Below the pieces are notes generated by a model. That model was not told the origin of the DNA, searched no databases, and saw only the letters and a program-made list of their open reading frames with translations. The position numbers and the translations under genes were made by a program. From the NCBI RefSeq assembly GCF_004114975.1, contig NZ_CP030051.1, positions 1,240,001-1,304,000 of the forward strand: a stretch of 64,000 bases of DNA, written 5' to 3'. Source of the stretch: Bradyrhizobium guangdongense. GTDB taxonomy: Bacteria > Pseudomonadota > Alphaproteobacteria > Rhizobiales > Xanthobacteraceae. Shown in pieces: positions 1 through 64,000 of this stretch (position 1 is the first letter of the stretch; each line of letters starts with the position of its first letter).

Positions 1-2
1 CT

Positions 3-599
3 CCGGGGCTGAGGGAAAGCGTCTCGGCCAAAGCAGTCGAGGCGCGACATGAGGTCTGGAAGGCACGGTTGCCAAAGAGCGAGAACGATCTCTGGGATGC
101 GCTGACGGCTCTCGATGGTGGTGCACAGGCGTCGCTGTTCGCCCACTGTGCGTCGTTTGCGGTCAACGCCGTCCATGAGCCAGCCAATCGCTACAATCAG
201 GGTCGCGTCTCCGCCCATGGCGTTCGCACGCGTCTCGACCAGGCCGATGTGCTGGCGCGCGCGGTCGGGCTCGACATGGTGCAGGCCGGCTGGCGACCGA
301 CCGTCGACAACTATCTCGGCCGGGTTACCAAGCCGCGTATTCTGGATGCCGTGCGGCAGGCCAAGGGCGAGTCGTCGGCGCAACTGATCGACCATCTGAA
401 GAAGGCCGACATGGCCAAGGAGGCTGAACGACTTCTGGATGGCTCGGGTTGGTTGCCGGAGCCGTTGCGTCTCCTCGATCCCGATGCGGCGTCAGAGCAG
501 GAGAGCGAGGCGGGCCGGCTGCCCGAATTCCTCGCCGACGAGGAGGATCAGGAGACCGCCGCCGACGAAGATCCGCAACATCTCGACGCGGCTGAGTGA
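3..599 (+). CDS. ParB/RepB/Spo0J-type protein, C-terminal part (5' truncated by window edge)
   Basis: The reading frame is open from base 3 to the TGA at 597-599, so only the last about 198 codons of a longer gene are present. A TTG at 69 could be read as a start, but the frame continues upstream without a stop and the protein sequence continues sensibly. The visible part matches from memory the C-terminal region of the long ICE/plasmid ParB proteins of rhizobia, with segments such as NDLWDALTALD, LFAHCASFAVNAV, GWRPTVDNYLGRVTK and GWLPEPLR followed by an acidic tail. The ParB nuclease domain and HTH would lie upstream, outside the window. The role in element partition or gene control is inferred from the family. 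It heads a row of DNA-processing genes on the same strand. Confidence 0.8.
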   Translation, partial: PGLRESVSAKAVEARHEVWKARLPKSENDLWDALTALDGGAQASLFAHCASFAVNAVHEPANRYNQGRVSAHGVRTRLDQADVLARAVGLDMVQAGWRPTVDNYLGRVTKPRILDAVRQAKGESSAQLIDHLKKADMAKEAERLLDGSGWLPEPLRLLDPDAASEQESEAGRLPEFLADEEDQETAADEDPQHLDAAE

Positions 600-785
600 T
601 CATCACAGAGCGGGGCGGCTTTGGCCGTCCCGCGGTTGCTTGGGGACCGGTGTGTAGCGCTGGTCCCCATTCTTATTGGGAACGGCGGAGAGTGAGAGTC
701 GGGCCGGGAAGGGTTTGAGCCGTCGGGGGCAAAGGAGAGCGCCTGATGGTTCGACCCATTCCTGCTCTCCGAAAGAATTCCTGCC
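600..785 (+). promoter_or_regulatory. Leader of the methylase-helicase gene with a nested hairpin
   Basis: This 186-base gap holds no gene. Just before the start codon at 786 there is an inverted repeat: GGAGAGC at 734-740 and GCTCTCC at 764-770, seven perfect base pairs. Inside it lies a smaller arm, ATGG-TTCGAC-CCAT. The shape recalls an acceptor stem with a T arm, but spacing does not fit a real tRNA. It may be an mRNA leader structure or an operator. The function is unknown. Confidence 0.45.
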
Positions 786-3700
786 ATGACCGAATCTCTT
801 GCCGGCGGCATCGCCACGCCGCTCTCCATGCGTGCCGCTGCAAATCTCACCTCTGCCGCTGTCAGGGCCGCGCGACAGGTCCTGACCGAGCTCGAACGCG
901 GCCGTCGCATCGATGCCGCTGTTCTGCGTAGCGCCATGGAGTCTGCCTTTGGCGCCTCGGACACGGCCGGCGTTTGGAATTGGAAGACCGCCTATGACGT
1001 CTGCGAGGCGGCAGCCGTTCTGTTCCTTCGCAAGTTCGGCCCCGCGATGCGTGCCAAGGCTGGGTCGACGGCAGCAATGCTGCCGATGCTCACGAAGATC
1101 GCTAGCTGTCTGCCGACCCACACGCGGCGTTCCGAGGACAGCCAGGCGCTTCAGCAATTCTCGACGCCGATCCCGCTTGGGCTGGCCGCATGCGCCGCGG
1201 CTGGCATTACGCCGGCCGATCGCGTTCTTGAGCCTTCTGCTGGGACCGGTTTGCTCGCCGTCTTTGCCGAGCTCGCCGGCGGCGTTCTGGTCTTGAACGA
1301 GTTGGCCGAGGCCCGCGCGGCGCTGCTCGATCATCTCTTCGCAGGCGTTAAGGTCTCGCGGTTCGATGCTGCACAGATCGACGACCACCTCGACGCGAGT
1401 GTCGTGCCGAGCGTCGTTCTGATGAACCCGCCGTTCTCGGCATTGACGAACGTAGACCGACGGATGACGGATGCGGCTCTCCGTCACATCGCTTCAGCGC
1501 TCGCGCGTCTTGGCGACGGTGGACGCCTTGTCGCCATCACTGGCGCCAGCTTCGCACCGGATAACCCGGCATGGCGAGAAGCCTTTGTGCGGCTCCAGGA
1601 ACGCGGGCAGGTAGCGTTTTCTGCGGCGATCGACGGCGCCATCTACGCGAAGCACGGAACACAAATCGACACACGGCTGCTTGTGATCGACAAGCTGCCC
1701 GCTGCCGATCCGACGGCTTTTCCGGCTTCGCCAGGCATGGCGGCCGACGTCGCTACCTTGCTCGACTGGGTGAACCAGCATGTGCCTCCAAGGCTGCCCG
1801 TCGCCATATCACCGGAGATCGTCGCTATCGAGCGGCCGGCTATGTCGCGATCGCTGGGCGCCGTTGCACCACGCTCATCGTCTTCTTCGAGAGACGCCGC
1901 GCCAGAAGGCGTCGAACTTACATACGAAACGGTCGAATGGTCGCCGCCGGAAGGCACCCGGCTCACCGATGCCCTTTACGAGGAATACGGATTGCAATCG
2001 ATCCGTATTCCCGGATCGTGCGCACACCCGACCAAGCTCGTGCAGTCCGCGGCGATGGCGTCCGTTGCGTCACCGAAACCATCCTATCGTCCGCACCTGC
2101 CTTCGAGTCTGGTGGCAGATGGAGTTCTGTCGGACGCCCAACTTGAGAGCGTCATCTATGCCGGCGAGGCGCATTCTGAGTTTCTCGTGGGCTCCTGGAC
2201 GGTCGATGCGACCTTTGATGTTATCGCCGCCGCGCGCGATGACGCAGAGAATGCCGTCCGCTTTCGCCGCGGCTGGTTCTTGGGCGATGGCACCGGCGCG
2301 GGCAAGGGCCGGCAGGTCGCCGGGATTCTGCTCGACAACTGGCTCAAGGGCCGCCGACGTGCCGTCTGGGTCAGCAAATCCGACAAGCTGATCGAGGACG
2401 CGCAGCGCGATTGGTCCGCGCTCGGGATGGAGCGCCTGCTCGTTACGCCCTTGTCCCGGTTTCGCCAGGGCACCCGGATCCGGCTTGCGGAAGGCGTCCT
2501 ATTTACCACCTACGCCACGCTACGGACCGACGAGCGTGGCGAGAAGCTTTCGCGCGTCAGGCAGATCGTCGAATGGTTGGGCTCGGACTTCGACGGAGTG
2601 ATCGTCTTCGACGAGAGCCACGCCATGCAGAATGCGATCGGGGGCAAGGGCGAGCGTGGTGACCAAGCGGCCTCTCAGCAGGGGCGCGCGGGCTTGAGGC
2701 TCCAGCACGCGCTGCCGAATGCCCGCGTGGTCTATGTGTCGGCGACGGGCGCAACCACGGTCCACAATCTCGCTTATGCCCAACGCCTCGGCCTTTGGGG
2801 CGGCGCCGACTTTCCGTTCGCCACCCGTGCCGAGTTCGTCGAAGCGATCGAGGAGGGTGGGGTCGCGGCCATGGAGGTGCTGGCGCGCGACCTCAAGGCG
2901 CTCGGCCTCTACGCAGCCCGCTCGCTCTCTTACGAGGGCGTCGAGTACGAGCTTGTTGAGCACCAACTGACGCCGGAGCAGGTCCGCATTTACGACGCCT
3001 ATGCCGGTGCGTTCAGCGTCATCCATAATAACCTGGACGCGGCGATGCGGGCCGCCAACATCACCGGCGCAACGGGAACGCTGAACGGGCAGGCCAAATC
3101 TGCGGCACGCTCCGCCTTCGAAAGCGCGAAGCAGCGCTTCTTCGGTCACCTCCTGACCTCGATGAAGACCCCGTCACTGATCCGTGCGATCGAGAACGAT
3201 CTTGAGGCTGGGCACGCCGCGGTCATCCAGATCGTGTCGACGGGCGAAGCGCTGATGGAGCGCCGGCTCGCGGAGATTCCAACTGAAGAATGGGGCGACG
3301 TCCAGGTCGACATCACCCCGCGCGAGTATGTCCTCGACTACCTCGCCCACTCCTTCCCGGTCCAGCTCTACGAACCCTTCACCGACTCGGAAGGTAACCT
3401 CTGCTCCCGGCCTGTCTATCGCGACGGCCAGCCGGTCGAGAGCCGGGAAGCCGTCGCACGCCGTGACCGCCTCATCGAGAAGCTTGCCTCGCTGCCGCCG
3501 GTACCTGGGGCACTGGATCAGGTCATCCAGCGCTTCGGCACCGAACTGGTCGCCGAGGTGACGGGCCGCTCGCGCCGCGTCATCCGCAAGGGCGACCGGC
3601 TGGTGGTCGAAAACCGCGCAGGCTCGGCCAATCTCGCCGAGACCTCGGCCTTCATGGATGACGTCAAGCGCATCCTCGTGTTCTCCGACGCCGGCGGCAC

Positions 3701-5105
3701 GGGGCGGAGTTACCATGCCGAACTGTCGGCGCGGAATCGCCGGTTGCGCGTCCATTACCTGCTCGAGCCCGGCTGGAAGGCCGACGCCGCGATCCAAGGC
3801 CTTGGCCGCACCAACCGGACCAACCAGGCGCAGCCGCCGCTGTTTCGTCCGATTGCGACAGACGTGAAGGCCGAGAAGCGCTTTCTCAGCACCATTGCCC
3901 GCCGGCTCGATACGTTGGGAGCCATTACGCGCGGCCAACGTCAGACCGGAGGACAGGGCCTGTTCCGGCCCGAGGACAATCTCGAAAGCCAGTATGGACG
4001 TGATGCGTTGCGTCAGCTCTACACGCTGCTCGCGCGAGGCAAGGTCGACGGTTGCTCGCTTGGGAGGTTCGAGGATGCAACCGGTCTGAAGCTCATGGAT
4101 GCCAATGGGCTCAGGAATGACCTGCCGCCGATCACGACCTTTCTGAACAGGTTATTGGCGCTCACCATCGACCTCCAGAATGTGCTGTTCACCGCCTTCG
4201 AGCAGCTCTTGACCGCTCGGATCGAAGGCGCGGTTGCATCCGGCACCTACGACGTCGGGTTGGAAACACTCCGTGCCGAGAGCCTTGTCGTCACCGACCG
4301 GCGGACGATCTATGACCAGCGGGGGACCGGCGCCGAGACCCGGCTGCTCACTGTCACACAGCGCCAGCGCAATCATCCGGTGAGTCTGGATGACGCTCTT
4401 GCTCGTCTTTCCGATCGTCAGGCCGTCCTGCTGGTCAATGAGCGCTCGGGACGAGCCGCCGTGCAGGTCCCCGCGGCGAGCGTCATGCTCGATGACGGCG
4501 AGATCGAGCGGCGCGTCCGTCTGATCCGGCCGATGGATCAGCACACGGTCCCCTTGAGCATGATGGCGGAGAGCCACTGGATCGAAGCGGACCGTGGGCG
4601 CTTCGCTGCGGCCTGGGTGGCGGAGCTTGCCGAGGTGCCCCAGTTCACGGAAAGCACGATCCACGTTGTGGCGGGCTTGCTGCTCCCTATCTGGAAGCGG
4701 CTGCCGAACGAATCAACCCGCGTCTATCGGCTCCAGACCGATGCGGGCGAACGCATCATCGGACGCAAGTTTTCGGCCACATGGGTCGCAAACGTCCTTT
4801 CGAGGGACGCGCCCGCGCTGACGCCGGACGCTGCCTTTGCCGCGCTGATGGAGGGACGCACCGTCCTCGACCTCGCGGAGGAACTCCAACTTCGCCGCGT
4901 CCGGGTGATGGGCGCCTATCGCATCGAGCTGTCCGGATTCAACGACACGATACGCGATCGCCTCCGTGCTTACGGCCTCTTTGGGGAGATCATCTCCTGG
5001 AAGCTGCGCATGTTCGTACCCACGGACGCGAGCGGCATCGAGGTCCTGTCCAGGGTGCTCGACACCTATCCGGTTACGGGCGTCAGTGAGCGGGAGGCCG
5101 CGTGA
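786..5105 (+). CDS. Strawberry-notch family helicase fused to an N-terminal SAM methyltransferase
   Basis: The 1439-residue protein joins two machines. The first part is a class I methyltransferase: the SAM-binding motif EPSAGTG is near residue 148 and the amino-methylase motif NPPF near 214, as in N6-adenine DNA methylases. The second part is an SF2/SNF2-like helicase of the strawberry-notch type: Walker A GDGTGAGKGR near 500, Walker B DESH near 608, motif III VSATGAT near 650 and an arginine-finger motif GLGRTNRTNQ near 1005. Such proteins are common on alphaproteobacterial ICEs and plasmids. A role in protecting or remodelling incoming element DNA is plausible but unproven. The stop overlaps the next gene's ATG by four bases, implying translational coupling with the toprim gene. 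Confidence 0.9.
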   Translation: MTESLAGGIATPLSMRAAANLTSAAVRAARQVLTELERGRRIDAAVLRSAMESAFGASDTAGVWNWKTAYDVCEAAAVLFLRKFGPAMRAKAGSTAAMLPMLTKIASCLPTHTRRSEDSQALQQFSTPIPLGLAACAAAGITPADRVLEPSAGTGLLAVFAELAGGVLVLNELAEARAALLDHLFAGVKVSRFDAAQIDDHLDASVVPSVVLMNPPFSALTNVDRRMTDAALRHIASALARLGDGGRLVAITGASFAPDNPAWREAFVRLQERGQVAFSAAIDGAIYAKHGTQIDTRLLVIDKLPAADPTAFPASPGMAADVATLLDWVNQHVPPRLPVAISPEIVAIERPAMSRSLGAVAPRSSSSSRDAAPEGVELTYETVEWSPPEGTRLTDALYEEYGLQSIRIPGSCAHPTKLVQSAAMASVASPKPSYRPHLPSSLVADGVLSDAQLESVIYAGEAHSEFLVGSWTVDATFDVIAAARDDAENAVRFRRGWFLGDGTGAGKGRQVAGILLDNWLKGRRRAVWVSKSDKLIEDAQRDWSALGMERLLVTPLSRFRQGTRIRLAEGVLFTTYATLRTDERGEKLSRVRQIVEWLGSDFDGVIVFDESHAMQNAIGGKGERGDQAASQQGRAGLRLQHALPNARVVYVSATGATTVHNLAYAQRLGLWGGADFPFATRAEFVEAIEEGGVAAMEVLARDLKALGLYAARSLSYEGVEYELVEHQLTPEQVRIYDAYAGAFSVIHNNLDAAMRAANITGATGTLNGQAKSAARSAFESAKQRFFGHLLTSMKTPSLIRAIENDLEAGHAAVIQIVSTGEALMERRLAEIPTEEWGDVQVDITPREYVLDYLAHSFPVQLYEPFTDSEGNLCSRPVYRDGQPVESREAVARRDRLIEKLASLPPVPGALDQVIQRFGTELVAEVTGRSRRVIRKGDRLVVENRAGSANLAETSAFMDDVKRILVFSDAGGTGRSYHAELSARNRRLRVHYLLEPGWKADAAIQGLGRTNRTNQAQPPLFRPIATDVKAEKRFLSTIARRLDTLGAITRGQRQTGGQGLFRPEDNLESQYGRDALRQLYTLLARGKVDGCSLGRFEDATGLKLMDANGLRNDLPPITTFLNRLLALTIDLQNVLFTAFEQLLTARIEGAVASGTYDVGLETLRAESLVVTDRRTIYDQRGTGAETRLLTVTQRQRNHPVSLDDALARLSDRQAVLLVNERSGRAAVQVPAASVMLDDGEIERRVRLIRPMDQHTVPLSMMAESHWIEADRGRFAAAWVAELAEVPQFTESTIHVVAGLLLPIWKRLPNESTRVYRLQTDAGERIIGRKFSATWVANVLSRDAPALTPDAAFAALMEGRTVLDLAEELQLRRVRVMGAYRIELSGFNDTIRDRLRAYGLFGEIISWKLRMFVPTDASGIEVLSRVLDTYPVTGVSEREAA

Positions 5106-6166
5106 TGGCCGGCGATGCTTCCGAACTGGCACGCCGCCTCTCGTGCGAGGCTGAGGCGGTGTGCCGACACTATCTCTCTAATGGCAGGCGGGCGGGGCGG
5201 TACTGGCTGGTCGGCGACGTCTACAATACGCCGGGCCGCTCGTTGTTCGTGCGGCTGCACGAATCACCGAAGGGACCCGCTGGGAAATGGACCGACGCCG
5301 CGACCGGAGAACATGGTGATCTCCTCGACATCATCCGCGAAAGTCTGGCCTTGCGAGACTTTCGCGAGGTCGCCGAGGAGGCGAGGCGCTTTCTGAAGCT
5401 GCCTCGTTCCGAGGAGCAATCACTCCCGAGGCCCGTTCGTCCAGTCGCGCCGGCCGGATCGCAGGAAGCCGCTCGTCGGCTCTTTGCGATATCCAACCCG
5501 ATTGAAGGGACATTAGCCGAGGCGTACTTGCAGCGTCGCGGAATTAGTTGCATCAACCATGGTGGCAGCTTGCGCTTCCATCCTCGTTGCTACTATCGAC
5601 CGGATGAGCATTCGTCGACCGAAACCTGGCCGGCGATGATAGCCTGTGTCACCGACCTCGATGGACGGATCACCGGCGTGCACCGCACCTGGCTAGATCC
5701 ACACGGTTTTGATCGCGTGCGGCTCGGCAAGGCTCCGATCGACACACCACGACGCGCCATGGGTGACCTGCTCGGCAACGCCGTTCGCTTCGGCGTGGTC
5801 GATGATGTGCTCGCTGCCGGCGAGGGAATCGAGACCATGCTGTCACTGCGTTACGCACTGCCGGCCCTGCCCATGGCGGCCGCGCTTTCGGCTAATCATC
5901 TCGCAGCGATGATGCTGCCATCTGGCCTGCGTCGGCTCTATATCGCCCGCGATGACGATGCTGCCGGAGATACCGTACAGGCGATTCTCACGCAGCGCGC
6001 GGTAGAGGCCGGCGTTGAAGCGATTCCGCTGTCGCCTCGGGTGGGCGATTTCAACGAAGATCTGCACATCTTTGGCCTCGAAGCCCTCCGCGCATCGTTG
6101 CGGCTTCAGCTCGTACCAGAGGACGTCGTCCGTTTGCTGCATTCGTCGTTGGCAACCGCGGAATAG
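5102..6166 (+). CDS. Toprim domain (DUF7146-type) primase-like protein
   Basis: This 354-residue protein starts in an ATGA overlap with the preceding helicase gene. The C-terminal half carries a toprim fold: the acidic motif GEGIET near residue 239 and the DDD-containing stretch RDDDAAG near 283, the usual metal-binding acidic residues. The N-terminal half contains an LIVGD-like strand, WTDAATGEHGDLLDII and LRFHPRCYYRP, as in DUF7146/toprim proteins of rhizobial mobile elements. The family is related to bacterial primases and suggests priming on the single-stranded DNA that appears during conjugation or rolling-circle replication. No zinc finger of the DnaG type was seen. The assignment to the toprim family is firm; the primase activity is an inference. 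Confidence 0.85.
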   Translation: MMAGDASELARRLSCEAEAVCRHYLSNGRRAGRYWLVGDVYNTPGRSLFVRLHESPKGPAGKWTDAATGEHGDLLDIIRESLALRDFREVAEEARRFLKLPRSEEQSLPRPVRPVAPAGSQEAARRLFAISNPIEGTLAEAYLQRRGISCINHGGSLRFHPRCYYRPDEHSSTETWPAMIACVTDLDGRITGVHRTWLDPHGFDRVRLGKAPIDTPRRAMGDLLGNAVRFGVVDDVLAAGEGIETMLSLRYALPALPMAAALSANHLAAMMLPSGLRRLYIARDDDAAGDTVQAILTQRAVEAGVEAIPLSPRVGDFNEDLHIFGLEALRASLRLQLVPEDVVRLLHSSLATAE

Positions 6167-6505
6167 CCCCGGCAATTCGATGGGCATCGACAGGTCGGTC
6201 GCGGTGCGGCCACTGCCGGGAGAGCACGCGACCACGGCCTTCTAGAGGGCGATCGGACGGCAAGCGGCTCGGACCGGCAATGGCTGCGTCCGGCTATTTT
6301 CCGCCGCGCGCCGGCGACGAGAAGACACATTAGCCATCTGGCGAGCGCGCTTTGCATCGCGAAGCAAAATAGCCCGGCCTCCGCCATCCTCCGCTGCGCT
6401 TCGGCCCTCCGCTCTGCTCCGGGTTCTGGCCCGTTCCGCCTGCCGTCTGAGTGATCGCCACGAAGGCCGCGATGGTCGCGGCCGATCCGGCAAAGGATCG
6501 CCTCC
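6167..6505 (+). repeat. Intergenic leader, copy A of a repeated upstream element
   Basis: No convincing gene was seen in these 339 bases. Two blocks recur upstream of the DUF736 gene at 8597. The first is TCCTCCGCTGCGCTTCGGCC at 6387-6406, matching 8488-8507 at 19 of 20 positions. The second is a 29-base block at 6453-6481, matching 8542-8570 at 25 of 29 positions. Each pair sits within about 110 bases upstream of a start codon, so shared regulation of the DUF2493 and DUF736 genes is likely. Confidence 0.6.
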
Positions 6506-7429
6506 ATGACCGACCACGATGACATCGAACCACCGCACGACGCATCTCCGACCGAACACGTTCTTGCCGAATTGCAGCTCTTCGGTTACCGCCCCTTCGA
6601 CGACCAGCCCGATCCACGGCCGCTTCCCGACGGCAGGATCATTACCGGTGCCGTCGTCGATATCTTCGATGCCCTGGTCGCGACGTTGAGCGACACGCGG
6701 CTCGAGCCGGACCTCGACGATCTGCTCTGGTCGACCGTCAACCTGTTCCACCGAGCCGTCGACCGCATCGGTCGCCAACTCGACGACAACGAACAGGCGC
6801 AACGGAAGAGTCAGCGCGAGCAGGACGGTTCCGAAGTTCGATCCGTCGAACTCGAACGCATCACGGCGGAAGGCACCACGTTGATCGAGCGACGCAACTG
6901 CCTGGAGCTCTTCCGTGACCAAGCCATCGAACGCTTCGAGACTCACACCGGCACATTATGGCGCCCCCGATCGGGATCGCTGGTGAACCACCGCACCCTG
7001 ACCGCGGCGATGATCGACTCCCGCGACTTCATCGCAGCCAAGCGCCGCGCCGAGACCGAGATCCTGCTGCCCTCAGGGCCAAAGATCGCGCTCACCGGAG
7101 GGCTCGACTTCAACGACCACCACCTCATCTGGGATCGTCTCGACAAGGTTCATGCCAAGCATCCCGACATGGTCCTGCTGCATGGCGGCTCCCCGAGGGG
7201 GGCCGAACTGATCGCCTCGAAATGGGCGAGCAACCGCAAAGTGGCCCAGATCGCCTTCAAGCCCGACTGGACGAGGCACGCCAAGGCAGCACCGTTCAAG
7301 CGCAACGATGCCATGCTCGAACTCCTGCCGATCGGCGTCATGCACTTCCCGGGCACGGGCATCCAGGACAACCTCGCCGACAAGGCGAAACGGCTCGGCA
7401 TCCCGGTCTGGATGTTCGGCGGCGCATGA
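6506..7429 (+). CDS. DUF2493 domain protein (SLOG/YspA-like)
   Basis: A 307-residue protein. The last third, about residues 185-305, is the DUF2493 domain: a strand-turn TGGLDFNDH, then LLHGGSPRGAELIASKWA, and a final strand with IPVWMFGG. This is a Rossmann-like SLOG fold that in other proteins binds nucleotide-derived ligands. The N-terminal part is rich in charged helices (DDNEQAQRKSQREQ) and may be a coiled coil. Genes of this type are standard in the left arm of rhizobial ICEs between the toprim and DUF736 genes, but their function is not established. The ATG at 6506 follows the repeated leader described at 6167-6505. Roles in stress signalling or antirestriction are guesses only. Confidence 0.82.
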   Translation: MTDHDDIEPPHDASPTEHVLAELQLFGYRPFDDQPDPRPLPDGRIITGAVVDIFDALVATLSDTRLEPDLDDLLWSTVNLFHRAVDRIGRQLDDNEQAQRKSQREQDGSEVRSVELERITAEGTTLIERRNCLELFRDQAIERFETHTGTLWRPRSGSLVNHRTLTAAMIDSRDFIAAKRRAETEILLPSGPKIALTGGLDFNDHHLIWDRLDKVHAKHPDMVLLHGGSPRGAELIASKWASNRKVAQIAFKPDWTRHAKAAPFKRNDAMLELLPIGVMHFPGTGIQDNLADKAKRLGIPVWMFGGA

Positions 7430-7569
7430 GCGCCGTCTGCTCAACTGAAGTCTTTGAGGCGAAATTGCTCCCGCCGCAACTCCGCCTCGTTTCAGTCTCA
7501 TATCCAGAGTTGCGCCGTGGTGGTGGTGGAAGGCGCGACTGGTAGATCTATGCACATGGAGCCACCACC

Positions 7570-8019
7570 ATGCTCGCTATTGGGCTTGTTCTCAACACAC
7601 TCGGCATCGGTCTGTTCTGCTGGGCGATCATTGCGCTTGCCGTGTATGCCCTGCCGTTTTTTGTCGCACTCATTATCGGGATGATGACGTTTCACAGCGA
7701 CGCCGGCCTCATTGGCGCCATGCTTATCGCGACGGCCGGCGGTGCGCTGACGCTGGTCCTCGGCCAGGTCGCCTTTGCTGTTACTCGGTCCTCGGCCTTG
7801 CGCATCGCGATCGCAACAGCATTCGCTGTTCCCGCCGCCGTCGCCGGCTATCATGTGGTGTTCGCCGTGTCCAATATCGGGGTGCCCTCGCTGGCTTGGC
7901 GTGAAGTCTTCGCTTCCTTGGGCGCGGTTTGCGTTGGCGGCACGGCGATGACGCGCTTGGTGGTTTTGGCGAAGACCCGCCCGTTCGAGCCCGATGTGGT
8001 GGTGGAGAAACCGTCCTAG
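7570..8019 (+). CDS. Small integral membrane protein, unknown function
   Basis: A 149-residue protein that is mostly hydrophobic. Four membrane spans can be traced: roughly residues 2-20, 25-45, 47-72 and 78-98, with another weakly hydrophobic stretch near 110-135. The ATG at 7570 has GGAG at 7556-7559 as a possible ribosome site. The gene lies between the DUF2493 and DUF736 genes on the same strand. I do not recognise a family beyond hypothetical proteins carried in the same position on rhizobial mobile elements. The 140 bases before it contain only a GGT-rich stretch. Confidence 0.6.
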   Translation: MLAIGLVLNTLGIGLFCWAIIALAVYALPFFVALIIGMMTFHSDAGLIGAMLIATAGGALTLVLGQVAFAVTRSSALRIAIATAFAVPAAVAGYHVVFAVSNIGVPSLAWREVFASLGAVCVGGTAMTRLVVLAKTRPFEPDVVVEKPS

Positions 8020-8596
8020 CCAATTCTTACGGCCGCATGGCCCCAGGGGCGATCGCTTACCGCTGCCATGTCGAATAGCTTCGTTTCGCGTAGATCGGCG
8101 CGGTGAACGGGATGATCGAACTTGAGCGCGGAGATCTCGTCCTGCTCGGAATTCATCGATCAAGCTGCCGACATTCGGTCTGGCCCACGCAGCCGCGGCA
8201 GAACGATCTTATCTCGATCCGTTCTTGGGAGACGATACCGCCTTTTGCAGGAGATTGTTTCTCTTTCCCCGCTGAATCGTTCACGCCTCTTGTTCATCAA
8301 AACCGAGATAGCCACGCTTCTCCAGATATCGTGGTTCAGCACGCGGACGCACGTGGCCTCGTTGATGGCTTGATCTGGCCGAAGACCGGCTTCGCCTCGA
8401 TCGTCTGAGCCGCAACGCCGTTGATGCGACTTTCTTCCCCTGGGCTTCGCCCATTCCTCGCGAGGCAAGAAAGTCGCCACAACGACGTCCTCCGCTGCGC
8501 TCCGGCCCGAGCGGGTGCGTCGCCGATCGTCCTCGGCCCTAGATCGCCATCGAGGCCGCGGTGGTCGCGGGCTCGAAACACAACAGGAGAAGTGAC
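8020..8596 (+). repeat. Intergenic region with copy B of the repeated leader
   Basis: Open frames in this 577-base stretch (for example 8103-8408) overlap each other, lack ribosome sites and show no recognisable family, so no gene is called. The right part holds the second copy of the element found before the DUF2493 gene: 8488-8507 and 8542-8570. The copy ends 26 bases before the DUF736 start codon. Confidence 0.55.
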
Positions 8597-8917
8597 ATGG
8601 CTAACATCGGTTCTTTCAAGAAGGTCGGTAACGAATTCCAGGGCGAGATCGTCACCCTGAGCCTGAAGGCCAAGGGCGTCCGCATCGTCGCCGAGACCAA
8701 CCGCTCCAATGACAACGCCCCCAGCCACCGCATCTATGTGGGCCGGGCGGAGATCGGCGCAGCCTGGTCGAAGCGTTCCGAGGAAGGCCGCGACTACCTC
8801 TCGCTCAAGCTCGACGATCCTTCCTTCAACGCGCCGATCTACGCGAACCTGTTCGACGACGAAGGCGGTGAAGGCTACACCCTGCTCTGGTCGCGGCCGC
8901 GCAAGACCGGCGAGTAG
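8597..8917 (+). CDS. DUF736 family protein
   Basis: The true start is the ATG at 8597, preceded by AGGAGA at 8585-8590; the longer frame opening at 8561 lacks a ribosome site. The 106-residue product matches the DUF736 family in full: MANIGSFKKVGNEFQGEI at the N-terminus, then HRIYVGRAEIGAAW, SLKLDDPSFNAPIYANL and LLWSRP near the end. DUF736 proteins are small all-beta proteins almost always found on alphaproteobacterial plasmids and ICEs. Their activity is not established. A palindromic stretch after the stop (AAGCCCCGTCCGG and CCGGGCGGGGCTT around 8929-8959) could be its terminator. Confidence 0.9.
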   Translation: MANIGSFKKVGNEFQGEIVTLSLKAKGVRIVAETNRSNDNAPSHRIYVGRAEIGAAWSKRSEEGRDYLSLKLDDPSFNAPIYANLFDDEGGEGYTLLWSRPRKTGE

Positions 8918-8928
8918 GCCACTTCATC

Positions 8929-8960
8929 AAGCCCCGTCCGGTCTGCCGGGCGGGGCTTCC
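8929..8960 (+). terminator. Probable terminator after the DUF736 gene
   Basis: AAGCCCCGTCC at 8929-8939 and the matching GGCGGGGCTT at 8950-8959 form a GC-rich hairpin with the loop GGTCTGCCGG. It follows the DUF736 stop codon by about 12 bases. The U tract is weak (TCCCATCC), so efficiency is uncertain. Confidence 0.55.
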
Positions 8961-9018
8961 CATCCTTCCAGGCGTCAGTGAGCGCGAACCGGCCGCCGGA
9001 TCGAGCGGGTCGGCTCAA

Positions 9019-9267
9019 TCACTCGGCCTGCCCCCGAGTCCTTTTCTTGGTGCTTGTGGGCGGGCGAGTGAGCAGGTCGGCGGCCTCGACACCCAGGCTG
9101 CGAGCGAGCCGATCGACAACGTCGATACCCGCCGCATAAACGCTTCGCTCGAGTGCGCTGATATAAGTGCGGTCAATTTCAGCACGATGAGCCAATTCCT
9201 CCTGTGACAAACCACGGGCCTGCCGGAGCTTCCGCAAATTGATTGCAAGTATCTCGCGTATATCCAT
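9019..9267 (-). CDS. qseC: XRE-family repressor, QseC-like
   Basis: An 82-residue protein that is almost entirely a Cro/CI-type helix-turn-helix: RKLRQARGLSQEELAHRAEI then DRTYISALERS and LARSLGVEAADLL. It is divergent from the small gene at 9414. In ICEMlSym of M. loti R7A the XRE protein QseC sits in the same divergent place next to qseM and controls both genes; the match in size, family and orientation is the reason for the symbol. The start at 9267 has only a weak ribosome site (CCTCTCGCG precedes the ATG), which fits low expression. The intergenic region contains a dyad at 9381-9395. The regulatory role here is an inference from that relative. Confidence 0.72.
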   Translation of the reverse strand: MDIREILAINLRKLRQARGLSQEELAHRAEIDRTYISALERSVYAAGIDVVDRLARSLGVEAADLLTRPPTSTKKRTRGQAE

Positions 9268-9380
9268 ACGCGAGAGGGCATGTCCTTGAAGAGTATTTCA
9301 CCACGGAGTATTTTCGACAAAACGCGATCCGGACGGCTTCCGCGACAATTTTGGCGCTTCTGCTCCTTCCTGCCCGCGTG

Positions 9381-9395
9381 TTAGAAATTGTCTAA
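9381..9395. promoter_or_regulatory. Dyad operator candidate between qseC-like and qseM-like genes
   Basis: TTAGA-AATTG-TCTAA is a perfect inverted repeat with five-base arms and five-base spacer, 19 bases before the qseM-like ATG, where it would overlap the minus-10 region. Farther left lies a tandem GAGTATTT repeat (about 9288-9312). An XRE repressor would be expected to bind such a dyad. Confidence 0.5.
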
Positions 9396-9413
9396 ACTAA
9401 GGCGTGGAGTCTT

Positions 9414-9686
9414 ATGAGGAAGCCGCCGCTCGACCCAGGCGTCGCCGACGCTGCGCCTGCAGATCAAATTCTCACTGCCTACGATGAGCAGCATGTCGTG
9501 ACCTACATGCGCCTTCTGCAGGCCGAAAGCCAAGGGGCTGACTGGATGGAAGTCGCTCGAGTGGTGCTGCATATCGATCCGGTGCGGGAGCCGGACCGTG
9601 CGCGAAGCGCATATCAGAGTCATCTCGCGCGCGCCAAATGGGTGACCGAGCAGGGACGCCTCTTGCGCGGCACCGGCTCAAAATAG
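9414..9686 (+). CDS. qseM: QseM-like antiactivator (DUF2285-related small protein)
   Basis: The 90-residue product has the signature of a small rhizobial ICE family: DPGVADAAPADQILTAYD, HVVTYMRLLQAE, DWMEVARVVLHIDP and SAYQSHLARAKWMT-like ending. In M. loti R7A, QseM belongs to the DUF2285 group and blocks both TraR and FseA, keeping the ICE quiet. Position (divergent from an XRE gene, directly upstream of the fseA-like gene) and size support the same role here. Start ATG 9414 is preceded by GTGGAG at 9404-9409. The antiactivator function is inferred from family and synteny, not shown by the sequence itself. Confidence 0.7.
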   Translation: MRKPPLDPGVADAAPADQILTAYDEQHVVTYMRLLQAESQGADWMEVARVVLHIDPVREPDRARSAYQSHLARAKWVTEQGRLLRGTGSK

Positions 9687-9754
9687 AAGAAAACCGCCGG
9701 CCGGCGACTTGCAGGCAGAACTATTTTCTTTTGCTGATCGGTGGTCATTCCGGT

Positions 9755-9768
9755 GCACCACGTGGTGC
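9755..9768. promoter_or_regulatory. Perfect 14-bp palindrome upstream of the fseA-like gene, possible TraR box
   Basis: GCACCACGTGGTGC is a perfect palindrome 84 bases before the ATG at 9852. LuxR-type activators bind dyads of this kind, and in M. loti R7A TraR activates the equivalent gene. No second copy was found upstream of the local traI gene, which weakens the claim. Confidence 0.45.
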
Positions 9769-9851
9769 CAAACTAGGGGCTTCCTACAACCGCCTCGTTC
9801 ATACCTATTGCGGCGCAATCGTTGTTAGCAGCGTGCAATGGGGCGGAAGCA

Positions 9852-10046
9852 ATGCCTGAATTCGACTGGCGGTCGCCGGAATCCTACAAGAGCCTACAAG
9901 ACGCCGAAATCACCGACATCGCCTGGGAATGTCTCCGCCGCAACGCCGGTTACCGGCGTGAGTACGAGGTGATGATTGCCAACAGCCCGAACGGCGAAGT
10001 GACTGACGAATTCAGGAGGAGGTGGGGCCTCTGCTTTCGCCCATGA
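9852..10046 (+). CDS. fseA: FseA-like activator, N-terminal half (DUF6499)
   Basis: From ATG 9852 (GGAAG just upstream) the frame encodes 64 residues: MPEFDWRSPESY, AWECLRRNAGYRREYE and EFRRRWGLCFRP, then TGA at 10044-10046. This is the DUF6499 transcriptional-regulator-like domain. In many relatives the same sequence continues directly into DUF2285 as one protein. Here the continuation is in the +1 frame, starting with AHDPRRSFDEQTIFW. M. loti R7A has exactly this split (msi172-msi171), joined by +1 programmed ribosomal frameshifting to make FseA, activator of the excisionase gene. The short product may also exist alone. The frame relation is seen directly; frameshifting in this organism is inferred. 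Confidence 0.78.
   Translation: MPEFDWRSPESYKSLQDAEITDIAWECLRRNAGYRREYEVMIANSPNGEVTDEFRRRWGLCFRP
10035..10046 (+). promoter_or_regulatory. Candidate +1 frameshift site between the fseA halves
   Basis: The zero frame reads TTT CGC CCA TGA. Skipping one C after TTT gives TTT-GCC-CAT-GAC, restoring ...LCF-AHDPRR..., the sequence expected from fused homologues. The stop codon in the slow position just after the slip fits a +1 programmed shift. An indel that inactivated the gene would look the same, but the conserved layout in related ICEs argues for a programmed site. Confidence 0.65.
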
Positions 10047-10623
10047 CCCGCGGCGGTCGTTCGATGAGCAGACGATCTTTTGGGCGCCTGAGGTTCTAGC
10101 GGCGGTCGTTCCGGTCAAGGTTGCCTCGGCCGCCGATCGCAGTTCAGCGCCTCAACCGCTGCTTGACCTTGCAGCAGGCCAGATGCGCCGCGCCGCCGAC
10201 GGCTGGCACGCCGTGCTGCGCATCGGTGCAGTGGATCACCGTGTCTGGTCCAAGGATCCACCGGTGCTTGGCGCGTCATATGCAGCCGAACTGCCATTTG
10301 ACGGCGATTTCGGCGCGCGTGCGTATGCAGCCCGCCGGCTGTGGCGCGCGATGAATGGACGCGCACCAGGTCCTGCCTTTCACCAACTATCTAAACAGCG
10401 GCGCGAACGCTTGAGCGCCGCGATCCGTGCGCTTGATGCTCGCAGCGCCGGCGGAAGCTATCGCGTTATCGCCGAAGCGCTCTTCGGCAAAAAGCGAATC
10501 CCCGACCGTGCCTGGAAGACCCATGATCTGCGCAATCGAACAATCCGCTTGGTGCAAGGCGGCCTTGCGTTGATGCGCGGTGGTTACCGCAAACTTCTGC
10601 GGTCCGGGCGCAGGGACGAATAG
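10039..10623 (+). CDS. fseA: FseA-like activator, C-terminal half (DUF2285), read after +1 shift
   Basis: This frame has no good start codon near the junction; the first ATG (10183) would cut into the domain. Read as a continuation from 10039 it adds 194 residues to the 62 residues before the shift, giving a 256-residue fusion. The end is typical DUF2285: RRERLSAAIRALDARSAGGS, VIAEALFG, AWKTHDLRNRTIRLV and ALMRGGYRKLLR. DUF2285 proteins bind DNA in ICE regulation. The gene lies directly upstream of the excisionase-like gene it is predicted to activate. No stop codon interrupts this half, so the reading frame is being maintained by selection. Confidence 0.75.
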   Translation, partial: AHDPRRSFDEQTIFWAPEVLAAVVPVKVASAADRSSAPQPLLDLAAGQMRRAADGWHAVLRIGAVDHRVWSKDPPVLGASYAAELPFDGDFGARAYAARRLWRAMNGRAPGPAFHQLSKQRRERLSAAIRALDARSAGGSYRVIAEALFGKKRIPDRAWKTHDLRNRTIRLVQGGLALMRGGYRKLLRSGRRDE

Positions 10624-10652
10624 CCCTTCCGGTTGGGGGGTATCGAAAGCGG

Positions 10653-10679
10653 CCCCCTCCATATTCGGCATCCCCCTCC
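10653..10679 (+). promoter_or_regulatory. Tandem CCCCCTCC repeat upstream of the rdfS-like gene
   Basis: CCCCCTCC occurs at 10653-10660 and again at 10672-10679, 19 bases apart start to start, about two helical turns, so both face the same side of the DNA. GGGGGG at 10635-10640 could also pair with the first copy. Place and spacing fit an activator binding site ahead of the rdfS promoter, for example for FseA. Inference only. Confidence 0.4.
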
Positions 10680-10757
10680 GAGATCTTGCTTCTCCATGAT
10701 GACCGCACACACGCCGGCCTAGCCAGGCGTAGTGCGATGTCCTCCTGGAGTCCTCAA

Positions 10758-11039
10758 ATGCCCGATCCGATGGCCGGTCTACCACCGCGATTCCTGCGTA
10801 CACCTGAGGCCGCGCGCTATCTTGGCCTGTCCGGTCGCACGCTCGAGAAGCACCGCACGTACGGTACTGGACCGACGTATCGGAAGATCGGCGGACGTGT
10901 TGTCTACGCCGTCGATGACCTGAAAGCGTGGGCTGACCGCGGCGCCAAGACGTCGACGTCCGATCCCGGGAAGGGGACGGTACTGCCGGCCAAGAAGCAG
11001 CCCGCGCTGCGCCCGTATGCGGGCCAGGAACGTCGCTGA
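10758..11039 (+). CDS. rdfS: Excisionase / recombination directionality factor, RdfS-like
   Basis: The start is placed at ATG 10758, seven bases after GGAG at 10747-10750; the longer frame from 10686 has no ribosome site. The 93-residue protein has a MerR/Xis-type winged helix: FLRTPEAARYLGLSGRTLEKHR then a wing with YRKIGGRVVYAVDDLKAWAD. A basic tail follows. RdfS of ICEMlSym R7A has this fold and place, downstream of the FseA genes and upstream of replication and traF genes, and is needed for excision. An integrase partner is not in this window. The HTH family is clear; the excision role is inferred from synteny. Confidence 0.75.
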   Translation: MPDPMAGLPPRFLRTPEAARYLGLSGRTLEKHRTYGTGPTYRKIGGRVVYAVDDLKAWADRGAKTSTSDPGKGTVLPAKKQPALRPYAGQERR

Positions 11040-11061
11040 TTGCCGCGTGAGAGTAGTGACC

Positions 11062-11943
11062 ATGCGGCGCAAACACCATTCGGAGCGCGACCAGCTTGAG
11101 CTCTTTCGGGCGTTGCCCGGCGATCTTGCGCCGCGCGACGCGCAGGATCTGATGGCGTATCCGTTCTTCTCCCTCGCAAAGACTAAGCGGATCGTGCCGA
11201 TCGACTTCCGTGCCGGTGCGATCGCAATTCGTGTCGAAGCCGTGCCGGAACACGGCATGGCGACGATCTGGGATGCAGACGTTCTGATCTGGGCCGCGTC
11301 CCAGATTGTCGAAGCCCGTGATGCCGGCCTGAAGACGTCGCGCCTGATGGCTGCAACGCCGTATGAAATTCTGACGTTCGTCGGCCGCGGCACCGGCGCA
11401 CGCGACTATGATCGGCTGAAGGCGGGTCTCGACAGACTTCAGTCAACGACCGTGCTGACGTCGATCCGTCAGCCGGCAGAGCGGCGACGGCATCGCTTCT
11501 CCTGGATCAACGAGTGGAAAGAGACGGCCGATGCAAATGGCCGCCCATTTGGGATCGAGCTGATCCTGCCGGATTGGTTCTACGCTGGCGTCATCGATGA
11601 CGCGCTCGTGCTGACGATTGATCGCGCCTATTTCGAGCTGACGGGCGGACTTGAGAGGTGGCTTTATCGTCTTGTGCGCAAGCACGGCGGACGCCAGGAC
11701 GGCGGCTGGAGTTTTGATCTGGTGCACCTCCATGCCAAGTCCGGCATCCTCTCGCCCCTCAAGCACTTTGCTTACGACGTGCGCCAGATCGTCCAGCGCC
11801 AGACATTGCCCGGTTATCAGCTCGTGCTCACGCGCGACCCTGATGGCACCGAGCGACTGAACTTTGCACCCACGCCTGTTGATCCCTTAACGGCCCGCTT
11901 GCGCCGGCGCGGTCTCATTCCAAATTCGGAGGACAACCTGTGA
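11062..11943 (+). CDS. repA: Replication initiator protein A (RPA family)
   Basis: Start at ATG 11062 gives 293 residues beginning MRRKHHSERDQLELFRALPG; upstream GTG or ATG choices would overlap the rdfS-like gene. Conserved stretches of the RPA/RepA family are visible: YPFFSLAK, VEAVPEHGMATIWDADVLIWA, ATPYEILTFVGRG, DYDRLKAGLDRLQSTTV and LERWLYRLVRKHGG, which form the winged-helix DNA-binding part. Such proteins start replication at iterons on plasmids and may support replication of excised ICEs. Three iteron-like repeats follow directly after the stop codon. A replicative role here is likely but not proven; the element could be a plasmid or an ICE with plasmid-like maintenance. Confidence 0.87.
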   Translation: MRRKHHSERDQLELFRALPGDLAPRDAQDLMAYPFFSLAKTKRIVPIDFRAGAIAIRVEAVPEHGMATIWDADVLIWAASQIVEARDAGLKTSRLMAATPYEILTFVGRGTGARDYDRLKAGLDRLQSTTVLTSIRQPAERRRHRFSWINEWKETADANGRPFGIELILPDWFYAGVIDDALVLTIDRAYFELTGGLERWLYRLVRKHGGRQDGGWSFDLVHLHAKSGILSPLKHFAYDVRQIVQRQTLPGYQLVLTRDPDGTERLNFAPTPVDPLTARLRRRGLIPNSEDNL

Positions 11944-11948
11944 ATCAG

Positions 11949-12013
11949 CTCGTGCTATCGGGGACCGCAACCCTCGTGCTATCGGGGACCCGATCCTCGT
12001 GCTATCGGGGACC
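11949..12013 (+). repeat. Three iteron-like direct repeats
   Basis: The 18-mer CTCGTGCTATCGGGGACC occurs three times without mismatch at 11949-11966, 11973-11990 and 11996-12013, with start-to-start spacing of 24 and 23 bases. They lie immediately downstream of the repA stop codon. Identical repeats about two helical turns apart next to a RepA gene are the hallmark of an iteron-type origin or copy-control site. Confidence 0.8.
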
Positions 12014-12073
12014 GGAATCGAGCTTAAGAGCTTGTTTCTCCGCGCTTTCCAGCCGCTCTAACTTTACTAACCG

Positions 12074-12096
12074 GAAATCCTTCGGATTTCTTCTAA
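12074..12096 (+). terminator. Hairpin downstream of repA and the iterons
   Basis: GAAATCC at 12074-12080 pairs with GGATTTC at 12084-12090 around the loop TTC, followed by TTCT. Seven perfect pairs and a short U-rich tail suggest a weak rho-independent terminator. The rest of 12014-12232 shows no gene. Confidence 0.45.
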
Positions 12097-12232
12097 CGGA
12101 GCAGGCCGAAAGCGGCGTCGATGGCGCTCGGCAACGGCAGTCCGACAGGCCAGCCTGCCTTTGCAGGCGATACACACTCTCGACCGAGCCCCAAGCTCAC
12201 GGCTGCCAGCCCCAGCGTCCGGGAGCCGCCGC

Positions 12233-12697
12233 ATGAGCGATCTCACGGAAGTGGAAGTGTTGTGGCTCGAGAAGCGCATCGAAAACCGCATTCGGTTCGG
12301 TCGCATTGTCGGGGAACGGAAGCTTGATCGCCATCGGCGTGTCCTGTCATTCGCGCCAGGCAGCATCTTTGCCTTCGTCCGGTGGACCTCCAACGACTTT
12401 GGCACGATCATTTCGCGCATCGACATCTTGCGCGCGGTCGCACTGGGACAGCGCTGCTCGACCGTTCCTTATGTGACGCCCGGCGGTGAGATTCTGCTGC
12501 GCCTGTCCGGCTGGCCGAAGGTCGAGCGCGTGCTGCAGATGATCGATGCCGTTGAGGCGCTCGGCGTCGATCCGGCTGATGTCGCTCCCGACCATTGGCA
12601 TCACGTTCACAACCGTCTGTCCGTTAATGAAAACCCGCGCCCGTATACGAAAGCGCGCCATCAGGCCTGGCTCCATCGCCAAAGGGTGATGCGATGA
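12233..12697 (+). CDS. DUF2840 domain protein
   Basis: Start at ATG 12233, with GGGAG at 12221-12225; the frame open from 12161 lacks a ribosome site. The 154-residue product matches DUF2840 throughout: VEVLWLEKRIENRIRFGR near the start, IFAFVRWTSNDFGTIISRID, then VLQMIDAVEALGVDPADVAPDHW-type helix and a tail ending HQAWLHRQRVMR. DUF2840 genes regularly stand between repA/parA genes and traF on rhizobial ICEs and plasmids. No catalytic motif can be named and the function is unknown. The stop overlaps the traF start by four bases, so the two are translated together. Confidence 0.85.
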   Translation: MSDLTEVEVLWLEKRIENRIRFGRIVGERKLDRHRRVLSFAPGSIFAFVRWTSNDFGTIISRIDILRAVALGQRCSTVPYVTPGGEILLRLSGWPKVERVLQMIDAVEALGVDPADVAPDHWHHVHNRLSVNENPRPYTKARHQAWLHRQRVMR

Positions 12698-13206
12698 CGG
12701 GCCGCCTACCGATGCTGGCCGTGACGATTGGGGTCGCTGCTGCGCTCATCGCGACGATCGTCCTGGAGCCGATTCCGCTATACATCTGGAACGCATCCGC
12801 GAGCGTGCCGATCGGTCTCTACCGCCTCCGACCGGCGGACCAATTCCAAGTTACTGAATTGGTCGCCGTGCAGCCGCCGGAGCCGCTCGCGACCTTCCTC
12901 GATTTGAACGGCTATTTGCCCATTGGCGTGCCCATGCTGAAGCGCGTGCTCGCCCTTCCGGGGCAGAGTGTTTGCAGAACCGGCCTCACGATTTCGGTCG
13001 ACGAGGTCGCGGTGGGCGAGGCGAAGGACCGCGACGGACGCGGCCGGCCGCTGCCGAAATGGCAGGGCTGCCGCGTCGTCGGCGACGGCGATCTGTTTCT
13101 GATGAACTGGCAGTCGGACGACTCTCTTGATGGCCGGTATTTTGGATTTCTTCCGGCATCCAGCGTGATCGGCCGTGCGATGCCGGTGTGGACGTGGGAG
13201 GGGTGA
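12694..13206 (+). CDS. traF: TraF-type S26 signal peptidase
   Basis: A 170-residue membrane-anchored protease. An N-terminal transmembrane helix spans about residues 5-25. The catalytic serine lies in SASVPIGLYR (about residue 37) and the lysine of the Ser/Lys dyad in MLKRVLALPG (about 82), both standard for S26 peptidases. The C-terminal FLMNWQSDDSLDGRYFG strand is typical of TraF, which matures and cyclises the TrbC pilin in IncP-type systems. A trbC gene is present at 21252, the likely substrate. The gene is coupled to DUF2840 (ATGA overlap) and nearly to the transglycosylase downstream. Confidence 0.9.
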   Translation: MTGRLPMLAVTIGVAAALIATIVLEPIPLYIWNASASVPIGLYRLRPADQFQVTELVAVQPPEPLATFLDLNGYLPIGVPMLKRVLALPGQSVCRTGLTISVDEVAVGEAKDRDGRGRPLPKWQGCRVVGDGDLFLMNWQSDDSLDGRYFGFLPASSVIGRAMPVWTWEG

Positions 13207-13208
13207 TC

Positions 13209-14039
13209 GTGCGTATTCGACGTGTTCTCCTCGCCATGCCCTTGTTCGATCGATTGCGGGATCATTCCTCCGTCTCGATCGATGTCTGCAAGGCTGGCGC
13301 GAGCCCGACCGCGTGCTTGGGTCGGTTGGGCACGCGCGTTTGTGCAGTCGTGCCCGTGATGCTTCTTCTGACCGCGTTCGACGGTGCTGCTTTGGCCCAG
13401 AGCGGATCAACCGCCCAGCCGGCGATCAGTCAGACCGCTCACTCATTTGCCGGCTTCATCAATGAAGCCGCACAACGCTTTGCGATTGCGCCGAACTGGA
13501 TCCGATCAGTCCAACGCATCGAGAGTGCTGGTGACGTGCACGCCAGATCGCCAAAAGGCGCAATGGGCCTGATGCAAATCATGCCAGCGACTTGGGCGGA
13601 ACTTCGTGTGCGCTACAATCTCGGGAACGACCCCTACGACCCGCACGACAACATTCTGGCCGGTACGGCGTACTTGCGCGAACTGCTCGATCGGTATGGC
13701 TCGCCTGGCGTGTTTGCGGCGTACAATGCGGGACCATCTCGCTATGAAGAGCATCTTGCGGGCGGCTCTCTGCCAGACGAGACGCGAGCATACGTCGCAA
13801 AGCTTGCAAATCTGCTTGCCGTCGAACTGCCGCCGAGGTGGACGTCCGGCGGACAGTCATCAGCAGCTGCGACGCTATTCGTCACGCGATCCGATCTCAT
13901 GAAGACGCGTGATCGGTTGTTGGCGCTCATGCCGTCTAGCGGTGTCACGACCGCGTTCTCGGCGCCCGATGTTTCGCCCATGGTCCCCCGGCCAATTGGC
14001 ATGTTCGTCCCTCGATCGGATTCGGGAGTATCGCGATGA
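13209..14039 (+). CDS. Lytic transglycosylase (TrbN/VirB1-like)
   Basis: Start is taken as GTG 13209, six bases after a GGGAGGGG ribosome site that lies in the end of traF; GTG 13203 and ATG 13236 are alternatives. After a hydrophobic segment (VVPVMLLLTAFDGAALAQ), probably a signal peptide, the SLT domain runs from about residue 85: IAPNWIRSVQRIES with the catalytic glutamate, GAMGLMQIMPATW, and YLRELLDRYG...AAYNAGPSRYE. This is the goose-lysozyme-like fold of VirB1/TrbN enzymes, which cut peptidoglycan locally so the mating channel can be built. The place between traF and the relaxase is standard for this element family. Confidence 0.88.
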   Translation: MRIRRVLLAMPLFDRLRDHSSVSIDVCKAGASPTACLGRLGTRVCAVVPVMLLLTAFDGAALAQSGSTAQPAISQTAHSFAGFINEAAQRFAIAPNWIRSVQRIESAGDVHARSPKGAMGLMQIMPATWAELRVRYNLGNDPYDPHDNILAGTAYLRELLDRYGSPGVFAAYNAGPSRYEEHLAGGSLPDETRAYVAKLANLLAVELPPRWTSGGQSSAAATLFVTRSDLMKTRDRLLALMPSSGVTTAFSAPDVSPMVPRPIGMFVPRSDSGVSR

Positions 14040-14424
14040 CCAGGTGTGCGGGTTCGCAAGCTGATGGTGTATGGGCGATGCCTTCGGCCCGCGCTCTACT
14101 CGTCGCTTCGCTCCTCACCGAGCCACCCTTCGGGTGTCTCGGCCCTTCGGGTAACGATCGCTATCGCAAGCGCTCGGAAGCAGTGGGGGCTTCGCGAGTT
14201 GGCGGCCAGGTCGCGGTGGCTCTTTCGGGAACCGGCGACCCGGAGACCACGACGGCAGGACGGCGAGATAAAAGGGGCTCGCCGCTCGAACCGCAAGCCA
14301 TTGACATGGCTTGGGTTCCGGCGTGCCGGTCGGTCGGGGCGCGTGCCGCGCCTTGGATTTTTAAGAATGAGATCAACTACATTTTCGGCACTCTACGCGT
14401 TTTGGCGTCCTTCGAGGCGCAGTC
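14040..14424. other. Candidate oriT region with strong dyads
   Basis: These 385 bases between the transglycosylase and relaxase genes contain two strong inverted repeats. One is GAACC-G-CAAGCCAT, loop TGAC, ATGGCTTGGGTTC at 14288-14318, thirteen pairs with one bulged G. The other is around 14120-14140 (GAG-CACCC, loop TTC, GGGTG-CTC with one mismatch). Position directly upstream of the relaxase gene is where oriT is expected. An open frame 14036-14428 covers the region and overlaps both neighbours by ATGA, but its predicted product looks like translated non-coding DNA. Confidence 0.5.
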
Positions 14425-16188
14425 ATGACCACGGGCGACAGCGATCTGCGTATCCGGCCCGGGCGCATCCGCAGTACCCGCGCGCCGAAGCCGAAAAGCT
14501 TCATCAATCAGGTGCTACGCGCGGCGAAGAAAACCGGACACACCTCGGGTCAGACCCCGGCCGGCAGGCGTTCCGCGGCCCATGGGCGTTCGACGTTTGG
14601 CCGCGGGCGCCTCGCCTTTAGCCGGGCGAGATTGTTCAGCCCGACGCGGCGCGTTGTGGTGAAGGCGCGCGTGGTTCGCCACAAAGGACGAGCCTTCCGC
14701 TCAGCGCCGCTGACGGCCCATCTCTCGTATCTGAAGCGCGATGGCGTGACCCGGAGTGGTGAGCGGGCCGAGATGTTTGATGCCCGCGGCGACGGCGCCG
14801 ATAGCGCGGCGTTTGCCGAACGCTGCAAGGACGACCGTCACCATTTCAGGTTCATTGTCTCGCCGGAGGACGCCGGCGATATGACCGACCTGAAGGCCTT
14901 CACCCGCGACCTCGCCAAGCAGATGGAAGCCGACTTTGGCACGCGACTGGATTGGGTGGCTGTCGATCATTGGAATACCGACAATCCTCACGTCCATCTT
15001 CTCGTTCGGGGGGTCGACGAAGAGGGCGCTGATCTCGTGATCTCCCGCGACTACATCAGCCGGGGCCTGCGTTCACGCGCCGAGGAATTGGTCGCGATCG
15101 AACTGGGTCCAAAACCGGAGCACGAGATCCGCAATTCGCTGGAGAGGGAAGTCTCGGCGGAACGATGGACGCGGCTCGACCGGGAGGTCCGACTGGCGGC
15201 GGAAGAGACCGGGTATATCGATCTTCGACCCAAGAATCCCGGCAGCGCGGATCCTGAGATCCGCCGCCTGATGGTTGGCCGTCTTCAGCACCTCGAGAAG
15301 ATGGGCCTTGCCGCATCCGCCGCACCAGGGGAGTGGATGGTCGGACTCGAGGCCGAGCGCAGCTTGCGCGACCTCGGCATGCGCGGCGACATCATCAAGA
15401 CCATGCACCGCGCCTTTACCGAGCGCGGGGAAGCGCGCGGCGTCGCCGACTTCGTCATCGAGGGTGGACAGCCGACGTCTCAGCTTATGGGACGACTGGT
15501 CGAGCGTGGATTGCATGACGAACTGACTGGCGAGGCCTACGCCCTGATCGACGGGACCGACGGACGCGCGCACCACGTGCGCTTTCGAGGTATCGAGGCC
15601 TTCGAACATGCTCCGCCCGTTGGGGGAATCGTCGAAGTCCGACGCTTCGGTCAAGCCGGCGATCCACGGCCGACCGTGGTGCTCGCCATCCGCTCCGATC
15701 TCGATCTTGCCGAGCAGGTCACCGCAAAAGGCGCGACCTGGCTTGACCACAGGCTGGTCGAACGCGACTCCATGCCGCTTGCCATGGGCGGATTCGGCCG
15801 AGAGACGCGCCAAGCCATGGAAGCCCGTACCGAGCATCTGATCCGGGAGGGCCTAGCGCGGCGGCAGGGCCAACGCATCATCTTGCAGCGCAACCTCCTG
15901 AACACGTTGCGCCAGCTTGAACTGGACCAGGTGGCCGCAAAAGTCTCGGCCGACACCAGCCTCCCTTACGTGAAGTCCGAATCCGGGGAGCATGTGGCGG
16001 GGACATATCGCCAGCGTCTGACGCTCGCCTCGGGACGCTTCGCCATGATCGACAATGGGCTCGGCTTCCAACTCGTGCCCTGGTCGCGCGAACTCGAAAG
16101 GAGGCTCGGCCAACACGTCACCGGCGTCGTGAAGGACGGCGGTGGAATCGAATGGGGCTTTGGTCGCAAGCGCGACCTCGGTCTCTAA
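14425..16188 (+). CDS. rlxS: Conjugative relaxase with DUF3363, RlxS-like
   Basis: A 587-residue relaxase. A basic N-terminal stretch precedes the VirD2/MobP-like nuclease domain (about 80-230). It contains FRFIVSPEDAGDM, LDWVAVDHWNTDNPHVHLLV with the histidine cluster that holds the metal, and GLRSRAEELVAIELGP. The rest is the DUF3363 domain typical of rhizobial ICE relaxases. RlxS of ICEMlSym has this architecture and cleaves oriT to start transfer. The start at 14425 lies just after the oriT candidate region, which the protein would be expected to recognise. The stop is followed 37 bases later by traG, its coupling partner. Confidence 0.9.
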   Translation: MTTGDSDLRIRPGRIRSTRAPKPKSFINQVLRAAKKTGHTSGQTPAGRRSAAHGRSTFGRGRLAFSRARLFSPTRRVVVKARVVRHKGRAFRSAPLTAHLSYLKRDGVTRSGERAEMFDARGDGADSAAFAERCKDDRHHFRFIVSPEDAGDMTDLKAFTRDLAKQMEADFGTRLDWVAVDHWNTDNPHVHLLVRGVDEEGADLVISRDYISRGLRSRAEELVAIELGPKPEHEIRNSLEREVSAERWTRLDREVRLAAEETGYIDLRPKNPGSADPEIRRLMVGRLQHLEKMGLAASAAPGEWMVGLEAERSLRDLGMRGDIIKTMHRAFTERGEARGVADFVIEGGQPTSQLMGRLVERGLHDELTGEAYALIDGTDGRAHHVRFRGIEAFEHAPPVGGIVEVRRFGQAGDPRPTVVLAIRSDLDLAEQVTAKGATWLDHRLVERDSMPLAMGGFGRETRQAMEARTEHLIREGLARRQGQRIILQRNLLNTLRQLELDQVAAKVSADTSLPYVKSESGEHVAGTYRQRLTLASGRFAMIDNGLGFQLVPWSRELERRLGQHVTGVVKDGGGIEWGFGRKRDLGL

Positions 16189-16224
16189 CAATCGCACCAA
16201 TCCAGCTGCGGAAGGGCGTTCGGG

Positions 16225-18213
16225 ATGTCCGGAACCAAAATCCTTTGGGGGCAGGTGATCGTGGTCGGCCTGATCGTTTTGCTGGCCATCTGGGGAGCAA
16301 CCGAGTGGACGGCCTGGCGGCTCGCCTGGCAACCGGAGCTTGGGCGGCCCTGGTTCGAACTGTTGGGCTTCAAGGTCTATTACCCGCCCGTCTTCTTCTG
16401 GTGGTGGTTCGTCTACGACGCCTATGCGCCACGGGTCTTTGTCGAAGGAGCCTTCATTGCGGCGTCGGGGACCTTCGTTTCGATCGCGGTGGCGATCGGC
16501 ATGTCGGTTTGGCGGGCGCGCGAAGCCAAGAATGTCGCGACCTATGGGTCGGCGCGCTGGGCTGGTGCGGACGAGGTTCGAGCGGCGGGACTTCTCGGTC
16601 CGGATGGTGTGGTGCTCGGCAAGCTCGACCGCGACTACCTTCGCCACGACGGGCCGGAGCACGTGTTGTGTTTTGCACCCACCCGATCCGGCAAGGGTGT
16701 CGGTCTTGTCGTCCCCTCGCTCCTGGCTTGGCCCGGCTCGGCCATCGTTCACGACATCAAGGGCGAGAATTGGCAACTGACCGCGGGCTTCCGCTCGCGA
16801 CACGGCCGCGTCCTGTTGTTCGATCCCACCAACCCAAAGTCCTCAGCCTACAATCCGCTGCTCGAGGTCCGGCGCGGGGAATGGGAGGTTCGCGACGTCC
16901 AGAACGTGGCCGACGTCCTGGTCGACCCCGAAGGCTCCCTCGACAAGCGGAACCACTGGGAGAAGACCAGTCATTCGCTCCTGGTCGGCGCCATACTCCA
17001 CGTTCTCTATGCCGAGGCGGACAAGACCTTGGCCGGCGTCGCCGCCTTCCTGTCCGATCCGAAGCAGCCGATCGAGACCACGCTGAGGGCGATGATGACT
17101 ACACCGCACCTTGGCGAGCAGGGCGCCCATCCCGTCGTCGCCTCGACCGCGCGCGAACTCCTCAACAAATCCGAAAACGAACGCTCCGGCGTCCTATCCA
17201 CCGCGATGTCGTTCCTCGGGCTCTACCGCGATCCCGTCGTGGCCCAGGTGACCTGTCGCTGCGACTGGCGGATTGCCGATCTGATCGCAGATGGTCGCCC
17301 GACGACGCTTTACCTCGTGGTGCCGCCGTCGGATATTTCTCGGACCAAGCCGCTGATCCGTCTGGTGCTGAACCAGATCGGCCGGCGCCTGACCGAGGAT
17401 CTACACGCCCGCGACCGTCGGCATCGAGTGCTAATGATGCTCGACGAGTTCCCGGCGCTGGGGCGGCTGGATTTCTTCGAGTCTGCGCTCGCCTTCATGG
17501 CGGGGTACGGCATCAAGAGCTTCTTGATCGCGCAGTCGCTCAACCAGATCGAGAAGGCCTACGGGCCTAACAACGCCATCCTCGACAACTGTCACGTCCG
17601 CGTCAGCTTCGCGACCAACGACGAGCGGACCGCCAAGCGGGTATCGGACGCGCTCGGGACCGCGACCGAGATGCGGGCCATGAAAAACTATGCCGGCCAT
17701 AGATTGAACCCGTGGTTGGGGCACTTGATGGTCTCGCGGCAGGAGACGGCCAGACCTCTCTTGACCCCGGGCGAGGTCATGCAGCTTCCACCGATGGACG
17801 AGATCGTCATGGTGGCGGGTACGCCGCCGATCCGGGCGAAGAAAGTTCGCTACTACGAGGATAGGCGGTTCACCGAGCGGGTTCTGCCGCCGCCAAATCC
17901 GGCGAGCGCCGGCCGATCATCGAGAACGGACGGTTGGTCAGCGCTAGGACCATTGAAGCCGACGGCGGGTCCAACTGACAAAGCCGCGGAGGTCGAGGAA
18001 GACACGGCGAACAGCGGACTCCGTCGCGAGCCCGAACTCCCCGATCACGTCGCGATCGCCAAGGAGACGACCGAACCGACGCCGGCAGAAGAATTTGCCG
18101 CCGTTCTTGACGATGACGAGGATGGGGTCCGCCAGTCCCGGCTCATACGCCAGCAGATGCGCGGCGTTGCGCGTCAGGTCGCCATGGACCCGAATGACGG
18201 TATGGAGCTCTGA
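16225..18213 (+). CDS. traG: TraG/VirD4 type IV coupling protein
   Basis: The 662-residue ATPase links the relaxosome to the secretion channel. Two or three N-terminal transmembrane helices (about 10-35, 52-75 and 78-98) anchor it in the inner membrane. Walker A is PTRSGKGVGLVVPSLL near residue 152 and Walker B MMLDEFPALGRL near 405; VHDIKGENW and FLIAQSLNQI are further TraG/VirD4 landmarks. The acidic C-terminal tail (EVEEDTANSG, DDDEDG) probably contacts substrates. Start at ATG 16225. CopG follows six bases after the stop, so the pair is one operon. Confidence 0.94.
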   Translation: MSGTKILWGQVIVVGLIVLLAIWGATEWTAWRLAWQPELGRPWFELLGFKVYYPPVFFWWWFVYDAYAPRVFVEGAFIAASGTFVSIAVAIGMSVWRAREAKNVATYGSARWAGADEVRAAGLLGPDGVVLGKLDRDYLRHDGPEHVLCFAPTRSGKGVGLVVPSLLAWPGSAIVHDIKGENWQLTAGFRSRHGRVLLFDPTNPKSSAYNPLLEVRRGEWEVRDVQNVADVLVDPEGSLDKRNHWEKTSHSLLVGAILHVLYAEADKTLAGVAAFLSDPKQPIETTLRAMMTTPHLGEQGAHPVVASTARELLNKSENERSGVLSTAMSFLGLYRDPVVAQVTCRCDWRIADLIADGRPTTLYLVVPPSDISRTKPLIRLVLNQIGRRLTEDLHARDRRHRVLMMLDEFPALGRLDFFESALAFMAGYGIKSFLIAQSLNQIEKAYGPNNAILDNCHVRVSFATNDERTAKRVSDALGTATEMRAMKNYAGHRLNPWLGHLMVSRQETARPLLTPGEVMQLPPMDEIVMVAGTPPIRAKKVRYYEDRRFTERVLPPPNPASAGRSSRTDGWSALGPLKPTAGPTDKAAEVEEDTANSGLRREPELPDHVAIAKETTEPTPAEEFAAVLDDDEDGVRQSRLIRQQMRGVARQVAMDPNDGMEL

Positions 18214-18219
18214 GGCATT

Positions 18220-18645
18220 ATGCGCGACCGGATGAACGTCTACTTCCCGCCAGAACTGCTGAAACAGATCTCAGAGCTCGCCGATCGCAAAAGACTTTCT
18301 CGGTCGGCGATCGTGGAAGCGGCAGTTGTTTCGTTTCTGTCCCCGGATGGAGCGGACAGGCGAGAAGCGGCGTTTACCCGGCGCCTCGATCGGCTGTCGC
18401 GCCAGATGCAGCGGCTGGAACGCGACGTGGGCTTGACGGCCGAAAGCTTGGCGCTCTTCATCCGCTTTTGGCTGACGATCACGCCGCCGCTACCCAACGA
18501 CGCACAGGCTGCCGCGCAGGCAAAGGGCAGGGATCGTTTTGAAGGATTTGTCGAAGCACTCGGGCGCCGTTTGCAAAAGGGGCAAAGCTTTCTCCGGGAG
18601 ATTCCAGAAGACATCGGTCGTCAGGAACCGGCCGAAGAAACTTGA
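18220..18645 (+). CDS. CopG-type ribbon-helix-helix protein
   Basis: The 141-residue protein starts with a ribbon-helix-helix DNA-binding motif: MNVYFPPELLKQISELAD then KRLSRSAIVEAAVVSFL. A heptad-rich segment (FTRRLDRLSRQMQRLERDV) suggests a coiled coil, followed by a hydrophobic helix and a charged tail. CopG-like genes sit between traG and trbB in this element family and are thought to regulate transfer genes. The CTACG-containing boxes at 18685 and 20173, directly downstream and before trbB, are natural candidates for its operator. That link is inference. ATG 18220 or 18232 could be the start. Confidence 0.82.
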   Translation: MRDRMNVYFPPELLKQISELADRKRLSRSAIVEAAVVSFLSPDGADRREAAFTRRLDRLSRQMQRLERDVGLTAESLALFIRFWLTITPPLPNDAQAAAQAKGRDRFEGFVEALGRRLQKGQSFLREIPEDIGRQEPAEET

Positions 18646-18684
18646 GAGAGCCACGTAGACAGACCATTTCGCGGATCCTTCTTA

Positions 18685-18702
18685 TTCTACGCCACCCTAC
18701 GA
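18685..18702 (+). repeat. CTACG box, left copy
   Basis: TTCTACGCCACCCTACGA, 94 bases before the MFS gene. It matches 20173-20190 at 16 of 18 positions and contains CTACG twice, ten bases apart (one helical turn). It may be an operator or the left mark of the MFS gene insertion. Confidence 0.65.
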
Positions 18703-18778
18703 CCGCAGGGATTTACCCGAACTGACGAAAAGCTGGTCGCGCTATCGGCTCGCACGAGCTGACAGCAAGAGGGCCAGC

Positions 18779-20107
18779 ATGCAAATTTCCGGGACATGGC
18801 GTCTCATCTCGCGCGTTTTTCTCCCGTTTGCTGCTGGATACTATCTTTCGTATCTGTATCGAACGATCAACGCTTTGATCGCCAGTCATCTCAGCTCGGA
18901 TACCGCGCTCGGGACTGCCGACCTCGGGTTGCTTACGTCAGTCTATTTCCTGATATTCGCGGCGGCTCAGATCCCTGTCGGTATATTGTTGGATCGCTTT
19001 GGTCCGCGTCGCGTCCAGAGTGTTCTGCTCTTGCTAGCCGCAGCGGGCGCCGGACTCTTCGCGATATCGACCGGTTTCCTGTCGCTTTTGATCGCGCGTG
19101 CAATGATCGGGCTTGGCGTGGCGGCGGCGTTGACCGCAGGACTGAAGTCGATCGTCCTTTGGTTCCCCAGAGAACGAGTTGCCTTGCTTAACGGCTACAT
19201 GATCATGCTGGGATCGCTAGGAGCGGTGACCGCTACGGTTCCCGTAGAATACCTACTCGCTTGGATGAGCTGGCGGCAGCTCTTTGAGATCCTAGCGGCG
19301 GCGACCGGCGCGACGGCCATTTTCATCTATGTCGTGGTTCCCGAGCGGGGCATTGTCCCATCAGCAGCCTGCGCCACTCTTAGCTCCGTTTTCAGCGATC
19401 GGCGCTTCTGGCGAATGGCCCCGTTGTCGGCGACTTGCGTCGGATCAGCCTGGTCTCTGCAGGGGCTGTGGGCATCACCGTGGCTGATCGACGTGGAGAG
19501 GCTTGATCGCACAAGTCTCGTCAGACAGCTGTTTACAATGTCCGTCGTACTAAGCGGCGGTGCCTGGTTGTTCGGTATGGCCGTCCATTACATCAAACGC
19601 AAAGGAATCGGAGCGGAGGCTATATTAGTGGTGGTTGCAGTGCTGTTCATCGCAGCCGATTCAGCCTTGATCTTGCGAGCGCCCCTGCCGTCCATCCTGC
19701 CCTGGTCGGTTGTCGCAATTGCCGGAACGGCAACCGTGGTCAGCTTCGCGGTAATAGCGGATTACTTTCCGCCGGAGCTTGCTGGTCGTGCCAACGGCGT
19801 CTTGAACGTCCTGCACTTTGGTTGGGCATTTCTGGCACAATACGCGACAGGCCTGATCCTGGAGCAATGGCACACGATCGATGGCCATAGGTCCGTCCAG
19901 GCCTATCAGGTCGCGTTCGGCCTCAACGTAGCGCTGCAGATCGCAGCCTTGGTCTGGTTCGCGCTGCCTTGGCGTAGAGTCTGCGCTTCATGGATGAGTT
20001 TAACTTCCCGCTCCACGCCAGCCTCTGTTTCCAATGGTGTCAAGTCGGTCGGCTTGTACGAGAATTCGCCCATCCTGATACCCGCGGACGACGGCGCGGA
20101 GTGGTGA
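18779..20107 (+). CDS. MFS transporter, cargo gene between copG and trbB
   Basis: A 442-residue major facilitator with about twelve membrane spans. The loop 2-3 signature GILLDRFGPRRVQ lies near residue 77 and the second half begins near 225 after a short cytoplasmic loop. The N-terminus (FAAGYYLSYLYRTINALIA) and the GAVTATVPVEYLL helix resemble anion/organic-acid MFS members. The substrate cannot be named. Its place is odd: in related elements copG is followed directly by trbB, and here the gene is bracketed by two 18-base near-repeats. AGAGGG precedes the ATG. It is probably cargo acquired inside the transfer region. Confidence 0.85.
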   Translation: MQISGTWRLISRVFLPFAAGYYLSYLYRTINALIASHLSSDTALGTADLGLLTSVYFLIFAAAQIPVGILLDRFGPRRVQSVLLLLAAAGAGLFAISTGFLSLLIARAMIGLGVAAALTAGLKSIVLWFPRERVALLNGYMIMLGSLGAVTATVPVEYLLAWMSWRQLFEILAAATGATAIFIYVVVPERGIVPSAACATLSSVFSDRRFWRMAPLSATCVGSAWSLQGLWASPWLIDVERLDRTSLVRQLFTMSVVLSGGAWLFGMAVHYIKRKGIGAEAILVVVAVLFIAADSALILRAPLPSILPWSVVAIAGTATVVSFAVIADYFPPELAGRANGVLNVLHFGWAFLAQYATGLILEQWHTIDGHRSVQAYQVAFGLNVALQIAALVWFALPWRRVCASWMSLTSRSTPASVSNGVKSVGLYENSPILIPADDGAEW

Positions 20108-20172
20108 GCGATAGCTCTTAGCGGACTGGTACGATTGAGCAGGAGTCCAATATCAGTTCTCAGTCTTCCTTT

Positions 20173-20190
20173 TTCTACGCCAGTCTACGA
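20173..20190 (+). repeat. CTACG box, right copy, in front of trbB
   Basis: TTCTACGCCAGTCTACGA, 86 bases before the trbB start. It is the near-copy of 18685-18702 and keeps both CTACG units. The position suits an operator of the trb operon. Confidence 0.65.
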
Positions 20191-20275
20191 TCACCGAAAG
20201 CGCTTGTTGCGCCAACTCCATAGGTGCTTTTTCTAATCATCCCATCTGAGGGCCCTTTGCGGACGCTCTCACTGG

Positions 20276-21250
20276 GTGGGGACGACGGTGCCAAGCCATT
20301 CCATTCAATCGGAAGCGAATTCGCGCGGCGCGCGCATGCTTCGTAGTGCGCTTGGCACAGCGATTGCCGGCTACCTCGAAGATGAAGCGATCATCGAGGT
20401 GATGCTCAATCCGGATGGGCGGTTGTGGATCGACAGGCTGTCGAGTGGCTTGATCGACACAGGCAAAACTCTCTCCGCAGCGGATGGCGAGCGCATTGTT
20501 CGCCTGGTAGCGCACCACGTAGGTGCGGAGGTGCATGCCGGGGCGCCACGGGTTTCGGCAGAACTGCCTGGAACTGGTGAGCGCTTCGAAGGCCTTTTGC
20601 CTCCGGTCGTTGCCGCCCCGGCCTTTGCTATCCGCAAGCCAGCGGTCGCGGTGTTTACCCTCGACGATTACGTCGCCAAGGAAATCATGACCTCGGAGCA
20701 GGCCGAGATCCTGAAGAGCGCGGTCGCCGCACGGAAGAACATCCTCGTCGCCGGGGGAACGTCGACCGGCAAGACGACTCTGACAAATGCGCTCCTGGCC
20801 GAAGTGGCAAAGACTGCCGATCGGGTCGTGCTGATCGAAGATACGCGCGAACTGCAGTGCACAGCGCCCAACCTTGTCGCTTTGCGTACCAACGATGGCG
20901 TGGCGACGCTATCGGACCTCGTTCGCTCCTCGCTGCGACTGCGTCCTGACCGTATTCCGGTCGGCGAGGTCCGCGGTGCCGAAGCCCTCGATCTGCTCAA
21001 GGCCTGGGGTACCGGGCATCCCGGTGGCATCGGGACCATTCATGCTGGTACCGCGCTCGGTGCCCTGCGGCGGCTTGAGCAACTCATTCAGGAAGCCGTC
21101 ATCACGGTTCCGCGTGCCCTGATCGCCGAGACCATCAACGTTATCGCCGTGCTGGCGGGGCGTGGCGCTGATCGTCGCCTCGTTGAGCTCGCGCTCGTCC
21201 GGGGGCTTGGAGCTGCCGGCGACTACAGCCTTTCAACAGCAGGAGACTGA
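20276..21250 (+). CDS. trbB: TrbB conjugative transfer ATPase
   Basis: A 324-residue VirB11-family ATPase, the cytoplasmic motor for pilus assembly. Walker [10 protein letters not shown] is near residue 160, the Asp box [11 protein letters not shown] near 192, Walker B-like [16 protein letters not shown] near 222 and the His box [13 protein letters not shown] near 245. Start is a GTG at 20276; a GTG at 20288 is an alternative. It is the first gene of the trb operon and the next gene, trbC, follows one base after the stop. The family is unambiguous. Confidence 0.94.
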
Positions 21251-21251
21251 C

Positions 21252-21575
21252 ATGCGTCAGCAAATTCGTTTTCTTCGAGGTGCATCGGTGGCCGCCTTCG
21301 GCACGGTGCTTTTGGCGGCGGCGCCGGCATGGGCCGCTGGTTCGAATATGCCATGGGAGCAGCCGCTCAATCAGATCCTGCAATCGGTTGAAGGTCCGGT
21401 TGCCAAGATCATCGCGGTCATCATCATCGTCGTGACCGGGCTCACGCTCGCGTTCGGGGATTCGTCGGGTGGTTTCCGCCGGCTGATCCAGATCGTGTTC
21501 GGCCTGTCGATCGCATTTGCCGCCTCGAGCTTCTTCCTATCGTTCTTCTCCTTCGGCGGCGGCGTGGTGGTTTGA
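21252..21575 (+). CDS. trbC: TrbC prepilin
   Basis: Start at ATG 21252, preceded by AGGAGAC; the longer frame starting inside trbB is not credible. The 107-residue precursor has a signal peptide with cleavage after AWA near residue 30 and two hydrophobic helices (about 48-66 and 75-95), as in VirB2/TrbC pilins. A short GSNMPWEQPL segment begins the mature protein. TraF (12694) is the expected maturation peptidase. The stop overlaps trbD by four bases. Confidence 0.92.
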   Translation: MRQQIRFLRGASVAAFGTVLLAAAPAWAAGSNMPWEQPLNQILQSVEGPVAKIIAVIIIVVTGLTLAFGDSSGGFRRLIQIVFGLSIAFAASSFFLSFFSFGGGVVV

Positions 21576-21838
21576 TGGATGAACCGGTCACAGGTTTTGT
21601 CGTGCCCGTTCACCGCGCACTCACTGAGCCGATTCTGATGGGCGGCGCGCCGCGGTCCGTCGCGATCGTGAACGGCACGCTTGCTGCGGCCCTTGGACTT
21701 GGATTGCGGCTCTGGATCGCGGGTCTCATCCTCTGGTTCATCGGCCACATGGCCGCCGTCTGGGCCGCCAAGCGCGATCCCGCATTTGTCGATGTCGTGC
21801 GCCGACATCTGCGCATTCCCAGCCACCTCAACACCTGA
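21572..21838 (+). CDS. trbD: TrbD, VirB3-like protein
   Basis: An 88-residue protein with the VirB3 layout: a short soluble start with VPVHRALTEPILMGGAPR and two adjacent membrane helices between residues 30 and 65. It works with TrbE in the inner membrane during pilus biogenesis. The ATG at 21572 overlaps the trbC stop, and trbE starts ten bases after its stop. Confidence 0.92.
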   Translation: MMDEPVTGFVVPVHRALTEPILMGGAPRSVAIVNGTLAAALGLGLRLWIAGLILWFIGHMAAVWAAKRDPAFVDVVRRHLRIPSHLNT

Positions 21839-21848
21839 GCGCTCCGCC

Positions 21849-24290
21849 ATGATGAACCTTGCCGAATATCGTCATTCCAACGCGCGTCTCGCCGACTTCC
21901 TGCCCTGGGCAGCTCTCGTCGACGAGGGAATCATCCTGAACAAGGATGGTTCTTTCCAACGGACAGCAAAGTTCCGGGGACCTGACCTCGACAGCGCGGT
22001 GCCGGCCGAACTCGTTGCCGTCGCCGGTCGTCTGAACAACGCCTTGCGCCGCCTCGGATCCGGCTGGGCCGTGTTCGTTGAGGCGCAGCGTCATTCTGCG
22101 GGCGCTTATCCTCCAAACACCTTTCCGGATGTCGCGTCTGCGCTGGTCGATGCCGAACGCAGAGCGCAATTCGAGGAGGCAGGTGCCCACTACGAGTCCA
22201 GTTATTTCCTGACCTTCCTCTATCTGCCGCCGGAGGAGGGAGCGGCTAAGGCGGAGCGATTGCTCTATGAAGGTCGCGACCGCACCGTTGGAGCAGATGC
22301 CCGGGAGGTGTTGCGCGGCTTTATCGATCAAACCAACCGCGTGCTGCAACTCGTCGAAGGGTTCATGCCGGATTGCGCCTGGCTCGATGATCAGGCCACG
22401 CTGACCTATCTGCACTCGACGATCTCGACTAAGCGTCACCGCGTTCGCGTGCCCGAAATTCCCATGTACATCGATGCGCTTTTGGCCGACCAGCCACTGA
22501 CCGGCGGGCTTGAGCCGATGCTGGGTTCAGCGAACGTGCGGGTCTTGACGATTGTCGGCTTTCCGGGCGCGACGACCCCGGGGGTCCTGGACGACCTGAA
22601 TCGCCTGGCATTCTCGTATCGTTGGTCGACGCGCGCAATCATGCTCGACAAGACCGATGCCACCAAGCTGCTGACCAAGATTCGGCGGCAGTGGTTCGCC
22701 AAGCGAAAATCCATTGGCGCCATTCTCAAGGAGGTCATGACCAACGAGGCGTCGACGCTGCTCGATACCGACGCCCACAACAAGGCGATCGACGCCGACG
22801 CGGCGTTGCAGGAACTGGGGTCGGATCAGATCGGACAAGCCTTTGTTACGGCCACCCTCACTGTGTGGGACCGAGATCCCAACGCTGCCGATGAAAAGCT
22901 GAGGCTGGTCGAGAAGGTCATTCAGGGCCGCGATTTCACCTGCATGATCGAGACGGTGAACGCTGTCGAAGCCTGGCTCGGTAGCCTGCCGGGACATGTC
23001 TATGCGAATGTGCGGCAGCCACCGGTCTCGACGCTCAACCTCGCCCATATGATTCCGATGTCAGCCGTGTGGGCCGGTGAGGCGAGGGATCTGCACTTCA
23101 AGGCGCCGGCACTCCTGTTTGGCAAGACTGAGGGATCGACGCCCTTCCGATTCTCTCTCCACGTCGGCGACGTCGGCCACACCCTCGTGGTGGGCCCGAC
23201 CGGCGCCGGAAAATCCGTTTTGCTGGCTCTGATGGCGTTGCAATTCCGCCGTTATCCGAACTCTCAGGTCTTTGCGTTCGACTTCGGCGGTTCAATTCGG
23301 GCGGCTGCGCTCGCCATGGGTGGCGACTGGCATGATCTCGGCGGTGCATTGTCAGACGGGGACGAAAACCCCGTCGCCCTGCAGCCGCTGGCCTGGATTG
23401 AGGATCCTTCCGAGCGCGGATGGGCGACGGAATGGATCGGCGCGATCCTGGCACGGGAAAAGGTCGAGATCACCCCGGAGGTCAAGGATCATCTGTGGTC
23501 GGCACTGACATCTCTCGCTTCGGCGCCGAGGGAGGAGCGGACCCTGACGGGCTTGTCAGTCCTGCTCCAATCGAACTCTCTGAAACGCGCCTTGCAACCT
23601 TATTGCCTCGGCGGACCTTCCGGGCGCTTGCTCGACGCCGAATTCGAGCGCCTTGGCGAAGCCTCGGTCCAGGCGTTTGAGACCGAAGGTTTGATTGGAA
23701 CGGGTGCTGCGCCGGCCGTGCTGTCGTACCTCTTCCATCGCATCGGGGGCCGTCTCGACGGCCGGCCTACACTCCTTATTGTCGATGAAGGTTGGCTTGC
23801 CCTCGATGACGAGGATTTTGCGGGGCAACTCCGGGAATGGCTGAAGACGCTTCGGAAGAAGAACGCGTCCGTCATCTTCGCCACACAGTCGCTTTCTGAC
23901 ATTGATGGCTCCGCGATAGCACCGGCGATCATCGAAAGCTGCCCGACGCGCCTGTTGCTGCCGAACGAACGGGCGATCGAACCGCAGATCACCGCCATCT
24001 ACCGCCGCTTCGGACTCAACGATCGCCAGATCGAACTTCTGAGCCGGGCAACGCCAAAGCGCGACTACTATTGCCAGTCTCGTCGCGGCAACCGGATGTT
24101 CGAACTTGGCCTTGGTGAGGTTGCGCTCGCCTTCACCGCAGCCTCTTCCAAGACAGACCAGGCAGCCATCGCGCAGCTCCTTGCCGAACATGGACCTGAC
24201 GGCTTCGTGCCCGCCTGGCTCCAGCACCGCGGCGTCGCCTGGGCCCTCGACCTGATCCCCAACCTCGTCAATCTGGAGAAATCGCAATGA
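21849..24290 (+). CDS. trbE: TrbE, VirB4-like ATPase
   Basis: Start at ATG 21849 gives 813 residues, MMNLAEYRHSNARLADFLPW; the longer frame from 21681 runs through trbD and is rejected. The N-terminal CagE/TrbE domain has LVDEGIILNKDGSFQRTAKF. The motor domain carries Walker A VGPTGAGKSVLLALM near residue 448 and Walker B LLIVDEGWLAL near 642. VirB4 proteins energise substrate and pilin movement at the inner membrane. The four-base overlap with trbJ couples translation. Confidence 0.95.
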   Translation: MMNLAEYRHSNARLADFLPWAALVDEGIILNKDGSFQRTAKFRGPDLDSAVPAELVAVAGRLNNALRRLGSGWAVFVEAQRHSAGAYPPNTFPDVASALVDAERRAQFEEAGAHYESSYFLTFLYLPPEEGAAKAERLLYEGRDRTVGADAREVLRGFIDQTNRVLQLVEGFMPDCAWLDDQATLTYLHSTISTKRHRVRVPEIPMYIDALLADQPLTGGLEPMLGSANVRVLTIVGFPGATTPGVLDDLNRLAFSYRWSTRAIMLDKTDATKLLTKIRRQWFAKRKSIGAILKEVMTNEASTLLDTDAHNKAIDADAALQELGSDQIGQAFVTATLTVWDRDPNAADEKLRLVEKVIQGRDFTCMIETVNAVEAWLGSLPGHVYANVRQPPVSTLNLAHMIPMSAVWAGEARDLHFKAPALLFGKTEGSTPFRFSLHVGDVGHTLVVGPTGAGKSVLLALMALQFRRYPNSQVFAFDFGGSIRAAALAMGGDWHDLGGALSDGDENPVALQPLAWIEDPSERGWATEWIGAILAREKVEITPEVKDHLWSALTSLASAPREERTLTGLSVLLQSNSLKRALQPYCLGGPSGRLLDAEFERLGEASVQAFETEGLIGTGAAPAVLSYLFHRIGGRLDGRPTLLIVDEGWLALDDEDFAGQLREWLKTLRKKNASVIFATQSLSDIDGSAIAPAIIESCPTRLLLPNERAIEPQITAIYRRFGLNDRQIELLSRATPKRDYYCQSRRGNRMFELGLGEVALAFTAASSKTDQAAIAQLLAEHGPDGFVPAWLQHRGVAWALDLIPNLVNLEKSQ

Positions 24291-25015
24291 GACCTCTTGG
24301 CCTATTGGCGACCACGGCCGCCTTCGCGCTGCTGCTTGGCGTCACGGTGCCTGCACGGGCGCTGATCGTCTTTGACCCCACCAACTACGTCCAGAATGTC
24401 CTGACGGCCGCGCGGGAGCTCCAGCAGGTTAATAATCAGATCACCTCGTTGCAGAACGAGGCACAGATGCTGATCAATCAGGCAAGGAATTTGGCAAGCC
24501 TGCCGTATTCATCGCTGCAGCAACTGCAATCATCGATCCAGCGGACCCAGCAATTGCTGGCCCAGGCCCAGCGGATCGCCTACGACGTTCAGCAGATTGA
24601 TCATGCCTTCTCGACAAGTTACGCGCCAGCGACCAGCAGCCAATCGAACCAGTTGCTGATCTCCAACGCTCAGTCACGTTGGCAGAATTCCTATGCCGCA
24701 ACGCAAGACGCGCTTCGCGTCCAGGCGGGCATTGTTGGCAACCTCGACACCAATCGCATCCAGACATCCGCGCTCGTAACGTCAAGCCAGGGTGCCAGCG
24801 GCGCGCTGCAGGCAACGCAGGCTGGCAATCAGATTCTCGCGCTGAACGCGCAGCAGCTCGCCGACCTCACCGCCGTCGTGACGGCGCAAGGTCGGGCGCA
24901 GAGCCTTGAAGCGGCTCAGCGCGCCTCGGCCCAGGATCAGGGACGAGAACAGCTTCGTCGGTTCCTGACTCCGGGACAGGGCTATCAGTCATCCAACGTA
25001 CAGATGTTCCACTGA
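24287..25015 (+). CDS. trbJ: TrbJ, VirB5-like minor pilin
   Basis: A 242-residue secreted protein. A signal peptide ends near ARA (about residue 25). The mature part is helical and glutamine-rich, with LQQVNNQITSLQNEAQMLINQARNL-type heptads (residues about 45-70) and AAQRASAQDQGREQ near the end, as in TrbJ/VirB5. The motif FDPTNYVQNVLTAARELQQ is characteristic of TrbJ. The ATG overlaps the trbE stop, and the trbK start overlaps its own stop by one base. Confidence 0.93.
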   Translation: MRPLGLLATTAAFALLLGVTVPARALIVFDPTNYVQNVLTAARELQQVNNQITSLQNEAQMLINQARNLASLPYSSLQQLQSSIQRTQQLLAQAQRIAYDVQQIDHAFSTSYAPATSSQSNQLLISNAQSRWQNSYAATQDALRVQAGIVGNLDTNRIQTSALVTSSQGASGALQATQAGNQILALNAQQLADLTAVVTAQGRAQSLEAAQRASAQDQGREQLRRFLTPGQGYQSSNVQMFH

Positions 25016-25386
25016 TGACGGACATAAGGGCATTCAAGGCGTTGTCGCTGCTTACGACAATCGGCGTGTTGGTCGTCACTGCCTGCACGATTCAGCTTCG
25101 CGGTGGTGACGAGCAGCCCGCGCTGCCGAAGGCCGCGCAGACGACAGATGCAACCAGCTCTGACCTCGCACGCTGCCGCAGCGTCACTGCGGAGGAAACG
25201 GCAGGTTATCAGCATTGCAGGCAGGTCTGGGCCGAAAACCGGCGACGCTTCTTGGCCAAGAAATCTGGTGCCGCGGTTCGTGGCCAAGAAGAACCCGCCG
25301 CTGCGTTGGCGCCGGCCCCAAAGGATCAGAGCCGGATCCCGCAGGGATATCTGCTACCGGCGACACCTGAGGCGAGCAAGCCATGA
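25015..25386 (+). CDS. trbK: TrbK-like entry exclusion lipoprotein
   Basis: The 123-residue product begins with a lipoprotein signal ending in LVVTAC (lipid-modified cysteine near residue 24). The later part, DLARCRSVTAEETAGYQHCRQVWAENRRRF, has the two-cysteine pattern of the TrbK-alt family of proposed entry-exclusion proteins. Such proteins stop a cell that already holds the element from receiving another copy. The place between trbJ and trbL is the rule in the family. Exclusion activity is known for IncP TrbK; for this branch it is inferred. Confidence 0.85.
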   Translation: MTDIRAFKALSLLTTIGVLVVTACTIQLRGGDEQPALPKAAQTTDATSSDLARCRSVTAEETAGYQHCRQVWAENRRRFLAKKSGAAVRGQEEPAAALAPAPKDQSRIPQGYLLPATPEASKP

Positions 25387-26606
25387 CGGGTACGGGGATT
25401 ATCGACCAATTCCTGGAAACGTTCACGCGATATATCGACAACGGCTTCGGCCTGCTCGGTAGCGACGTCGGCTATCTCGCAACGACCCTTGCCGCGATCG
25501 ACATCACGCTTGCTGCGTTGTTCTGGAGTTGGGGGCCGGACGAAGACATCGTCGCGCGCCTCGTCAAGAAGACGCTCTTTGTAGGCGTCTTTGCCTATCT
25601 AATCGGTAATTGGAACAGTCTGGCACGCATCGTTTTCGAGAGCTTTGCCGGCCTTGGGCTAAAAGCATCAGGCGCAAGTCTCTCCGCGTCGGACTTCCTT
25701 CGGCCGGGAAAGATCGCTCAAGTCGGACTTGACGCTGGCCGACCGCTGCTCGATTCGATCTCCAATCTGATGGGCTACATCAGTTTCTTCGAGAATTTCG
25801 TCCAGATCGTCGTTCTCCTGTTTGCCTGGATCGTGGTGCTGCTCGCCTTCTTCATTCTGGCGATCCAACTCTTCGTCACCCTGATCGAGTTCAAACTCAC
25901 GACGCTGGCCGGCTTCGTGCTCATTCCCTTTGGGTTGTTTGGCAAGACAGCCTTCGCGGCAGAGCGGGTCTTGGGCAACGTCATCTCTTCAGGGATCAAG
26001 GTCTTGGTCCTGGCCGCCATCGTCGGCATCGGCTCGACTTTGTTCTCGCAGTTCACCGCTGGCTTTGGTGGCAATCAGCCGACCATAGAAGACGCGATGA
26101 CCCTGGTCCTTGCGGCGCTCTCCTTGCTTGGCCTGGGCATCTTCGGTCCTGGAATCGCCAACGGCCTGGTGTCGGGTGGGCCTCAGCTCGGTGCCGGTGC
26201 CGCGGTTGGAACAGGCCTTGCTGCCGGTGGCATTGTTGCGGCGGGCGCGGGTCTTGCCGCCGGCGGTGTTGGTCTCGCTGGCGGCGCGATTGCGGGCGCC
26301 GCGCGCGGTGGTGGCGCTGTCATAAGGGGAGCGTCAGCCGCCTATCGAAGCGGCGGCCTTGCTGGCGTCGCTGAGGCGGGCAGCTCGGCTGCCATGAGTC
26401 CATTGCGTCGTGCAGCGGCTGCCTTCGGGGGCGAGCAAGCTGGCGAGCAGGCCGCAAGCGCTTCGGCCGAAGGGCTGCCCGATTGGGCGCGCCGCATGAA
26501 GCGCGCCGAGACTATTCGGCATGGTGCCTCGGCTGCTGGTCACGTCCGCTCGGGCGATCATGGTGGCAGCGGCTCCTCCGTCGATTTGTCCGAAGGAGAG
26601 CGCTGA
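25383..26606 (+). CDS. trbL: TrbL, VirB6-like channel protein
   Basis: A 407-residue polytopic membrane protein. It starts with IIDQFLETFTRYIDNGFG, has about six membrane spans up to residue 275 (FLIQ-like FFILAIQLFVTLIEFKLTTLAGF is the best marked region) and then a glycine/alanine-rich stretch around residues 255-315. The tail is hydrophilic. This is the standard TrbL arrangement, the inner-membrane part of the DNA channel. The ATG overlaps the trbK stop by four bases. About 100 bases without a gene separate it from trbF. Confidence 0.93.
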   Translation: MTGTGIIDQFLETFTRYIDNGFGLLGSDVGYLATTLAAIDITLAALFWSWGPDEDIVARLVKKTLFVGVFAYLIGNWNSLARIVFESFAGLGLKASGASLSASDFLRPGKIAQVGLDAGRPLLDSISNLMGYISFFENFVQIVVLLFAWIVVLLAFFILAIQLFVTLIEFKLTTLAGFVLIPFGLFGKTAFAAERVLGNVISSGIKVLVLAAIVGIGSTLFSQFTAGFGGNQPTIEDAMTLVLAALSLLGLGIFGPGIANGLVSGGPQLGAGAAVGTGLAAGGIVAAGAGLAAGGVGLAGGAIAGAARGGGAVIRGASAAYRSGGLAGVAEAGSSAAMSPLRRAAAAFGGEQAGEQAASASAEGLPDWARRMKRAETIRHGASAAGHVRSGDHGGSGSSVDLSEGER

Positions 26607-26706
26607 GACGCATCACCGCACTTTCGCCACCCGCCACGCGGCAGCGCCTCAAACCCAGACACTACACGGCTCAAAGCCGATCACTTGATCTCAGGGGCAA
26701 TCATCA

Positions 26707-27390
26707 ATGATCAAACGACCATTAGTTCACTACGGGCGCATGCCCGAACCGATCACGCCTTATCAAAAAGCAGCCCAAGTTTGGGACGAACGCATTGGAT
26801 CCGCCCGCGTGCAAGCCAAAAACTGGCGGCTGATGGCGTTCGGTTGTCTCATACTGTCAGCCGGTCTCGCTGGTGGGTTGGTCTGGCAATCAAGCCATGG
26901 GTCGATCACGCCCTGGGTGGTCGAAGTCGACCATCTTGGCCAAGCCCAGAGGGTTGCGCCGGCCAACTTCGACTATCAACCGACTGATGCGCAGATCGCC
27001 TACCATCTGGCGCGCTTTATCGAGGATGTCAGAGGTCTGCCGGCCGACGGCATCGTTCTACGCCAAAACTGGCTCCGGGCCTATGATTTTACGACCGATC
27101 GCGGCGCCGCTGCGCTCAACGACTACGCGCGGAACAATGACCCCTTTGCCAAGCTCGGTAAGGCGCAAATCTCCGTCGACGTCTCGAGCGTCATTCGCGC
27201 GTCGTCGGAAAGCTTTCGGGTCGCATGGACCCAGCGCACCTATGACAACGGTTCGCTGAGCTCGACCGAACGCTGGACCGCAATTCTCACCATCGTGATC
27301 GAGATGCCCCGCGATGCCGAACGCCTGCGCAAGAATCCCCTTGGCGTTTACGTCCGCGCCATCAACTGGTCAAAGGAGTTGAGTCAGTGA
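26707..27390 (+). CDS. trbF: TrbF, VirB8-like assembly factor
   Basis: The 227-residue protein has a short cytoplasmic part (TPYQKAAQVWDERIGSARVQ), one membrane helix at about residues 40-60 and a periplasmic VirB8-type domain with VVEVDHLGQAQRV, YHLARFIEDVRGLP and RWTAILTIVIE. VirB8/TrbF proteins organise the inner-membrane side of the channel. The stop overlaps the trbG start (GTGA). Start ATG 26707. Confidence 0.93.
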   Translation: MIKRPLVHYGRMPEPITPYQKAAQVWDERIGSARVQAKNWRLMAFGCLILSAGLAGGLVWQSSHGSITPWVVEVDHLGQAQRVAPANFDYQPTDAQIAYHLARFIEDVRGLPADGIVLRQNWLRAYDFTTDRGAAALNDYARNNDPFAKLGKAQISVDVSSVIRASSESFRVAWTQRTYDNGSLSSTERWTAILTIVIEMPRDAERLRKNPLGVYVRAINWSKELSQ

Positions 27391-28421
27391 CCAAGACGCC
27401 GTTTGACGTTTATTCGAAGCGCCCCGCCCCGGACTGCGGGATCGGTCCCACTTGGCCCGCGTTCTTGACCGCGAAGCGAGCAGTTTTGTTTGCTCTCCTG
27501 CTTGGTTCCTCGGCGCTCGGTGGGTGCGCGACCTACATTCCTCCGGAGATCAGCTATGACGCCGAAGTGCCTCCGTTACCGGCTACGCCGGTGGCTCTCG
27601 ACGACAGATCGCGACCGCTTCACATTCCACCCCTCTGGAAGCCGGCTCTCGGCGGCAAGTCGGGAGGGAAGGAAGACGCTGAACCTGTGAGCCGGGTTGA
27701 GACAGCAAATAGCGCGGCCCGGGTCGAACCGCGCAAGCGAGGGTATTTCAACGCAGCGCAAATCTACGCCTACAGTCCTGGGGCGCTCTATCAGATTTAC
27801 GCCGCGCCGGGGCAGATCACGGATATCGCGCTCGAGGAAGGAGAACTTTTGACGGGATCAGGGCCGATCGCGGCCGGAGATACCGTACGCTGGGTCGTGG
27901 GCGATACCGAGAGCGGGAGCGGCGACACACGGCGCGTCCATATCCTGGTCAAGCCGACCCGAGCCTCGATCGAGACCAACCTGGTGGTCAATACTGACCG
28001 GCGCACCTACCTGATTGAGCTCCGCTCTCGCGAGCGGCCGTACATGCCATCCGTTGCTTGGTACTATCCTGAGACGGTACGCGAACGGTCGCGTTCAGCT
28101 GCTCTGAAGCCCGTTCTTCCGGACCCAGCGCAGCGTATCTCCCGCTATTCCATCGAAGGCGACAGTCCTCCCTGGCGGCCGCTAGCCGCATATGACGATG
28201 GCCGCAAGGTCTACGTCGAATTCCCGCTCGGCATCGTGCAGGGCGAAATGCCTCCGCTCTTTGTCATCGGCCCAGACGGCAAGACAGAACTCGTCAACTA
28301 TCGCGCCTACGGCAATGTGTTGATCGTCGATCGGCTGTTTGCGGCCGCCGAACTCCGGCTCGGCGGTGAGCACCAGCAGAAGGTCAGGATTGTCAGGACC
28401 GACGGGAGACCGTCGTCATGA
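27387..28421 (+). CDS. trbG: TrbG, VirB9-like outer-membrane protein
   Basis: A 344-residue protein starting with GTG 27387 in the trbF stop. The N-terminal hydrophobic segment ends with LGGCA, so it is probably a lipoprotein or processed near residue 48. The VirB9/CagX domain follows: YSPGALYQIYAAPGQITDI, VRWVVGDTESG, HILVKPTRASIETNLVV and TDRRTYLIEL. A C-terminal lobe contains AYGNVLIVDRLFAAAELR. TrbG makes the outer ring of the core complex with TrbI. The stop overlaps trbI by four bases. Confidence 0.94.
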   Translation: MTKTPFDVYSKRPAPDCGIGPTWPAFLTAKRAVLFALLLGSSALGGCATYIPPEISYDAEVPPLPATPVALDDRSRPLHIPPLWKPALGGKSGGKEDAEPVSRVETANSAARVEPRKRGYFNAAQIYAYSPGALYQIYAAPGQITDIALEEGELLTGSGPIAAGDTVRWVVGDTESGSGDTRRVHILVKPTRASIETNLVVNTDRRTYLIELRSRERPYMPSVAWYYPETVRERSRSAALKPVLPDPAQRISRYSIEGDSPPWRPLAAYDDGRKVYVEFPLGIVQGEMPPLFVIGPDGKTELVNYRAYGNVLIVDRLFAAAELRLGGEHQQKVRIVRTDGRPSS

Positions 28422-29629
28422 ACACCCGGAATGAAAACGATCACGAGCAAGCAGTTCCGCCGGAGACACAAGCGGAGCAGTCCGAAAGTTTCCGCTTGAG
28501 AGCGGAGCATCCGCGCGTGACGCGGTTGTCGCGGAAGGTCTTGGCTGGCGGGAGCGCGGTTGCCCTGCTTGTTATCGGCGGAGCAGTGTTGTGGTCACTT
28601 CAGAGCAATCGTGCTCGAAATCAGGCGGCCGATGAGCTTTACAGCACCGACCATCACAATGTTGCCGACGGCATTACGACCCTGCCGAAGGACTATGCTG
28701 GCGTTCCGCGCCAGCCAATCCCGCAGCTTGGTCCGCCGCTCCCCGGTGACCTCGGTCGACCGATCCTTGCCGCTCAAGGCCAGTCGCCGACGAGCGGCGC
28801 TGATCCGGACCAGCAGCGCCGGGATCAGGAGACCGAAGCAGCCCGCATCAGTCATCTGTTCGCTTCGACCAATGGACGAGAAGTGCGTCCGTCCGCGACT
28901 GCGGCTGTTGGAAGCGAGCGGGTCGTGCCACCGAACGCAACGAGCACCGGCGACGATGGATCTGTGCAAAACGGTCAGGACCGGAAGCTTGCCTTCGTCA
29001 ACGCCTCTGTGGACCGTCGCACGGTAAGCCCTGACCGCATCACCAGGCCGGCCTCACCGTATGTCGTGCAGGCTGGGACGGTCATTCCGGGTGCCCTGAT
29101 CACCGGGATCCGATCAGACCTTCCGGGCCAGGTTACAGCGCAGGTAACCGAAAATGTTTTTGATACCCCGACCGGCCGCTTTCTGCTTGTGCCTCAGGGA
29201 GCGCGTCTGATCGGCATCTACGATAGCCAGGTCACTTTCGGCCAGTCCCGCGTCCTGCTCGTCTGGACCCGGCTGATCATGCCGAACGGACGTTCTATCG
29301 TTCTCGAGCGGCAGCCTGGCGTTGACGCTGCCGGGTATGCAGGCCTCGAAGACCAGGTCGACAATCACTGGGGTGAGCTGTTCAAGGCTGCGGCCCTATC
29401 GACGTTTCTGGCGGTCGGGACCGAACTGGGTGCCGGCTCGGACACCAACAGCAACGACAGCGCAATTATCCAGGCCTTGCGACACGGCGCCTCGGACTCA
29501 CTGAATCAAACCGGACAACAGGTGGTTCGGCGCAGTCTCAACATCCAGCCGACCCTGACGATCCGCCCGGGTTTTCCGGTTCGTGTCATCGTCAACCGGG
29601 ATCTCCGCCTCGAGCCTTACACAGGATGA
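28418..29629 (+). CDS. trbI: TrbI, VirB10-like core protein
   Basis: A 403-residue bitopic protein. One membrane helix lies at about residues 46-64, then a proline-rich periplasmic linker (PRQPIPQLGPPLPGDLG). The conserved VirB10/TrbI domain covers about 200-400: YVVQAGTVIPGALITGI, LVPQGARLIGIYD, WTRLIMPNGRSI and FPVRVIVNRDL. It spans both membranes and transmits motor energy to the outer gate. The last gene of the operon, DUF2274, overlaps its stop. trbH is absent, which is normal for this ICE family. Confidence 0.94.
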   Translation: MNTRNENDHEQAVPPETQAEQSESFRLRAEHPRVTRLSRKVLAGGSAVALLVIGGAVLWSLQSNRARNQAADELYSTDHHNVADGITTLPKDYAGVPRQPIPQLGPPLPGDLGRPILAAQGQSPTSGADPDQQRRDQETEAARISHLFASTNGREVRPSATAAVGSERVVPPNATSTGDDGSVQNGQDRKLAFVNASVDRRTVSPDRITRPASPYVVQAGTVIPGALITGIRSDLPGQVTAQVTENVFDTPTGRFLLVPQGARLIGIYDSQVTFGQSRVLLVWTRLIMPNGRSIVLERQPGVDAAGYAGLEDQVDNHWGELFKAAALSTFLAVGTELGAGSDTNSNDSAIIQALRHGASDSLNQTGQQVVRRSLNIQPTLTIRPGFPVRVIVNRDLRLEPYTG

Positions 29630-29877
29630 CAACCTCAATGACGAAGCTGAAGATCGCCGCCGTCCCAGACGACAAGCCGGTGAAGGTGACCGCGGAGTTG
29701 CCTGCATCCGTCCACCGGGACCTTGCTGCGTACGCGGAGGCAATCGCGCGTGAAACGGGTCAGCGCGCCGATCCAACAAAATTGATCGCGCCGATGCTGG
29801 CGCGGTTCATGGCGGCTGACCGAGGATTCGCCCGTCTACGACGCGCGTGTCAATCGCCGAGAGATGGGGAGGAATAG
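29626..29877 (+). CDS. DUF2274 family small protein
   Basis: An 83-residue protein closing the trb operon. The ATG at 29626 overlaps the trbI stop; ATG 29638 is an alternative. It matches DUF2274: KLKIAAVPDDKPVKVTAELPAS, HRDLAAYAEAIARETGQ and LIAPMLARFMAADRGFARL. The pattern (a beta strand then two helices) resembles ribbon-helix-helix proteins, so DNA binding is possible. Its 3' end overlaps the end of the convergent LysR gene by 28 bases. Confidence 0.85.
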   Translation: MTTSMTKLKIAAVPDDKPVKVTAELPASVHRDLAAYAEAIARETGQRADPTKLIAPMLARFMAADRGFARLRRACQSPRDGEE

Positions 29878-30809
29878 CGCTCCGCCAGCATTTCGAGAAA
29901 GCGGTTGAGGGCTGGATTCTCGTTGTCAGCGCACCAGTGTGCAGAAAAGCCGATATGGCTTGATCCTGTCCCGTCCCGTAGTTCGCGATATTTCAGTCCG
30001 GCGAAACTCGCGCCCATATCGGACTCCATGACGAGGCTAATGCCTAGTTTCATACTGACGAGACCCTTGATCATGCTTCGGCTGACGTCGTGTCGGTCGA
30101 TCTTGGGCCGATCGTCCGTAGATACAAATTTCGATATGATGAGATCTTCAAACTCGCGGCTGGAATCGTGATGGCTTAGTAGTACGGTTTCGTCGCGAAG
30201 ATCGGTCCAATAAACCGCGTCGCGCGCCGCCAAAGGGTGATCCTCAGGCAATGCAACGAGGACGCGTTCGCTCCAGACCCTGAGCGTCTTGTTGTCCGAT
30301 GATGGCGTGTCGCTCGTAACGATGAGAACGTCGAGTGTTCCGCTCCGGAGCGCGTTCATAAGCAAAGTGCGCGGCCGTTCGGCTATAGCGAGTTCGATCC
30401 GAGGAAATCTCGTTCTAAAGTCGAGGAGGGTAGTCCGCAGATTGCCTGCTGAAATCGACGTGCAGAAGCCGACCGAAAGGTGGCCAGTTTCGCCACGACC
30501 AATTGATCTGCCGGTTGCAACGAGTGTATCAACCTGCTCCAGCACCATTCTTGCGATCCGCACGACTACTTTACCAGCAAGTGTTGGCTGGACTCCCGCG
30601 GTCGACCGCTCAAACAAGCTGGTCCCGACTAGGCGCTCGAGTTGGCCAATGGAGCGGCTCACGACAGAATGTGGAATGGAAAGTAATTCAGCGGCTTGCC
30701 GAAGACTTCCACAGTCGTTGGCAACGACTGCAAACCGAAGCAGGCGCAGGCCGATGACGGGCATTCCGGTCGTGCGCTGCTGGTTGTCAATGTTGTTGAT
30801 TTCCATCAT
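29850..30809 (-). CDS. LysR-type transcriptional regulator
   Basis: A 319-residue regulator. The N-terminal winged helix is FAVVANDCGSLRQAAELLSI and SRSIGQLERLVGTSLFERS; the effector-binding domain follows from about residue 100 (GHLSVGFCTSISAGNLRTTL, VALPEDHPLAARDAVYWTDL). The target and ligand are unknown. It ends inside the trb operon's last gene and starts 57 bases from the traI gene, so it is wedged between the transfer genes and the quorum-sensing pair. It may regulate cargo or be a later arrival. The start may be the ATG at 30809 or one 45 bases further in. Confidence 0.87.
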   Translation of the reverse strand: MMEINNIDNQQRTTGMPVIGLRLLRFAVVANDCGSLRQAAELLSIPHSVVSRSIGQLERLVGTSLFERSTAGVQPTLAGKVVVRIARMVLEQVDTLVATGRSIGRGETGHLSVGFCTSISAGNLRTTLLDFRTRFPRIELAIAERPRTLLMNALRSGTLDVLIVTSDTPSSDNKTLRVWSERVLVALPEDHPLAARDAVYWTDLRDETVLLSHHDSSREFEDLIISKFVSTDDRPKIDRHDVSRSMIKGLVSMKLGISLVMESDMGASFAGLKYRELRDGTGSSHIGFSAHWCADNENPALNRFLEMLAERYSSPSLGD

Positions 30810-30865
30810 GCCTGTAGCCCGTCAGTAGGCGAAACTGCGTCCCAGGGGTCCGCTGTGCGACCGTT

Positions 30866-31495
30866 CTAGGCGACGCGCAATACAGGCGCCCAGAGCACTG
30901 GCCCGGAAAGTCCGCCTGCCCCACGGAGTTTCGCGAGCGCCGCACTGGAGATATCCAGATATCCAGCGACGGCGAGAGTGTTCCCAATCTTAGAGGGAGC
31001 GCCGATTCGACGTAGCGGCCACCCAGCGCGCCGCAGGATCCTTTCCATTCGGGCGTCGGTAACGGTAACAATATCGCTCAGATGCCGCGAAAGCCCAAAT
31101 TCCACCATGCCAGCAAACAACTCGTAGGTGGCACAAGCTATTCCGTGTTCTCCTTTTGGTGTGTCGAGTCTAGCGTCGATCGCAAAGCGGCTGCTTTCCC
31201 ATATCTGCGGACTCATGGGCATCGGCTGACCATTCAGAAGCGCGGGAAATGTGTCGCGGAGCATCGTCGGTCCCTTGGTTGGAAGCAGGCGGACGCAGCC
31301 TTGTACCCGGCCGTCGTCCGAGAGTTGGGCGAGGTATGCCGGATGCAACGAGTCGAACTTGTCAACTTCCATGTCGCCGCTAATTTGAACGTCCCAGTCC
31401 ATCCGGACCTTGAAGACGCGATGTCGTAGTTGGTGTATTGCAAAGAGCGTATGGGAGAATTCGCCGTACCAAGGCTCCGTGATGAGCTGAATCAT
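30866..31495 (-). CDS. traI: Acyl-homoserine-lactone synthase, TraI-type
   Basis: Start is placed at ATG 31495 because GGAGG stands just before it; earlier ATGs in the frame lack a ribosome site. The 209-residue protein has the LuxI invariant residues in order: RHRVF, then the W and two acidic residues in DWDVQISGDMEVDKFD, the RLLPT arginine, and ESSRFAID with its glutamate. LuxI enzymes make acyl-homoserine lactones from SAM and acyl carriers. The traR gene lies 81 bases upstream on the same strand. In M. loti R7A the corresponding TraI1/TraR pair controls ICE excision and transfer; the same is inferred here. Confidence 0.9.
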   Translation of the reverse strand: MIQLITEPWYGEFSHTLFAIHQLRHRVFKVRMDWDVQISGDMEVDKFDSLHPAYLAQLSDDGRVQGCVRLLPTKGPTMLRDTFPALLNGQPMPMSPQIWESSRFAIDARLDTPKGEHGIACATYELFAGMVEFGLSRHLSDIVTVTDARMERILRRAGWPLRRIGAPSKIGNTLAVAGYLDISSAALAKLRGAGGLSGPVLWAPVLRVA

Positions 31496-31576
31496 GACAT
31501 CCTCCAAGGTTGCCATGATTCTTTGAGGCGAAGTTACGCTAAGAAGCATCACCCCTAGTTGTGGGAGGAGTTCGCC

Positions 31577-32305
31577 TTAGTTTTGCTGTTCTCGTTTGGC
31601 AGCGGCCACGCGTAGTGCCGCTTGAACAACGGTTCGCACTCCCAATTTTGCTTTCGCGTTGTTCAGGTAAGAGATAGCAGTGTGATGCGATATTCCCAGA
31701 ATGCGTCCGATGTCCCAAGCGCTCTTGCCGCGGGCGGCCCACTCCAGACATTCGAACTCGCGGGCGGACAAAGCTGCTCCATCAACACGAAGATCGCTCG
31801 CGAGTTTGCGGCGAACGTGTGAGTGGAAGAACATCGCCATCAACTGAAGCATTCGAGGGTTCGACGTGACGAAGCGTTCGAATTGAGCTTCCCGTTGGTT
31901 GCCGGCAAAGGTGACGGCGGCAACGGGGCCGTGTCCGTCATGGATAGGAACGGTGAATCCTAGCCGAATGCCATATTGGGAGGCTTCGTCCAGCAACCGC
32001 TTCTGTGCCGGCGAAAGATATCGTTCGGTCGATCCGATTCCCCAGCGAAACGGCTCGGTGTCCCGTAGCGCCTGCATGATAACCGGATCGATCCGTTCGT
32101 AGTGGCTCCTTAGGTAGTGTGAAGTCCACTCCTTTGGGTATGTCGACATAAGACGGGGTGTCCCATCGAGCTTTTGCGGTAGCGCGAGGTACGCAAAGCA
32201 AGACAGGTCGAGAGCCGCGGCTGTGACGGCCATGGCTCCCGAAAGCTCTGCTTGATCTTCAGCGCTCGAAAGATGATCAATGAAGTCTTGAAATATGCGA
32301 TGCAT
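31577..32305 (-). CDS. traR: LuxR-family autoinducer-binding regulator, TraR-type
   Basis: The 242-residue protein has both LuxR domains. In the N-terminal ligand pocket the spacing W-x3-Y-x8-D (WTSHY...ERIDP) equals Trp57, Tyr61 and Asp70 of Agrobacterium TraR. The C-terminal GerE-type HTH reads LSAREFECLEWAARGKSAWDIGRILGISHHTAISYLNNAKAKLG in pieces; key glycine and threonine positions are intact. It probably binds the lactone made by the neighbouring traI product and activates the fseA-like gene at 9852. The gene is transcribed towards traI, so the two are probably one unit. Confidence 0.9.
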   Translation of the reverse strand: MHRIFQDFIDHLSSAEDQAELSGAMAVTAAALDLSCFAYLALPQKLDGTPRLMSTYPKEWTSHYLRSHYERIDPVIMQALRDTEPFRWGIGSTERYLSPAQKRLLDEASQYGIRLGFTVPIHDGHGPVAAVTFAGNQREAQFERFVTSNPRMLQLMAMFFHSHVRRKLASDLRVDGAALSAREFECLEWAARGKSAWDIGRILGISHHTAISYLNNAKAKLGVRTVVQAALRVAAAKREQQN

Positions 32306-32439
32306 GTCGAGCTAGGTTAGGTGGCGTCGGTACTTGATCTCCGGCACGGCTGTCCCGGTTAAACCTTCCTTATCGAACGGTCAGAGCAGCACGGACATCG
32401 TTGACGATTGCGGGTGATGTCCAAAAGGGTACTCAAATC

Positions 32440-32477
32440 CATAAAAGAAGCCCGGGACCCGTCATCGGACCCCGGGC
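32440..32477 (-). terminator. Rho-independent terminator of the GMC oxidoreductase gene
   Basis: Read on the minus strand, GCCCGGG (32477-32471) and CCCGGGC (32456-32450) form a seven-pair GC stem, followed by TTCTTTTAT. It lies about 160 bases after the minus-strand gene ending at 32636. The remainder of the 330-base gap (32306-32635) shows no gene. Confidence 0.7.
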
Positions 32478-32635
32478 AGTCTAGGGAGGACGCCCTCAGG
32501 CGCTTGCTGCCATTTACTGACACCTTCGCGTCAGACCGCCGACAACGAGCGGGACCACGGGAAATCAAGCGATGGCCTGTGCGATGAAAGGCAGGGTTTC
32601 AGATTGTTCCTGCCATTGAGGGAGAGAACATTGGG

Positions 32636-34228
32636 TCACTTCCCGGCAATCAACTCTGCAGCTTTCTCCGCCATAGCCATGATCGGCAGATTGGTGTTTC
32701 CGCTGATCACGGTCGGCATAAGTGAACCGTCGATAACGCGTAGATTGTCGATGCCCCGAACCCGAAGCTTGCTATCGACCACGGCGTCGCGATCCTCACC
32801 CATGCGACATGTTCCGACCGGGTGGTAGATCGTTTCTGCGCGGGCTCGTATCCACTTTTTGCGGGATTCCGTGCTGGTAAACGGATCGATATCGAGTTTG
32901 CGCTTAATGTGTTTTCGGAGCGCCGGCTGATCGATGATCTCGCACATCTGCCGAACGCCTTCTTGCATGCTGACGAAATCACTTTCATCGGATAGAAAGC
33001 GGGGGTCGATCGCCGGCGCGACGAAGGGATCGGCCGACCGCAGGCGCAGCGTTCCACGACTCTTCGGACGAAGCTGGCATACGCGAATGGCAAAGCCGTG
33101 CGGGACGCGCTCGCCCTGCGGCGGGTTTCGCAGCGCGACGATGAGATGAGCCTGCCACTCAGGCCACGATGAGGTTTTATCGGGCCCCCAGAAGGCTCCG
33201 GCTTCGACCCCCTGTGAGGTGCCGGGCCCCGTGCCTCGGAGCATATATTGTGCGCCGGCCAAGGCACCTCTGAACAATCCGATGTACGGCGTCAGTGTGA
33301 TCGGCTGCGACGCCTCCAATCGAATTGCGCAATCCAAATGATCTTGCAGATTGCTTCCAACGCCGGCGGAATCGAGCACCGGCTTGATGCCGAGTGAACG
33401 GAGGTGATCGGCCGGTCCAATTCCTGACAGCATCAGTAATTGCGGCGAACCAATGGCCCCGGAAGTCAGCAAGACTTCTCGTTCGGCCGAAACGGTGACC
33501 TCACGCCCGTTGTGGTCAATGACAACACCCCGAACGCGCGTGCCTTCGACCGCGAGGCGCCGAACCTGAGTGTTGGCCATGATGGTCAGATTGCTTCGTC
33601 CTTTCCCCTGGTCGAGAAACTTGAAAGCACCTGAACGCTTGCCGTCTGAAATCGTAAGTTCGTAGAAGCCTGCGCCCATCTGAGACGGACCATTGAAGCC
33701 GTTGTTCTCGGGGAGGCCTGCCGACTTGGCGCTCTCAATAAATGCCTTCGAGATTGGATGCTGCAACACGCCATAAGAAAGTCGGATCGGACCCGAATAA
33801 CCTCGGTCCTGATCGGGCTGGGACGTTACCTGGGCGGCGTCCTCGATTTTTCTAAGGTAGGGGCGGAGGTTTTCGTACCCCCACCCACGACAGCCTTGCG
33901 CTTCCCATGAGTCGTAATCCTGAGGATTTCCCCGGATCGCAATCATGGAGTTGATGGCGGACGACCCTCCCACCACCTTGCCACGGGGAATATAGATCTT
34001 GCGATTGTTGAGTTCGGTCTGCGGTTCGGTCCAAAATTGCCAGTTATGCTTCGGACTCGTGTAGAGCACGCGAATGCCCGCCGGCATGTGAACGAAGATT
34101 GAAGAAGAGGGACGTCCGGCCTCGAGCAGCAACACCTTGACGTTGGGATCTTCGCTCAATCGAGCGGCGAGCACGCATCCTGCCGATCCTGCGCCGACAA
34201 CGATATAATCGTATTTCGAGAGCTTCAT
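32636..34228 (-). CDS. GMC family FAD-dependent alcohol oxidoreductase
   Basis: A 530-residue flavoprotein of the glucose-methanol-choline family. The ADP-binding motif DYIVVGAGSAGCVLAARLSE opens the protein, the second GMC signature LTSGAIGSPQLLMLSGIG is near residue 260, and the catalytic histidine is in YHPVGTCRMG near 468. Members oxidise alcohols to aldehydes (choline, long-chain or polyethylene-glycol alcohols); the substrate here is unknown. It is a single-gene unit with an operator-like palindrome 102 bases upstream and its own terminator. It is the first cargo gene after the transfer region. Confidence 0.92.
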   Translation of the reverse strand: MKLSKYDYIVVGAGSAGCVLAARLSEDPNVKVLLLEAGRPSSSIFVHMPAGIRVLYTSPKHNWQFWTEPQTELNNRKIYIPRGKVVGGSSAINSMIAIRGNPQDYDSWEAQGCRGWGYENLRPYLRKIEDAAQVTSQPDQDRGYSGPIRLSYGVLQHPISKAFIESAKSAGLPENNGFNGPSQMGAGFYELTISDGKRSGAFKFLDQGKGRSNLTIMANTQVRRLAVEGTRVRGVVIDHNGREVTVSAEREVLLTSGAIGSPQLLMLSGIGPADHLRSLGIKPVLDSAGVGSNLQDHLDCAIRLEASQPITLTPYIGLFRGALAGAQYMLRGTGPGTSQGVEAGAFWGPDKTSSWPEWQAHLIVALRNPPQGERVPHGFAIRVCQLRPKSRGTLRLRSADPFVAPAIDPRFLSDESDFVSMQEGVRQMCEIIDQPALRKHIKRKLDIDPFTSTESRKKWIRARAETIYHPVGTCRMGEDRDAVVDSKLRVRGIDNLRVIDGSLMPTVISGNTNLPIMAMAEKAAELIAGK

Positions 34229-34329
34229 CCTCCGTCCCCTATTTCAAAAGCCGACGATCGGTTCGTTTTTGCGACCAGTTTCGCCAAGGTCAGGCCTTCC
34301 CGACTTGCAAAAGCCATCGCCAAACTATA

Positions 34330-34344
34330 ATTGGTCCTACCAAT
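34330..34344. promoter_or_regulatory. FadR/PdhR-type operator 1
   Basis: ATTGGT-CCT-ACCAAT is a perfect palindrome around a three-base centre, 102 bases upstream of the GMC gene start. The same pattern recurs before the other cargo units, so it is probably a binding site of the GntR protein at 40429. Confidence 0.72.
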
Positions 34345-34399
34345 CAGGTCGATCCAATTATAGCGACGAAGGCCTGGTAGTCAACGGAGAGCTCGTCTC

Positions 34400-34540
34400 A
34401 TGTTTCAATACCGGAGGATCGTGGCCGCGTTCCTGCTCCTCGGCGCAGGGCTCGCCGTTTTGCTGCTCGCTCCTGCCAAACCTGCCATCCAGCCGGACCA
34501 AGAGACGATTCGACGAGTGATATGGGCTCTTGGCCCCTAG
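34400..34540 (+). CDS. Possible 46-residue membrane peptide
   Basis: A short frame runs from ATG 34400 to TAG 34540, with GGAGAG nine bases upstream. The product has one strongly hydrophobic helix (VAAFLLLGAGLAVLLLA) followed by a short polar tail. It ends convergently with the CoA-transferase gene, overlapping its last codons by four bases. No family is recognised. It is small and could be chance. Confidence 0.35.
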   Translation: MFQYRRIVAAFLLLGAGLAVLLLAPAKPAIQPDQETIRRVIWALGP

Positions 34541-35784
34541 CCGACTTCGGGACGTCCGATATCGATGATCCGTCGCTCACTTAGATCTTGGATGGCCGCC
34601 GAGTCGTACTTCAGTATCGACTTGAGGATGTTTGCAGTATCCTCGCCTCGCCGCGGCGGTCCTTTGGCATATTCGATCTTCGTTCCGGAAAACTTTATCG
34701 GATTGGCGACGAGAGGGGCTGTTGTTCCGGAAGAATGAGGAAGATTGACCTGCATCTCCCGATGGATAACCTGAGGGTGAGCGAACACCTGATCCAGCCG
34801 GTTGATCGGTGCGCAAGGCACGCCCACGGGCTCCAGAATGGAAATCCAATGCTGGGTCGTCTGCTGTATCAGATGCGCATCGAGTAGGGGGATGAGTTGA
34901 TCACGATTCTTAAGCCGGTCGGTGTTAGTGACGAAACGGCTATCGGTTGCCAGGCCGCTTAAACCAGTAGCTGCACAGAACTTCCGGAATTGCTGATCAT
35001 TACCAACGGCGAGCACGAAGGAACCGTCGCTGGTTCTGAAGACCTGATATGGAACGATGTTTGGATGCGCGTTGCCGAACCGTTTCGGCGGCGTGCCGGT
35101 CGTGAGGAAATTCAAATTTTGGTTGGCGAGAACCGCGACCTGGACGTCCAGCAGTGCCATGTCGATATGCTGTCCTTCTCCGGTGCGTTCGCGATGCAGT
35201 AATGCGGAGATGACGCCGGCGGCGCTATACATGCCAGTGAGAATATCGACGATCGGAACCCCGACCTTCTGCGGACCCCCGCCTGGCTTGTCATCACTCT
35301 CTCCGGTAATGCTCATCAGGCCGCCGATGGCCTGAATGGCCATATCGTATCCTGCGACGTCCTTCATCGGGCCGGTCTGGCCATAGCCGGTGATGGAACA
35401 GTAAATGATGTCAGGCTTGACCCTTTTAAGCGCCTCGTAGTCGAGGCCGTAACGCGCCATGTCGCCGACCTTGTAGTTCTCGATCACGAGATCGGCTTGC
35501 TGGGCAAGTGCGCGCACAATGGCGCTACCCTCGTCAGTCGATATATCGACGCATATCGAATGCTTGCCGCGATTGGCGCTCAGGAAATACGCGCTTTCGG
35601 TCGTATCAATTCCACCGTCTTTCCGCAGAAAGGGCGGGCCCCACTGCCGCGTATCGTCGCCGGTGCCAGGGCGTTCGATCTTCCAAACCTCGGCTCCTAG
35701 ATCAGACAGCAACTGCGCTAACCAAGGCCCCGCGAGGATTCTCGAAAGATCCAGCACTCGATAACCTGCCAACGGTCCAGCCAT
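34537..35784 (-). CDS. CaiB/BaiF family CoA-transferase
   Basis: Start is ATG 35784, preceded by AAGGAAG; the frame extends further upstream but without support. The 415-residue protein begins PLAGYRVLDLSRILAGPW, the standard family III CoA-transferase entry, and contains the catalytic aspartate in VPIVDILTGMYSAAG. Family III enzymes move CoA between acids without release of free CoA, for example formyl-CoA:oxalate or carnitine systems. Here it probably activates an acid derived from the cargo substrate. It is divergent from the sugar-type ABC importer, and two operator palindromes lie between the starts. Confidence 0.9.
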   Translation of the reverse strand: MAGPLAGYRVLDLSRILAGPWLAQLLSDLGAEVWKIERPGTGDDTRQWGPPFLRKDGGIDTTESAYFLSANRGKHSICVDISTDEGSAIVRALAQQADLVIENYKVGDMARYGLDYEALKRVKPDIIYCSITGYGQTGPMKDVAGYDMAIQAIGGLMSITGESDDKPGGGPQKVGVPIVDILTGMYSAAGVISALLHRERTGEGQHIDMALLDVQVAVLANQNLNFLTTGTPPKRFGNAHPNIVPYQVFRTSDGSFVLAVGNDQQFRKFCAATGLSGLATDSRFVTNTDRLKNRDQLIPLLDAHLIQQTTQHWISILEPVGVPCAPINRLDQVFAHPQVIHREMQVNLPHSSGTTAPLVANPIKFSGTKIEYAKGPPRRGEDTANILKSILKYDSAAIQDLSERRIIDIGRPEVG

Positions 35785-35861
35785 CACGCTTCCTTGAAGT
35801 CTGCGGGTCAAATAGCCGCGCGCCGTGCGAGGCCGCACTAACTATATGTGGAGCGACCAGA

Positions 35862-35874
35862 TTGGTCAAACCAA
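35862..35874. promoter_or_regulatory. FadR/PdhR-type operator 2
   Basis: TTGGT-CAA-ACCAA, a perfect five-base-arm palindrome 78 bases upstream of the CoA-transferase start, in the divergent promoter region shared with the ABC importer. Confidence 0.7.
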
Positions 35875-35917
35875 ATGCTGCTTGACACCGCGCATCACGC
35901 GACATACGGTCCTGCCA

Positions 35918-35934
35918 AATTGGTTTAACCAATT
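35918..35934. promoter_or_regulatory. FadR/PdhR-type operator 3, best match
   Basis: AATTGGT-TTA-ACCAATT is a perfect 17-base palindrome and the strongest of the series, identical in form to the AATTGGTnnnACCAATT sites known for PdhR/LldR regulators. It lies 38 bases before the ABC ATPase start and 56 bases from operator 2. Confidence 0.78.
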
Positions 35935-35971
35935 AATGAAAATACCGGGAAGAACGTGAAGGTCTGGCTGT

Positions 35972-37132
35972 ATGGCGCGAGTAACTCTCCAGAATGTCGC
36001 GAAATCCTTTGGAGGAGATCGAGGGCCATGGGCCGTTCAGGACTTTTCGTTGGATATTGCCGATGGCGAACTGGTCGTGTTCGTCGGCCCGTCCGGCTGC
36101 GGCAAGTCCACGACGTTGCGAATGCTCGCCGGTCTAGATGACGTCACATTCGGCAAGATTCTGATCGACGGAAGGGACGTCACCGCGCTTCCGCCGAAAG
36201 ATCGCAACATTGCGATGGTTTTTCAGAACTACGCTCTCTATCCACAGAAGACGGTCTTCGAAAACATGGCCTTCGGCCTTCGGGTCCGTAGGACGCCACA
36301 GCAGGAGATCGATCGTCGGGTGCGCAGCGCGGCATCAAGTCTCGGATTGGAGGCCCTGCTGGAGCGCAAGCCACGCCAATTGTCGGGTGGTCAGATGCAG
36401 CGCGTAGCGCTTGGTCGCGCGTTAGTCAGAGATCCCGACGTATTCCTCCTCGACGAACCCCTCTCGAACCTTGATGCGAAGCTGCGGGTCCGGACGCGAG
36501 AAGAGATTGCGACGCTACACGCCCGATTGGGCGCGACGATGATATTTGTTACCCACGATCAGGTCGAGGCCATGACGCTCGGCGATCGTATCGTGATCAT
36601 GCGTGACGGATTCATCCAACAGGCGGGCAGTCCGCTTGACCTTTATGATCGGCCCGCGAACGCCTTCGTGGCGACTTTCATCGGGTCTCCAGAGATGAAC
36701 CTGATTGATGGCGGGTTGATGCGCGACGGGGGCGCGCTCGTAATGCGCTCCGGCGGTTTGAGCGTCAACTTGCCTGCCCAGTCATTCTCCGAAGCGGAAA
36801 GGGATGTCACGCTTGGCATTAGGCCCGAGCACATCGAGCGCGCGGAAACCTCCACGGCTTTTGAGCTGGTAGTCGGCTTGGTCGAGCAAATCGGCGCGCA
36901 AACCTATGTGCTGGGTAAGATCGATGGCAACAAAATCCGCGCGGTATTTGCTCGGGACGATGCGCTGAGGGCGGGCGACCGAATTTTTGTGAATTTGTCT
37001 CAAGAGAAGTTGCACCTGTTCTCGCGCGAGAGCGGCAAGACACTGAGGCGGACCTCGACGAAAGGCGAAAATGGCAACGGGAGAGAACTTCATGGACAAG
37101 CTCAGCTTAGGCGCGCCGAGTTCCAAGGCTAA
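35972..37132 (+). CDS. Sugar/polyol-type ABC importer ATPase (MalK/UgpC-like)
   Basis: The 386-residue ATPase shows all ABC motifs in order: Walker A GPSGCGKST (about residue 36), Q-loop VFQNYALYPQ, signature LSGGQMQRVALGRALV, Walker B VFLLDEPLSNLDAKL and switch histidine FVTHDQVEAM. The C-terminal regulatory TOBE/OB part (LGIRPEHIERAET) is typical of CUT1-type importers for sugars and glycerol-phosphate. Its end overlaps the binding-protein gene by 41 bases. It energises the importer formed with the next three genes. The substrate is unknown. Confidence 0.92.
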   Translation: MARVTLQNVAKSFGGDRGPWAVQDFSLDIADGELVVFVGPSGCGKSTTLRMLAGLDDVTFGKILIDGRDVTALPPKDRNIAMVFQNYALYPQKTVFENMAFGLRVRRTPQQEIDRRVRSAASSLGLEALLERKPRQLSGGQMQRVALGRALVRDPDVFLLDEPLSNLDAKLRVRTREEIATLHARLGATMIFVTHDQVEAMTLGDRIVIMRDGFIQQAGSPLDLYDRPANAFVATFIGSPEMNLIDGGLMRDGGALVMRSGGLSVNLPAQSFSEAERDVTLGIRPEHIERAETSTAFELVVGLVEQIGAQTYVLGKIDGNKIRAVFARDDALRAGDRIFVNLSQEKLHLFSRESGKTLRRTSTKGENGNGRELHGQAQLRRAEFQG

Positions 37133-38453
37133 CGTGAGCGACATCGATCGGCGGCGTTTTCTCAAAACGACGGCTGGTGCAGCGGCTGGCATCGCGGGCT
37201 CACTTTCCGCGCCCTATGTCAACGCACAGTCCGGGGTAACGCTTCGCATTTTGAACGCTGAAACGACTGCTGCGAGCCAATCGGCCTTGCGCGATGCGTG
37301 CAATGAATACGAGAGCAAGTTCGGCGTAAAAATCGTCGTCGACTCGACGCCGATTAGTGGTGGTTATGCGAAGTCGATGGCGGCCATCAATGCTGGCGCT
37401 CCTTACGATATCGCCACGGCGGGATACATTGCGCACATCTTGCAATACGCGATGGCGGGTCACATCGTGCCGTTGACGGATCTTGTCAAAAAATATTCGT
37501 GGGGGAAGCAGGGAACCTGGTCATATAAGGGAGAAAATTGGTTCTATCCCTATGACTACAATTTGGTGACGGTTTTCTACAGAAAAGATCTGTATCAGGA
37601 GAAGGGCCTGAAGGTTCCCAACACATGGGCCGAGTTCCTTGAGAATTGCCGGGCGCTGACTGTCGCGAAGGATGGCAACATAGAGCGAGGGGGGTGCGTC
37701 ATACCGCTCGCGAGTGACAGTGCCACCAACTGGGCGAGCTTCGGCAACTTGTTTGCAGACGCGCCGAAGTTTTATGACGACAAGTGGAACGTCGTTCTCG
37801 ATGCGCCGGGGAATGCCGGACCGACCGGCCGTTTTCTCGATCTATATGCCGATCTTTATAAAACGATGCCGGCTGGCATGAACACGGTCAGCTATGCTGA
37901 GCTGATGAGTCTTTTCGCGACGGGAAAGGTTGCGCATACCGTCTATTCGGGCCGCGTAGTCGAGGCGCTGGAAGCTCGCAATCCGGACCTCGCAAACAAG
38001 TATGGTATTTTCGCTTCTCCAGACAGTGCTGGTAAGCAGAACGCACTGTCCTTCGCCTTCGATGGCTTTATTCTTTACAAGACTAAGCAGACTGAGGCGG
38101 CCTTTAAGTTTCTACAATGGTTTATTGACGCGCACTATATTCGCTGGCTGCACTCCGCCTGGATGAATTTCCAACCGGCGCGATTGGACATTTACGAAGA
38201 TCCACGGTGGAAAAATCATCCGATGATTCAGAAGCATTGGGCGACGATGGAGCAGATGAAGTCGTTCATTGATGAAGACAGCAAGACGGTTCTTAACTCA
38301 ATAGATATGACGGGTCCGTCGTTTGATCTGCGACCGTGCAAGGTCTTTGATGCGAACATTATGCCGGAGATGCTGCAAAATCGGGTTCTTAAGAACATGT
38401 CGTCAAGCGACTGCGTGAAAGCCGCCGCCGATCGAATCCGAAAAATTGGCTGA
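37092..38453 (+). CDS. ABC importer solute-binding protein, Tat-exported
   Basis: Start at ATG 37092, with GGGAG upstream; the ATG at 37071 is less likely. The N-terminus DRRRFLKTTAGAAAGIAG is a twin-arginine signal, so the protein is probably exported folded. The mature part is a family 1 extracellular solute-binding protein: FGVKIVVDSTPISGGYAKSM, a YPYDYNLVTVFYRKDLY segment and LQWFIDAHYIRWLH. Aromatic-rich patches line the presumed pocket. The base composition is visibly more AT-rich than the transfer genes. The gene overlaps the ATPase gene, unusual in order but compatible with coupling. Confidence 0.88.
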   Translation: MDKLSLGAPSSKANVSDIDRRRFLKTTAGAAAGIAGSLSAPYVNAQSGVTLRILNAETTAASQSALRDACNEYESKFGVKIVVDSTPISGGYAKSMAAINAGAPYDIATAGYIAHILQYAMAGHIVPLTDLVKKYSWGKQGTWSYKGENWFYPYDYNLVTVFYRKDLYQEKGLKVPNTWAEFLENCRALTVAKDGNIERGGCVIPLASDSATNWASFGNLFADAPKFYDDKWNVVLDAPGNAGPTGRFLDLYADLYKTMPAGMNTVSYAELMSLFATGKVAHTVYSGRVVEALEARNPDLANKYGIFASPDSAGKQNALSFAFDGFILYKTKQTEAAFKFLQWFIDAHYIRWLHSAWMNFQPARLDIYEDPRWKNHPMIQKHWATMEQMKSFIDEDSKTVLNSIDMTGPSFDLRPCKVFDANIMPEMLQNRVLKNMSSSDCVKAAADRIRKIG

Positions 38454-38485
38454 GCATCGGAACTGGTGAATAGAGGCCCGAGGCT

Positions 38486-39358
38486 ATGCGACAGGACTGG
38501 CGAATCATCGGTTTGTTCATCGGGGGTGTACTGGTACTCGGTACAATTGTTGGCGGACCTCTCCTCTATTCGATAAAGCTCTCCTTCTACACAGCGGCGT
38601 CGTTCATCGACCCGCCGCAGTGGGTGGGACTTGGCAATTACGTGAAGGTTCTTAGTGAGCCGCTGTTCTGGGGCTCGCTGTTAAACGGTGTCACGATCGC
38701 CATCTCGGCGATCGTGCTGCAAGTCGTTCTCGGCGTCACCATTGCGCTCGTCCTCAATAGGCAGTTTGTGGGGCAGACTGTCGTGCGGGCGCTGTCAATC
38801 GTGCCGTATTTTCTTCCGACGGTCGTCGCCTGCCTCATCACGCAGTGGATTCTTGATCCCAACTACGGCCTTCTCAAGAGTGTCTTCGCGTCATTCGGAT
38901 ATGGGATGTTCGATTGGGGAGGTAATTCAACGAGCGCGAAGGCGACTATTGTCCTTGTTAGCGTTTGGATCTGGACGCCGTTTGTCGTGACCTGTGTTCT
39001 TGCCGGCCTTCAATCCATTCCGGCTCAACTGTATGAAGCGGCCCGGGTCGATGGAGCAGGGGTTATGAAGCAATTCTGGCATGTCACGCTGCCAGGATTG
39101 AGGTCAGTGTTGATCGTGGTCATCCTCCTGAGAGGGATCTGGATGTTCAACAAGTTCGACGTGATCTGGCTTCTAACGAAGGGCGGACCGCTCAACGAAA
39201 CCGAGACGCTTCCCACGTTGGCCTACCGAAAAGCGTTTCTCGAGTTCGACTTGGGAGGGGGGGCCGCTGTCGCCACCATCTCGTTCTTGATGTTGGCGAG
39301 CATTATCTTGATTTACCTCAGGGTTTTTCCGATCGACGAGGCCAAGCAGGGACGATGA
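38486..39358 (+). CDS. ABC importer permease, MalF/UgpA-like
   Basis: A 290-residue inner-membrane protein with about six spans. The EAA loop, which contacts the ATPase, reads YEAARVDGAGVMKQFWHVTLPGL near residue 195. The N-terminal helix and the FIDPPQWVGLGNYVKVL segment fit the CUT1 group. It forms the pore with the permease encoded next; the reading frames overlap by four bases. Confidence 0.92.
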   Translation: MRQDWRIIGLFIGGVLVLGTIVGGPLLYSIKLSFYTAASFIDPPQWVGLGNYVKVLSEPLFWGSLLNGVTIAISAIVLQVVLGVTIALVLNRQFVGQTVVRALSIVPYFLPTVVACLITQWILDPNYGLLKSVFASFGYGMFDWGGNSTSAKATIVLVSVWIWTPFVVTCVLAGLQSIPAQLYEAARVDGAGVMKQFWHVTLPGLRSVLIVVILLRGIWMFNKFDVIWLLTKGGPLNETETLPTLAYRKAFLEFDLGGGAAVATISFLMLASIILIYLRVFPIDEAKQGR

Positions 39359-40341
39359 CGATGTCGACTCAAAATCAAGCCCGCTCTGCTGCCGCTGTCG
39401 TCGTTGGTTCACGAGCGGTGCGGATGTTGCATAGCTCTAGCGGCTCAGGAAGAGAAATCTCAGACTCCACACCTTCAGTCTCGCACGGGAAAACGACGCG
39501 GTATTACGGCAAGTCGCTGAAGCAGATTGCCGGCCGCGTCGGTTTGTATGCCGCGGTTGCGCTAATCTGCATCTATTCCTTCTTCCCGATCTACTGGATG
39601 ATCCTCTCCAGTCTGAGGTCGCCCGAAAAGCTATTTCTGGATTCATCCTTGGTTTTCTGGCCACCCGATCTAAGCTCTTACAAGTCACTCTTGCAGCTTA
39701 CGAACTATCCGGCGAATTTCGTTAATAGCGTCATGATGGCTATGGCTACGATTGCCGTGGCGACGACGCTGTCATCATTCATTGCTTATGGAGCGACGCG
39801 TTTACGGTTTCGGGGCAAAACGACGTTGGTCGCGTCCATGCTGTTCGCCTACATGTTTCCGCCATTGATGTTGGTTATTCCGATGTCCGCCTTGTTCCGA
39901 ATAGCTGGCTTAGCCGATAGCTTGTGGGGCCTGCTAATCGCTCACCTGGCGATTTCGCTGCCGCTGGCGGTGTGGCTGCTATGGGGCTTTTTCAAATCGA
40001 TGCCGTTCGATCTGGAGGAAGCGGCAATGGTGGACGGCTGTTCCCAATTCGGCGCCTTCATCAAGGTGGTCCTTCCGCTTTCGGCCCCCGGCTTGATTAC
40101 GGTCGGCATCTTCTCGTTTTTGCTGTCCTGGGCGGACTACGTATTCGCGCTCATCCTCATCATGAGTGATGATCGCAAGACATTGCCCGTGGGCTTGGCA
40201 TCAATGCTTGGCGCGCAAGATCTGCGTTGGGGTGAGATACTCGCCGGCGCAACCCTTATTGCTCTGCCGTTGTTCGTTATCTTTATGTTCTGCTATCGAT
40301 ATTTCGTCGCAGGGCTGACGGCGGGTGCGCTCAAAGGTTAG
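39355..40341 (+). CDS. ABC importer permease, MalG/UgpE-like
   Basis: A 328-residue permease with six spans and the EAA loop EEAAMVDGCSQFGAFIKVVLPLS near residue 222. The first 60 residues form a serine-rich cytoplasmic extension before the first helix (YAAVALICIYSFFPIYWMIL), longer than in most relatives; ATG 39361 is an alternative start. It ends 12 bases before a strong hairpin that terminates the operon. Confidence 0.91.
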   Translation: MTMSTQNQARSAAAVVVGSRAVRMLHSSSGSGREISDSTPSVSHGKTTRYYGKSLKQIAGRVGLYAAVALICIYSFFPIYWMILSSLRSPEKLFLDSSLVFWPPDLSSYKSLLQLTNYPANFVNSVMMAMATIAVATTLSSFIAYGATRLRFRGKTTLVASMLFAYMFPPLMLVIPMSALFRIAGLADSLWGLLIAHLAISLPLAVWLLWGFFKSMPFDLEEAAMVDGCSQFGAFIKVVLPLSAPGLITVGIFSFLLSWADYVFALILIMSDDRKTLPVGLASMLGAQDLRWGEILAGATLIALPLFVIFMFCYRYFVAGLTAGALKG

Positions 40342-40352
40342 GCACTGTTCGA

Positions 40353-40376
40353 GCGAAGCACGTCCTCGTGCTTCGC
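40353..40376. terminator. Bidirectional hairpin between ABC operon and gntR
   Basis: GCGAAGCACG, loop TCCT, CGTGCTTCGC forms ten perfect pairs. It lies between two convergent genes (ends 40341 and 40429). U tracts are poor on both sides, so it may act as a stabiliser as well as a terminator. Confidence 0.65.
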
Positions 40377-40428
40377 GCTAGACCGTGGGTATTTCGCGTA
40401 GAGATGGCGGACGGGGTGCCCGGCAAGA

Positions 40429-41157
40429 CTAACGTTTTGTGACTTTGGTTTCCCCTAGAAGCGATTGCCATGCCTCCACTGTTCGCGAGAGGTGAGCGTT
40501 CATCTGTTGTTCGGCTAGGCCTACCCGCCGCTCTTCGATCGCTTCCAAGATGGTGCAATGGTCCTCATAAGATTGTCGACCTCGATTTTGGTCGGCAAAG
40601 TAGACCTTCCGTCGATGCCTGGACAGTTCGTAGAACGATCTCGCCACGCGCAGCAAAATGTCGTTCTTGGTTGCAGCAAAAATCGCAAGATGGAACGCCT
40701 CGTCCTCGCGCTCTATGCTTTGCTTTTTGGATAGGCGCTTGTTGGTCTCTTCAAGTATGGCGGTGATCTCGCGAATGTTGTCCGCGGTCCTGCGTGTGCA
40801 GGCCAACCTGACCGCCTGCCCTTCGAGCATGCGCCGGACCTCCATGACGTCGGCGATTTCCTTGGCCTCGAATGGAACTCCGGATTCAGCATAAAGCACT
40901 AGAGCATCGATGCTGCTCTCTTCGATCTTTCGCAGATAGATTCCAGAATTTGGGCGCCGTTCTATCACTCGCATGGTTTCAAGTGCGGCCAGAGCCTCTC
41001 GAACCGCGCCGCGACTGGTGTCGAACTTTTCCGCAAAGTCGCGTTCTGATGGCAACCGTTCGGAGGGCTGATAGCGGCGCTCACGGATGAAGGAAAGGAT
41101 CTTTCCGATGGCGTTCGAAGGAGCCTCAAGCTTGTCGGTTCGATTTCGCTCAGTCAT
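40429..41157 (-). CDS. FadR-subfamily GntR regulator, predicted master regulator of the cargo
   Basis: The 242-residue protein has the GntR winged helix RLPSERDFAEKFDTSRGAVR with EALAALETMRVIERRPNSGIYL and a helical FCD ligand domain. In the FCD part D, H and H residues (for example in EDEAFHLAIFA and ALIEERRVGLAEQQMNAHL) are placed to hold a metal, as in FadR-group members that bind carboxylic acids. Palindromes TTGGT-N3-ACCAA, the site type of PdhR, LldR and FadR, stand before nearly all cargo units, including its own. It is therefore the best candidate for a single regulator of the island. The effector and whether it represses are unknown. Confidence 0.88.
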   Translation of the reverse strand: MTERNRTDKLEAPSNAIGKILSFIRERRYQPSERLPSERDFAEKFDTSRGAVREALAALETMRVIERRPNSGIYLRKIEESSIDALVLYAESGVPFEAKEIADVMEVRRMLEGQAVRLACTRRTADNIREITAILEETNKRLSKKQSIEREDEAFHLAIFAATKNDILLRVARSFYELSRHRRKVYFADQNRGRQSYEDHCTILEAIEERRVGLAEQQMNAHLSRTVEAWQSLLGETKVTKR

Positions 41158-41222
41158 CTAAAATATCCTGCCTGGTCCTGCCGACCACTTGATTTCGATT
41201 TCCTCGGTAGCTAATCATGGCC

Positions 41223-41241
41223 GACCAAATTGGTCGACCAG
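41223..41241. promoter_or_regulatory. Composite GntR-type operator 4
   Basis: GACCAA-A-TTGGTC at 41223-41235 is a perfect palindrome and overlaps TTGGT-CG-ACCAG at 41230-41241. The centre differs from the three-base form of the other sites. It lies 73 bases upstream of gntR and 119 bases before gor, so it may serve both, including autoregulation. Confidence 0.6.
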
Positions 41242-41359
41242 TACTTTGGAGGAACCTTGAGGATCTCGGTCGAATCCGCCCTGCTTCAGTAGATATCAGG
41301 TTGAGGAAATTGAAGCATCTGAAACGCGCCAAATCCACCTAAAGAATTGATTTCCCAGC

Positions 41360-42745
41360 ATGGATAGCTTTGAGACGGATCTGTTTGTCATAGGTGGCGG
41401 CTCGGGCGGCGTGCGCGCCGCGCGGATCGCCGCTGGCCATGGCGCCCGCGTCATGATCGCCGAGGAATATCGGATGGGCGGCACTTGCGTCATTCGCGGG
41501 TGCGTACCGAAGAAGCTATTCGCCTACGCCTCGCATTTCAGCCACGACATCGCGGATGCCGCGGGCTTCGGCTGGACCGTTCCGCCGGCGACGTTCGACT
41601 GGGCCACCCTGATCGCCAACAAAGACAAGGAGATCGCCCGGCTGGAAGCGGCCTACACCACCAACGTGGAGAAATCTGGCGTGCAGGTGATCAAGTCGCG
41701 CGCCGTGTTCGAGGACCCGCATACGCTGGTGCTCGACGGCGGCAGGAGGGTGCGCTCGAAGTATATCCTGATCGCCACGGGCGGCGCACCGAACCACGGC
41801 AAGGCCATTCCCGGCATCGAGCATGTCATCTCATCGAACGAAGCATTTCATCTACCCGAATTGCCGAAGCGTATCCTGATCCAGGGCGGTGGCTATATCG
41901 CGCTGGAGTTTGCGTGCATCTTCTCGGGCCTGGGTTCCCTCGTGACTGTGGTCTATCGCGGCGACAACATCCTGCGTGGCTTCGACGACGACGTCCGCGC
42001 CCATGTCCGCGATGAGATGGAGAAGAACGGCATTACCATCCTGACCGGTTGCACGGTCGACGGGATTGAGAAGCACGACGATTGGTACACGTCGCACCTG
42101 TCGAATGGCTCCAGCATCGCGTCCGACAAGGTGATGTTCGCCATCGGCCGTCACCCCGCCGTCGCAAATCTCGGGCTGGAGAAAGCCGGCGTCGCCATCA
42201 ACCCGGATAACGGAGGCATCGTCGTCAACGAAGCCTCGCAGAGCTCGGTGCCACATATCTATGCGGTCGGCGACGTCACCCATCGCTTCAATCTGACGCC
42301 GGTAGCGATCCGTGAGGGCCACGCTTTCGCCGATACGGTTTTCGGCAAGCGGGCGGTCAAGGTCGATCACATCGATATTCCGACCGCCGTGTTCACGCAG
42401 CCCCAGGTCGGCACCGTGGGCCTCACCGAGGCGCAGGCGCGGGCGCAGTTCGCTATCGTTGATGTCTACAAGGCGGCGTTCCGCCCGTTGAAGGCGACGC
42501 TGTCCGGCAGCGAGTCGCGGGTGTTGATGAAACTGGTGGTTGACGCGGGGAGCGACCGCGTCGTGGGTTGCCATATCGTTGGATCGGACGCGGCCGAATT
42601 GGTTCAGGTCATCGCCATTGCCGTAAAGATGAAGGCTACCAAGGCGGACTTCGACGCCACTATGGCGCTGCACCCGACCTCCGCCGAGGAACTGGTGACT
42701 ATGCGTACCCGCACTGCACGTTACGTGCGCGACGCGGCGGCTTAG
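41360..42745 (+). CDS. gor: Glutathione-disulfide reductase
   Basis: The 461-residue flavoprotein reduces GSSG with NADPH. The FAD motif VIGGGSGGVRAARIAAGHGA opens the protein; the redox-active disulfide is in GGTCVIRGCVPKKLF (about residues 43-57); the NADPH fold begins ILIQGGGYIALEFACIF; and the C-terminal catalytic His-Glu pair is in HPTSAEELVTMRT. The gene is richer in G and C than its neighbours and may have come from a different source. Its place among catabolic genes with a glutathione S-transferase (58746) suggests it regenerates glutathione for the pathway rather than general housekeeping. Confidence 0.94.
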   Translation: MDSFETDLFVIGGGSGGVRAARIAAGHGARVMIAEEYRMGGTCVIRGCVPKKLFAYASHFSHDIADAAGFGWTVPPATFDWATLIANKDKEIARLEAAYTTNVEKSGVQVIKSRAVFEDPHTLVLDGGRRVRSKYILIATGGAPNHGKAIPGIEHVISSNEAFHLPELPKRILIQGGGYIALEFACIFSGLGSLVTVVYRGDNILRGFDDDVRAHVRDEMEKNGITILTGCTVDGIEKHDDWYTSHLSNGSSIASDKVMFAIGRHPAVANLGLEKAGVAINPDNGGIVVNEASQSSVPHIYAVGDVTHRFNLTPVAIREGHAFADTVFGKRAVKVDHIDIPTAVFTQPQVGTVGLTEAQARAQFAIVDVYKAAFRPLKATLSGSESRVLMKLVVDAGSDRVVGCHIVGSDAAELVQVIAIAVKMKATKADFDATMALHPTSAEELVTMRTRTARYVRDAAA

Positions 42746-42847
42746 AAAGCTCAATTTCGATCGATTGTGCAAATTCAGGCCGTTGGCGCGCGCGTTATGC
42801 GGCGCCGCTCAAAACGCACTTGACAATACGATTGTGATCATACCAAA

Positions 42848-42860
42848 CTGGTCCTACCAG
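42848..42860. promoter_or_regulatory. FadR/PdhR-type operator 5
   Basis: CTGGT-CCT-ACCAG is a perfect palindrome 101 bases before the ligase gene at 42961, close to the E. coli FadR core. The rest of the 215-base gap shows no gene. Confidence 0.72.
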
Positions 42861-42960
42861 TATCGGTGAAAATCCAGCAACAGACTAACCTCGCCATCCG
42901 CAGCCGCTTGTAGTCGAGGAGCTGGATGCGGAAGTTCTGGCGAAGAAGATTGGGCCCACC

Positions 42961-44517
42961 ATGGAAGTGGATTATTTGACTAGCCTGCCGCGACGCATCC
43001 ACCTCATTGTGGATGAGGGGGCCAAAGCAGGAGCATCCCGGCCGGCTCTTACTGACGAGCGGGGCATCGTTTGGTCCTATCGGAGACTGATCGATACGAT
43101 CGAGGCCGTTGCAGGTGACTTGGCGCGTCTAGGGATCCGTCCCGGTGATCGGGTCATGGTGGTGGGCGAGAACTCAATCGGCGCCATCGTCCTGATGTAT
43201 GCGGCGAGCCGGCTTGATGCATGGGCAGTGATGACGAGCGCACGGCTCGGCCCGCACGAACTGGACGCCATTGAGGGTGATTGCAAGCCCAGACGCGTAT
43301 TCTATACGCATGGAATATCGGCGGAAGCAGATGCTGCGGCGTGCCGGCGCGGCGCGGAAGCCGAAGCGTTCACGGGGATTGGAGCGATCAAGGTCGGTAA
43401 GTTGGAGGCGAGCGCCGTTCCCGAGGAGGTCTATGAGGATCCCGCCCGTCAGGTTGCAGTTCTCATCTACACGACGGGGACTACCGGTCGCCCGAAGGGA
43501 GTGATGCTCAGTCATCGCAACCTCGCTTACGTGGCGGGCCGGGGCAAAAGAACCAACACGCTCTTTCCCGAGGACGTCACGCTTTGCGTTATGCCGATCT
43601 CTCATTCGTACGGGTTGACGTTGCTGCAAGGTATGTTGTTTGTCGGCGCACACCTGCGGATCATGCCGAGGTTCTCTCTCACGCAAGCAATCGACGCCGT
43701 CGTGAATGGTTCGTTGACCGCCTTCAATGCCGTCCCTGCGATGTTGTCGCGGATCATCGCTTACGTCGATCAGAACAATATCAAGCTCACGCCCAATAAC
43801 CTTCGTTATGTCTATACCGGAACGGCACCGCTCGATCTGTCTCTGCGACAGAGCGTCGAGCGAGTGTTCGGCGTGGTGCTTCATAATGGTTACGGGCTGA
43901 CCGAGACGTCTCCGACCATCAGTCGGACGCTGTATGCCATGGGAAGCAACGAAATCAACATCGGACCGCCAATCCCGGGAATCGAAACCAAGATCGTCGG
44001 ACCTGATGGGCGGGAAGTACCCGATGGCGAAGCGGGCGAACTGCTCGTTCGCGGGCCCAACGTGATGTTGGGGTATTATGGTCAGCCGGACATGACCGCG
44101 GAGGCGATCGATCGCGAAGGATATTTGAAAACCGGAGATATCGTCAGCCGGTCGCCGGGCGGCGAACTGGTGGTCCAAGGCCGGTCGAAGGAGCTAATTA
44201 TCAGGTCCGGCTTCAACGTCTATCCGCCCGAAATCGAGGCTGTCCTCAATTCTCATCCGGCGGTTCTCAATTCCGCGGTAGTCGGGCGATCAATCGAGGG
44301 CAACGAGGAAATCATCGCTTTCGTTGAGCCGACCCCTGGAAGCACCATCGAAGTGGCCGAACTGCTCGCGCTCGTGGAGCGGCAGCTCGCACCATACAAG
44401 AAGCCGCAGCAGATCATTGTCTTGCCGCAACTTCCGGTAGCCCCGAACGGGAAGATTAGAAAGCACGACTTGAAAAAGCGCGCCGAGGAGTCGCTGTCAG
44501 CGGCTACCTCAGTTTAA
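42961..44517 (+). CDS. AMP-forming acyl-CoA ligase
   Basis: A 518-residue member of the adenylate-forming superfamily. The phosphate loop IYTTGTTGRPKGVMLSH is near residue 177, the adenine motif NGYGLTETSPT near 310, the hinge region GDIVSRS and GRSKELIIRSGFNVYPPEIE near 400-420, and the catalytic lysine in APNGKIRKHDLKKR near the end. These enzymes convert acids to acyl-CoA via acyl-AMP. Together with the CoA-transferase it gives two routes to CoA esters. The chain or ring type of the acid cannot be told from sequence. It is the first gene of a likely six-gene operon to 51048. Confidence 0.92.
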   Translation: MEVDYLTSLPRRIHLIVDEGAKAGASRPALTDERGIVWSYRRLIDTIEAVAGDLARLGIRPGDRVMVVGENSIGAIVLMYAASRLDAWAVMTSARLGPHELDAIEGDCKPRRVFYTHGISAEADAAACRRGAEAEAFTGIGAIKVGKLEASAVPEEVYEDPARQVAVLIYTTGTTGRPKGVMLSHRNLAYVAGRGKRTNTLFPEDVTLCVMPISHSYGLTLLQGMLFVGAHLRIMPRFSLTQAIDAVVNGSLTAFNAVPAMLSRIIAYVDQNNIKLTPNNLRYVYTGTAPLDLSLRQSVERVFGVVLHNGYGLTETSPTISRTLYAMGSNEINIGPPIPGIETKIVGPDGREVPDGEAGELLVRGPNVMLGYYGQPDMTAEAIDREGYLKTGDIVSRSPGGELVVQGRSKELIIRSGFNVYPPEIEAVLNSHPAVLNSAVVGRSIEGNEEIIAFVEPTPGSTIEVAELLALVERQLAPYKKPQQIIVLPQLPVAPNGKIRKHDLKKRAEESLSAATSV

Positions 44518-44542
44518 CGAATTATAGACCGGACGGACGGAA

Positions 44543-45997
44543 ATGGTGACAAGTCGCGAGCAGATGTACCCCGATACAAAGTTGTTCATCGATGGATCCT
44601 GGCGCGATGGAACGAGCGGAAAGGTCGAGCCCATCCTGAATCCGGCGACGGGAAAATTGATCGGAACAGTTGCGCACGCGTCTATCCCCGATCTCGACGA
44701 CGCACTTGAATCGGCCGTGCGCGGGTTCGAATTGTGGCGGAGGACGTCTTCCTTCGAGCGATACAAATTGATGCGTGGGGCTGCCGAAAAGCTCCGCGAG
44801 CGAGCCGCCTCAATCGCGCGTATCATGACGCTCGAGCAAGGCAAGCCGCTGGGCGAGGCGAAGATGGAGGTGTTGCTCGGCGCAGACATCATCGACTGGT
44901 TCGCGGAGGAGGCGCGTCGATCCTACGGTCGGACCATTCCGTCACGTTCCGGCGCCGTACAGCAGGTCGTGATCCGCGAGCCAGTTGGGCCTGTCGCCGC
45001 CTTCACGCCGTGGAATTTTCCGATCAACCAAGCCGTCAGAAAGATATCAGCTGCGATGGCGGCCGGGTGCTCCGTGATTCTGAAGGGACCCGAAGAAACG
45101 CCGGCAAGTTGTGCAGCTCTGGTCAATGCTTATGTCGATGCCGGCTTGCCCTCCGGTGTCCTCAATCTCGTTTTCGGTGTGCCGTCCGACATATCGGAAT
45201 ACTTGATTGCCCACCCTGTCATTCGCAAGATTTCGTTCACGGGTTCGACGCCAGTCGGGAAGCGGCTTGCGGCTCTCGCTGGAAGTCACATGAAGCGCGT
45301 TACGATGGAGCTAGGTGGACATGCGCCTGCGCTAGTCTTCGAGGACGCAGATGTCAAACAAGCGGCAAAATTGCTGTCCGCGGCAAAGTTCAGGAATGCC
45401 GGCCAGGTTTGTGTTTCTCCGACCCGGTTCATGGTCCATGAACGGGTCTACGACGACTTCGTTGAACAATTCACCGCTGCTGCCAAAGCTCTCGTCGTCG
45501 GGGACGGCCTCGACGAAGCGACCCAAATGGGACCACTAGCTAATCTCCGTCGAGTCGAGGCGATGGACGCGCTGGTCTCGGACGCCGTTCAGCGCGGCGC
45601 GCGCATCCGGACAGGTGGAAGGCGCCTGCGCAACGATGGCTTCTTCTTTCAACCGACGGTTCTGACGGACGTGCCTCTGGACTCGCGCATTATGAACGAG
45701 GAGCCATTCGGCCCTGTTGTGCCAATCGCGTCGTTCTCGACATTCGAGGATGCCATGGTCGAAGCGAATCGGCTCCCTTATGGCCTTGCTGCATATGCGT
45801 ATACGAAGTCAGCGGCGACGATCGGCGCGCTCGGCTCGATCGTGGAGAGTGGAATGGTGTCGATCAACCACCAAGGCCTTGCCTTACCGGAGACTCCCTT
45901 CGGAGGAATCAAGGACTCCGGATACGGTTCGGAAGGTGGTACAGAAGCGATGGACGCGTATCTCAACACTAAGTTCCTGACCCAGATGCACGGTTAG
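44543..45997 (+). CDS. Succinate-semialdehyde-type NAD(P) aldehyde dehydrogenase
   Basis: A 484-residue aldehyde dehydrogenase. NAD-binding features [22 protein letters not shown], catalytic glutamate in [18 protein letters not shown] (about residue 254) and catalytic cysteine in [14 protein letters not shown] (about 288) are intact. [10 protein letters not shown] near residue 385 is typical of GabD-like enzymes. It oxidises an aldehyde to the acid, perhaps the aldehyde made by the GMC oxidoreductase. The gene follows the ligase by 25 bases in the same operon. The exact substrate is not shown by the sequence. Confidence 0.92.
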
Positions 45998-46124
45998 CAT
46001 GCGCGATCGGCAATGCTGATACGCCGTCGCGGAGCATGCGTCGCGCAGGTCAAACCTCGCGACGGTCCTTCGCCGCGCCAGACTCTAGGGCCCAAAGATC
46101 CAACGCCTAAAGCGAGTTAGCGAA

Positions 46125-46994
46125 GTGTTGTTGACCATCGACCGCGTTCAGATCGCGACGCCGGATGCCAAAAGTGCCGCGGAGATGTGGCGTCGCCGAT
46201 TGGGGGCGGAACAAGTCTCTGCGGATCGGGTCCGGGGATTGGGCGCCAAACGAGTGACATTGCGTGCCGGGACCGGCGAGATTGAGTTGTTGGAGCCGGA
46301 AGGCAACGGCGTTGTCGCGGACGAACTGGCAAGACGCGGGCGATCTCATCTATTCGGCGCCGGCGCGACCTCACTCGACCCGCGTGCACTGGTGCATCAT
46401 GCCACGTCGGTCGGAGTTGAGCATCAGCACGAAAATGGCCAGGATTTTCTCCGGTTCGAAATCGAGGGGAAGCCGGTCCATTTCGTAATCTCTCCCCCGC
46501 GTACGGTGGAGCCGACCGGCGGGATTGATTTCCTTTATGAGGTGACTTTGCTCGCGGCCGACCAGGCAGCCGCGGTAACGCGCTTCGCCGAAGTCTTTCG
46601 TCTTGATACACGGAATTTCGTGACGATTACCTCGGAGCTCTTTGGCTATACGGGCGTCCTCACTCTCTTCGCGCCTGATCGCCTCGACCGATTTGAAGTC
46701 ATCACGCCGACGGACTTCACCAAGACGCTCGGCAGGTATCACGCCCGCCAAGGCTCGTCTTTCTATATGGCGTATGCCGAAAGCCGAGAGATCGGTCGCA
46801 TCGAAAGATCGGCGAAGGCGGACGACGTGGGACACACGCTGGATCCGCGCGAGGAGAAGCGGAGCGGTCGAGATCCGGAGCAACTCTGGCTTCATCCTCC
46901 GGCCCTTGGCGGAATGATGCTAGGGCTATCGCGGCCGACGCTTGGTTGGCGCTGGTCGGGCCACCCTGAGAGGGTCGTGGCGTTAGTGCAATAG
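46125..46994 (+). CDS. VOC superfamily (glyoxalase-like) protein
   Basis: Starting with GTG 46125, the 289-residue protein repeats a vicinal-oxygen-chelate module twice: DRVQIATPDAKSAAEMWRR at the start and a second module from about residue 130 (YEVTLLAADQAAAVTRFAEV). VOC metal positions are not all canonical: the first module has Gln where a His ligand is common. A lyase, epimerase or dioxygenase role is possible, but none can be chosen. The gene lies between the dehydrogenase and glcD on the same strand with 127 and 87-base gaps. Confidence 0.8.
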   Translation: MLLTIDRVQIATPDAKSAAEMWRRRLGAEQVSADRVRGLGAKRVTLRAGTGEIELLEPEGNGVVADELARRGRSHLFGAGATSLDPRALVHHATSVGVEHQHENGQDFLRFEIEGKPVHFVISPPRTVEPTGGIDFLYEVTLLAADQAAAVTRFAEVFRLDTRNFVTITSELFGYTGVLTLFAPDRLDRFEVITPTDFTKTLGRYHARQGSSFYMAYAESREIGRIERSAKADDVGHTLDPREEKRSGRDPEQLWLHPPALGGMMLGLSRPTLGWRWSGHPERVVALVQ

Positions 46995-47050
46995 AAGCTC
47001 GATGGTGGATGCGTCGGGCTTATGTCGATTGCATCAGGCCGCGACTGACC

Positions 47051-47070
47051 CATCGGAAAAATATCCGATG
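47051..47070 (+). promoter_or_regulatory. Hairpin just upstream of the glcD ribosome site
   Basis: CATCGGA, spacer AAAATA, TCCGATG form seven perfect pairs that end twelve bases before the ATG at 47082 and touch the GAGG ribosome site. It could tune glcD translation or be a small operator. The core differs from the TTGGT operators. Confidence 0.45.
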
Positions 47071-47081
47071 ACGAGGATACG

Positions 47082-48518
47082 ATGAGCAAAATTAGGTTCA
47101 CCGAACCAAATCGAGAAATCCTCGCGCGCCGAGATTCAATCATAAACGATCTAACCCGCCTTGTTGACCCCGCTGGGCTAATAACGTCGACGGACGAGTG
47201 TCGGGCTTATGAGACAGATGCGTTGACGGCCTATCGCAAGATGCCGCTCGCCGTCGTCCTACCGAAGACGACCGAAGAGGTGAGTGCCGTTTTGAAATAC
47301 TGTCACGACACCGGCGTCAAGGTCGTGCCGCGCGGCGCAGGTACGTCTCTCGCCGGCGGGGCAATTCCGAGTGAAGACGCCGTCGTTCTCGGACTTTCAA
47401 AGATGAATCGGGTGCTCGCGGTCAACTACGATGACCGCTTCATCCGCGTCGAAGCGGGAGTCACAAATTTGAGCGTAACGGCGGTGGTGGCGGAGAACGG
47501 CTTCTTCTATGCGCCAGACCCTTCCTCTCAACTTGCCTGCACGATCGGAGGCAACATTGCCAACAACTCCGGAGGCGCGCATTGCCTGAAGTATGGAGTC
47601 ACGACCAATAACCTCCTCGGCGTAAGGATGGTACTGATCGATGGATCGATCATCGATCTCGGCGGTGACTATCTCGATAGCGCTGGACTCGATCTGCTGG
47701 GCCTGGTCGTCGGCTCCGAGGGGCAGCTCGGGATAGTGACCGAAGCGACCCTCCGAATTCTGAAATCGGCCGAGGGAGCGCGCCCGGTTCTGTTCGGTTT
47801 CCCGTCTTGCGAGGGAGCGGGCAAGGCGGTTGCGGACGTCATTGCCGCCGGTATCATTCCCGTAGCCATCGAATACATGGACAAGGCCGCCATCGAGATC
47901 TGCGAGGCCTTCGCCAAGGCCGGCTATCCGCTCGATGTCGAGGCCCTTCTGATTGTAGAGGTCGAAGGGTCCGACGCCGAGATGGACGCGACGCTGGCGG
48001 ACATCACCGCCATCGCTCGTGCGAATGGTGCGACGACAGTGCGCGAGAGCAGGTCGGCAATTGAGACGGCGGCAATCTGGAAGGGGCGGAAGTCGGCTTT
48101 CGGTGCGACCGGGCGAGTCGCTGACTATTTGTGCATGGACGGCACGGTGCCGACCGGCAAGCTGTCGTACGTTTTGGCGGAGATCTCCAAGATCGTACAG
48201 CGACACGGATTGCGTGTCGCGAATGTTTTCCATGCCGGTGACGGCAACATGCATCCGCTCATCCTCTACAACGCGAACGATCCGTCGCAGCAGTCGAAGG
48301 CGGAAGCAGCGGGAGATGACATTCTCAGGCTCTGCGTTGAAGTTGGTGGGTGCCTGACGGGCGAGCACGGTGTCGGTATCGAGAAGCGTGATCTAATGCG
48401 CTGCCAGTTTGACGATGCCGATCTGGCTCAACAGATTCGGGTGCGCGCCGCGTTCGATCCGCGATGGCTGCTCAATACGGATAAGGTGTTTCCCCTCGAT
48501 TTTCGATGTCAAGGTTAG
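47082..48518 (+). CDS. glcD: Glycolate oxidase FAD subunit GlcD
   Basis: The 478-residue protein is a PCMH-type FAD oxidoreductase: VVPRGAGTSLAGGAIPSED near residue 85 and IGGNIANNSGGAHCLKYG near 160 bind the cofactor, and the C-terminal half contains HAGDGNMHPLI and GEHGVGIEKR of the FAD-oxidase_C domain. GlcD, GlcE and GlcF together oxidise glycolate (and similar hydroxy acids) to glyoxylate. The next two genes supply GlcE and GlcF, 15 and 16 bases apart, so a complete enzyme is present. This makes a two-carbon hydroxy acid a plausible product of the cargo pathway. Confidence 0.92.
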   Translation: MSKIRFTEPNREILARRDSIINDLTRLVDPAGLITSTDECRAYETDALTAYRKMPLAVVLPKTTEEVSAVLKYCHDTGVKVVPRGAGTSLAGGAIPSEDAVVLGLSKMNRVLAVNYDDRFIRVEAGVTNLSVTAVVAENGFFYAPDPSSQLACTIGGNIANNSGGAHCLKYGVTTNNLLGVRMVLIDGSIIDLGGDYLDSAGLDLLGLVVGSEGQLGIVTEATLRILKSAEGARPVLFGFPSCEGAGKAVADVIAAGIIPVAIEYMDKAAIEICEAFAKAGYPLDVEALLIVEVEGSDAEMDATLADITAIARANGATTVRESRSAIETAAIWKGRKSAFGATGRVADYLCMDGTVPTGKLSYVLAEISKIVQRHGLRVANVFHAGDGNMHPLILYNANDPSQQSKAEAAGDDILRLCVEVGGCLTGEHGVGIEKRDLMRCQFDDADLAQQIRVRAAFDPRWLLNTDKVFPLDFRCQG

Positions 48519-48533
48519 GGTGACGGGAGTGTG

Positions 48534-49724
48534 ATGACCGATTGCTATAAGCCGCGCGACGAGTGCGGACTGTCGTCTGCCATCAAGGATGCGGCTACAG
48601 CAAAGATGCCTCTCGTCGTGCGCGGCGCCGGCTCCAAGTCGGCGATGGGCCGACCGCTGGGTGGATACGCTATGCCTCTAACGACCGAGCGCATGCGCGG
48701 AGTTTCACTTTATGAGCCGACAGAGCTCGTCATCGGTGCTTTGCCTGGAACGCCGGTTTCCGAAATCGATCGGATGCTCGCCAAGCACAACCAGATGCTT
48801 CCGTTCGAGCCGATGGATCATCGTGTGTTGTTCGGGACGAGCGCAGAGCCGACAATCGGAGGTATTGTCGCCGGGAATGTTTCGGGTCCGCGTCGTGTCG
48901 CGGTCGGAGCTTGTCGCGACAGCCTGATCGGCGTTCGCTTGGTCACGGGCCGCGGAGACATCGTGAAATCCGGCGGGCGCGTGATGAAGAATGTCACCGG
49001 GCTCGATTTGGTCAAGCTGACCTGCGGTGCGTGGGGCACGCTCGGCGTTTTGAGCGAAGCCATCTTCAAGGTGTTGCCGAAGCCGGCGCGTTCCCTATCG
49101 CTGGGATTGCGCGGCTTGGACGACATGACAGCGATTTCGGCGCTAACCGCAGCGCTCGGGTCGACTTTCGCGGTCTCGGCGGCGGCGCATATCCCGGCGA
49201 GTATTGGGTCGGACTCGACTACGATCGTTCGACTAGAGGGGTCCGAGGGCTCGGTAGCCTACGGATCCCGCGAACTTGCCAGGCTCTGGTGCTCCTTTGG
49301 GCTGCCCGACCTGATCGAAGGGGATGAAAGCGCAAACTTTTGGTTGCGCATCCGCGACGCGCACTGGCTGGCTCAGCCAATGGATCGTTCCATTTGGCGG
49401 TTGTCCTTGGCCCCCTCCAAAGCGCCGCGTGCTCTTGCTGACATCCGGCGAAAACTCGGCGTGCGGTATTTCTACGACTGGGGCGGTGGTCTCGTGTGGC
49501 TCGCGGTCGTGGGCGCTGACGATGCGGGAGCGTCGGTCGTTCGGGAAGCTATGGTCAATACCGGTGGGCACGCCACACTCGTACGGGCTTCATCGGAGAT
49601 TCGCCGCAGGATCGATGTGTTCGAGCCGCTTCCTCCTGCGGTGCTCAAGTTGACGCAGGAAATCAAGAAATCTTTCGATCCTGACCGCGTTCTAAATTTC
49701 GGCAGGATGTACGCCGGTATCTGA
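48534..49724 (+). CDS. glcE: Glycolate oxidase subunit GlcE
   Basis: ATG 48534 lies four bases after GGGAG; GTG 48531 is too close. The 396-residue protein has the FAD domain with VVRGAGSKSAMGRPLGG and EPTIGGIVAGNVSGPRRV, and a shorter C-terminal part than GlcD, as in GlcE. It is required for glycolate oxidase activity. The base composition matches its neighbours. The order GlcD-GlcE-GlcF is the usual one. Confidence 0.9.
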   Translation: MTDCYKPRDECGLSSAIKDAATAKMPLVVRGAGSKSAMGRPLGGYAMPLTTERMRGVSLYEPTELVIGALPGTPVSEIDRMLAKHNQMLPFEPMDHRVLFGTSAEPTIGGIVAGNVSGPRRVAVGACRDSLIGVRLVTGRGDIVKSGGRVMKNVTGLDLVKLTCGAWGTLGVLSEAIFKVLPKPARSLSLGLRGLDDMTAISALTAALGSTFAVSAAAHIPASIGSDSTTIVRLEGSEGSVAYGSRELARLWCSFGLPDLIEGDESANFWLRIRDAHWLAQPMDRSIWRLSLAPSKAPRALADIRRKLGVRYFYDWGGGLVWLAVVGADDAGASVVREAMVNTGGHATLVRASSEIRRRIDVFEPLPPAVLKLTQEIKKSFDPDRVLNFGRMYAGI

Positions 49725-49740
49725 GGCGAGGCGGACTGGT

Positions 49741-51048
49741 ATGCAAACAAACTTCTCGCTGACGGCCTTGGCCGATGCACATGTAAGCGAGTCAGAAAAA
49801 ATCCTCCGTGCCTGTGTGCATTGCGGCTTTTGTACTGCGACATGCCCGACATATCTGCTTCTTGGTGACGAAGCGGACAGTCCGCGCGGGCGCATCTATC
49901 TGATCAAGGACATGTTGGAGGAGGAAAAGCCGGCGACCCCTCAGGTCGTCGAGCATATCGATCGATGTCTGACGTGTCTTTCCTGCATGACGACCTGTCC
50001 GTCCGGCGTGCACTACATGCACCTGGTCGATCACGCGCGAGCCCATATCGCCCGAACCTATACGCGTCCTCTGCCTGATCGGTTGCTTCGAGGCATGTTG
50101 GCGAAGGTGCTGCCGTTTCCGGGCCGACTTAGGTTGGCTTTACGCGTGGCTACCGTGAGCAGGCCGATCAGAAAGTGGCTCGCCAATCTTCCCGGCGGCG
50201 CGCAACTCGCCGCGATGATTGAACTTTCGTCGTCATTCAAGCGAAGAAGGCCGACCCGAAGGTTACCGGGCGCGACCGTCGATAGGCCGCGCGGTCGGGT
50301 TGCGCTTCTGAGCGGATGTGCCCAGCAGGTCCTCGGCCAGAACATCAACGAGGCTGCAATCCGGTTGTTGACGCGTCACGGTATCGAAGTAGTTCAACCG
50401 ATCGACGAAGGGTGCTGCGGAGCTCTCGTGCAGCACTTGGGATACGAAAGTCGGGCGCTGGATGCGGCTCGACACAACGTGGATGTATGGACACGCGAAA
50501 TCGAGAACGGCGGCCTCGACGCCATCGTGGTTACGACGTCCGGTTGCGGAACGGTCATTAAAGATTATGGCTTCCTACTTCGCAACGATAACGCCTACGC
50601 TCAGAAAGCCGTACGGATCTCGGCTCTAGCGCGGGACATCACAGAATTCTTGCATGAATTACCGCTTCAAGACGGTGTTCGGACTACCGGCCAGGTCGTG
50701 GCTTACCATTCGGCATGCTCGATGCAGCATGGACAGCAGGTTAGAGATCAGCCGAAGTCACTTTTGAGGCGAATGGGGTTTGTAGTGAGAGAAGTACCGG
50801 AAGGCCACATATGTTGCGGCTCCGCCGGAACATACAACGTACTGCAGCCTGAGATCGCCAATCGACTGCGCGCACGAAAGGTCACCAACATTGAGAAGGT
50901 CAAACCGCAAATCATTGCGAGTGGAAATCTCGGCTGCATAACGCAGATTGGTGCTGGAACACGCATTCCAGTCGTCCACACGGTGGAGTTGGTCGATTGG
51001 GCGATGGGCGGCCCGTTGCCTGACGTCCTAAAGGGGTGCTTGGGCTAG
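49741..51048 (+). CDS. glcF: Glycolate oxidase iron-sulfur subunit GlcF
   Basis: The 435-residue protein carries two 4Fe-4S ferredoxin motifs: CVHCGFCTATCPTY (about residues 22-35) and CLTCLSCMTTCPSGV (about 77-91). Two cysteine-rich CCG domains follow, with DEGCCGAL near 220 and HICCGSAGTYN near 355. It passes electrons from GlcDE to the membrane chain. The gene ends 27 bases before the convergent Dpp-type operon. Confidence 0.93.
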   Translation: MQTNFSLTALADAHVSESEKILRACVHCGFCTATCPTYLLLGDEADSPRGRIYLIKDMLEEEKPATPQVVEHIDRCLTCLSCMTTCPSGVHYMHLVDHARAHIARTYTRPLPDRLLRGMLAKVLPFPGRLRLALRVATVSRPIRKWLANLPGGAQLAAMIELSSSFKRRRPTRRLPGATVDRPRGRVALLSGCAQQVLGQNINEAAIRLLTRHGIEVVQPIDEGCCGALVQHLGYESRALDAARHNVDVWTREIENGGLDAIVVTTSGCGTVIKDYGFLLRNDNAYAQKAVRISALARDITEFLHELPLQDGVRTTGQVVAYHSACSMQHGQQVRDQPKSLLRRMGFVVREVPEGHICCGSAGTYNVLQPEIANRLRARKVTNIEKVKPQIIASGNLGCITQIGAGTRIPVVHTVELVDWAMGGPLPDVLKGCLG

Positions 51049-51075
51049 GTGCGGACAAGCGACCGCTCTGACGTC

Positions 51076-52116
51076 CTAGTTTGGATTGCCATTTCCGTCC
51101 ATCGCGGCTTCGATTGCCTTATTGGCTGCTGTCTCATCATACAGATGGCAGGCGATCTGCCGATTGCCGTGCAACCGCAGCGGCGGAATTTCGCGGCTGC
51201 AGACCGGCATGGCGGACTGACAGCGAGGGTGAAATGGACAGCCGGGCGGGGGGGTGGCGACGCTCGGCACCTCGCCCTGAAGGAGCACGTGATCGCGGGC
51301 GCGCTCGATTTGCGGGTCCGGCACCGCTACCGCATCGAGAAGAATGCGCGTGTAGGGATGGAGCGGTTCGCCGTAGAGGTCGTCGCGCGTCGCGATCTCG
51401 ACGATGCGTCCGAGATACATCACTGCGACCCGATCGCTCATGTGTCGGACGACGCCGAGGTCGTGCGAGATGAACAGATAGGACAAGCCGAACTGCTCCT
51501 TGAGGTCGGAAAACAAGTTCAGAACCTGGGCCTGCACTGAGACGTCGAGAGCTGAGACCGGCTCATCACAGATGAGCAGTTTCGGACGCAGTGACAGGGC
51601 GCGCGCGATGGCGACCCGCTGACGCTGGCCGCCGCTGAGTTGGTGCGGATAGCGGTCGAGGAAGCGAGTACCCATTCCGACCGTATCTAGGAGTTCGGCA
51701 GCCTTCGCGCGGCGCTCGTGGCCCGATCTGCCGACGCCCTGAATCGCCATCGGTTCGGCGATCAGGTCGGCGATTGTCATGCGGGGATTTAGCGACCCGA
51801 ACGGATCCTGGTAGATGATCTGCATCTCACGCCTTAGCGGTCGCATCTGGCGATGACTGAAGCCCGTGATATCGCGTCCGTCGAACACGACCCGGCCGCC
51901 GCTCGGCGGCGTCAGTTGTAGTATGGCCATGGCCGTGGTGGATTTGCCGCAACCGCTTTCGCCGACGAGCGAGAGAGTTTCGCCGCGCTGGAGTGTGAGG
52001 GATATGCCCTTGACAGCTCGAACGGAGGGGGCGCCCGTTACGCCGAAAGAGGTTGTGCTTGCATAGTCGACGCACAGGTCCGAGACCTCGAGAATATTCG
52101 TTGCTACGTCGTTCAT
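51076..52116 (-). CDS. Peptide-type ABC importer ATPase, DppF/OppF-like
   Basis: Start at ATG 52116, in a four-base overlap with the stop of the previous gene; ATG 52131 lies inside it. The 346-residue ATPase has GESGCGKSTTAMAIL (Walker A), IYQDPFGSLNPR (Q-loop), LSGGQRQRVAIARAL and LLICDEPVSALDVSVQAQVL, and a C-terminal OppF tail with the cysteine pair in GCPFHPRCQSAMPVC, which may carry an iron-sulfur centre. It is the last gene of a five-gene Dpp-like operon read from 56709 downward. Confidence 0.92.
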   Translation of the reverse strand: MNDVATNILEVSDLCVDYASTTSFGVTGAPSVRAVKGISLTLQRGETLSLVGESGCGKSTTAMAILQLTPPSGGRVVFDGRDITGFSHRQMRPLRREMQIIYQDPFGSLNPRMTIADLIAEPMAIQGVGRSGHERRAKAAELLDTVGMGTRFLDRYPHQLSGGQRQRVAIARALSLRPKLLICDEPVSALDVSVQAQVLNLFSDLKEQFGLSYLFISHDLGVVRHMSDRVAVMYLGRIVEIATRDDLYGEPLHPYTRILLDAVAVPDPQIERARDHVLLQGEVPSVATPPPGCPFHPRCQSAMPVCSREIPPLRLHGNRQIACHLYDETAANKAIEAAMDGNGNPN

Positions 52117-53111
52117 AGCGGATTCCAGCACGCGAACAGATGGCCGTTCCGTGTGCGTTCGTCGCCGCTAAGCGGAGGGCGTTCGTCGCACCGTTCGGTC
52201 CGACGTGGGCAGCGCGGTGCGAAGGCGCAGCCCCCGGTTCCGTCGGAGGGGGCGGGTGGCTGCCCAGCGATCGACTCGAGCCGATGAGCGATCGGACCGA
52301 CGATCTTGGGCACGGAGGCGAGGAGGGCGTGCGTATAAGGATGGCGCCCATCGCGATAGAGGTCGTCGGCCGCCGCTGTCTCGACGATGCGGCCGGCATA
52401 CATCACGTTGACCCAGTCGGCGTAGCGCGCCACGACGCCGAGATCGTGCGTGATGAGAAGCAGCGCCCCGCCCAATCCGCGGGTAAGGTCAGTGAGAAGC
52501 GTCAAAATCTGCGCCTGCACGGTGACGTCGAGTGCTGTCGTCGGCTCGTCCGCGATGATGAGTCTTGGCTCGCAGGAGATCGCGATAGCAACCATGACAC
52601 GCTGGCGCATACCCCCACTGAGCTGGTGAGGATAGGCCTCGGCTTTGGTCTCTGCATCCGGGATGCGGACCTTCTTGAGAAGGTAGATCGCCTGCGCTTT
52701 GGCGGCGCTCCAGGACATCCGGCGATGACGCACCAGCGGCTCGGCGATCTGGCGCCAGATGCGCAGGCTTGGGTTCAGCGCTGTCATCGGCTCCTGGAAA
52801 ACGATGCCGACCTCGTTGCCTCGGATGTCCCTGATCTGTTTTGGTGACTGCGTCTGCATATCACGGCCGGAGAGGCGTATTTCGCCGGCCGTGATCTTGA
52901 TCGGTGGCATTGGCAGTAGATGGGTGAGCGACATCGCGGTGATGCTCTTGCCCGCGCCGCTTTCGCCTACGAGCGCCACGACCTGGCCTGAATAGGCCCG
53001 GAACGAAACGTCTGCGACAGCACTCAGCTCCGTCTTGCCCGACCAGATGCCCACGCAGAGCCCGCGTACATCCAGTATCGGGGGCCCCGACATTTCCAAA
53101 GTTCCGTGCAT
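52113..53111 (-). CDS. Peptide-type ABC importer ATPase, DppD/OppD-like
   Basis: The 332-residue partner ATPase: GESGAGKSITAM (Walker A), VFQEPMTALNPSL, LSGGMRQRVMVAIAI and LIIADEPTTALDVTVQAQIL, with the OppD-type tail containing GGCAFAPRCPRRTERC. It starts three bases after the binding-protein gene ends. An ATG at 53093 is a possible alternative start. OppD/OppF pairs are normally heterodimeric, as here. Confidence 0.92.
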   Translation of the reverse strand: MHGTLEMSGPPILDVRGLCVGIWSGKTELSAVADVSFRAYSGQVVALVGESGAGKSITAMSLTHLLPMPPIKITAGEIRLSGRDMQTQSPKQIRDIRGNEVGIVFQEPMTALNPSLRIWRQIAEPLVRHRRMSWSAAKAQAIYLLKKVRIPDAETKAEAYPHQLSGGMRQRVMVAIAISCEPRLIIADEPTTALDVTVQAQILTLLTDLTRGLGGALLLITHDLGVVARYADWVNVMYAGRIVETAAADDLYRDGRHPYTHALLASVPKIVGPIAHRLESIAGQPPAPSDGTGGCAFAPRCPRRTERCDERPPLSGDERTRNGHLFACWNPL

Positions 53112-53114
53112 CGA

Positions 53115-54812
53115 TCAGAAGCCCATCGACTTCTTTAGATCCTGATCGATCCAAGCGCGCGCCCAGACCGGCGCATCACGCCGAGCGGAGACCGAAATCT
53201 CACCATAGTAATTCTTGACCCACGGCCACCATACCGTGAACGAGCGCGGCCTGGGCAGAAACAGGAATGGCGCTCGCGCGGTCATCTCATTGGTGAGCGC
53301 GGCGACGCCCTTCTTGACCTTGTCCGGGTCCCTCTCCTGCTGGATGGTGTCGAGTGCCGCATCGACCTTCGGGTCGTTGACGCGGGCCGAATTCCAGACG
53401 GAAGAGGACCGGTACAGTTTCTCGATTGAGGCCGTCGGATTGCTCATGCCTGCGAAATGCCAATAGCCGGGGCCGTGCTTGCCGGTGGTCATCAGACTGA
53501 GAAACGCTCCATACTCCTTTGGCTCGATGGTCATCTTTACGCCGATTGCCGACAGATATCCGGCTACAATCTGCGCTTTCTTTAGCTGCTCAGGGAAGCT
53601 CGGAACCTGTGCCTTGAACTCGAAACCATTCGCAAGACCCGCTTCGGCGAGGAGCTTCTTGGCCTTGGCCGGATCGTACTGGAGAACCTCCCGGGCATCG
53701 TTCGGCATCTTTTCGGGCGGCGTGAAATAGCCTTCCCAAGTTTCGTCCATCGGCAGGTGCGGAAAGTCGGCGTGGCCGCCATAGATCTGCTTCGAGATGG
53801 CGGCCCGGTCGACCGCGAGATTCAAGGCGAGACGCACCTTCGGGTTGTCGAAGGGTGGTGCATCGACCCGCATTGCCAGTGCCTCACCCGCATAGTCGGG
53901 GTGTTCGATGACTTTGATTTTATCTTGGATCGGCGCCAGTGACTTGAGTTCGTCCCAGTTGATATTCGCCATGACATCGATCTTGCCGGTGCGGAAGGCG
54001 GCTAGGCGTGTCTGTGAATCCCCGATCGTCCGCATCACAAGGTTATCGACGAATGGGATCTTGTAAGGTTTGCCGTCGATCGTCTCGCGGTCCCAGTACT
54101 CCTTGTTAGCCTGATAATCCCCGAAGGCCCCGGCCTCATACCGCGTCAACCGGAAGGGACCCGTGCCGCAGGCATTCTGCCAGTTGCCAGCACCGCCGTT
54201 AGGGGCCTCCGTGATCTCTTTGGGATAGATGCCGGCGTAATAGCCGTAGCCGAGGCGGTACTTCCACTCCGAGTTGTACTCCTTCAGGAAGAAGGTCACC
54301 TGGTGCGGTCCCGTCTCCTCGGCCCTGTCGATGAAGGAAAAATAGACTTTGTTCGCCTTCGGACTAGCGACGAGACGGTTATACGCGAACACGACGTCTT
54401 TGGCGGTAAAGTCGCGCGCTTCCATGATGCCTTTGCAGGCCTGCCATTTCACGTTCTTGCGCAGGTTGATAACGATCGAGAGCGGTTTGTCGACGACCTC
54501 CCAGCTCTCTGCGAGTTCGCCGCGCAGCACGTCGTCGCTGAGCCAGGCCTCGCTGAAAAAGTTGTTCTTCCCGCCGCCACGTACGCCTTTGCTTAGATCG
54601 CCCACCATCAACTGCTCCATGTAGGGCCCAGCATCGATAGAGACCTTCCAGTTCCAGTCGGCGGGATCCCACGACAACGCCGCAATCCCCGGGGAGTAAG
54701 GAACGATGGTCAGCGTGCCACCGTATTTGGGTTCCTGGGCGCTCACGGCTTGGGTCGCAATCACAGTCCCGAGCGCGATAACCGCCATAGTTCCGAGATG
54801 TCGGCCTACCAT
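53115..54812 (-). CDS. Family 5 extracellular solute-binding protein
   Basis: A 565-residue secreted binding protein with signal peptide MVGRHLGTMAVIALGTVIATQ ending near AVSAQ. The SBP_bac_5 pattern is clear: VINLRKNVKWQACKGIMEAR, VVFAYNRL, TGPFRLTRYEAGAFGDYQAN and LALNLAVDRAAISKQIYGG. Family 5 proteins bind peptides, nickel or other oligomers; in catabolic islands they sometimes bring in oligomeric aromatic or glycol substrates. The ligand here is unknown. It lies between the ATPases and the permeases, an unusual order for Dpp systems. Confidence 0.92.
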   Translation of the reverse strand: MVGRHLGTMAVIALGTVIATQAVSAQEPKYGGTLTIVPYSPGIAALSWDPADWNWKVSIDAGPYMEQLMVGDLSKGVRGGGKNNFFSEAWLSDDVLRGELAESWEVVDKPLSIVINLRKNVKWQACKGIMEARDFTAKDVVFAYNRLVASPKANKVYFSFIDRAEETGPHQVTFFLKEYNSEWKYRLGYGYYAGIYPKEITEAPNGGAGNWQNACGTGPFRLTRYEAGAFGDYQANKEYWDRETIDGKPYKIPFVDNLVMRTIGDSQTRLAAFRTGKIDVMANINWDELKSLAPIQDKIKVIEHPDYAGEALAMRVDAPPFDNPKVRLALNLAVDRAAISKQIYGGHADFPHLPMDETWEGYFTPPEKMPNDAREVLQYDPAKAKKLLAEAGLANGFEFKAQVPSFPEQLKKAQIVAGYLSAIGVKMTIEPKEYGAFLSLMTTGKHGPGYWHFAGMSNPTASIEKLYRSSSVWNSARVNDPKVDAALDTIQQERDPDKVKKGVAALTNEMTARAPFLFLPRPRSFTVWWPWVKNYYGEISVSARRDAPVWARAWIDQDLKKSMGF

Positions 54813-54845
54813 TCCTTGCTCCTCCTTAGTGTTATGGTTTTTCGC

Positions 54846-55748
54846 TCAATTGCGCACTATTCCGCGTGGATCGAGAAGATCGCGGAGAGAGTCTCCGAAG
54901 ATGTTCACGCAAAAAACGATCAGAGTTATCGCGAGGCCAGGGGCCGCGACCATCCAGACGTTCTCGAACATGTAAGGGCGGGCATCGCTCAGCATACGGC
55001 CCCACGCGGGTGCGGGCGGTGGCACACCAAGACCAAGGAAGCTGAGACTCGATTCGGCCAGGATCACGCCGCCGAGGCGCGTGGTGTAAAGCACGATGAG
55101 GGGCGCGGCGATCGTCGGCAGGATGTGCCGGAGAATAATGTGCCAGTTACCGGCGCCGAAGGAATGGCCCGCCTGCACGTACAGTTGCTCGCGCGCCGAC
55201 AGGACCGCGCCGCGTACGATGCGCGAACCGGCAACGCCGTAGAGGATGCCGAGGAGGGCGATGATCTGCACGATCCCGGGGCCGAGAACCGCGACGCCCG
55301 CGATCAGCACGATTAGGTCGGGAAAGCTCTGCCAGGTATCGACGAACCGCTGAACCAGGGCATCGAGACGTCCGCCGAAATACCCGGACAGAACCCCGAG
55401 CGTGACCGATAGGGCGAGCGATAGCAGCGCGGCGGTGATACAGACGATAACGGAAGTACGGGCTCCATAGATGATGCGGCTGAGGATGTCGCGTCCGAGT
55501 TCGTCTGTGCCGAGGTGGTGCGACCAGGACGGCCCTTGCATCAGCGATGTAAGGTCGATCGCGTCGAAGTCGTACGGTGCGATCCAAGGTGCCAAGAGTG
55601 CGCAGACCACGATCGCGGCGAGAAGGCCGGCGCAAACCGTTCCGAGGATATCCTGCTTAAAAAGGCGACTGAAGAAAGTCCTGACGGGTGCTGCCCAAGC
55701 GCCTCGCCCGGGACCTGTTTCGATCTTCAGAGGTGACTCGATAGTCAT
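54846..55748 (-). CDS. ABC importer permease, DppC-like
   Basis: A 300-residue permease of the OppC/DppC type: an N-terminal helix from about 28, HHLGTDELGRDILSRIIYGARTS, and the EAA-like loop REQLYVQAGHSFGAGNWHIILRHILP near residue 195. It follows the DppB-like gene by four bases and is 33 bases before the binding-protein gene. Confidence 0.93.
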   Translation of the reverse strand: MTIESPLKIETGPGRGAWAAPVRTFFSRLFKQDILGTVCAGLLAAIVVCALLAPWIAPYDFDAIDLTSLMQGPSWSHHLGTDELGRDILSRIIYGARTSVIVCITAALLSLALSVTLGVLSGYFGGRLDALVQRFVDTWQSFPDLIVLIAGVAVLGPGIVQIIALLGILYGVAGSRIVRGAVLSAREQLYVQAGHSFGAGNWHIILRHILPTIAAPLIVLYTTRLGGVILAESSLSFLGLGVPPPAPAWGRMLSDARPYMFENVWMVAAPGLAITLIVFCVNIFGDSLRDLLDPRGIVRN

Positions 55749-55752
55749 GCGT

Positions 55753-56709
55753 TCAGCCCTGACGAATCTTGGGATCTAGGAGGGCGTAGCTGATGTCGAC
55801 GAGCAGGTTGATCGTCATTACGCCGACGCCCACGAGAAGAAAGATGCCCGTAATGACCGGATAGTCCCGCTGCGACACCGCCATCAGGAGTAGTTGGCCC
55901 ATACCGGAGATCACGAAGATCTGCTCAATCACGACCGCGCCACCGATCAGCAGGGGCAACTGCAACCCGACGATGGTTATGACCGGCAGAAGCGCGTTTT
56001 TGAGGACATGGCGCAGGACGACCGTCCGCTCGTCGAGACCCTTGCTCCAAGCTGTACGGACATAATCCTGGCGCATGACTTCGAGGACCATGGTGCGGGT
56101 CATCCGCATCGTCACTCCCGACAAGGCGATGCCGAGGACGATGGCGGGCGGCACCATCTGGCGGAGGCTAAGGAGGGGATCGTCGGTCAGCCGAACATAT
56201 TGCACGGTCGGAGCGATCCCCCAGAGCATCGCCGGCACGACCACCACTAATGTCCCGAGCCAAAAAGGCGGGACGGACAGGGCCGTGATGGCAAAGACAC
56301 GGCCGAGATAATCGACCGGCTTGTTTTGCCGGATCGCCGAGATGATCCCGACGGGCAGCGCGATCAAGAGCGCGAATATCATGGCCAGCACGCCTAGATA
56401 CAGAGTAATCGGCATGCGCTCGGCGACGAGGCGGGTGACGCTATCTCCCGTCCAAAGCGAGCGACCGAAATCTCCGTGGAACACAATCGAGCTGATCCAG
56501 TGCCAATATTGTACAAGGACCGGCTGATCGAGCCCGAGTGCCTTGATAAGATCTTCGCGGGTCTGGACGCTGGCCGAGATGTCGTTCTGCGACATCATCA
56601 TGTCGATCGTGTTTCCCGGTATCAGGCGAATGGCCGAGAACACAATAACGCTCGCTAACAGGAACGTCGGCACAAGGGCGACAAGGCGACGAATTAGATA
56701 TCTCAGCAT
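55753..56709 (-). CDS. ABC importer permease, DppB-like
   Basis: Started at ATG 56709 (MLRYLIRRLVALVPTFL), the usual DppB beginning; ATG 56721 is an alternative and neither has a strong ribosome site. The 318-residue protein has six spans and the EAA loop LEVMRQDYVRTAWSKGLDER with LKNALLPVITIVGLQ near residue 225. It is the first gene of the importer operon; the divergent FAD oxidase gene starts 371 bases away, with two operators between. Confidence 0.92.
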   Translation of the reverse strand: MLRYLIRRLVALVPTFLLASVIVFSAIRLIPGNTIDMMMSQNDISASVQTREDLIKALGLDQPVLVQYWHWISSIVFHGDFGRSLWTGDSVTRLVAERMPITLYLGVLAMIFALLIALPVGIISAIRQNKPVDYLGRVFAITALSVPPFWLGTLVVVVPAMLWGIAPTVQYVRLTDDPLLSLRQMVPPAIVLGIALSGVTMRMTRTMVLEVMRQDYVRTAWSKGLDERTVVLRHVLKNALLPVITIVGLQLPLLIGGAVVIEQIFVISGMGQLLLMAVSQRDYPVITGIFLLVGVGVMTINLLVDISYALLDPKIRQG

Positions 56710-56871
56710 GACGCGGTCCATTGGAGGGCGCGCTCACCATGCAGATTGGCTTGGTCCGACAGCACCACGCTCTTGTCCCTCTCTATGTGAAAAAGGCCGC
56801 TGAACGCCCGCTCATCAAAAAATGAGGTGAGTTCTCTATTTGCAGATCAGTTGCAATCTGGCACATCCAAT

Positions 56872-56884
56872 CTGGTCATACCAT
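56872..56884. promoter_or_regulatory. FadR/PdhR-type operator 6
   Basis: CTGGT-CAT-ACCAT, one mismatch from a palindrome, 163 bases upstream of the DppB-like gene start. It belongs to the same operator series. Confidence 0.62.
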
Positions 56885-56980
56885 TCAAGCGTGCTCTTGG
56901 CGGCGGTGTCAAGGCGAATGTTGTCGCGGTGGCGTAGCTCCGGGGTGCTTATCTACTCCGAGAACCATTGACCGACCGAA

Positions 56981-57007
56981 TTGGATATGCCAATTTGGTC
57001 GAACCAG
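56981..57007. promoter_or_regulatory. Paired FadR/PdhR-type operators 7
   Basis: TTGGT-CGA-ACCAG at 56995-57007 and a weaker TTGGATATGCCAA at 56981-56993 stand next to each other, 14 bases start to start, 74 bases before the FAD oxidase gene. A tandem arrangement suggests cooperative binding. The rest of 56722-57080 shows no gene. Confidence 0.66.
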
Positions 57008-57080
57008 ATCGCGATGTCTACCAAAACGCATGCGCACCTGGATGGTTGATTTACGTCGAAAATCTCGAAGGAGAAGCGCT

Positions 57081-58733
57081 GTGGCGAAGGAAAAGAGTGG
57101 CTACTACGGCCAGCGAAGGAAGTTCTGGTCGTGGGGATATGAAGGTGAAGCTAATTCCAAGGACGAAATCCGAACCATGCGAGACCGCGTGGAGCAGCGG
57201 CTTGGAATTAAAGACATCGAAATTCTGTCAGACCCGACTCTGGACGAGATTGAACTTTATGCGTCGCGCATAAAGATCCCGCGAACGCTGGAGGATTTCT
57301 GTACCTCGGAAAAATGGGACAGAATTGTTCATACGTACGGTAAGGGTTTCAAGGACATGACCCTTATCTACCGGCGCGATTTCAAGAAGGCTCCGGACGT
57401 CGTGGCCTATCCGCGCGACGAAGAAGACATCGCTGCCATCTTCGACTGGTGCGGGGAAAATAGTTATGCATGCATCCCGTATGGCGGCGGATCGAGCGTC
57501 ACCGGCGGCTTCTGGGGTCCCGAGCGCGACGCCTTTCCCGGGGTCGTCGTAATCGACTTGGGCAACCTCAACAAGATTCTCGAAGTCGACCCCGTGTCGC
57601 GCTGCGCGCGGATCCAGGCGGGCATTCTCGGTCCGGCTCTGGAAGAACAACTGAAGCCGCATGGCCTCACCTTGCGCCATATTCCGCAATCGTGGGAATT
57701 CTCATCGCTGGGCGGTTGGATCGCAACCCGCTCGTCCGGTCACTATGCGACCCATCTCACGCATATTGACGACATGGTGGAAAGCCTGCGCGTGGTCACC
57801 CCGGCGGGAACGATCCAGAACCGCCGCCTGCCAGGCTCGGGTGCGGGACCCAATCCGGATCGGCTGTTCATCGGGTCTGAGGGCTCGCTGGGCATCATCA
57901 CCGATGCATGGATGCGTCTACAGGGGCGTGTGAAATTCCGTGCGAATGCGTCGATCTCCTTCAAGACGTTCTATCAGGGTGCCAAGGCCGTCCGTCAGAT
58001 CACCCAAGCAGGACTGTTCCCGGCGAACTGTCGCTATCTGGACGAGCAGGACGCCAAATTCTACGGCGCTGGAGACGGCACCGATTCGGTCCTGTTGCTG
58101 GGCTTCGAATCCGCCGACCATCCGGTGGACGCGTGGCTGGAGCGTAGTCTCGAAATCTGCAAGGACTTCGGTGGCGTCGTGAAGCAACAGGCGGGAACTG
58201 CGGACAACGCGCTGGAGACCAGCCGTAGCGGGCCGCAGGGTAACTGGCGGCACCAGTTCAGATATCTGCCCCGGTTGATGCATACGCGCGCAGCGATGGG
58301 AATCGTCAGCTTCACGTTCGAAACTGCCTACACTTGGGATCGGTTCGAAGAAGTCGATACCGAGATCATGCGTCGCATCCGGAAGGCCCAGAAGGAAAAT
58401 CTTGGCGGCGGCATCGTCTGCCGCAGGTTCTCCTTCCTGTATCCGGACGGCCCGGCTCCTTACTATTCGATCATGGCTCCTTCGACGCACGCCAACAGCC
58501 TTGAAGCCTATAAGATGCTCCACGACGTTGCGTCGGACGCGCTAATCGAACTCGGCGCAACCATCACGCACCACCATGCTGTCGGAAAATCGTTCCGTCC
58601 TTGGTACGACAAGGAAGTCGATCCGTTGTTCCGCCGTGTGCTGGCAGCCGCCAAGACCGAACTGGACCCGAAGTGGATGTTGAACCCTGGGCTGATCGTT
58701 GACAAGCCAGCAGGGCTCAAGATCGTCGGATAG
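57081..58733 (+). CDS. FAD-binding oxidoreductase (VAO/AGPS-like)
   Basis: Start at GTG 57081, seven bases after AAGGAG; the longer frame from 57030 is not supported. The 550-residue protein is a vanillyl-alcohol-oxidase/PCMH-family flavoprotein: CIPYGGGSSVTGGFWGPE near residue 133 and SSLGGWIATRSSGHYATHLTHI near 212 hold FAD, and the C-terminal half ends KWMLNPGLIVDKPAGLK, close to alkylglycerone-phosphate synthase relatives. Substrates of this group include aromatic alcohols and hydroxy acids; none is certain here. It stands first in the operon with the GST and dioxygenase genes and is divergent from the importer. Confidence 0.88.
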   Translation: MAKEKSGYYGQRRKFWSWGYEGEANSKDEIRTMRDRVEQRLGIKDIEILSDPTLDEIELYASRIKIPRTLEDFCTSEKWDRIVHTYGKGFKDMTLIYRRDFKKAPDVVAYPRDEEDIAAIFDWCGENSYACIPYGGGSSVTGGFWGPERDAFPGVVVIDLGNLNKILEVDPVSRCARIQAGILGPALEEQLKPHGLTLRHIPQSWEFSSLGGWIATRSSGHYATHLTHIDDMVESLRVVTPAGTIQNRRLPGSGAGPNPDRLFIGSEGSLGIITDAWMRLQGRVKFRANASISFKTFYQGAKAVRQITQAGLFPANCRYLDEQDAKFYGAGDGTDSVLLLGFESADHPVDAWLERSLEICKDFGGVVKQQAGTADNALETSRSGPQGNWRHQFRYLPRLMHTRAAMGIVSFTFETAYTWDRFEEVDTEIMRRIRKAQKENLGGGIVCRRFSFLYPDGPAPYYSIMAPSTHANSLEAYKMLHDVASDALIELGATITHHHAVGKSFRPWYDKEVDPLFRRVLAAAKTELDPKWMLNPGLIVDKPAGLKIVG

Positions 58734-58745
58734 GAGTCCTCTGCG

Positions 58746-59426
58746 ATGATTGATCTATACTTCTGGCCAACCCCGAACGGGTATAAAGCAGCCATAATGC
58801 TGGCAGAGTTGGACTTGGAGTATCGTGTAGTTCCGGTTGATATAACGGCAGGTGAGCAGTTTCATCCGGAATTTCTGAAGATCAATCCAAATAACAAAGT
58901 GCCGGCCATCGTGGATCACGATGGCCCGCACAACAAGCCATATGCAGTTTTTGAATCCGCGGTCGTTCTTATCTATCTCGCGGAAAAGTCCGGTAGATTT
59001 CTCTCTCAGGATCCTGAAAAGCGCTACGATACGCTAAAGTGGCTTGTATTTCAGAATACGACGATGGGTCCAATGCTGGGCCAAGCGCACCACTTCATGG
59101 TGTATGCGACTGAGAAGATCGATTACGCGATCGAACGTTATGATCGGGAAGTTGGTCGAATATACAACATTCTCGAGAAGCGCCTTGGCGAATTTGAATA
59201 TCTCGCCGGCGAGTATTCCATCGCTGACATCAGCACATTCCCTTGGGTTCGCACGCGAAAGCTGCATCGACGTGACTTGTCGGAGTACCCGAACATTGAT
59301 CGATGGTACCAGGCGATCAAAGACCGTCCGGGGGTTAGGGCGGGCATAAATACGTTGTCCGACAGCAAACAATGGGAAGCGAAGCCGGGCACCGAGGCCT
59401 GGAAGAATATGTTCGGAAAGAACTGA
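58746..59426 (+). CDS. Glutathione S-transferase family protein
   Basis: A 226-residue GST. The thioredoxin-like N-terminal domain begins DLYFWPTPNGYKAAIMLAEL and holds the glutathione-binding stretch NPNNKVPAIVD and FESAVVLIYLAEK; the helical C-terminal domain follows from residue 92 (YLAGEYSIADISTFPWV is its N-capping motif). It is closest in layout to the YfcG/Ure2p-like Nu class. In catabolic islands such enzymes cleave or isomerise intermediates with glutathione. The local glutathione reductase gene fits. The gene is AT-richer than the flavoprotein gene before it, suggesting separate origins. Confidence 0.9.
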   Translation: MIDLYFWPTPNGYKAAIMLAELDLEYRVVPVDITAGEQFHPEFLKINPNNKVPAIVDHDGPHNKPYAVFESAVVLIYLAEKSGRFLSQDPEKRYDTLKWLVFQNTTMGPMLGQAHHFMVYATEKIDYAIERYDREVGRIYNILEKRLGEFEYLAGEYSIADISTFPWVRTRKLHRRDLSEYPNIDRWYQAIKDRPGVRAGINTLSDSKQWEAKPGTEAWKNMFGKN

Positions 59427-59461
59427 AGTTCGCAACAATCCAAAAGCGAGCGTCGACTCGA

Positions 59462-59803
59462 ATGACTAACTGGGTAAAAGCCGCTCTTACGAAAGATGTG
59501 TCGGATGACAGCATTCAGCAGCTCAATATCAACGGATGCAAAGTTGCGCTCTACCGCTGCGGCGAAGAGTATTTTGCCACGTCTGACGTTTGTACTCATG
59601 CCTATGCACTTCTGTCCGACGGTTGGCTCGATGGTTACGAGATCGAGTGCCCGCTTCATGGCGCCCGCTTCGATGTTCGAACGGGCGCGGCGTTGACCTC
59701 ACCAGCAGAAACGGCCCTGGCAACCTATCCTGTTCGTGTCGCCGGTGATGCTGTGGAAATCGATGTCACCTCGGCACCGTCTAATCCCGACGCGTCAACC
59801 TAA
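59462..59803 (+). CDS. Rieske-type ferredoxin component of the dioxygenase
   Basis: The 113-residue protein starts at ATG 59462; the frame is open further upstream but overlaps the GST gene. A Rieske cluster is clear: CTHAYALLSDG and CPLHGARFDVRTG supply the C-x-H and C-x2-H ligands near residues 44-46 and 64-67. It would shuttle electrons from the reductase (61979) to the oxygenase (59907). Small Rieske ferredoxins of this kind are found in three-component dioxygenases. A strong hairpin lies in the gap before the alpha subunit gene. Confidence 0.92.
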   Translation: MTNWVKAALTKDVSDDSIQQLNINGCKVALYRCGEEYFATSDVCTHAYALLSDGWLDGYEIECPLHGARFDVRTGAALTSPAETALATYPVRVAGDAVEIDVTSAPSNPDAST

Positions 59804-59814
59804 CTTAACGGCAA

Positions 59815-59850
59815 GGGGGGCGACGATGTCGCCATTTTGTGTGACGCCCC
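59815..59850 (+). terminator. Nested intercistronic hairpin between ferredoxin and dioxygenase genes
   Basis: GGCGAC, loop GAT, GTCGCC at 59819-59833 is followed by ATTTTGT, a terminator-like form. It also sits inside a wider pairing of GGGGGCG with CGCCCCC. As it lies inside an operon it may attenuate or protect mRNA so that ferredoxin is made in a different ratio from the oxygenase. Confidence 0.5.
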
Positions 59851-59906
59851 CATCTCGTCCGAAATAGCCGCTCCGCTTTGCTACAAGAAAAATAGAGGAG
59901 GTCGAA

Positions 59907-61322
59907 TTGACCAGCTTCAGGTCGGAAGTACCCAGCCCTGTGAGGCCGAGCGACGGTGGTGTCAGAGGTGGGCCAATCACACCCGAAATGGTTTCGAAGC
60001 TGCTGGACGATCGACCCGATGACGGAATATTTCGGGTAGATCGGACGGTGTTCACCGACCAGGATATTTTTGAGCGCGAACTTACTCACGTTTTCGAGGG
60101 GACTTGGGTTTTCGTCGGGCTGGAAAGTCAGTTACGCAAGCCGAATGACTTCGTGACGACGTACATCGGGCGCCACCCCGTCCTGATTACAAAGGACGGG
60201 ACTGGAGAAATTCGATGCTTCTTTAACACCTGTCGCCACCGCGGGGCGATCGTTTGCCCCTTTAAGAAGGGCAATCAGAAATTCCATGTTTGTCGCTATC
60301 ATGGGTGGTCGTACGATAGTGCCGGCAAGAATGTTTCGATGACCGATGAGAAGGATGGCCAGTATCCGCCGTCCTTTCTTGCGGATGATCATGGCCTCAA
60401 GCCTGTTCCCAAGATTGCAAGCTATCGAGGGCTTCTGTTTGCAAGCGTGTCGCCCGACGTGCCGACGCTAGAGGAGCATCTTGGTGACGCGCGCGCGTTT
60501 ATCGATCTCGTTGTCGATCAGGGCATCGAAGGGCTGGAGTTCGTTGACGGAAACGTAAGCTACACGTTCGACGCCAATTGGAAGCTTCAGTTCGAGAACG
60601 GGCTTGATTATTACCACTTCGCTTCAACGCACAGTTCGTATATCGACGTTCTCAAGAAGCGTGAAGTGCGGAGAGGACCGCTAGAAGTAAAGCCGTGGAA
60701 TCCGACAGAGACCGACCCCGACGCGCAAGGAAGCTTCAGCCTGGCGAGGGGGCACGCGATGATGTGGTCCATTCATGCGTCAAGGGTTTATAAGCTCCGC
60801 CCTCTCAATCAGGATGGCAAACTTCTGTCGACGGTTCAGGGGCAGACTCGGGAAGACAAGCTCAAGTGGATGTTTCGTCAGCGCAATCTCACGATTTATC
60901 CTAACCTGCAGATCGTTGATATCGGCACGCTGCAGTTGCGGACGTGGCGGCCATTGGCTCCGGACAAGACGGAGATTACGTCTCACTGTCTTGCCCCAGT
61001 TGGTGAAAGTGACGAGGCGCGCCGCGTTCGCATCCGTCTGTATGAGGATTTCTTCAATCCGAGCGGTCTTGCGACGTCCGACGACAACGTCATGTACGAG
61101 CTTTGCCAGACCGGCTACGGAGCTCGTTTCGCTGGTCCTACGCAGGGGTATGCGCGAGGCTTGAGGCCGAAGTCCGGCGAGGCACTCAACTACTCTTCCG
61201 AATTGCAGGTTTCACCTGATCGGTGGACCTATGGAGCGCCCCTGTTCGGCGATGAGACATGCTTTCATTCCGGTTACCGGGAATGGCTGCGCCTTATGAC
61301 TCGTGATCCCTCGGAAGGCTAG
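59907..61322 (+). CDS. Ring-hydroxylating dioxygenase large subunit (BenA/AndAc-like)
   Basis: Started at TTG 59907, five bases after GAGGAGG; no other start fits as well. The 471-residue alpha subunit has the Rieske motif CRHRGAIVCPF with FHVCRYHGWSYD (about residues 108-140) and the mononuclear iron site ENGLDYYHFASTHSSY near 232. Overall layout (DDRPDDGIFRV, LTHVFEGTWVFV, YRGLLFASVSPDVPTLEEHL) recalls benzoate/anthranilate-type oxygenases. It would add O2 to an aromatic ring to give a cis-diol or catechol. The exact aromatic acid is not fixed by sequence. Confidence 0.93.
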   Translation: MTSFRSEVPSPVRPSDGGVRGGPITPEMVSKLLDDRPDDGIFRVDRTVFTDQDIFERELTHVFEGTWVFVGLESQLRKPNDFVTTYIGRHPVLITKDGTGEIRCFFNTCRHRGAIVCPFKKGNQKFHVCRYHGWSYDSAGKNVSMTDEKDGQYPPSFLADDHGLKPVPKIASYRGLLFASVSPDVPTLEEHLGDARAFIDLVVDQGIEGLEFVDGNVSYTFDANWKLQFENGLDYYHFASTHSSYIDVLKKREVRRGPLEVKPWNPTETDPDAQGSFSLARGHAMMWSIHASRVYKLRPLNQDGKLLSTVQGQTREDKLKWMFRQRNLTIYPNLQIVDIGTLQLRTWRPLAPDKTEITSHCLAPVGESDEARRVRIRLYEDFFNPSGLATSDDNVMYELCQTGYGARFAGPTQGYARGLRPKSGEALNYSSELQVSPDRWTYGAPLFGDETCFHSGYREWLRLMTRDPSEG

Positions 61323-61331
61323 GTTAGCGAC

Positions 61332-61832
61332 ATGTCAGAGGATGATTACCTGAAGATTGCTACTCGCGTTCTCTTCACGGAGGCAAGACTTCTGGATCAG
61401 AAGAAATTCCGCGATTGGGTCAAGCTCTACGCTGACGATGCGATTTTCTGGGTGCCGGCCTGGAAGGACGAGTACGAGACGACGTCCAATCCGAACCGCG
61501 AGCTTTCAATGATATATCATGAGAACTCATATGGGCTGAGTGACCGAATTGACAGGATACAGTCGCGAAAGTCCATCACGGCGATGCCGCTTCCGCGCAC
61601 GGTTCATTCCTATACGAACATCATGGTCGATGCGGCCTCGACGGATTCGATCGAGGGAAATGCCTGCTTCACGGTTCATACGTACGATCCGCGCGCTTGT
61701 AAAAGCCATACCAACTTCGGACGCCTTGAATTTCGGCTGCGCCGTCTTGGAGAGGCTTGGCTGATCGGATTCAAAAAGATTTCCCTTACGAACGATCAAA
61801 TGGCCACTGCGCTCGATTTCTACAGCGTCTAG
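61332..61832 (+). CDS. Ring-hydroxylating dioxygenase small subunit
   Basis: A 166-residue beta subunit of the NTF2-like fold, with FTEARLLDQKKFRDWVKLYADDAIFWVPAW at the start and RLEFRLRRLGEAWLIGFKKISL at the end, both standard. It forms the alpha-3-beta-3 hexamer with the preceding gene's product, which ends nine bases before its ATG. Separate beta genes are present in benzoate-, anthranilate- and biphenyl-type systems. Confidence 0.92.
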   Translation: MSEDDYLKIATRVLFTEARLLDQKKFRDWVKLYADDAIFWVPAWKDEYETTSNPNRELSMIYHENSYGLSDRIDRIQSRKSITAMPLPRTVHSYTNIMVDAASTDSIEGNACFTVHTYDPRACKSHTNFGRLEFRLRRLGEAWLIGFKKISLTNDQMATALDFYSV

Positions 61833-61978
61833 CAAGTGCGTCGCAGATGAATATCAGCAGAATCTGCCAACTAGCCTTCGGCTGAAGGTATTGAATGTGA
61901 GAGTGCTCGGCGCCTGTCAACGGCGGATAAGGAGGACGGGCGCGCCGAATGTGCCCTTCCCCTACAGGGAGCGCTAAA

Positions 61979-63160
61979 ATGCGTTTTGTGATTGTCGGAG
62001 CAGGCCTCGCGGGGCACACAGCCGCCGTGCATCTTCGCGAGTTGGCGCCACAAGCCAAGATCGATATTCTCGGAGACGAACTCGGCCTGCCGTATGATCG
62101 CCCGCCGCTGTCCAAAGAAGTCCTTGGCGAGGGCGCACCGCGCTATCTGGCAAACGCGGAGACCTATCATGAGAACGGTATTTCGTATCATCCCGGACAA
62201 ACCGCGACGCAGATCGATCGAAACCGCTCCGAAATTCTAACCGCTTGCGGAAATGCTTATGCTTACGATCGGCTACTCCTCGCGACCGGATCGCGGGCGA
62301 GAAAATTGCCGGATAGCGTCGGGCAAAGCTCGAAAATTCTCTATCTGCGAACGCTTGAAGACGCGGTTCGCTTGAAATCCGTGCTTCGGGAATCGCGTCG
62401 AATTGCTGTGATCGGCGGCGGGTTCATTGGGTTAGAGGTTGCTGCCGCCGCTCGAGCGATGGCCTGCGAGGTTTTTCTGTTTGAGATGACGGATCGGATA
62501 CTATCTCGCGGCATGCCTGCTATCCTGAGCCGTTGGGCTGAGAAATTGCATCGCCTGAACGGAGTCCAGTTCGAATTTGGCTCAAAGATCGATTCAATTC
62601 ATCATCAGGATGATGGTTCGTTGCGATTGCGCTGGAATGCATTCGCAGATGTCGACGCAGTCGTTGTCGGGATCGGGGTTCAACCCAACACCCAACTTGC
62701 ATCGGACGCGGGGCTGGACGTCGATGATGGTATTGTCGTGGATGATCGCTGCCAGACATCTGATCCGGCGATCTTCGCTGCGGGAGAGGTGACGTCACAC
62801 CCCGTCTTAGGCGGCGCGTTTCGTCAGCGACTTGAGTCCTGGAAGGTGGCCTCGGGCCAATCGCTGGTCGCGGCGAAATCCATGGCAGGGATTGACTCGC
62901 ATTATGCGGAGCCGCCGTGGCTATGGTCGGACCAGTTTGGACACAACATTCAGTCGTTAGGAGTGCTGCAAAATGCTGACCGCAGTGTCGTGCTGGACGA
63001 TCCTGAAACGAACAATTGGACGGCAATCTTCCTCGATAGTCACGATAAAATTGCCGGCGCAATCGCGGTGAACAACGGCCGTGATATTTCGATGCTAAAG
63101 CGTGCCTTGCTTCATGACGGAATCATTCCAGAGAAACTGCTCAATAGAGCCGCCAGATAG
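61979..63160 (+). CDS. Ferredoxin reductase (BphA4/AndAa-like) of the dioxygenase
   Basis: Start ATG 61979 with AGGGAG upstream. The 393-residue flavoprotein has FAD motif FVIVGAGLAGHTAAVHLREL, ATGSRARKLP, NAD motif IAVIGGGFIGLEVAAAARAM and the second FAD contact IFAAGEVTSHP. It transfers electrons from NAD(P)H to the Rieske ferredoxin, completing a three-component dioxygenase within four genes. The order ferredoxin, alpha, beta, reductase differs from that of fused BenC-type reductases. The 146-base gap before it holds no gene. Confidence 0.92.
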   Translation: MRFVIVGAGLAGHTAAVHLRELAPQAKIDILGDELGLPYDRPPLSKEVLGEGAPRYLANAETYHENGISYHPGQTATQIDRNRSEILTACGNAYAYDRLLLATGSRARKLPDSVGQSSKILYLRTLEDAVRLKSVLRESRRIAVIGGGFIGLEVAAAARAMACEVFLFEMTDRILSRGMPAILSRWAEKLHRLNGVQFEFGSKIDSIHHQDDGSLRLRWNAFADVDAVVVGIGVQPNTQLASDAGLDVDDGIVVDDRCQTSDPAIFAAGEVTSHPVLGGAFRQRLESWKVASGQSLVAAKSMAGIDSHYAEPPWLWSDQFGHNIQSLGVLQNADRSVVLDDPETNNWTAIFLDSHDKIAGAIAVNNGRDISMLKRALLHDGIIPEKLLNRAAR

Positions 63161-63618
63161 CGCTCCTATTACGTGTTCATCATGAGAACCGAGATACCGA
63201 GCGATATGCTTGGCTTCGACCAAACTCATTGCGCCTATGTTGGCGCGGTTCATGGCGACGGACAGAAGCTTTTTTGAAGGCTCGCCGAGTGCGTCATTTC
63301 GCTAAGCGAGCCGAAGGGTAGCCCTCGGAGAGCATCCTCAGGAAAGAGTCAGAGCGGGGTTCCCATTGTCGGCTCTCCAATAGGCCGAATAGTAAAGCCG
63401 GTTTGGGCCCGCGCCATGCGCAGTTTTCGTTGCCTATTCCGAAGCTCTAGCCGGGACCGCGTTCGCAGCCGCGCCTTCCCGATCCGGCTAAGCTGGTCCC
63501 GCCGATGTTCAAGTGCGTCATGGCGGCGGATAAGGGGCCGGAAGGCGAGAGGAAGTTGTCAGTTAAGGTAGATAGCATCAAAGCAGAAGGGGACGCCGCA
63601 TGTATTGTAATATAGCCG
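63161..63618. other. Non-coding stretch at the right end of the cargo
   Basis: About 460 bases show no convincing gene. Inverted pieces GACCAGCTTAGCCGG and CCGGCTAGAGC on the minus strand around 63455-63505 could be the remains of a mobile element end. Nothing more definite can be said. This is the boundary between the catabolic cluster and the next minus-strand gene. Confidence 0.3.
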
Positions 63619-64000
63619 TCAGATCCTCGGTTGCCGCGTCGCGCGACGCACCCGTCGACCATAACGCTCGTTATCCGTCGGATCGGGGTGCTTGCCGCCG
63701 CCCTTCCAGTCGTCGGAGATCAGCCAGTCCTCGAAATAGTAAAGCCACGTTGTGGCCCAGGGTACGAATGTCTGATCGATCCGCATCGTGCCGGTCCACT
63801 CGCGCGTTCCTGGCAACGTGAGGCACAGGCGCAGGGGATCATGATAGACGTGCGGCAGGGGCCGCTCACCCGCCAAAGCCGAAAGCTCGGGGTCCGTGAC
63901 GAAGACGCTTGGTGTTTCGCCCCGCTGAAATGTAATGCGCATGGAGTATTCACGGCTAAGGGGCGTCGGCCTGTCACGATAATCCCAAATAAAGCCAGTC
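63619..64000 (-). CDS. E2/UBC-like hypothetical protein, C-terminal part
   Basis: The minus-strand frame is open from the window edge (64000) to the stop at 63619-63621, so its start is missing. About 126 residues are visible: PTPLSREYSMRITFQRGETP, then PELSALAGERPLPHVYHDP, RLCLTLPGTREW and TFVPWATTWLYYFEDW, with a WKGGGKHP segment and a basic tail. The order of a beta meander, an LPHVY/LCL strand with a cysteine in LCL, and a PW...WL..FE helix resembles prokaryotic E2-like (ubiquitin-conjugating) proteins found near ThiF and JAB genes. The cysteine is in the expected place. This is recognition by pattern; neighbouring genes are not visible. Confidence 0.55.
   Translation of the reverse strand, partial: TGFIWDYRDRPTPLSREYSMRITFQRGETPSVFVTDPELSALAGERPLPHVYHDPLRLCLTLPGTREWTGTMRIDQTFVPWATTWLYYFEDWLISDDWKGGGKHPDPTDNERYGRRVRRATRQPRI

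Follow-up and report, generated by a model that had tools for sequence, protein, structure and literature searches.

The peg genes of sphingomonads are controlled by PegR, a regulator of the AraC type. In the outline given in PMC7299911, PEG is degraded through PEG dehydrogenase (PegA), aldehyde dehydrogenase (PegC) and PEG-carboxylate dehydrogenase, to which PMC6987047 adds an acyl-CoA synthetase and GST for long chains. In the literature searched, the regulation of PEG-type ether breakdown outside the sphingomonads seems undescribed, and no account of the cassette reported here was found in the literature on Xanthobacter dioxanivorans, Afipia and dioxane. The closest described regulators are GntR proteins of the FadR subfamily, for which the compilation in PMC4494728, as far as its site descriptions go, lists palindromic TKGT/ACMA sites with 3-nt (or 2-nt) spacing, and TTGGT-N3-ACCAA as the usual core of FadR, PdhR, LldR and GlcC sites. 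NanR of E. coli, which represses sialic acid genes, is placed as several dimers on a repeated operator of GGTATA direct repeats downstream of the polymerase site, has a 32-residue N-terminal extension for cooperativity, and carries Zn- and carboxylate-binding residues D172, H176, H222, H244 and R128.

By gene class, the 64-kb stretch of DNA analysed here (the window) has the enzyme set of the Sphingopyxis PEG genes (peg operon, PCDH, GST). The Sphingopyxis cluster contains an AraC-type gene, a TonB receptor and an MFS transporter, whereas the window contains GntR operators and ABC importers. The gene at 40429 was the sole GntR gene of the window, as the preliminary description had stated, and its product matched the Pfam GntR profile with 51.5 bits (cut-off 27) and FCD with 91.4 bits (cut-off 24.3). 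Its best NCBIfam match was NanR, with 115 bits below the cut-off of 260, and it also stayed under the equivalog cut-offs of PdhR (66.5/330 bits), LldR (93/311), GlcC (66.8/301) and FadR (24/189). The Asp, three His and carboxylate-binding Arg of the Zn-binding FCD group were present, and the residues aligned to the five NanR positions were kept in 15/15 GntR homologues, which makes a carboxylate intermediate the likely inducer. Differences from NanR are the 18 residues preceding the matched HTH domain in place of the N-terminal extension, and palindrome pairs 14 bp apart in place of direct repeats; the GGTATA repeat operator was not found, and the Xanthobacter ligase site holds two GGTATACC palindromes. 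In eleven diverged homologues, identity was 79–95% in the HTH and 50–79% in the FCD domain. The genome as a whole gave 31 GntR-domain and 21 FCD matches, so that 20 further FCD proteins could have the same core as a possible target.

Six TTGGT-N3-ACCAA-like palindromes had been read by eye at 34330, 35862, 35918, 42848, 56872 and 56995, and all were recovered by pattern search of the window, two of them with starts shifted by 1–2 bases: those at 34331, 35862 and 35920 had 0 mismatches to TTGGTNNNACCAA, that at 56995 had one, and those at 42848 and 56872 had two. These are palindromic TKGT/ACMA sites upstream of genes, with the spacing described for the FadR subfamily. Exact TTGGTNNNACCAA occurred five times in the 8.44-Mb genome, and three of these copies lay inside 1.6 kb of the window. 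With ≤2 mismatches the window held 30 matches, whereas 100 shuffles averaged 13.0 and never exceeded 23; with ≤1 mismatch, the genome held 121 places against 66 for the reversed pattern. All genome-wide operator counts are pattern searches, and the matrix scans cover the window.

Operators and genes of the cassette in window coordinates. "Pattern" and "matrix" give the search that located an operator.
Feature	Position	Strand	Remark
Operator doublet, GMC	34331..34357	.	end overlaps TATAAT box; pattern and matrix
Operator doublet, CoA-transferase side of divergence	35848..35874	.	pattern and matrix
Operator doublet, ABC (ugpC) side of divergence	35906..35932	.	pattern and matrix
Degenerate operator, gntR/gor	41215..41241	.	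three half-sites, 2-base spacers
Operator doublet, ligase operon	42834..42860	.	pattern and matrix
Operator doublet, Dpp side of divergence	56858..56884	.	matrix
Operator doublet, FAD-oxidase side of divergence	56981..57007	.	pattern and matrix
GMC oxidoreductase, proposed PEG/ether-alcohol dehydrogenase	32636..34228	-	90% to EY-1 plasmid GMC
CaiB-type (family III) CoA-transferase	34537..35838	-	domain/family profiles
Ugp-type ABC importer: ATPase, binding protein, two permeases	35972..40341	+	
FadR-subfamily GntR (GntR HTH and FCD), 242 aa, proposed island regulator	40429..41157	-	Pfam
Glutathione reductase (gor)	41360..42745	+	
AMP-forming acyl-CoA ligase	42961..44517	+	93% to S. macrogoltabida EY-1
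Aldehyde dehydrogenase (aldh)	44543..45997	+	
GlcD/GlcE/GlcF-like glycolate oxidase	47082..51048	+	
Dpp/Opp-type ABC importer	51076..56721	-	
FAD-linked oxidase (fadox), proposed PEG-carboxylate dehydrogenase	57030..58733	+	
Glutathione S-transferase (gst) beside FAD oxidase	58746..59426	+	

A 21-column matrix was trained on palindromes with ≤1 mismatch from five kinds of intergenic junction in diverged loci (GntR identity 59–82%). Such a palindrome was present in 29 of the 31 chosen junctions (34 sites, 28 distinct), the two without a training site being GMC–CaiB in locus L023 and gntR–gor in L024. The near-identical loci L008–L018 and the Xanthobacter gor–lig junction were excluded from the 31; the latter gave 0 matches at ≤2 mismatches but carries two TGGTATACCA palindromes, each with a 2-base spacer and set 14 bp from the other. 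Applied to the window, the 21-column matrix ranked highest the six sites and four neighbours at a distance of 14 bp, all ten of them in the intergenic gaps ahead of the catabolic units where the palindromes had been claimed to lie. The comparison with shuffled sequence proposed earlier showed enrichment, with 9 matches at score ≥12 against a mean of 0.46 and a maximum of 3 in 200 shuffles. Because one training site (fadox of L030) is close kin of the window's own 56981/56995 site, a second, stricter matrix was built from 22 Afipia sites only (13 columns). Seven of its eight top matches were these operators, the match at 39871 (rank 4) was inside a gene, and 42848 had only rank 15. At score ≥8 the strict matrix gave 17 matches, nine of them intergenic and three in the trb region, where all were coding and none strong. 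As for motif density within genes and trb, on which the original claim had been made to depend, strong sites cluster upstream of operons, but the core occurs in genes at a low level. The operator series across the island is real.

The sites share a further property. Each of the six is accompanied by a second, weaker palindrome at an offset of exactly 14 bp (+14 or −14), which keeps at least 7 of the 10 fixed bases, a score reached at 0.28% of window positions; other offsets from 13 to 60 gave a partner in at most two of the six. When 36 hand-chosen sites were taken together (six from the window and 30 from relatives, many mutually related, with gntR–gor sites and Afipia GMC sites excluded), a partner of at least 6 fixed bases stood at 14 bp in 34, whereas the second-ranking offset, 13, gave 10. 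Pattern searches for doublets with ≤2 mismatches returned five in the genome, four of these in the window, and at three mismatches 18, which is near the 13 of the reversed-pattern control. A different gene of the genome, also for an FCD-type GntR, is closely preceded by two TTGGT-like palindromes; these had no 14-bp partner, and neither had the two exact copies elsewhere in the genome (best 5/10 positions in both cases). The PdhR, LldR and GlcC operators have the same core and 3-nt GT/AC spacing in the sites given by PMC4494728; the window system differs from them in its constant 14-bp doublets and its mobile ether-glycol cassette. The constant doublet operator is unusual in what appears to be a GntR regulon of known kind, and the regulon itself would be new.

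A composite site that had been added to the series at 41223 reads GACCAAATTGGTCGACCAG. Its half-sites are present, but as a TTGGT/ACCAG pair with a 2-base spacer it is not the ordinary N3 palindrome, a candidate that was rejected in favour of a three-half-site variant; the window pattern search gave no match here at ≤2 mismatches. It is read best as the doublet architecture with three half-sites and 2-base spacers, and spacing of 2 nt is known among the FadR-subfamily sites that PMC4494728 presents. In the orthologous gntR–gor gap, all five Afipia loci examined and also L018 had a match at ≤2 mismatches, and the near-identical L008, L012 and L016 had none.

The GntR gene and operators were retained with the cassette in Afipia, Bradyrhizobium, Aminobacter, Pseudorhizobium and Xanthobacter. 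Operators precede the ligase, fadox, ugpC/CaiB and GMC genes in cassettes of Afipia (most proteins 66–86% identical to those of the window), and in Afipia massiliensis one lies upstream of dppB. A Bradyrhizobium locus with another gene order (GntR 74%, Dpp 43–57%) has them ahead of ligase, GMC and dppB. They were also present on plasmids of Xanthobacter, Pseudorhizobium and Aminobacter (GntR 59–60%), with no matrix match near the Xanthobacter gntR. In the ligase gap compared with A. clevelandensis, the operator was conserved though the flanking DNA could no longer be aligned. An island near-identical to that of the window occurs in an Afipia (100% over 20.7 kb) and in Reyranella (98–99%), and therefore the island moves. 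Matches to GntR at E 1e-20 were limited to 7 of the 100 relatives searched, own genome counted; an FAD oxidase search across the class (385 genomes, E 1e-220) returned its own genome only and no new loci, and the DppA plasmid search only two Cupriavidus records (47%). Strong support for one GntR regulon covering the island comes from the fact that gene and operators have been kept together in diverged cassettes of different order.

The preliminary description had pictured separately assembled units wired to one regulator, of which the single regulator is well supported and the separate assembly holds only in part. Comparison of loci placed the nearest kin of the CoA-transferase, Ugp-type ABC, gntR, gor, aldh and glcDEF genes in one Afipia-like backbone (66–85%). 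GMC was 90% identical to Sphingopyxis vs 84–85% to Afipia, and the ligase 93% vs 75–76%; fadox-gst was 95–96% identical to Aminobacter and Pseudorhizobium (to Sphingopyxis, fadox 92% and gst 95%), and the Dpp unit reached 43–57% at best outside the near-identical islands. GMC, ligase, fadox-gst and the Dpp unit have histories other than that of the backbone, and the cassette may be regarded as partly mosaic. Assembly of the units solely in this island was dropped as an explanation, since Afipia and plasmid cassettes were found.

The four enzymes GMC, ligase, fadox and gst are 90–95% identical to a cluster on the Sphingopyxis macrogoltabida EY-1 plasmid. In local alignments, the ends of which are approximate, Sphingopyxis similarity begins at 42927 for the ligase, 34286 for GMC and 57048 for fadox, that is 34, 58 and about 33 bases before the respective starts, and ends before the operators, at distances of 66, 44 and 40 bases. 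The fadox start was taken here as GTG 57081, which is preceded by GGAG and is likelier than the start at 57030. Near these genes, the 33.6-kb Sphingopyxis stretch had no matrix match at score ≥9 (three lay elsewhere in it), a match to the window GntR was not found on the 197-kb EY-1 plasmid, and an AraC gene adjoins the plasmid cluster. The window fadox gap in turn aligns with Aminobacter from 56926 on, so that promoter and operator 56981–57007 fall within the shared Aminobacter DNA.

Five classes known from PEG degradation were assigned, by class, in the window: GMC, aldehyde dehydrogenase, acyl-CoA ligase, FAD oxidase and GST. The FAD oxidase resembles alkyl-DHAP synthase and glycolate-oxidase-type flavoproteins. 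By analogy, the gene classes fit a conversion from alcohol over aldehyde to carboxylate, followed by ether cleavage to glyoxylate, and glyoxylate as the product agrees with the presence of malate synthase G in the cassette copies of Aminobacter and Ancylobacter. The cassette probably serves ether glycols (PEG-like or oligo-ethylene-glycol ethers, or carboxylates thereof). Strain EY-1 can use PEG and PPG for growth and possesses a gene for PEG dehydrogenase (PMC4669395); the identities given above compare window proteins with genes of the EY-1 plasmid. Ring-hydroxylating dioxygenase genes come after gst in the window.

Around the operators, the GMC promoter TTGACT-16-TATAAT (11/12) ends at the doublet start, the CaiB −35 and spacer lie under the CaiB doublet, and, by eye, TTGACA stands just ahead of the ugpC and ligase doublets. 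Promoter-like sites in 34200–43000 were not enriched (5 vs a mean of 4.2 in shuffles), and the promoter scan found none in the Dpp/fadox gap. The position of the doublet at the GMC, CaiB, ugpC and ligase promoters favours repression. With a probability of roughly 0.7, the GntR encoded at 40429 acts as local repressor of a mobile ether-glycol cassette, working via the doublets and released by a carboxylate intermediate. Two GntR dimers, possibly cooperating, would occupy each operator as a pair of TTGGT-N3-ACCAA palindromes with centres 14 bp apart, over or beside the promoters of GMC, the CoA-transferase, the two ABC importers, gor/gntR, the ligase-aldh-glcDEF operon and fadox-gst, and repress a horizontally moving cassette until PEG-carboxylate, diglycolate or glycolate/glyoxylate, bound at the FCD metal site, releases the protein.

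In a genome with so many GntR and FCD matches, and with a core shared by FadR-type sites in general, the operators might be bound by one or more other host FadR-type regulators while the local GntR is limited to its own neighbourhood. This is unlikely, as the sites accompany this gntR into Reyranella, Xanthobacter, Aminobacter and Pseudorhizobium, and a 14-bp partner is lacking both at the palindromes near another GntR gene and at the two exact copies outside the window. GlcC is an activator, and a GlcDEF-like oxidase belongs to the cassette; that GntR likewise activates, or represses some units while activating others, is nevertheless a rather improbable reading, given that the GMC, CaiB, ligase and ugpC doublets overlap the −10, follow it closely or fall within the promoter (for ligase and ugpC by eye). 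Chance, or shared ancestry without function, could draw on the low-level occurrence of the core elsewhere, including the genome-wide excess over the reversed pattern at ≤1 mismatch, and on the one coding match in the eight best of the strict matrix, but is very improbable against the shuffles, the 14-bp pairing and the conservation in the ligase gap of A. clevelandensis, where flanks no longer align.

A different substrate, such as dioxane/tetrahydrofuran products, alkyl glycol ethers or aromatic ethers, would leave the regulon unchanged and is the less likely but more serious alternative. It is suggested by relatives that plasmids of both Xanthobacter dioxanivorans and Ancylobacter polymorphus ZM13 carry, in ZM13 next to a multicomponent monooxygenase, and by the dioxygenase genes behind gst. 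These dioxygenase genes, however, are absent from the SB17 copy and had no match in the diverged loci compared, and the identity of GMC, ligase, fadox and gst to genes on the plasmid of a PEG/PPG degrader speaks for ether glycols.

An almost unchanged set of enzymes is found here under two forms of control, and homology changes at points that map between operator and ribosome-binding site. Tentatively, and with more doubt than confidence, the 14-bp doublet may be a portable compatibility standard: units swapped with promoter and operator would join the resident regulator, and sphingomonad enzymes, joined downstream of the operator, would have passed to AraC-type control. Catabolic units would be swappable between cassettes because the GntR HTH is nearly fixed while the effector domain diverges; fadox-gst would exemplify a unit swapped with promoter and operator attached. 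The doublet spacing is directly testable, and the GntR offers itself as a candidate for sensing ether carboxylates in water.

Between gntR and the CoA-transferase gene, Ugp-type ABC genes were missing from two cassette copies (L014 and L018), in which the operators of that interval were nevertheless retained. Two single TTGGT-type palindromes were also present immediately upstream of another FCD-type GntR gene of the same genome.

For the FAD oxidase, the annotated-style ATG at 57030 probably does not mark the true start. Starting instead from the GTG at 57081, which is accompanied by a ribosome-binding site, matched the relatives better, and two relatives carried a stop codon within or near the stretch preceding the GTG (57030-57081). 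In Afipia sp. 1NLS2 the FAD oxidase was broken into two frames and adjoined by a second oxidase gene (47% identical), and in the Sphingopyxis cluster a fragment annotated as FAD-binding protein overlapped the oxidase start.

The dioxygenase gene group was not present after gst in the compared locus L051, and is therefore probably an add-on.

Features of the window and of compared loci
Feature	Locus	Coordinates	Position
VirB8- and CagX-type transfer, LuxI-type synthase and LuxR-type regulator genes	window	10000-32305	immediately adjoining the catabolic island
Rieske ferredoxin, ring-hydroxylating dioxygenase alpha and beta, reductase	window	59372-63160	downstream of gst
Split FAD oxidase	L055 (Afipia)	9722-11327	
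FAD-binding protein fragment	L062 (Sphingopyxis)	15676-16044	
Two TTGGT-type palindromes	L069 (same genome)	813-912	

Given the adjoining transfer and LuxI/LuxR-type genes, the catabolic island together with these neighbours fits a conjugative element.
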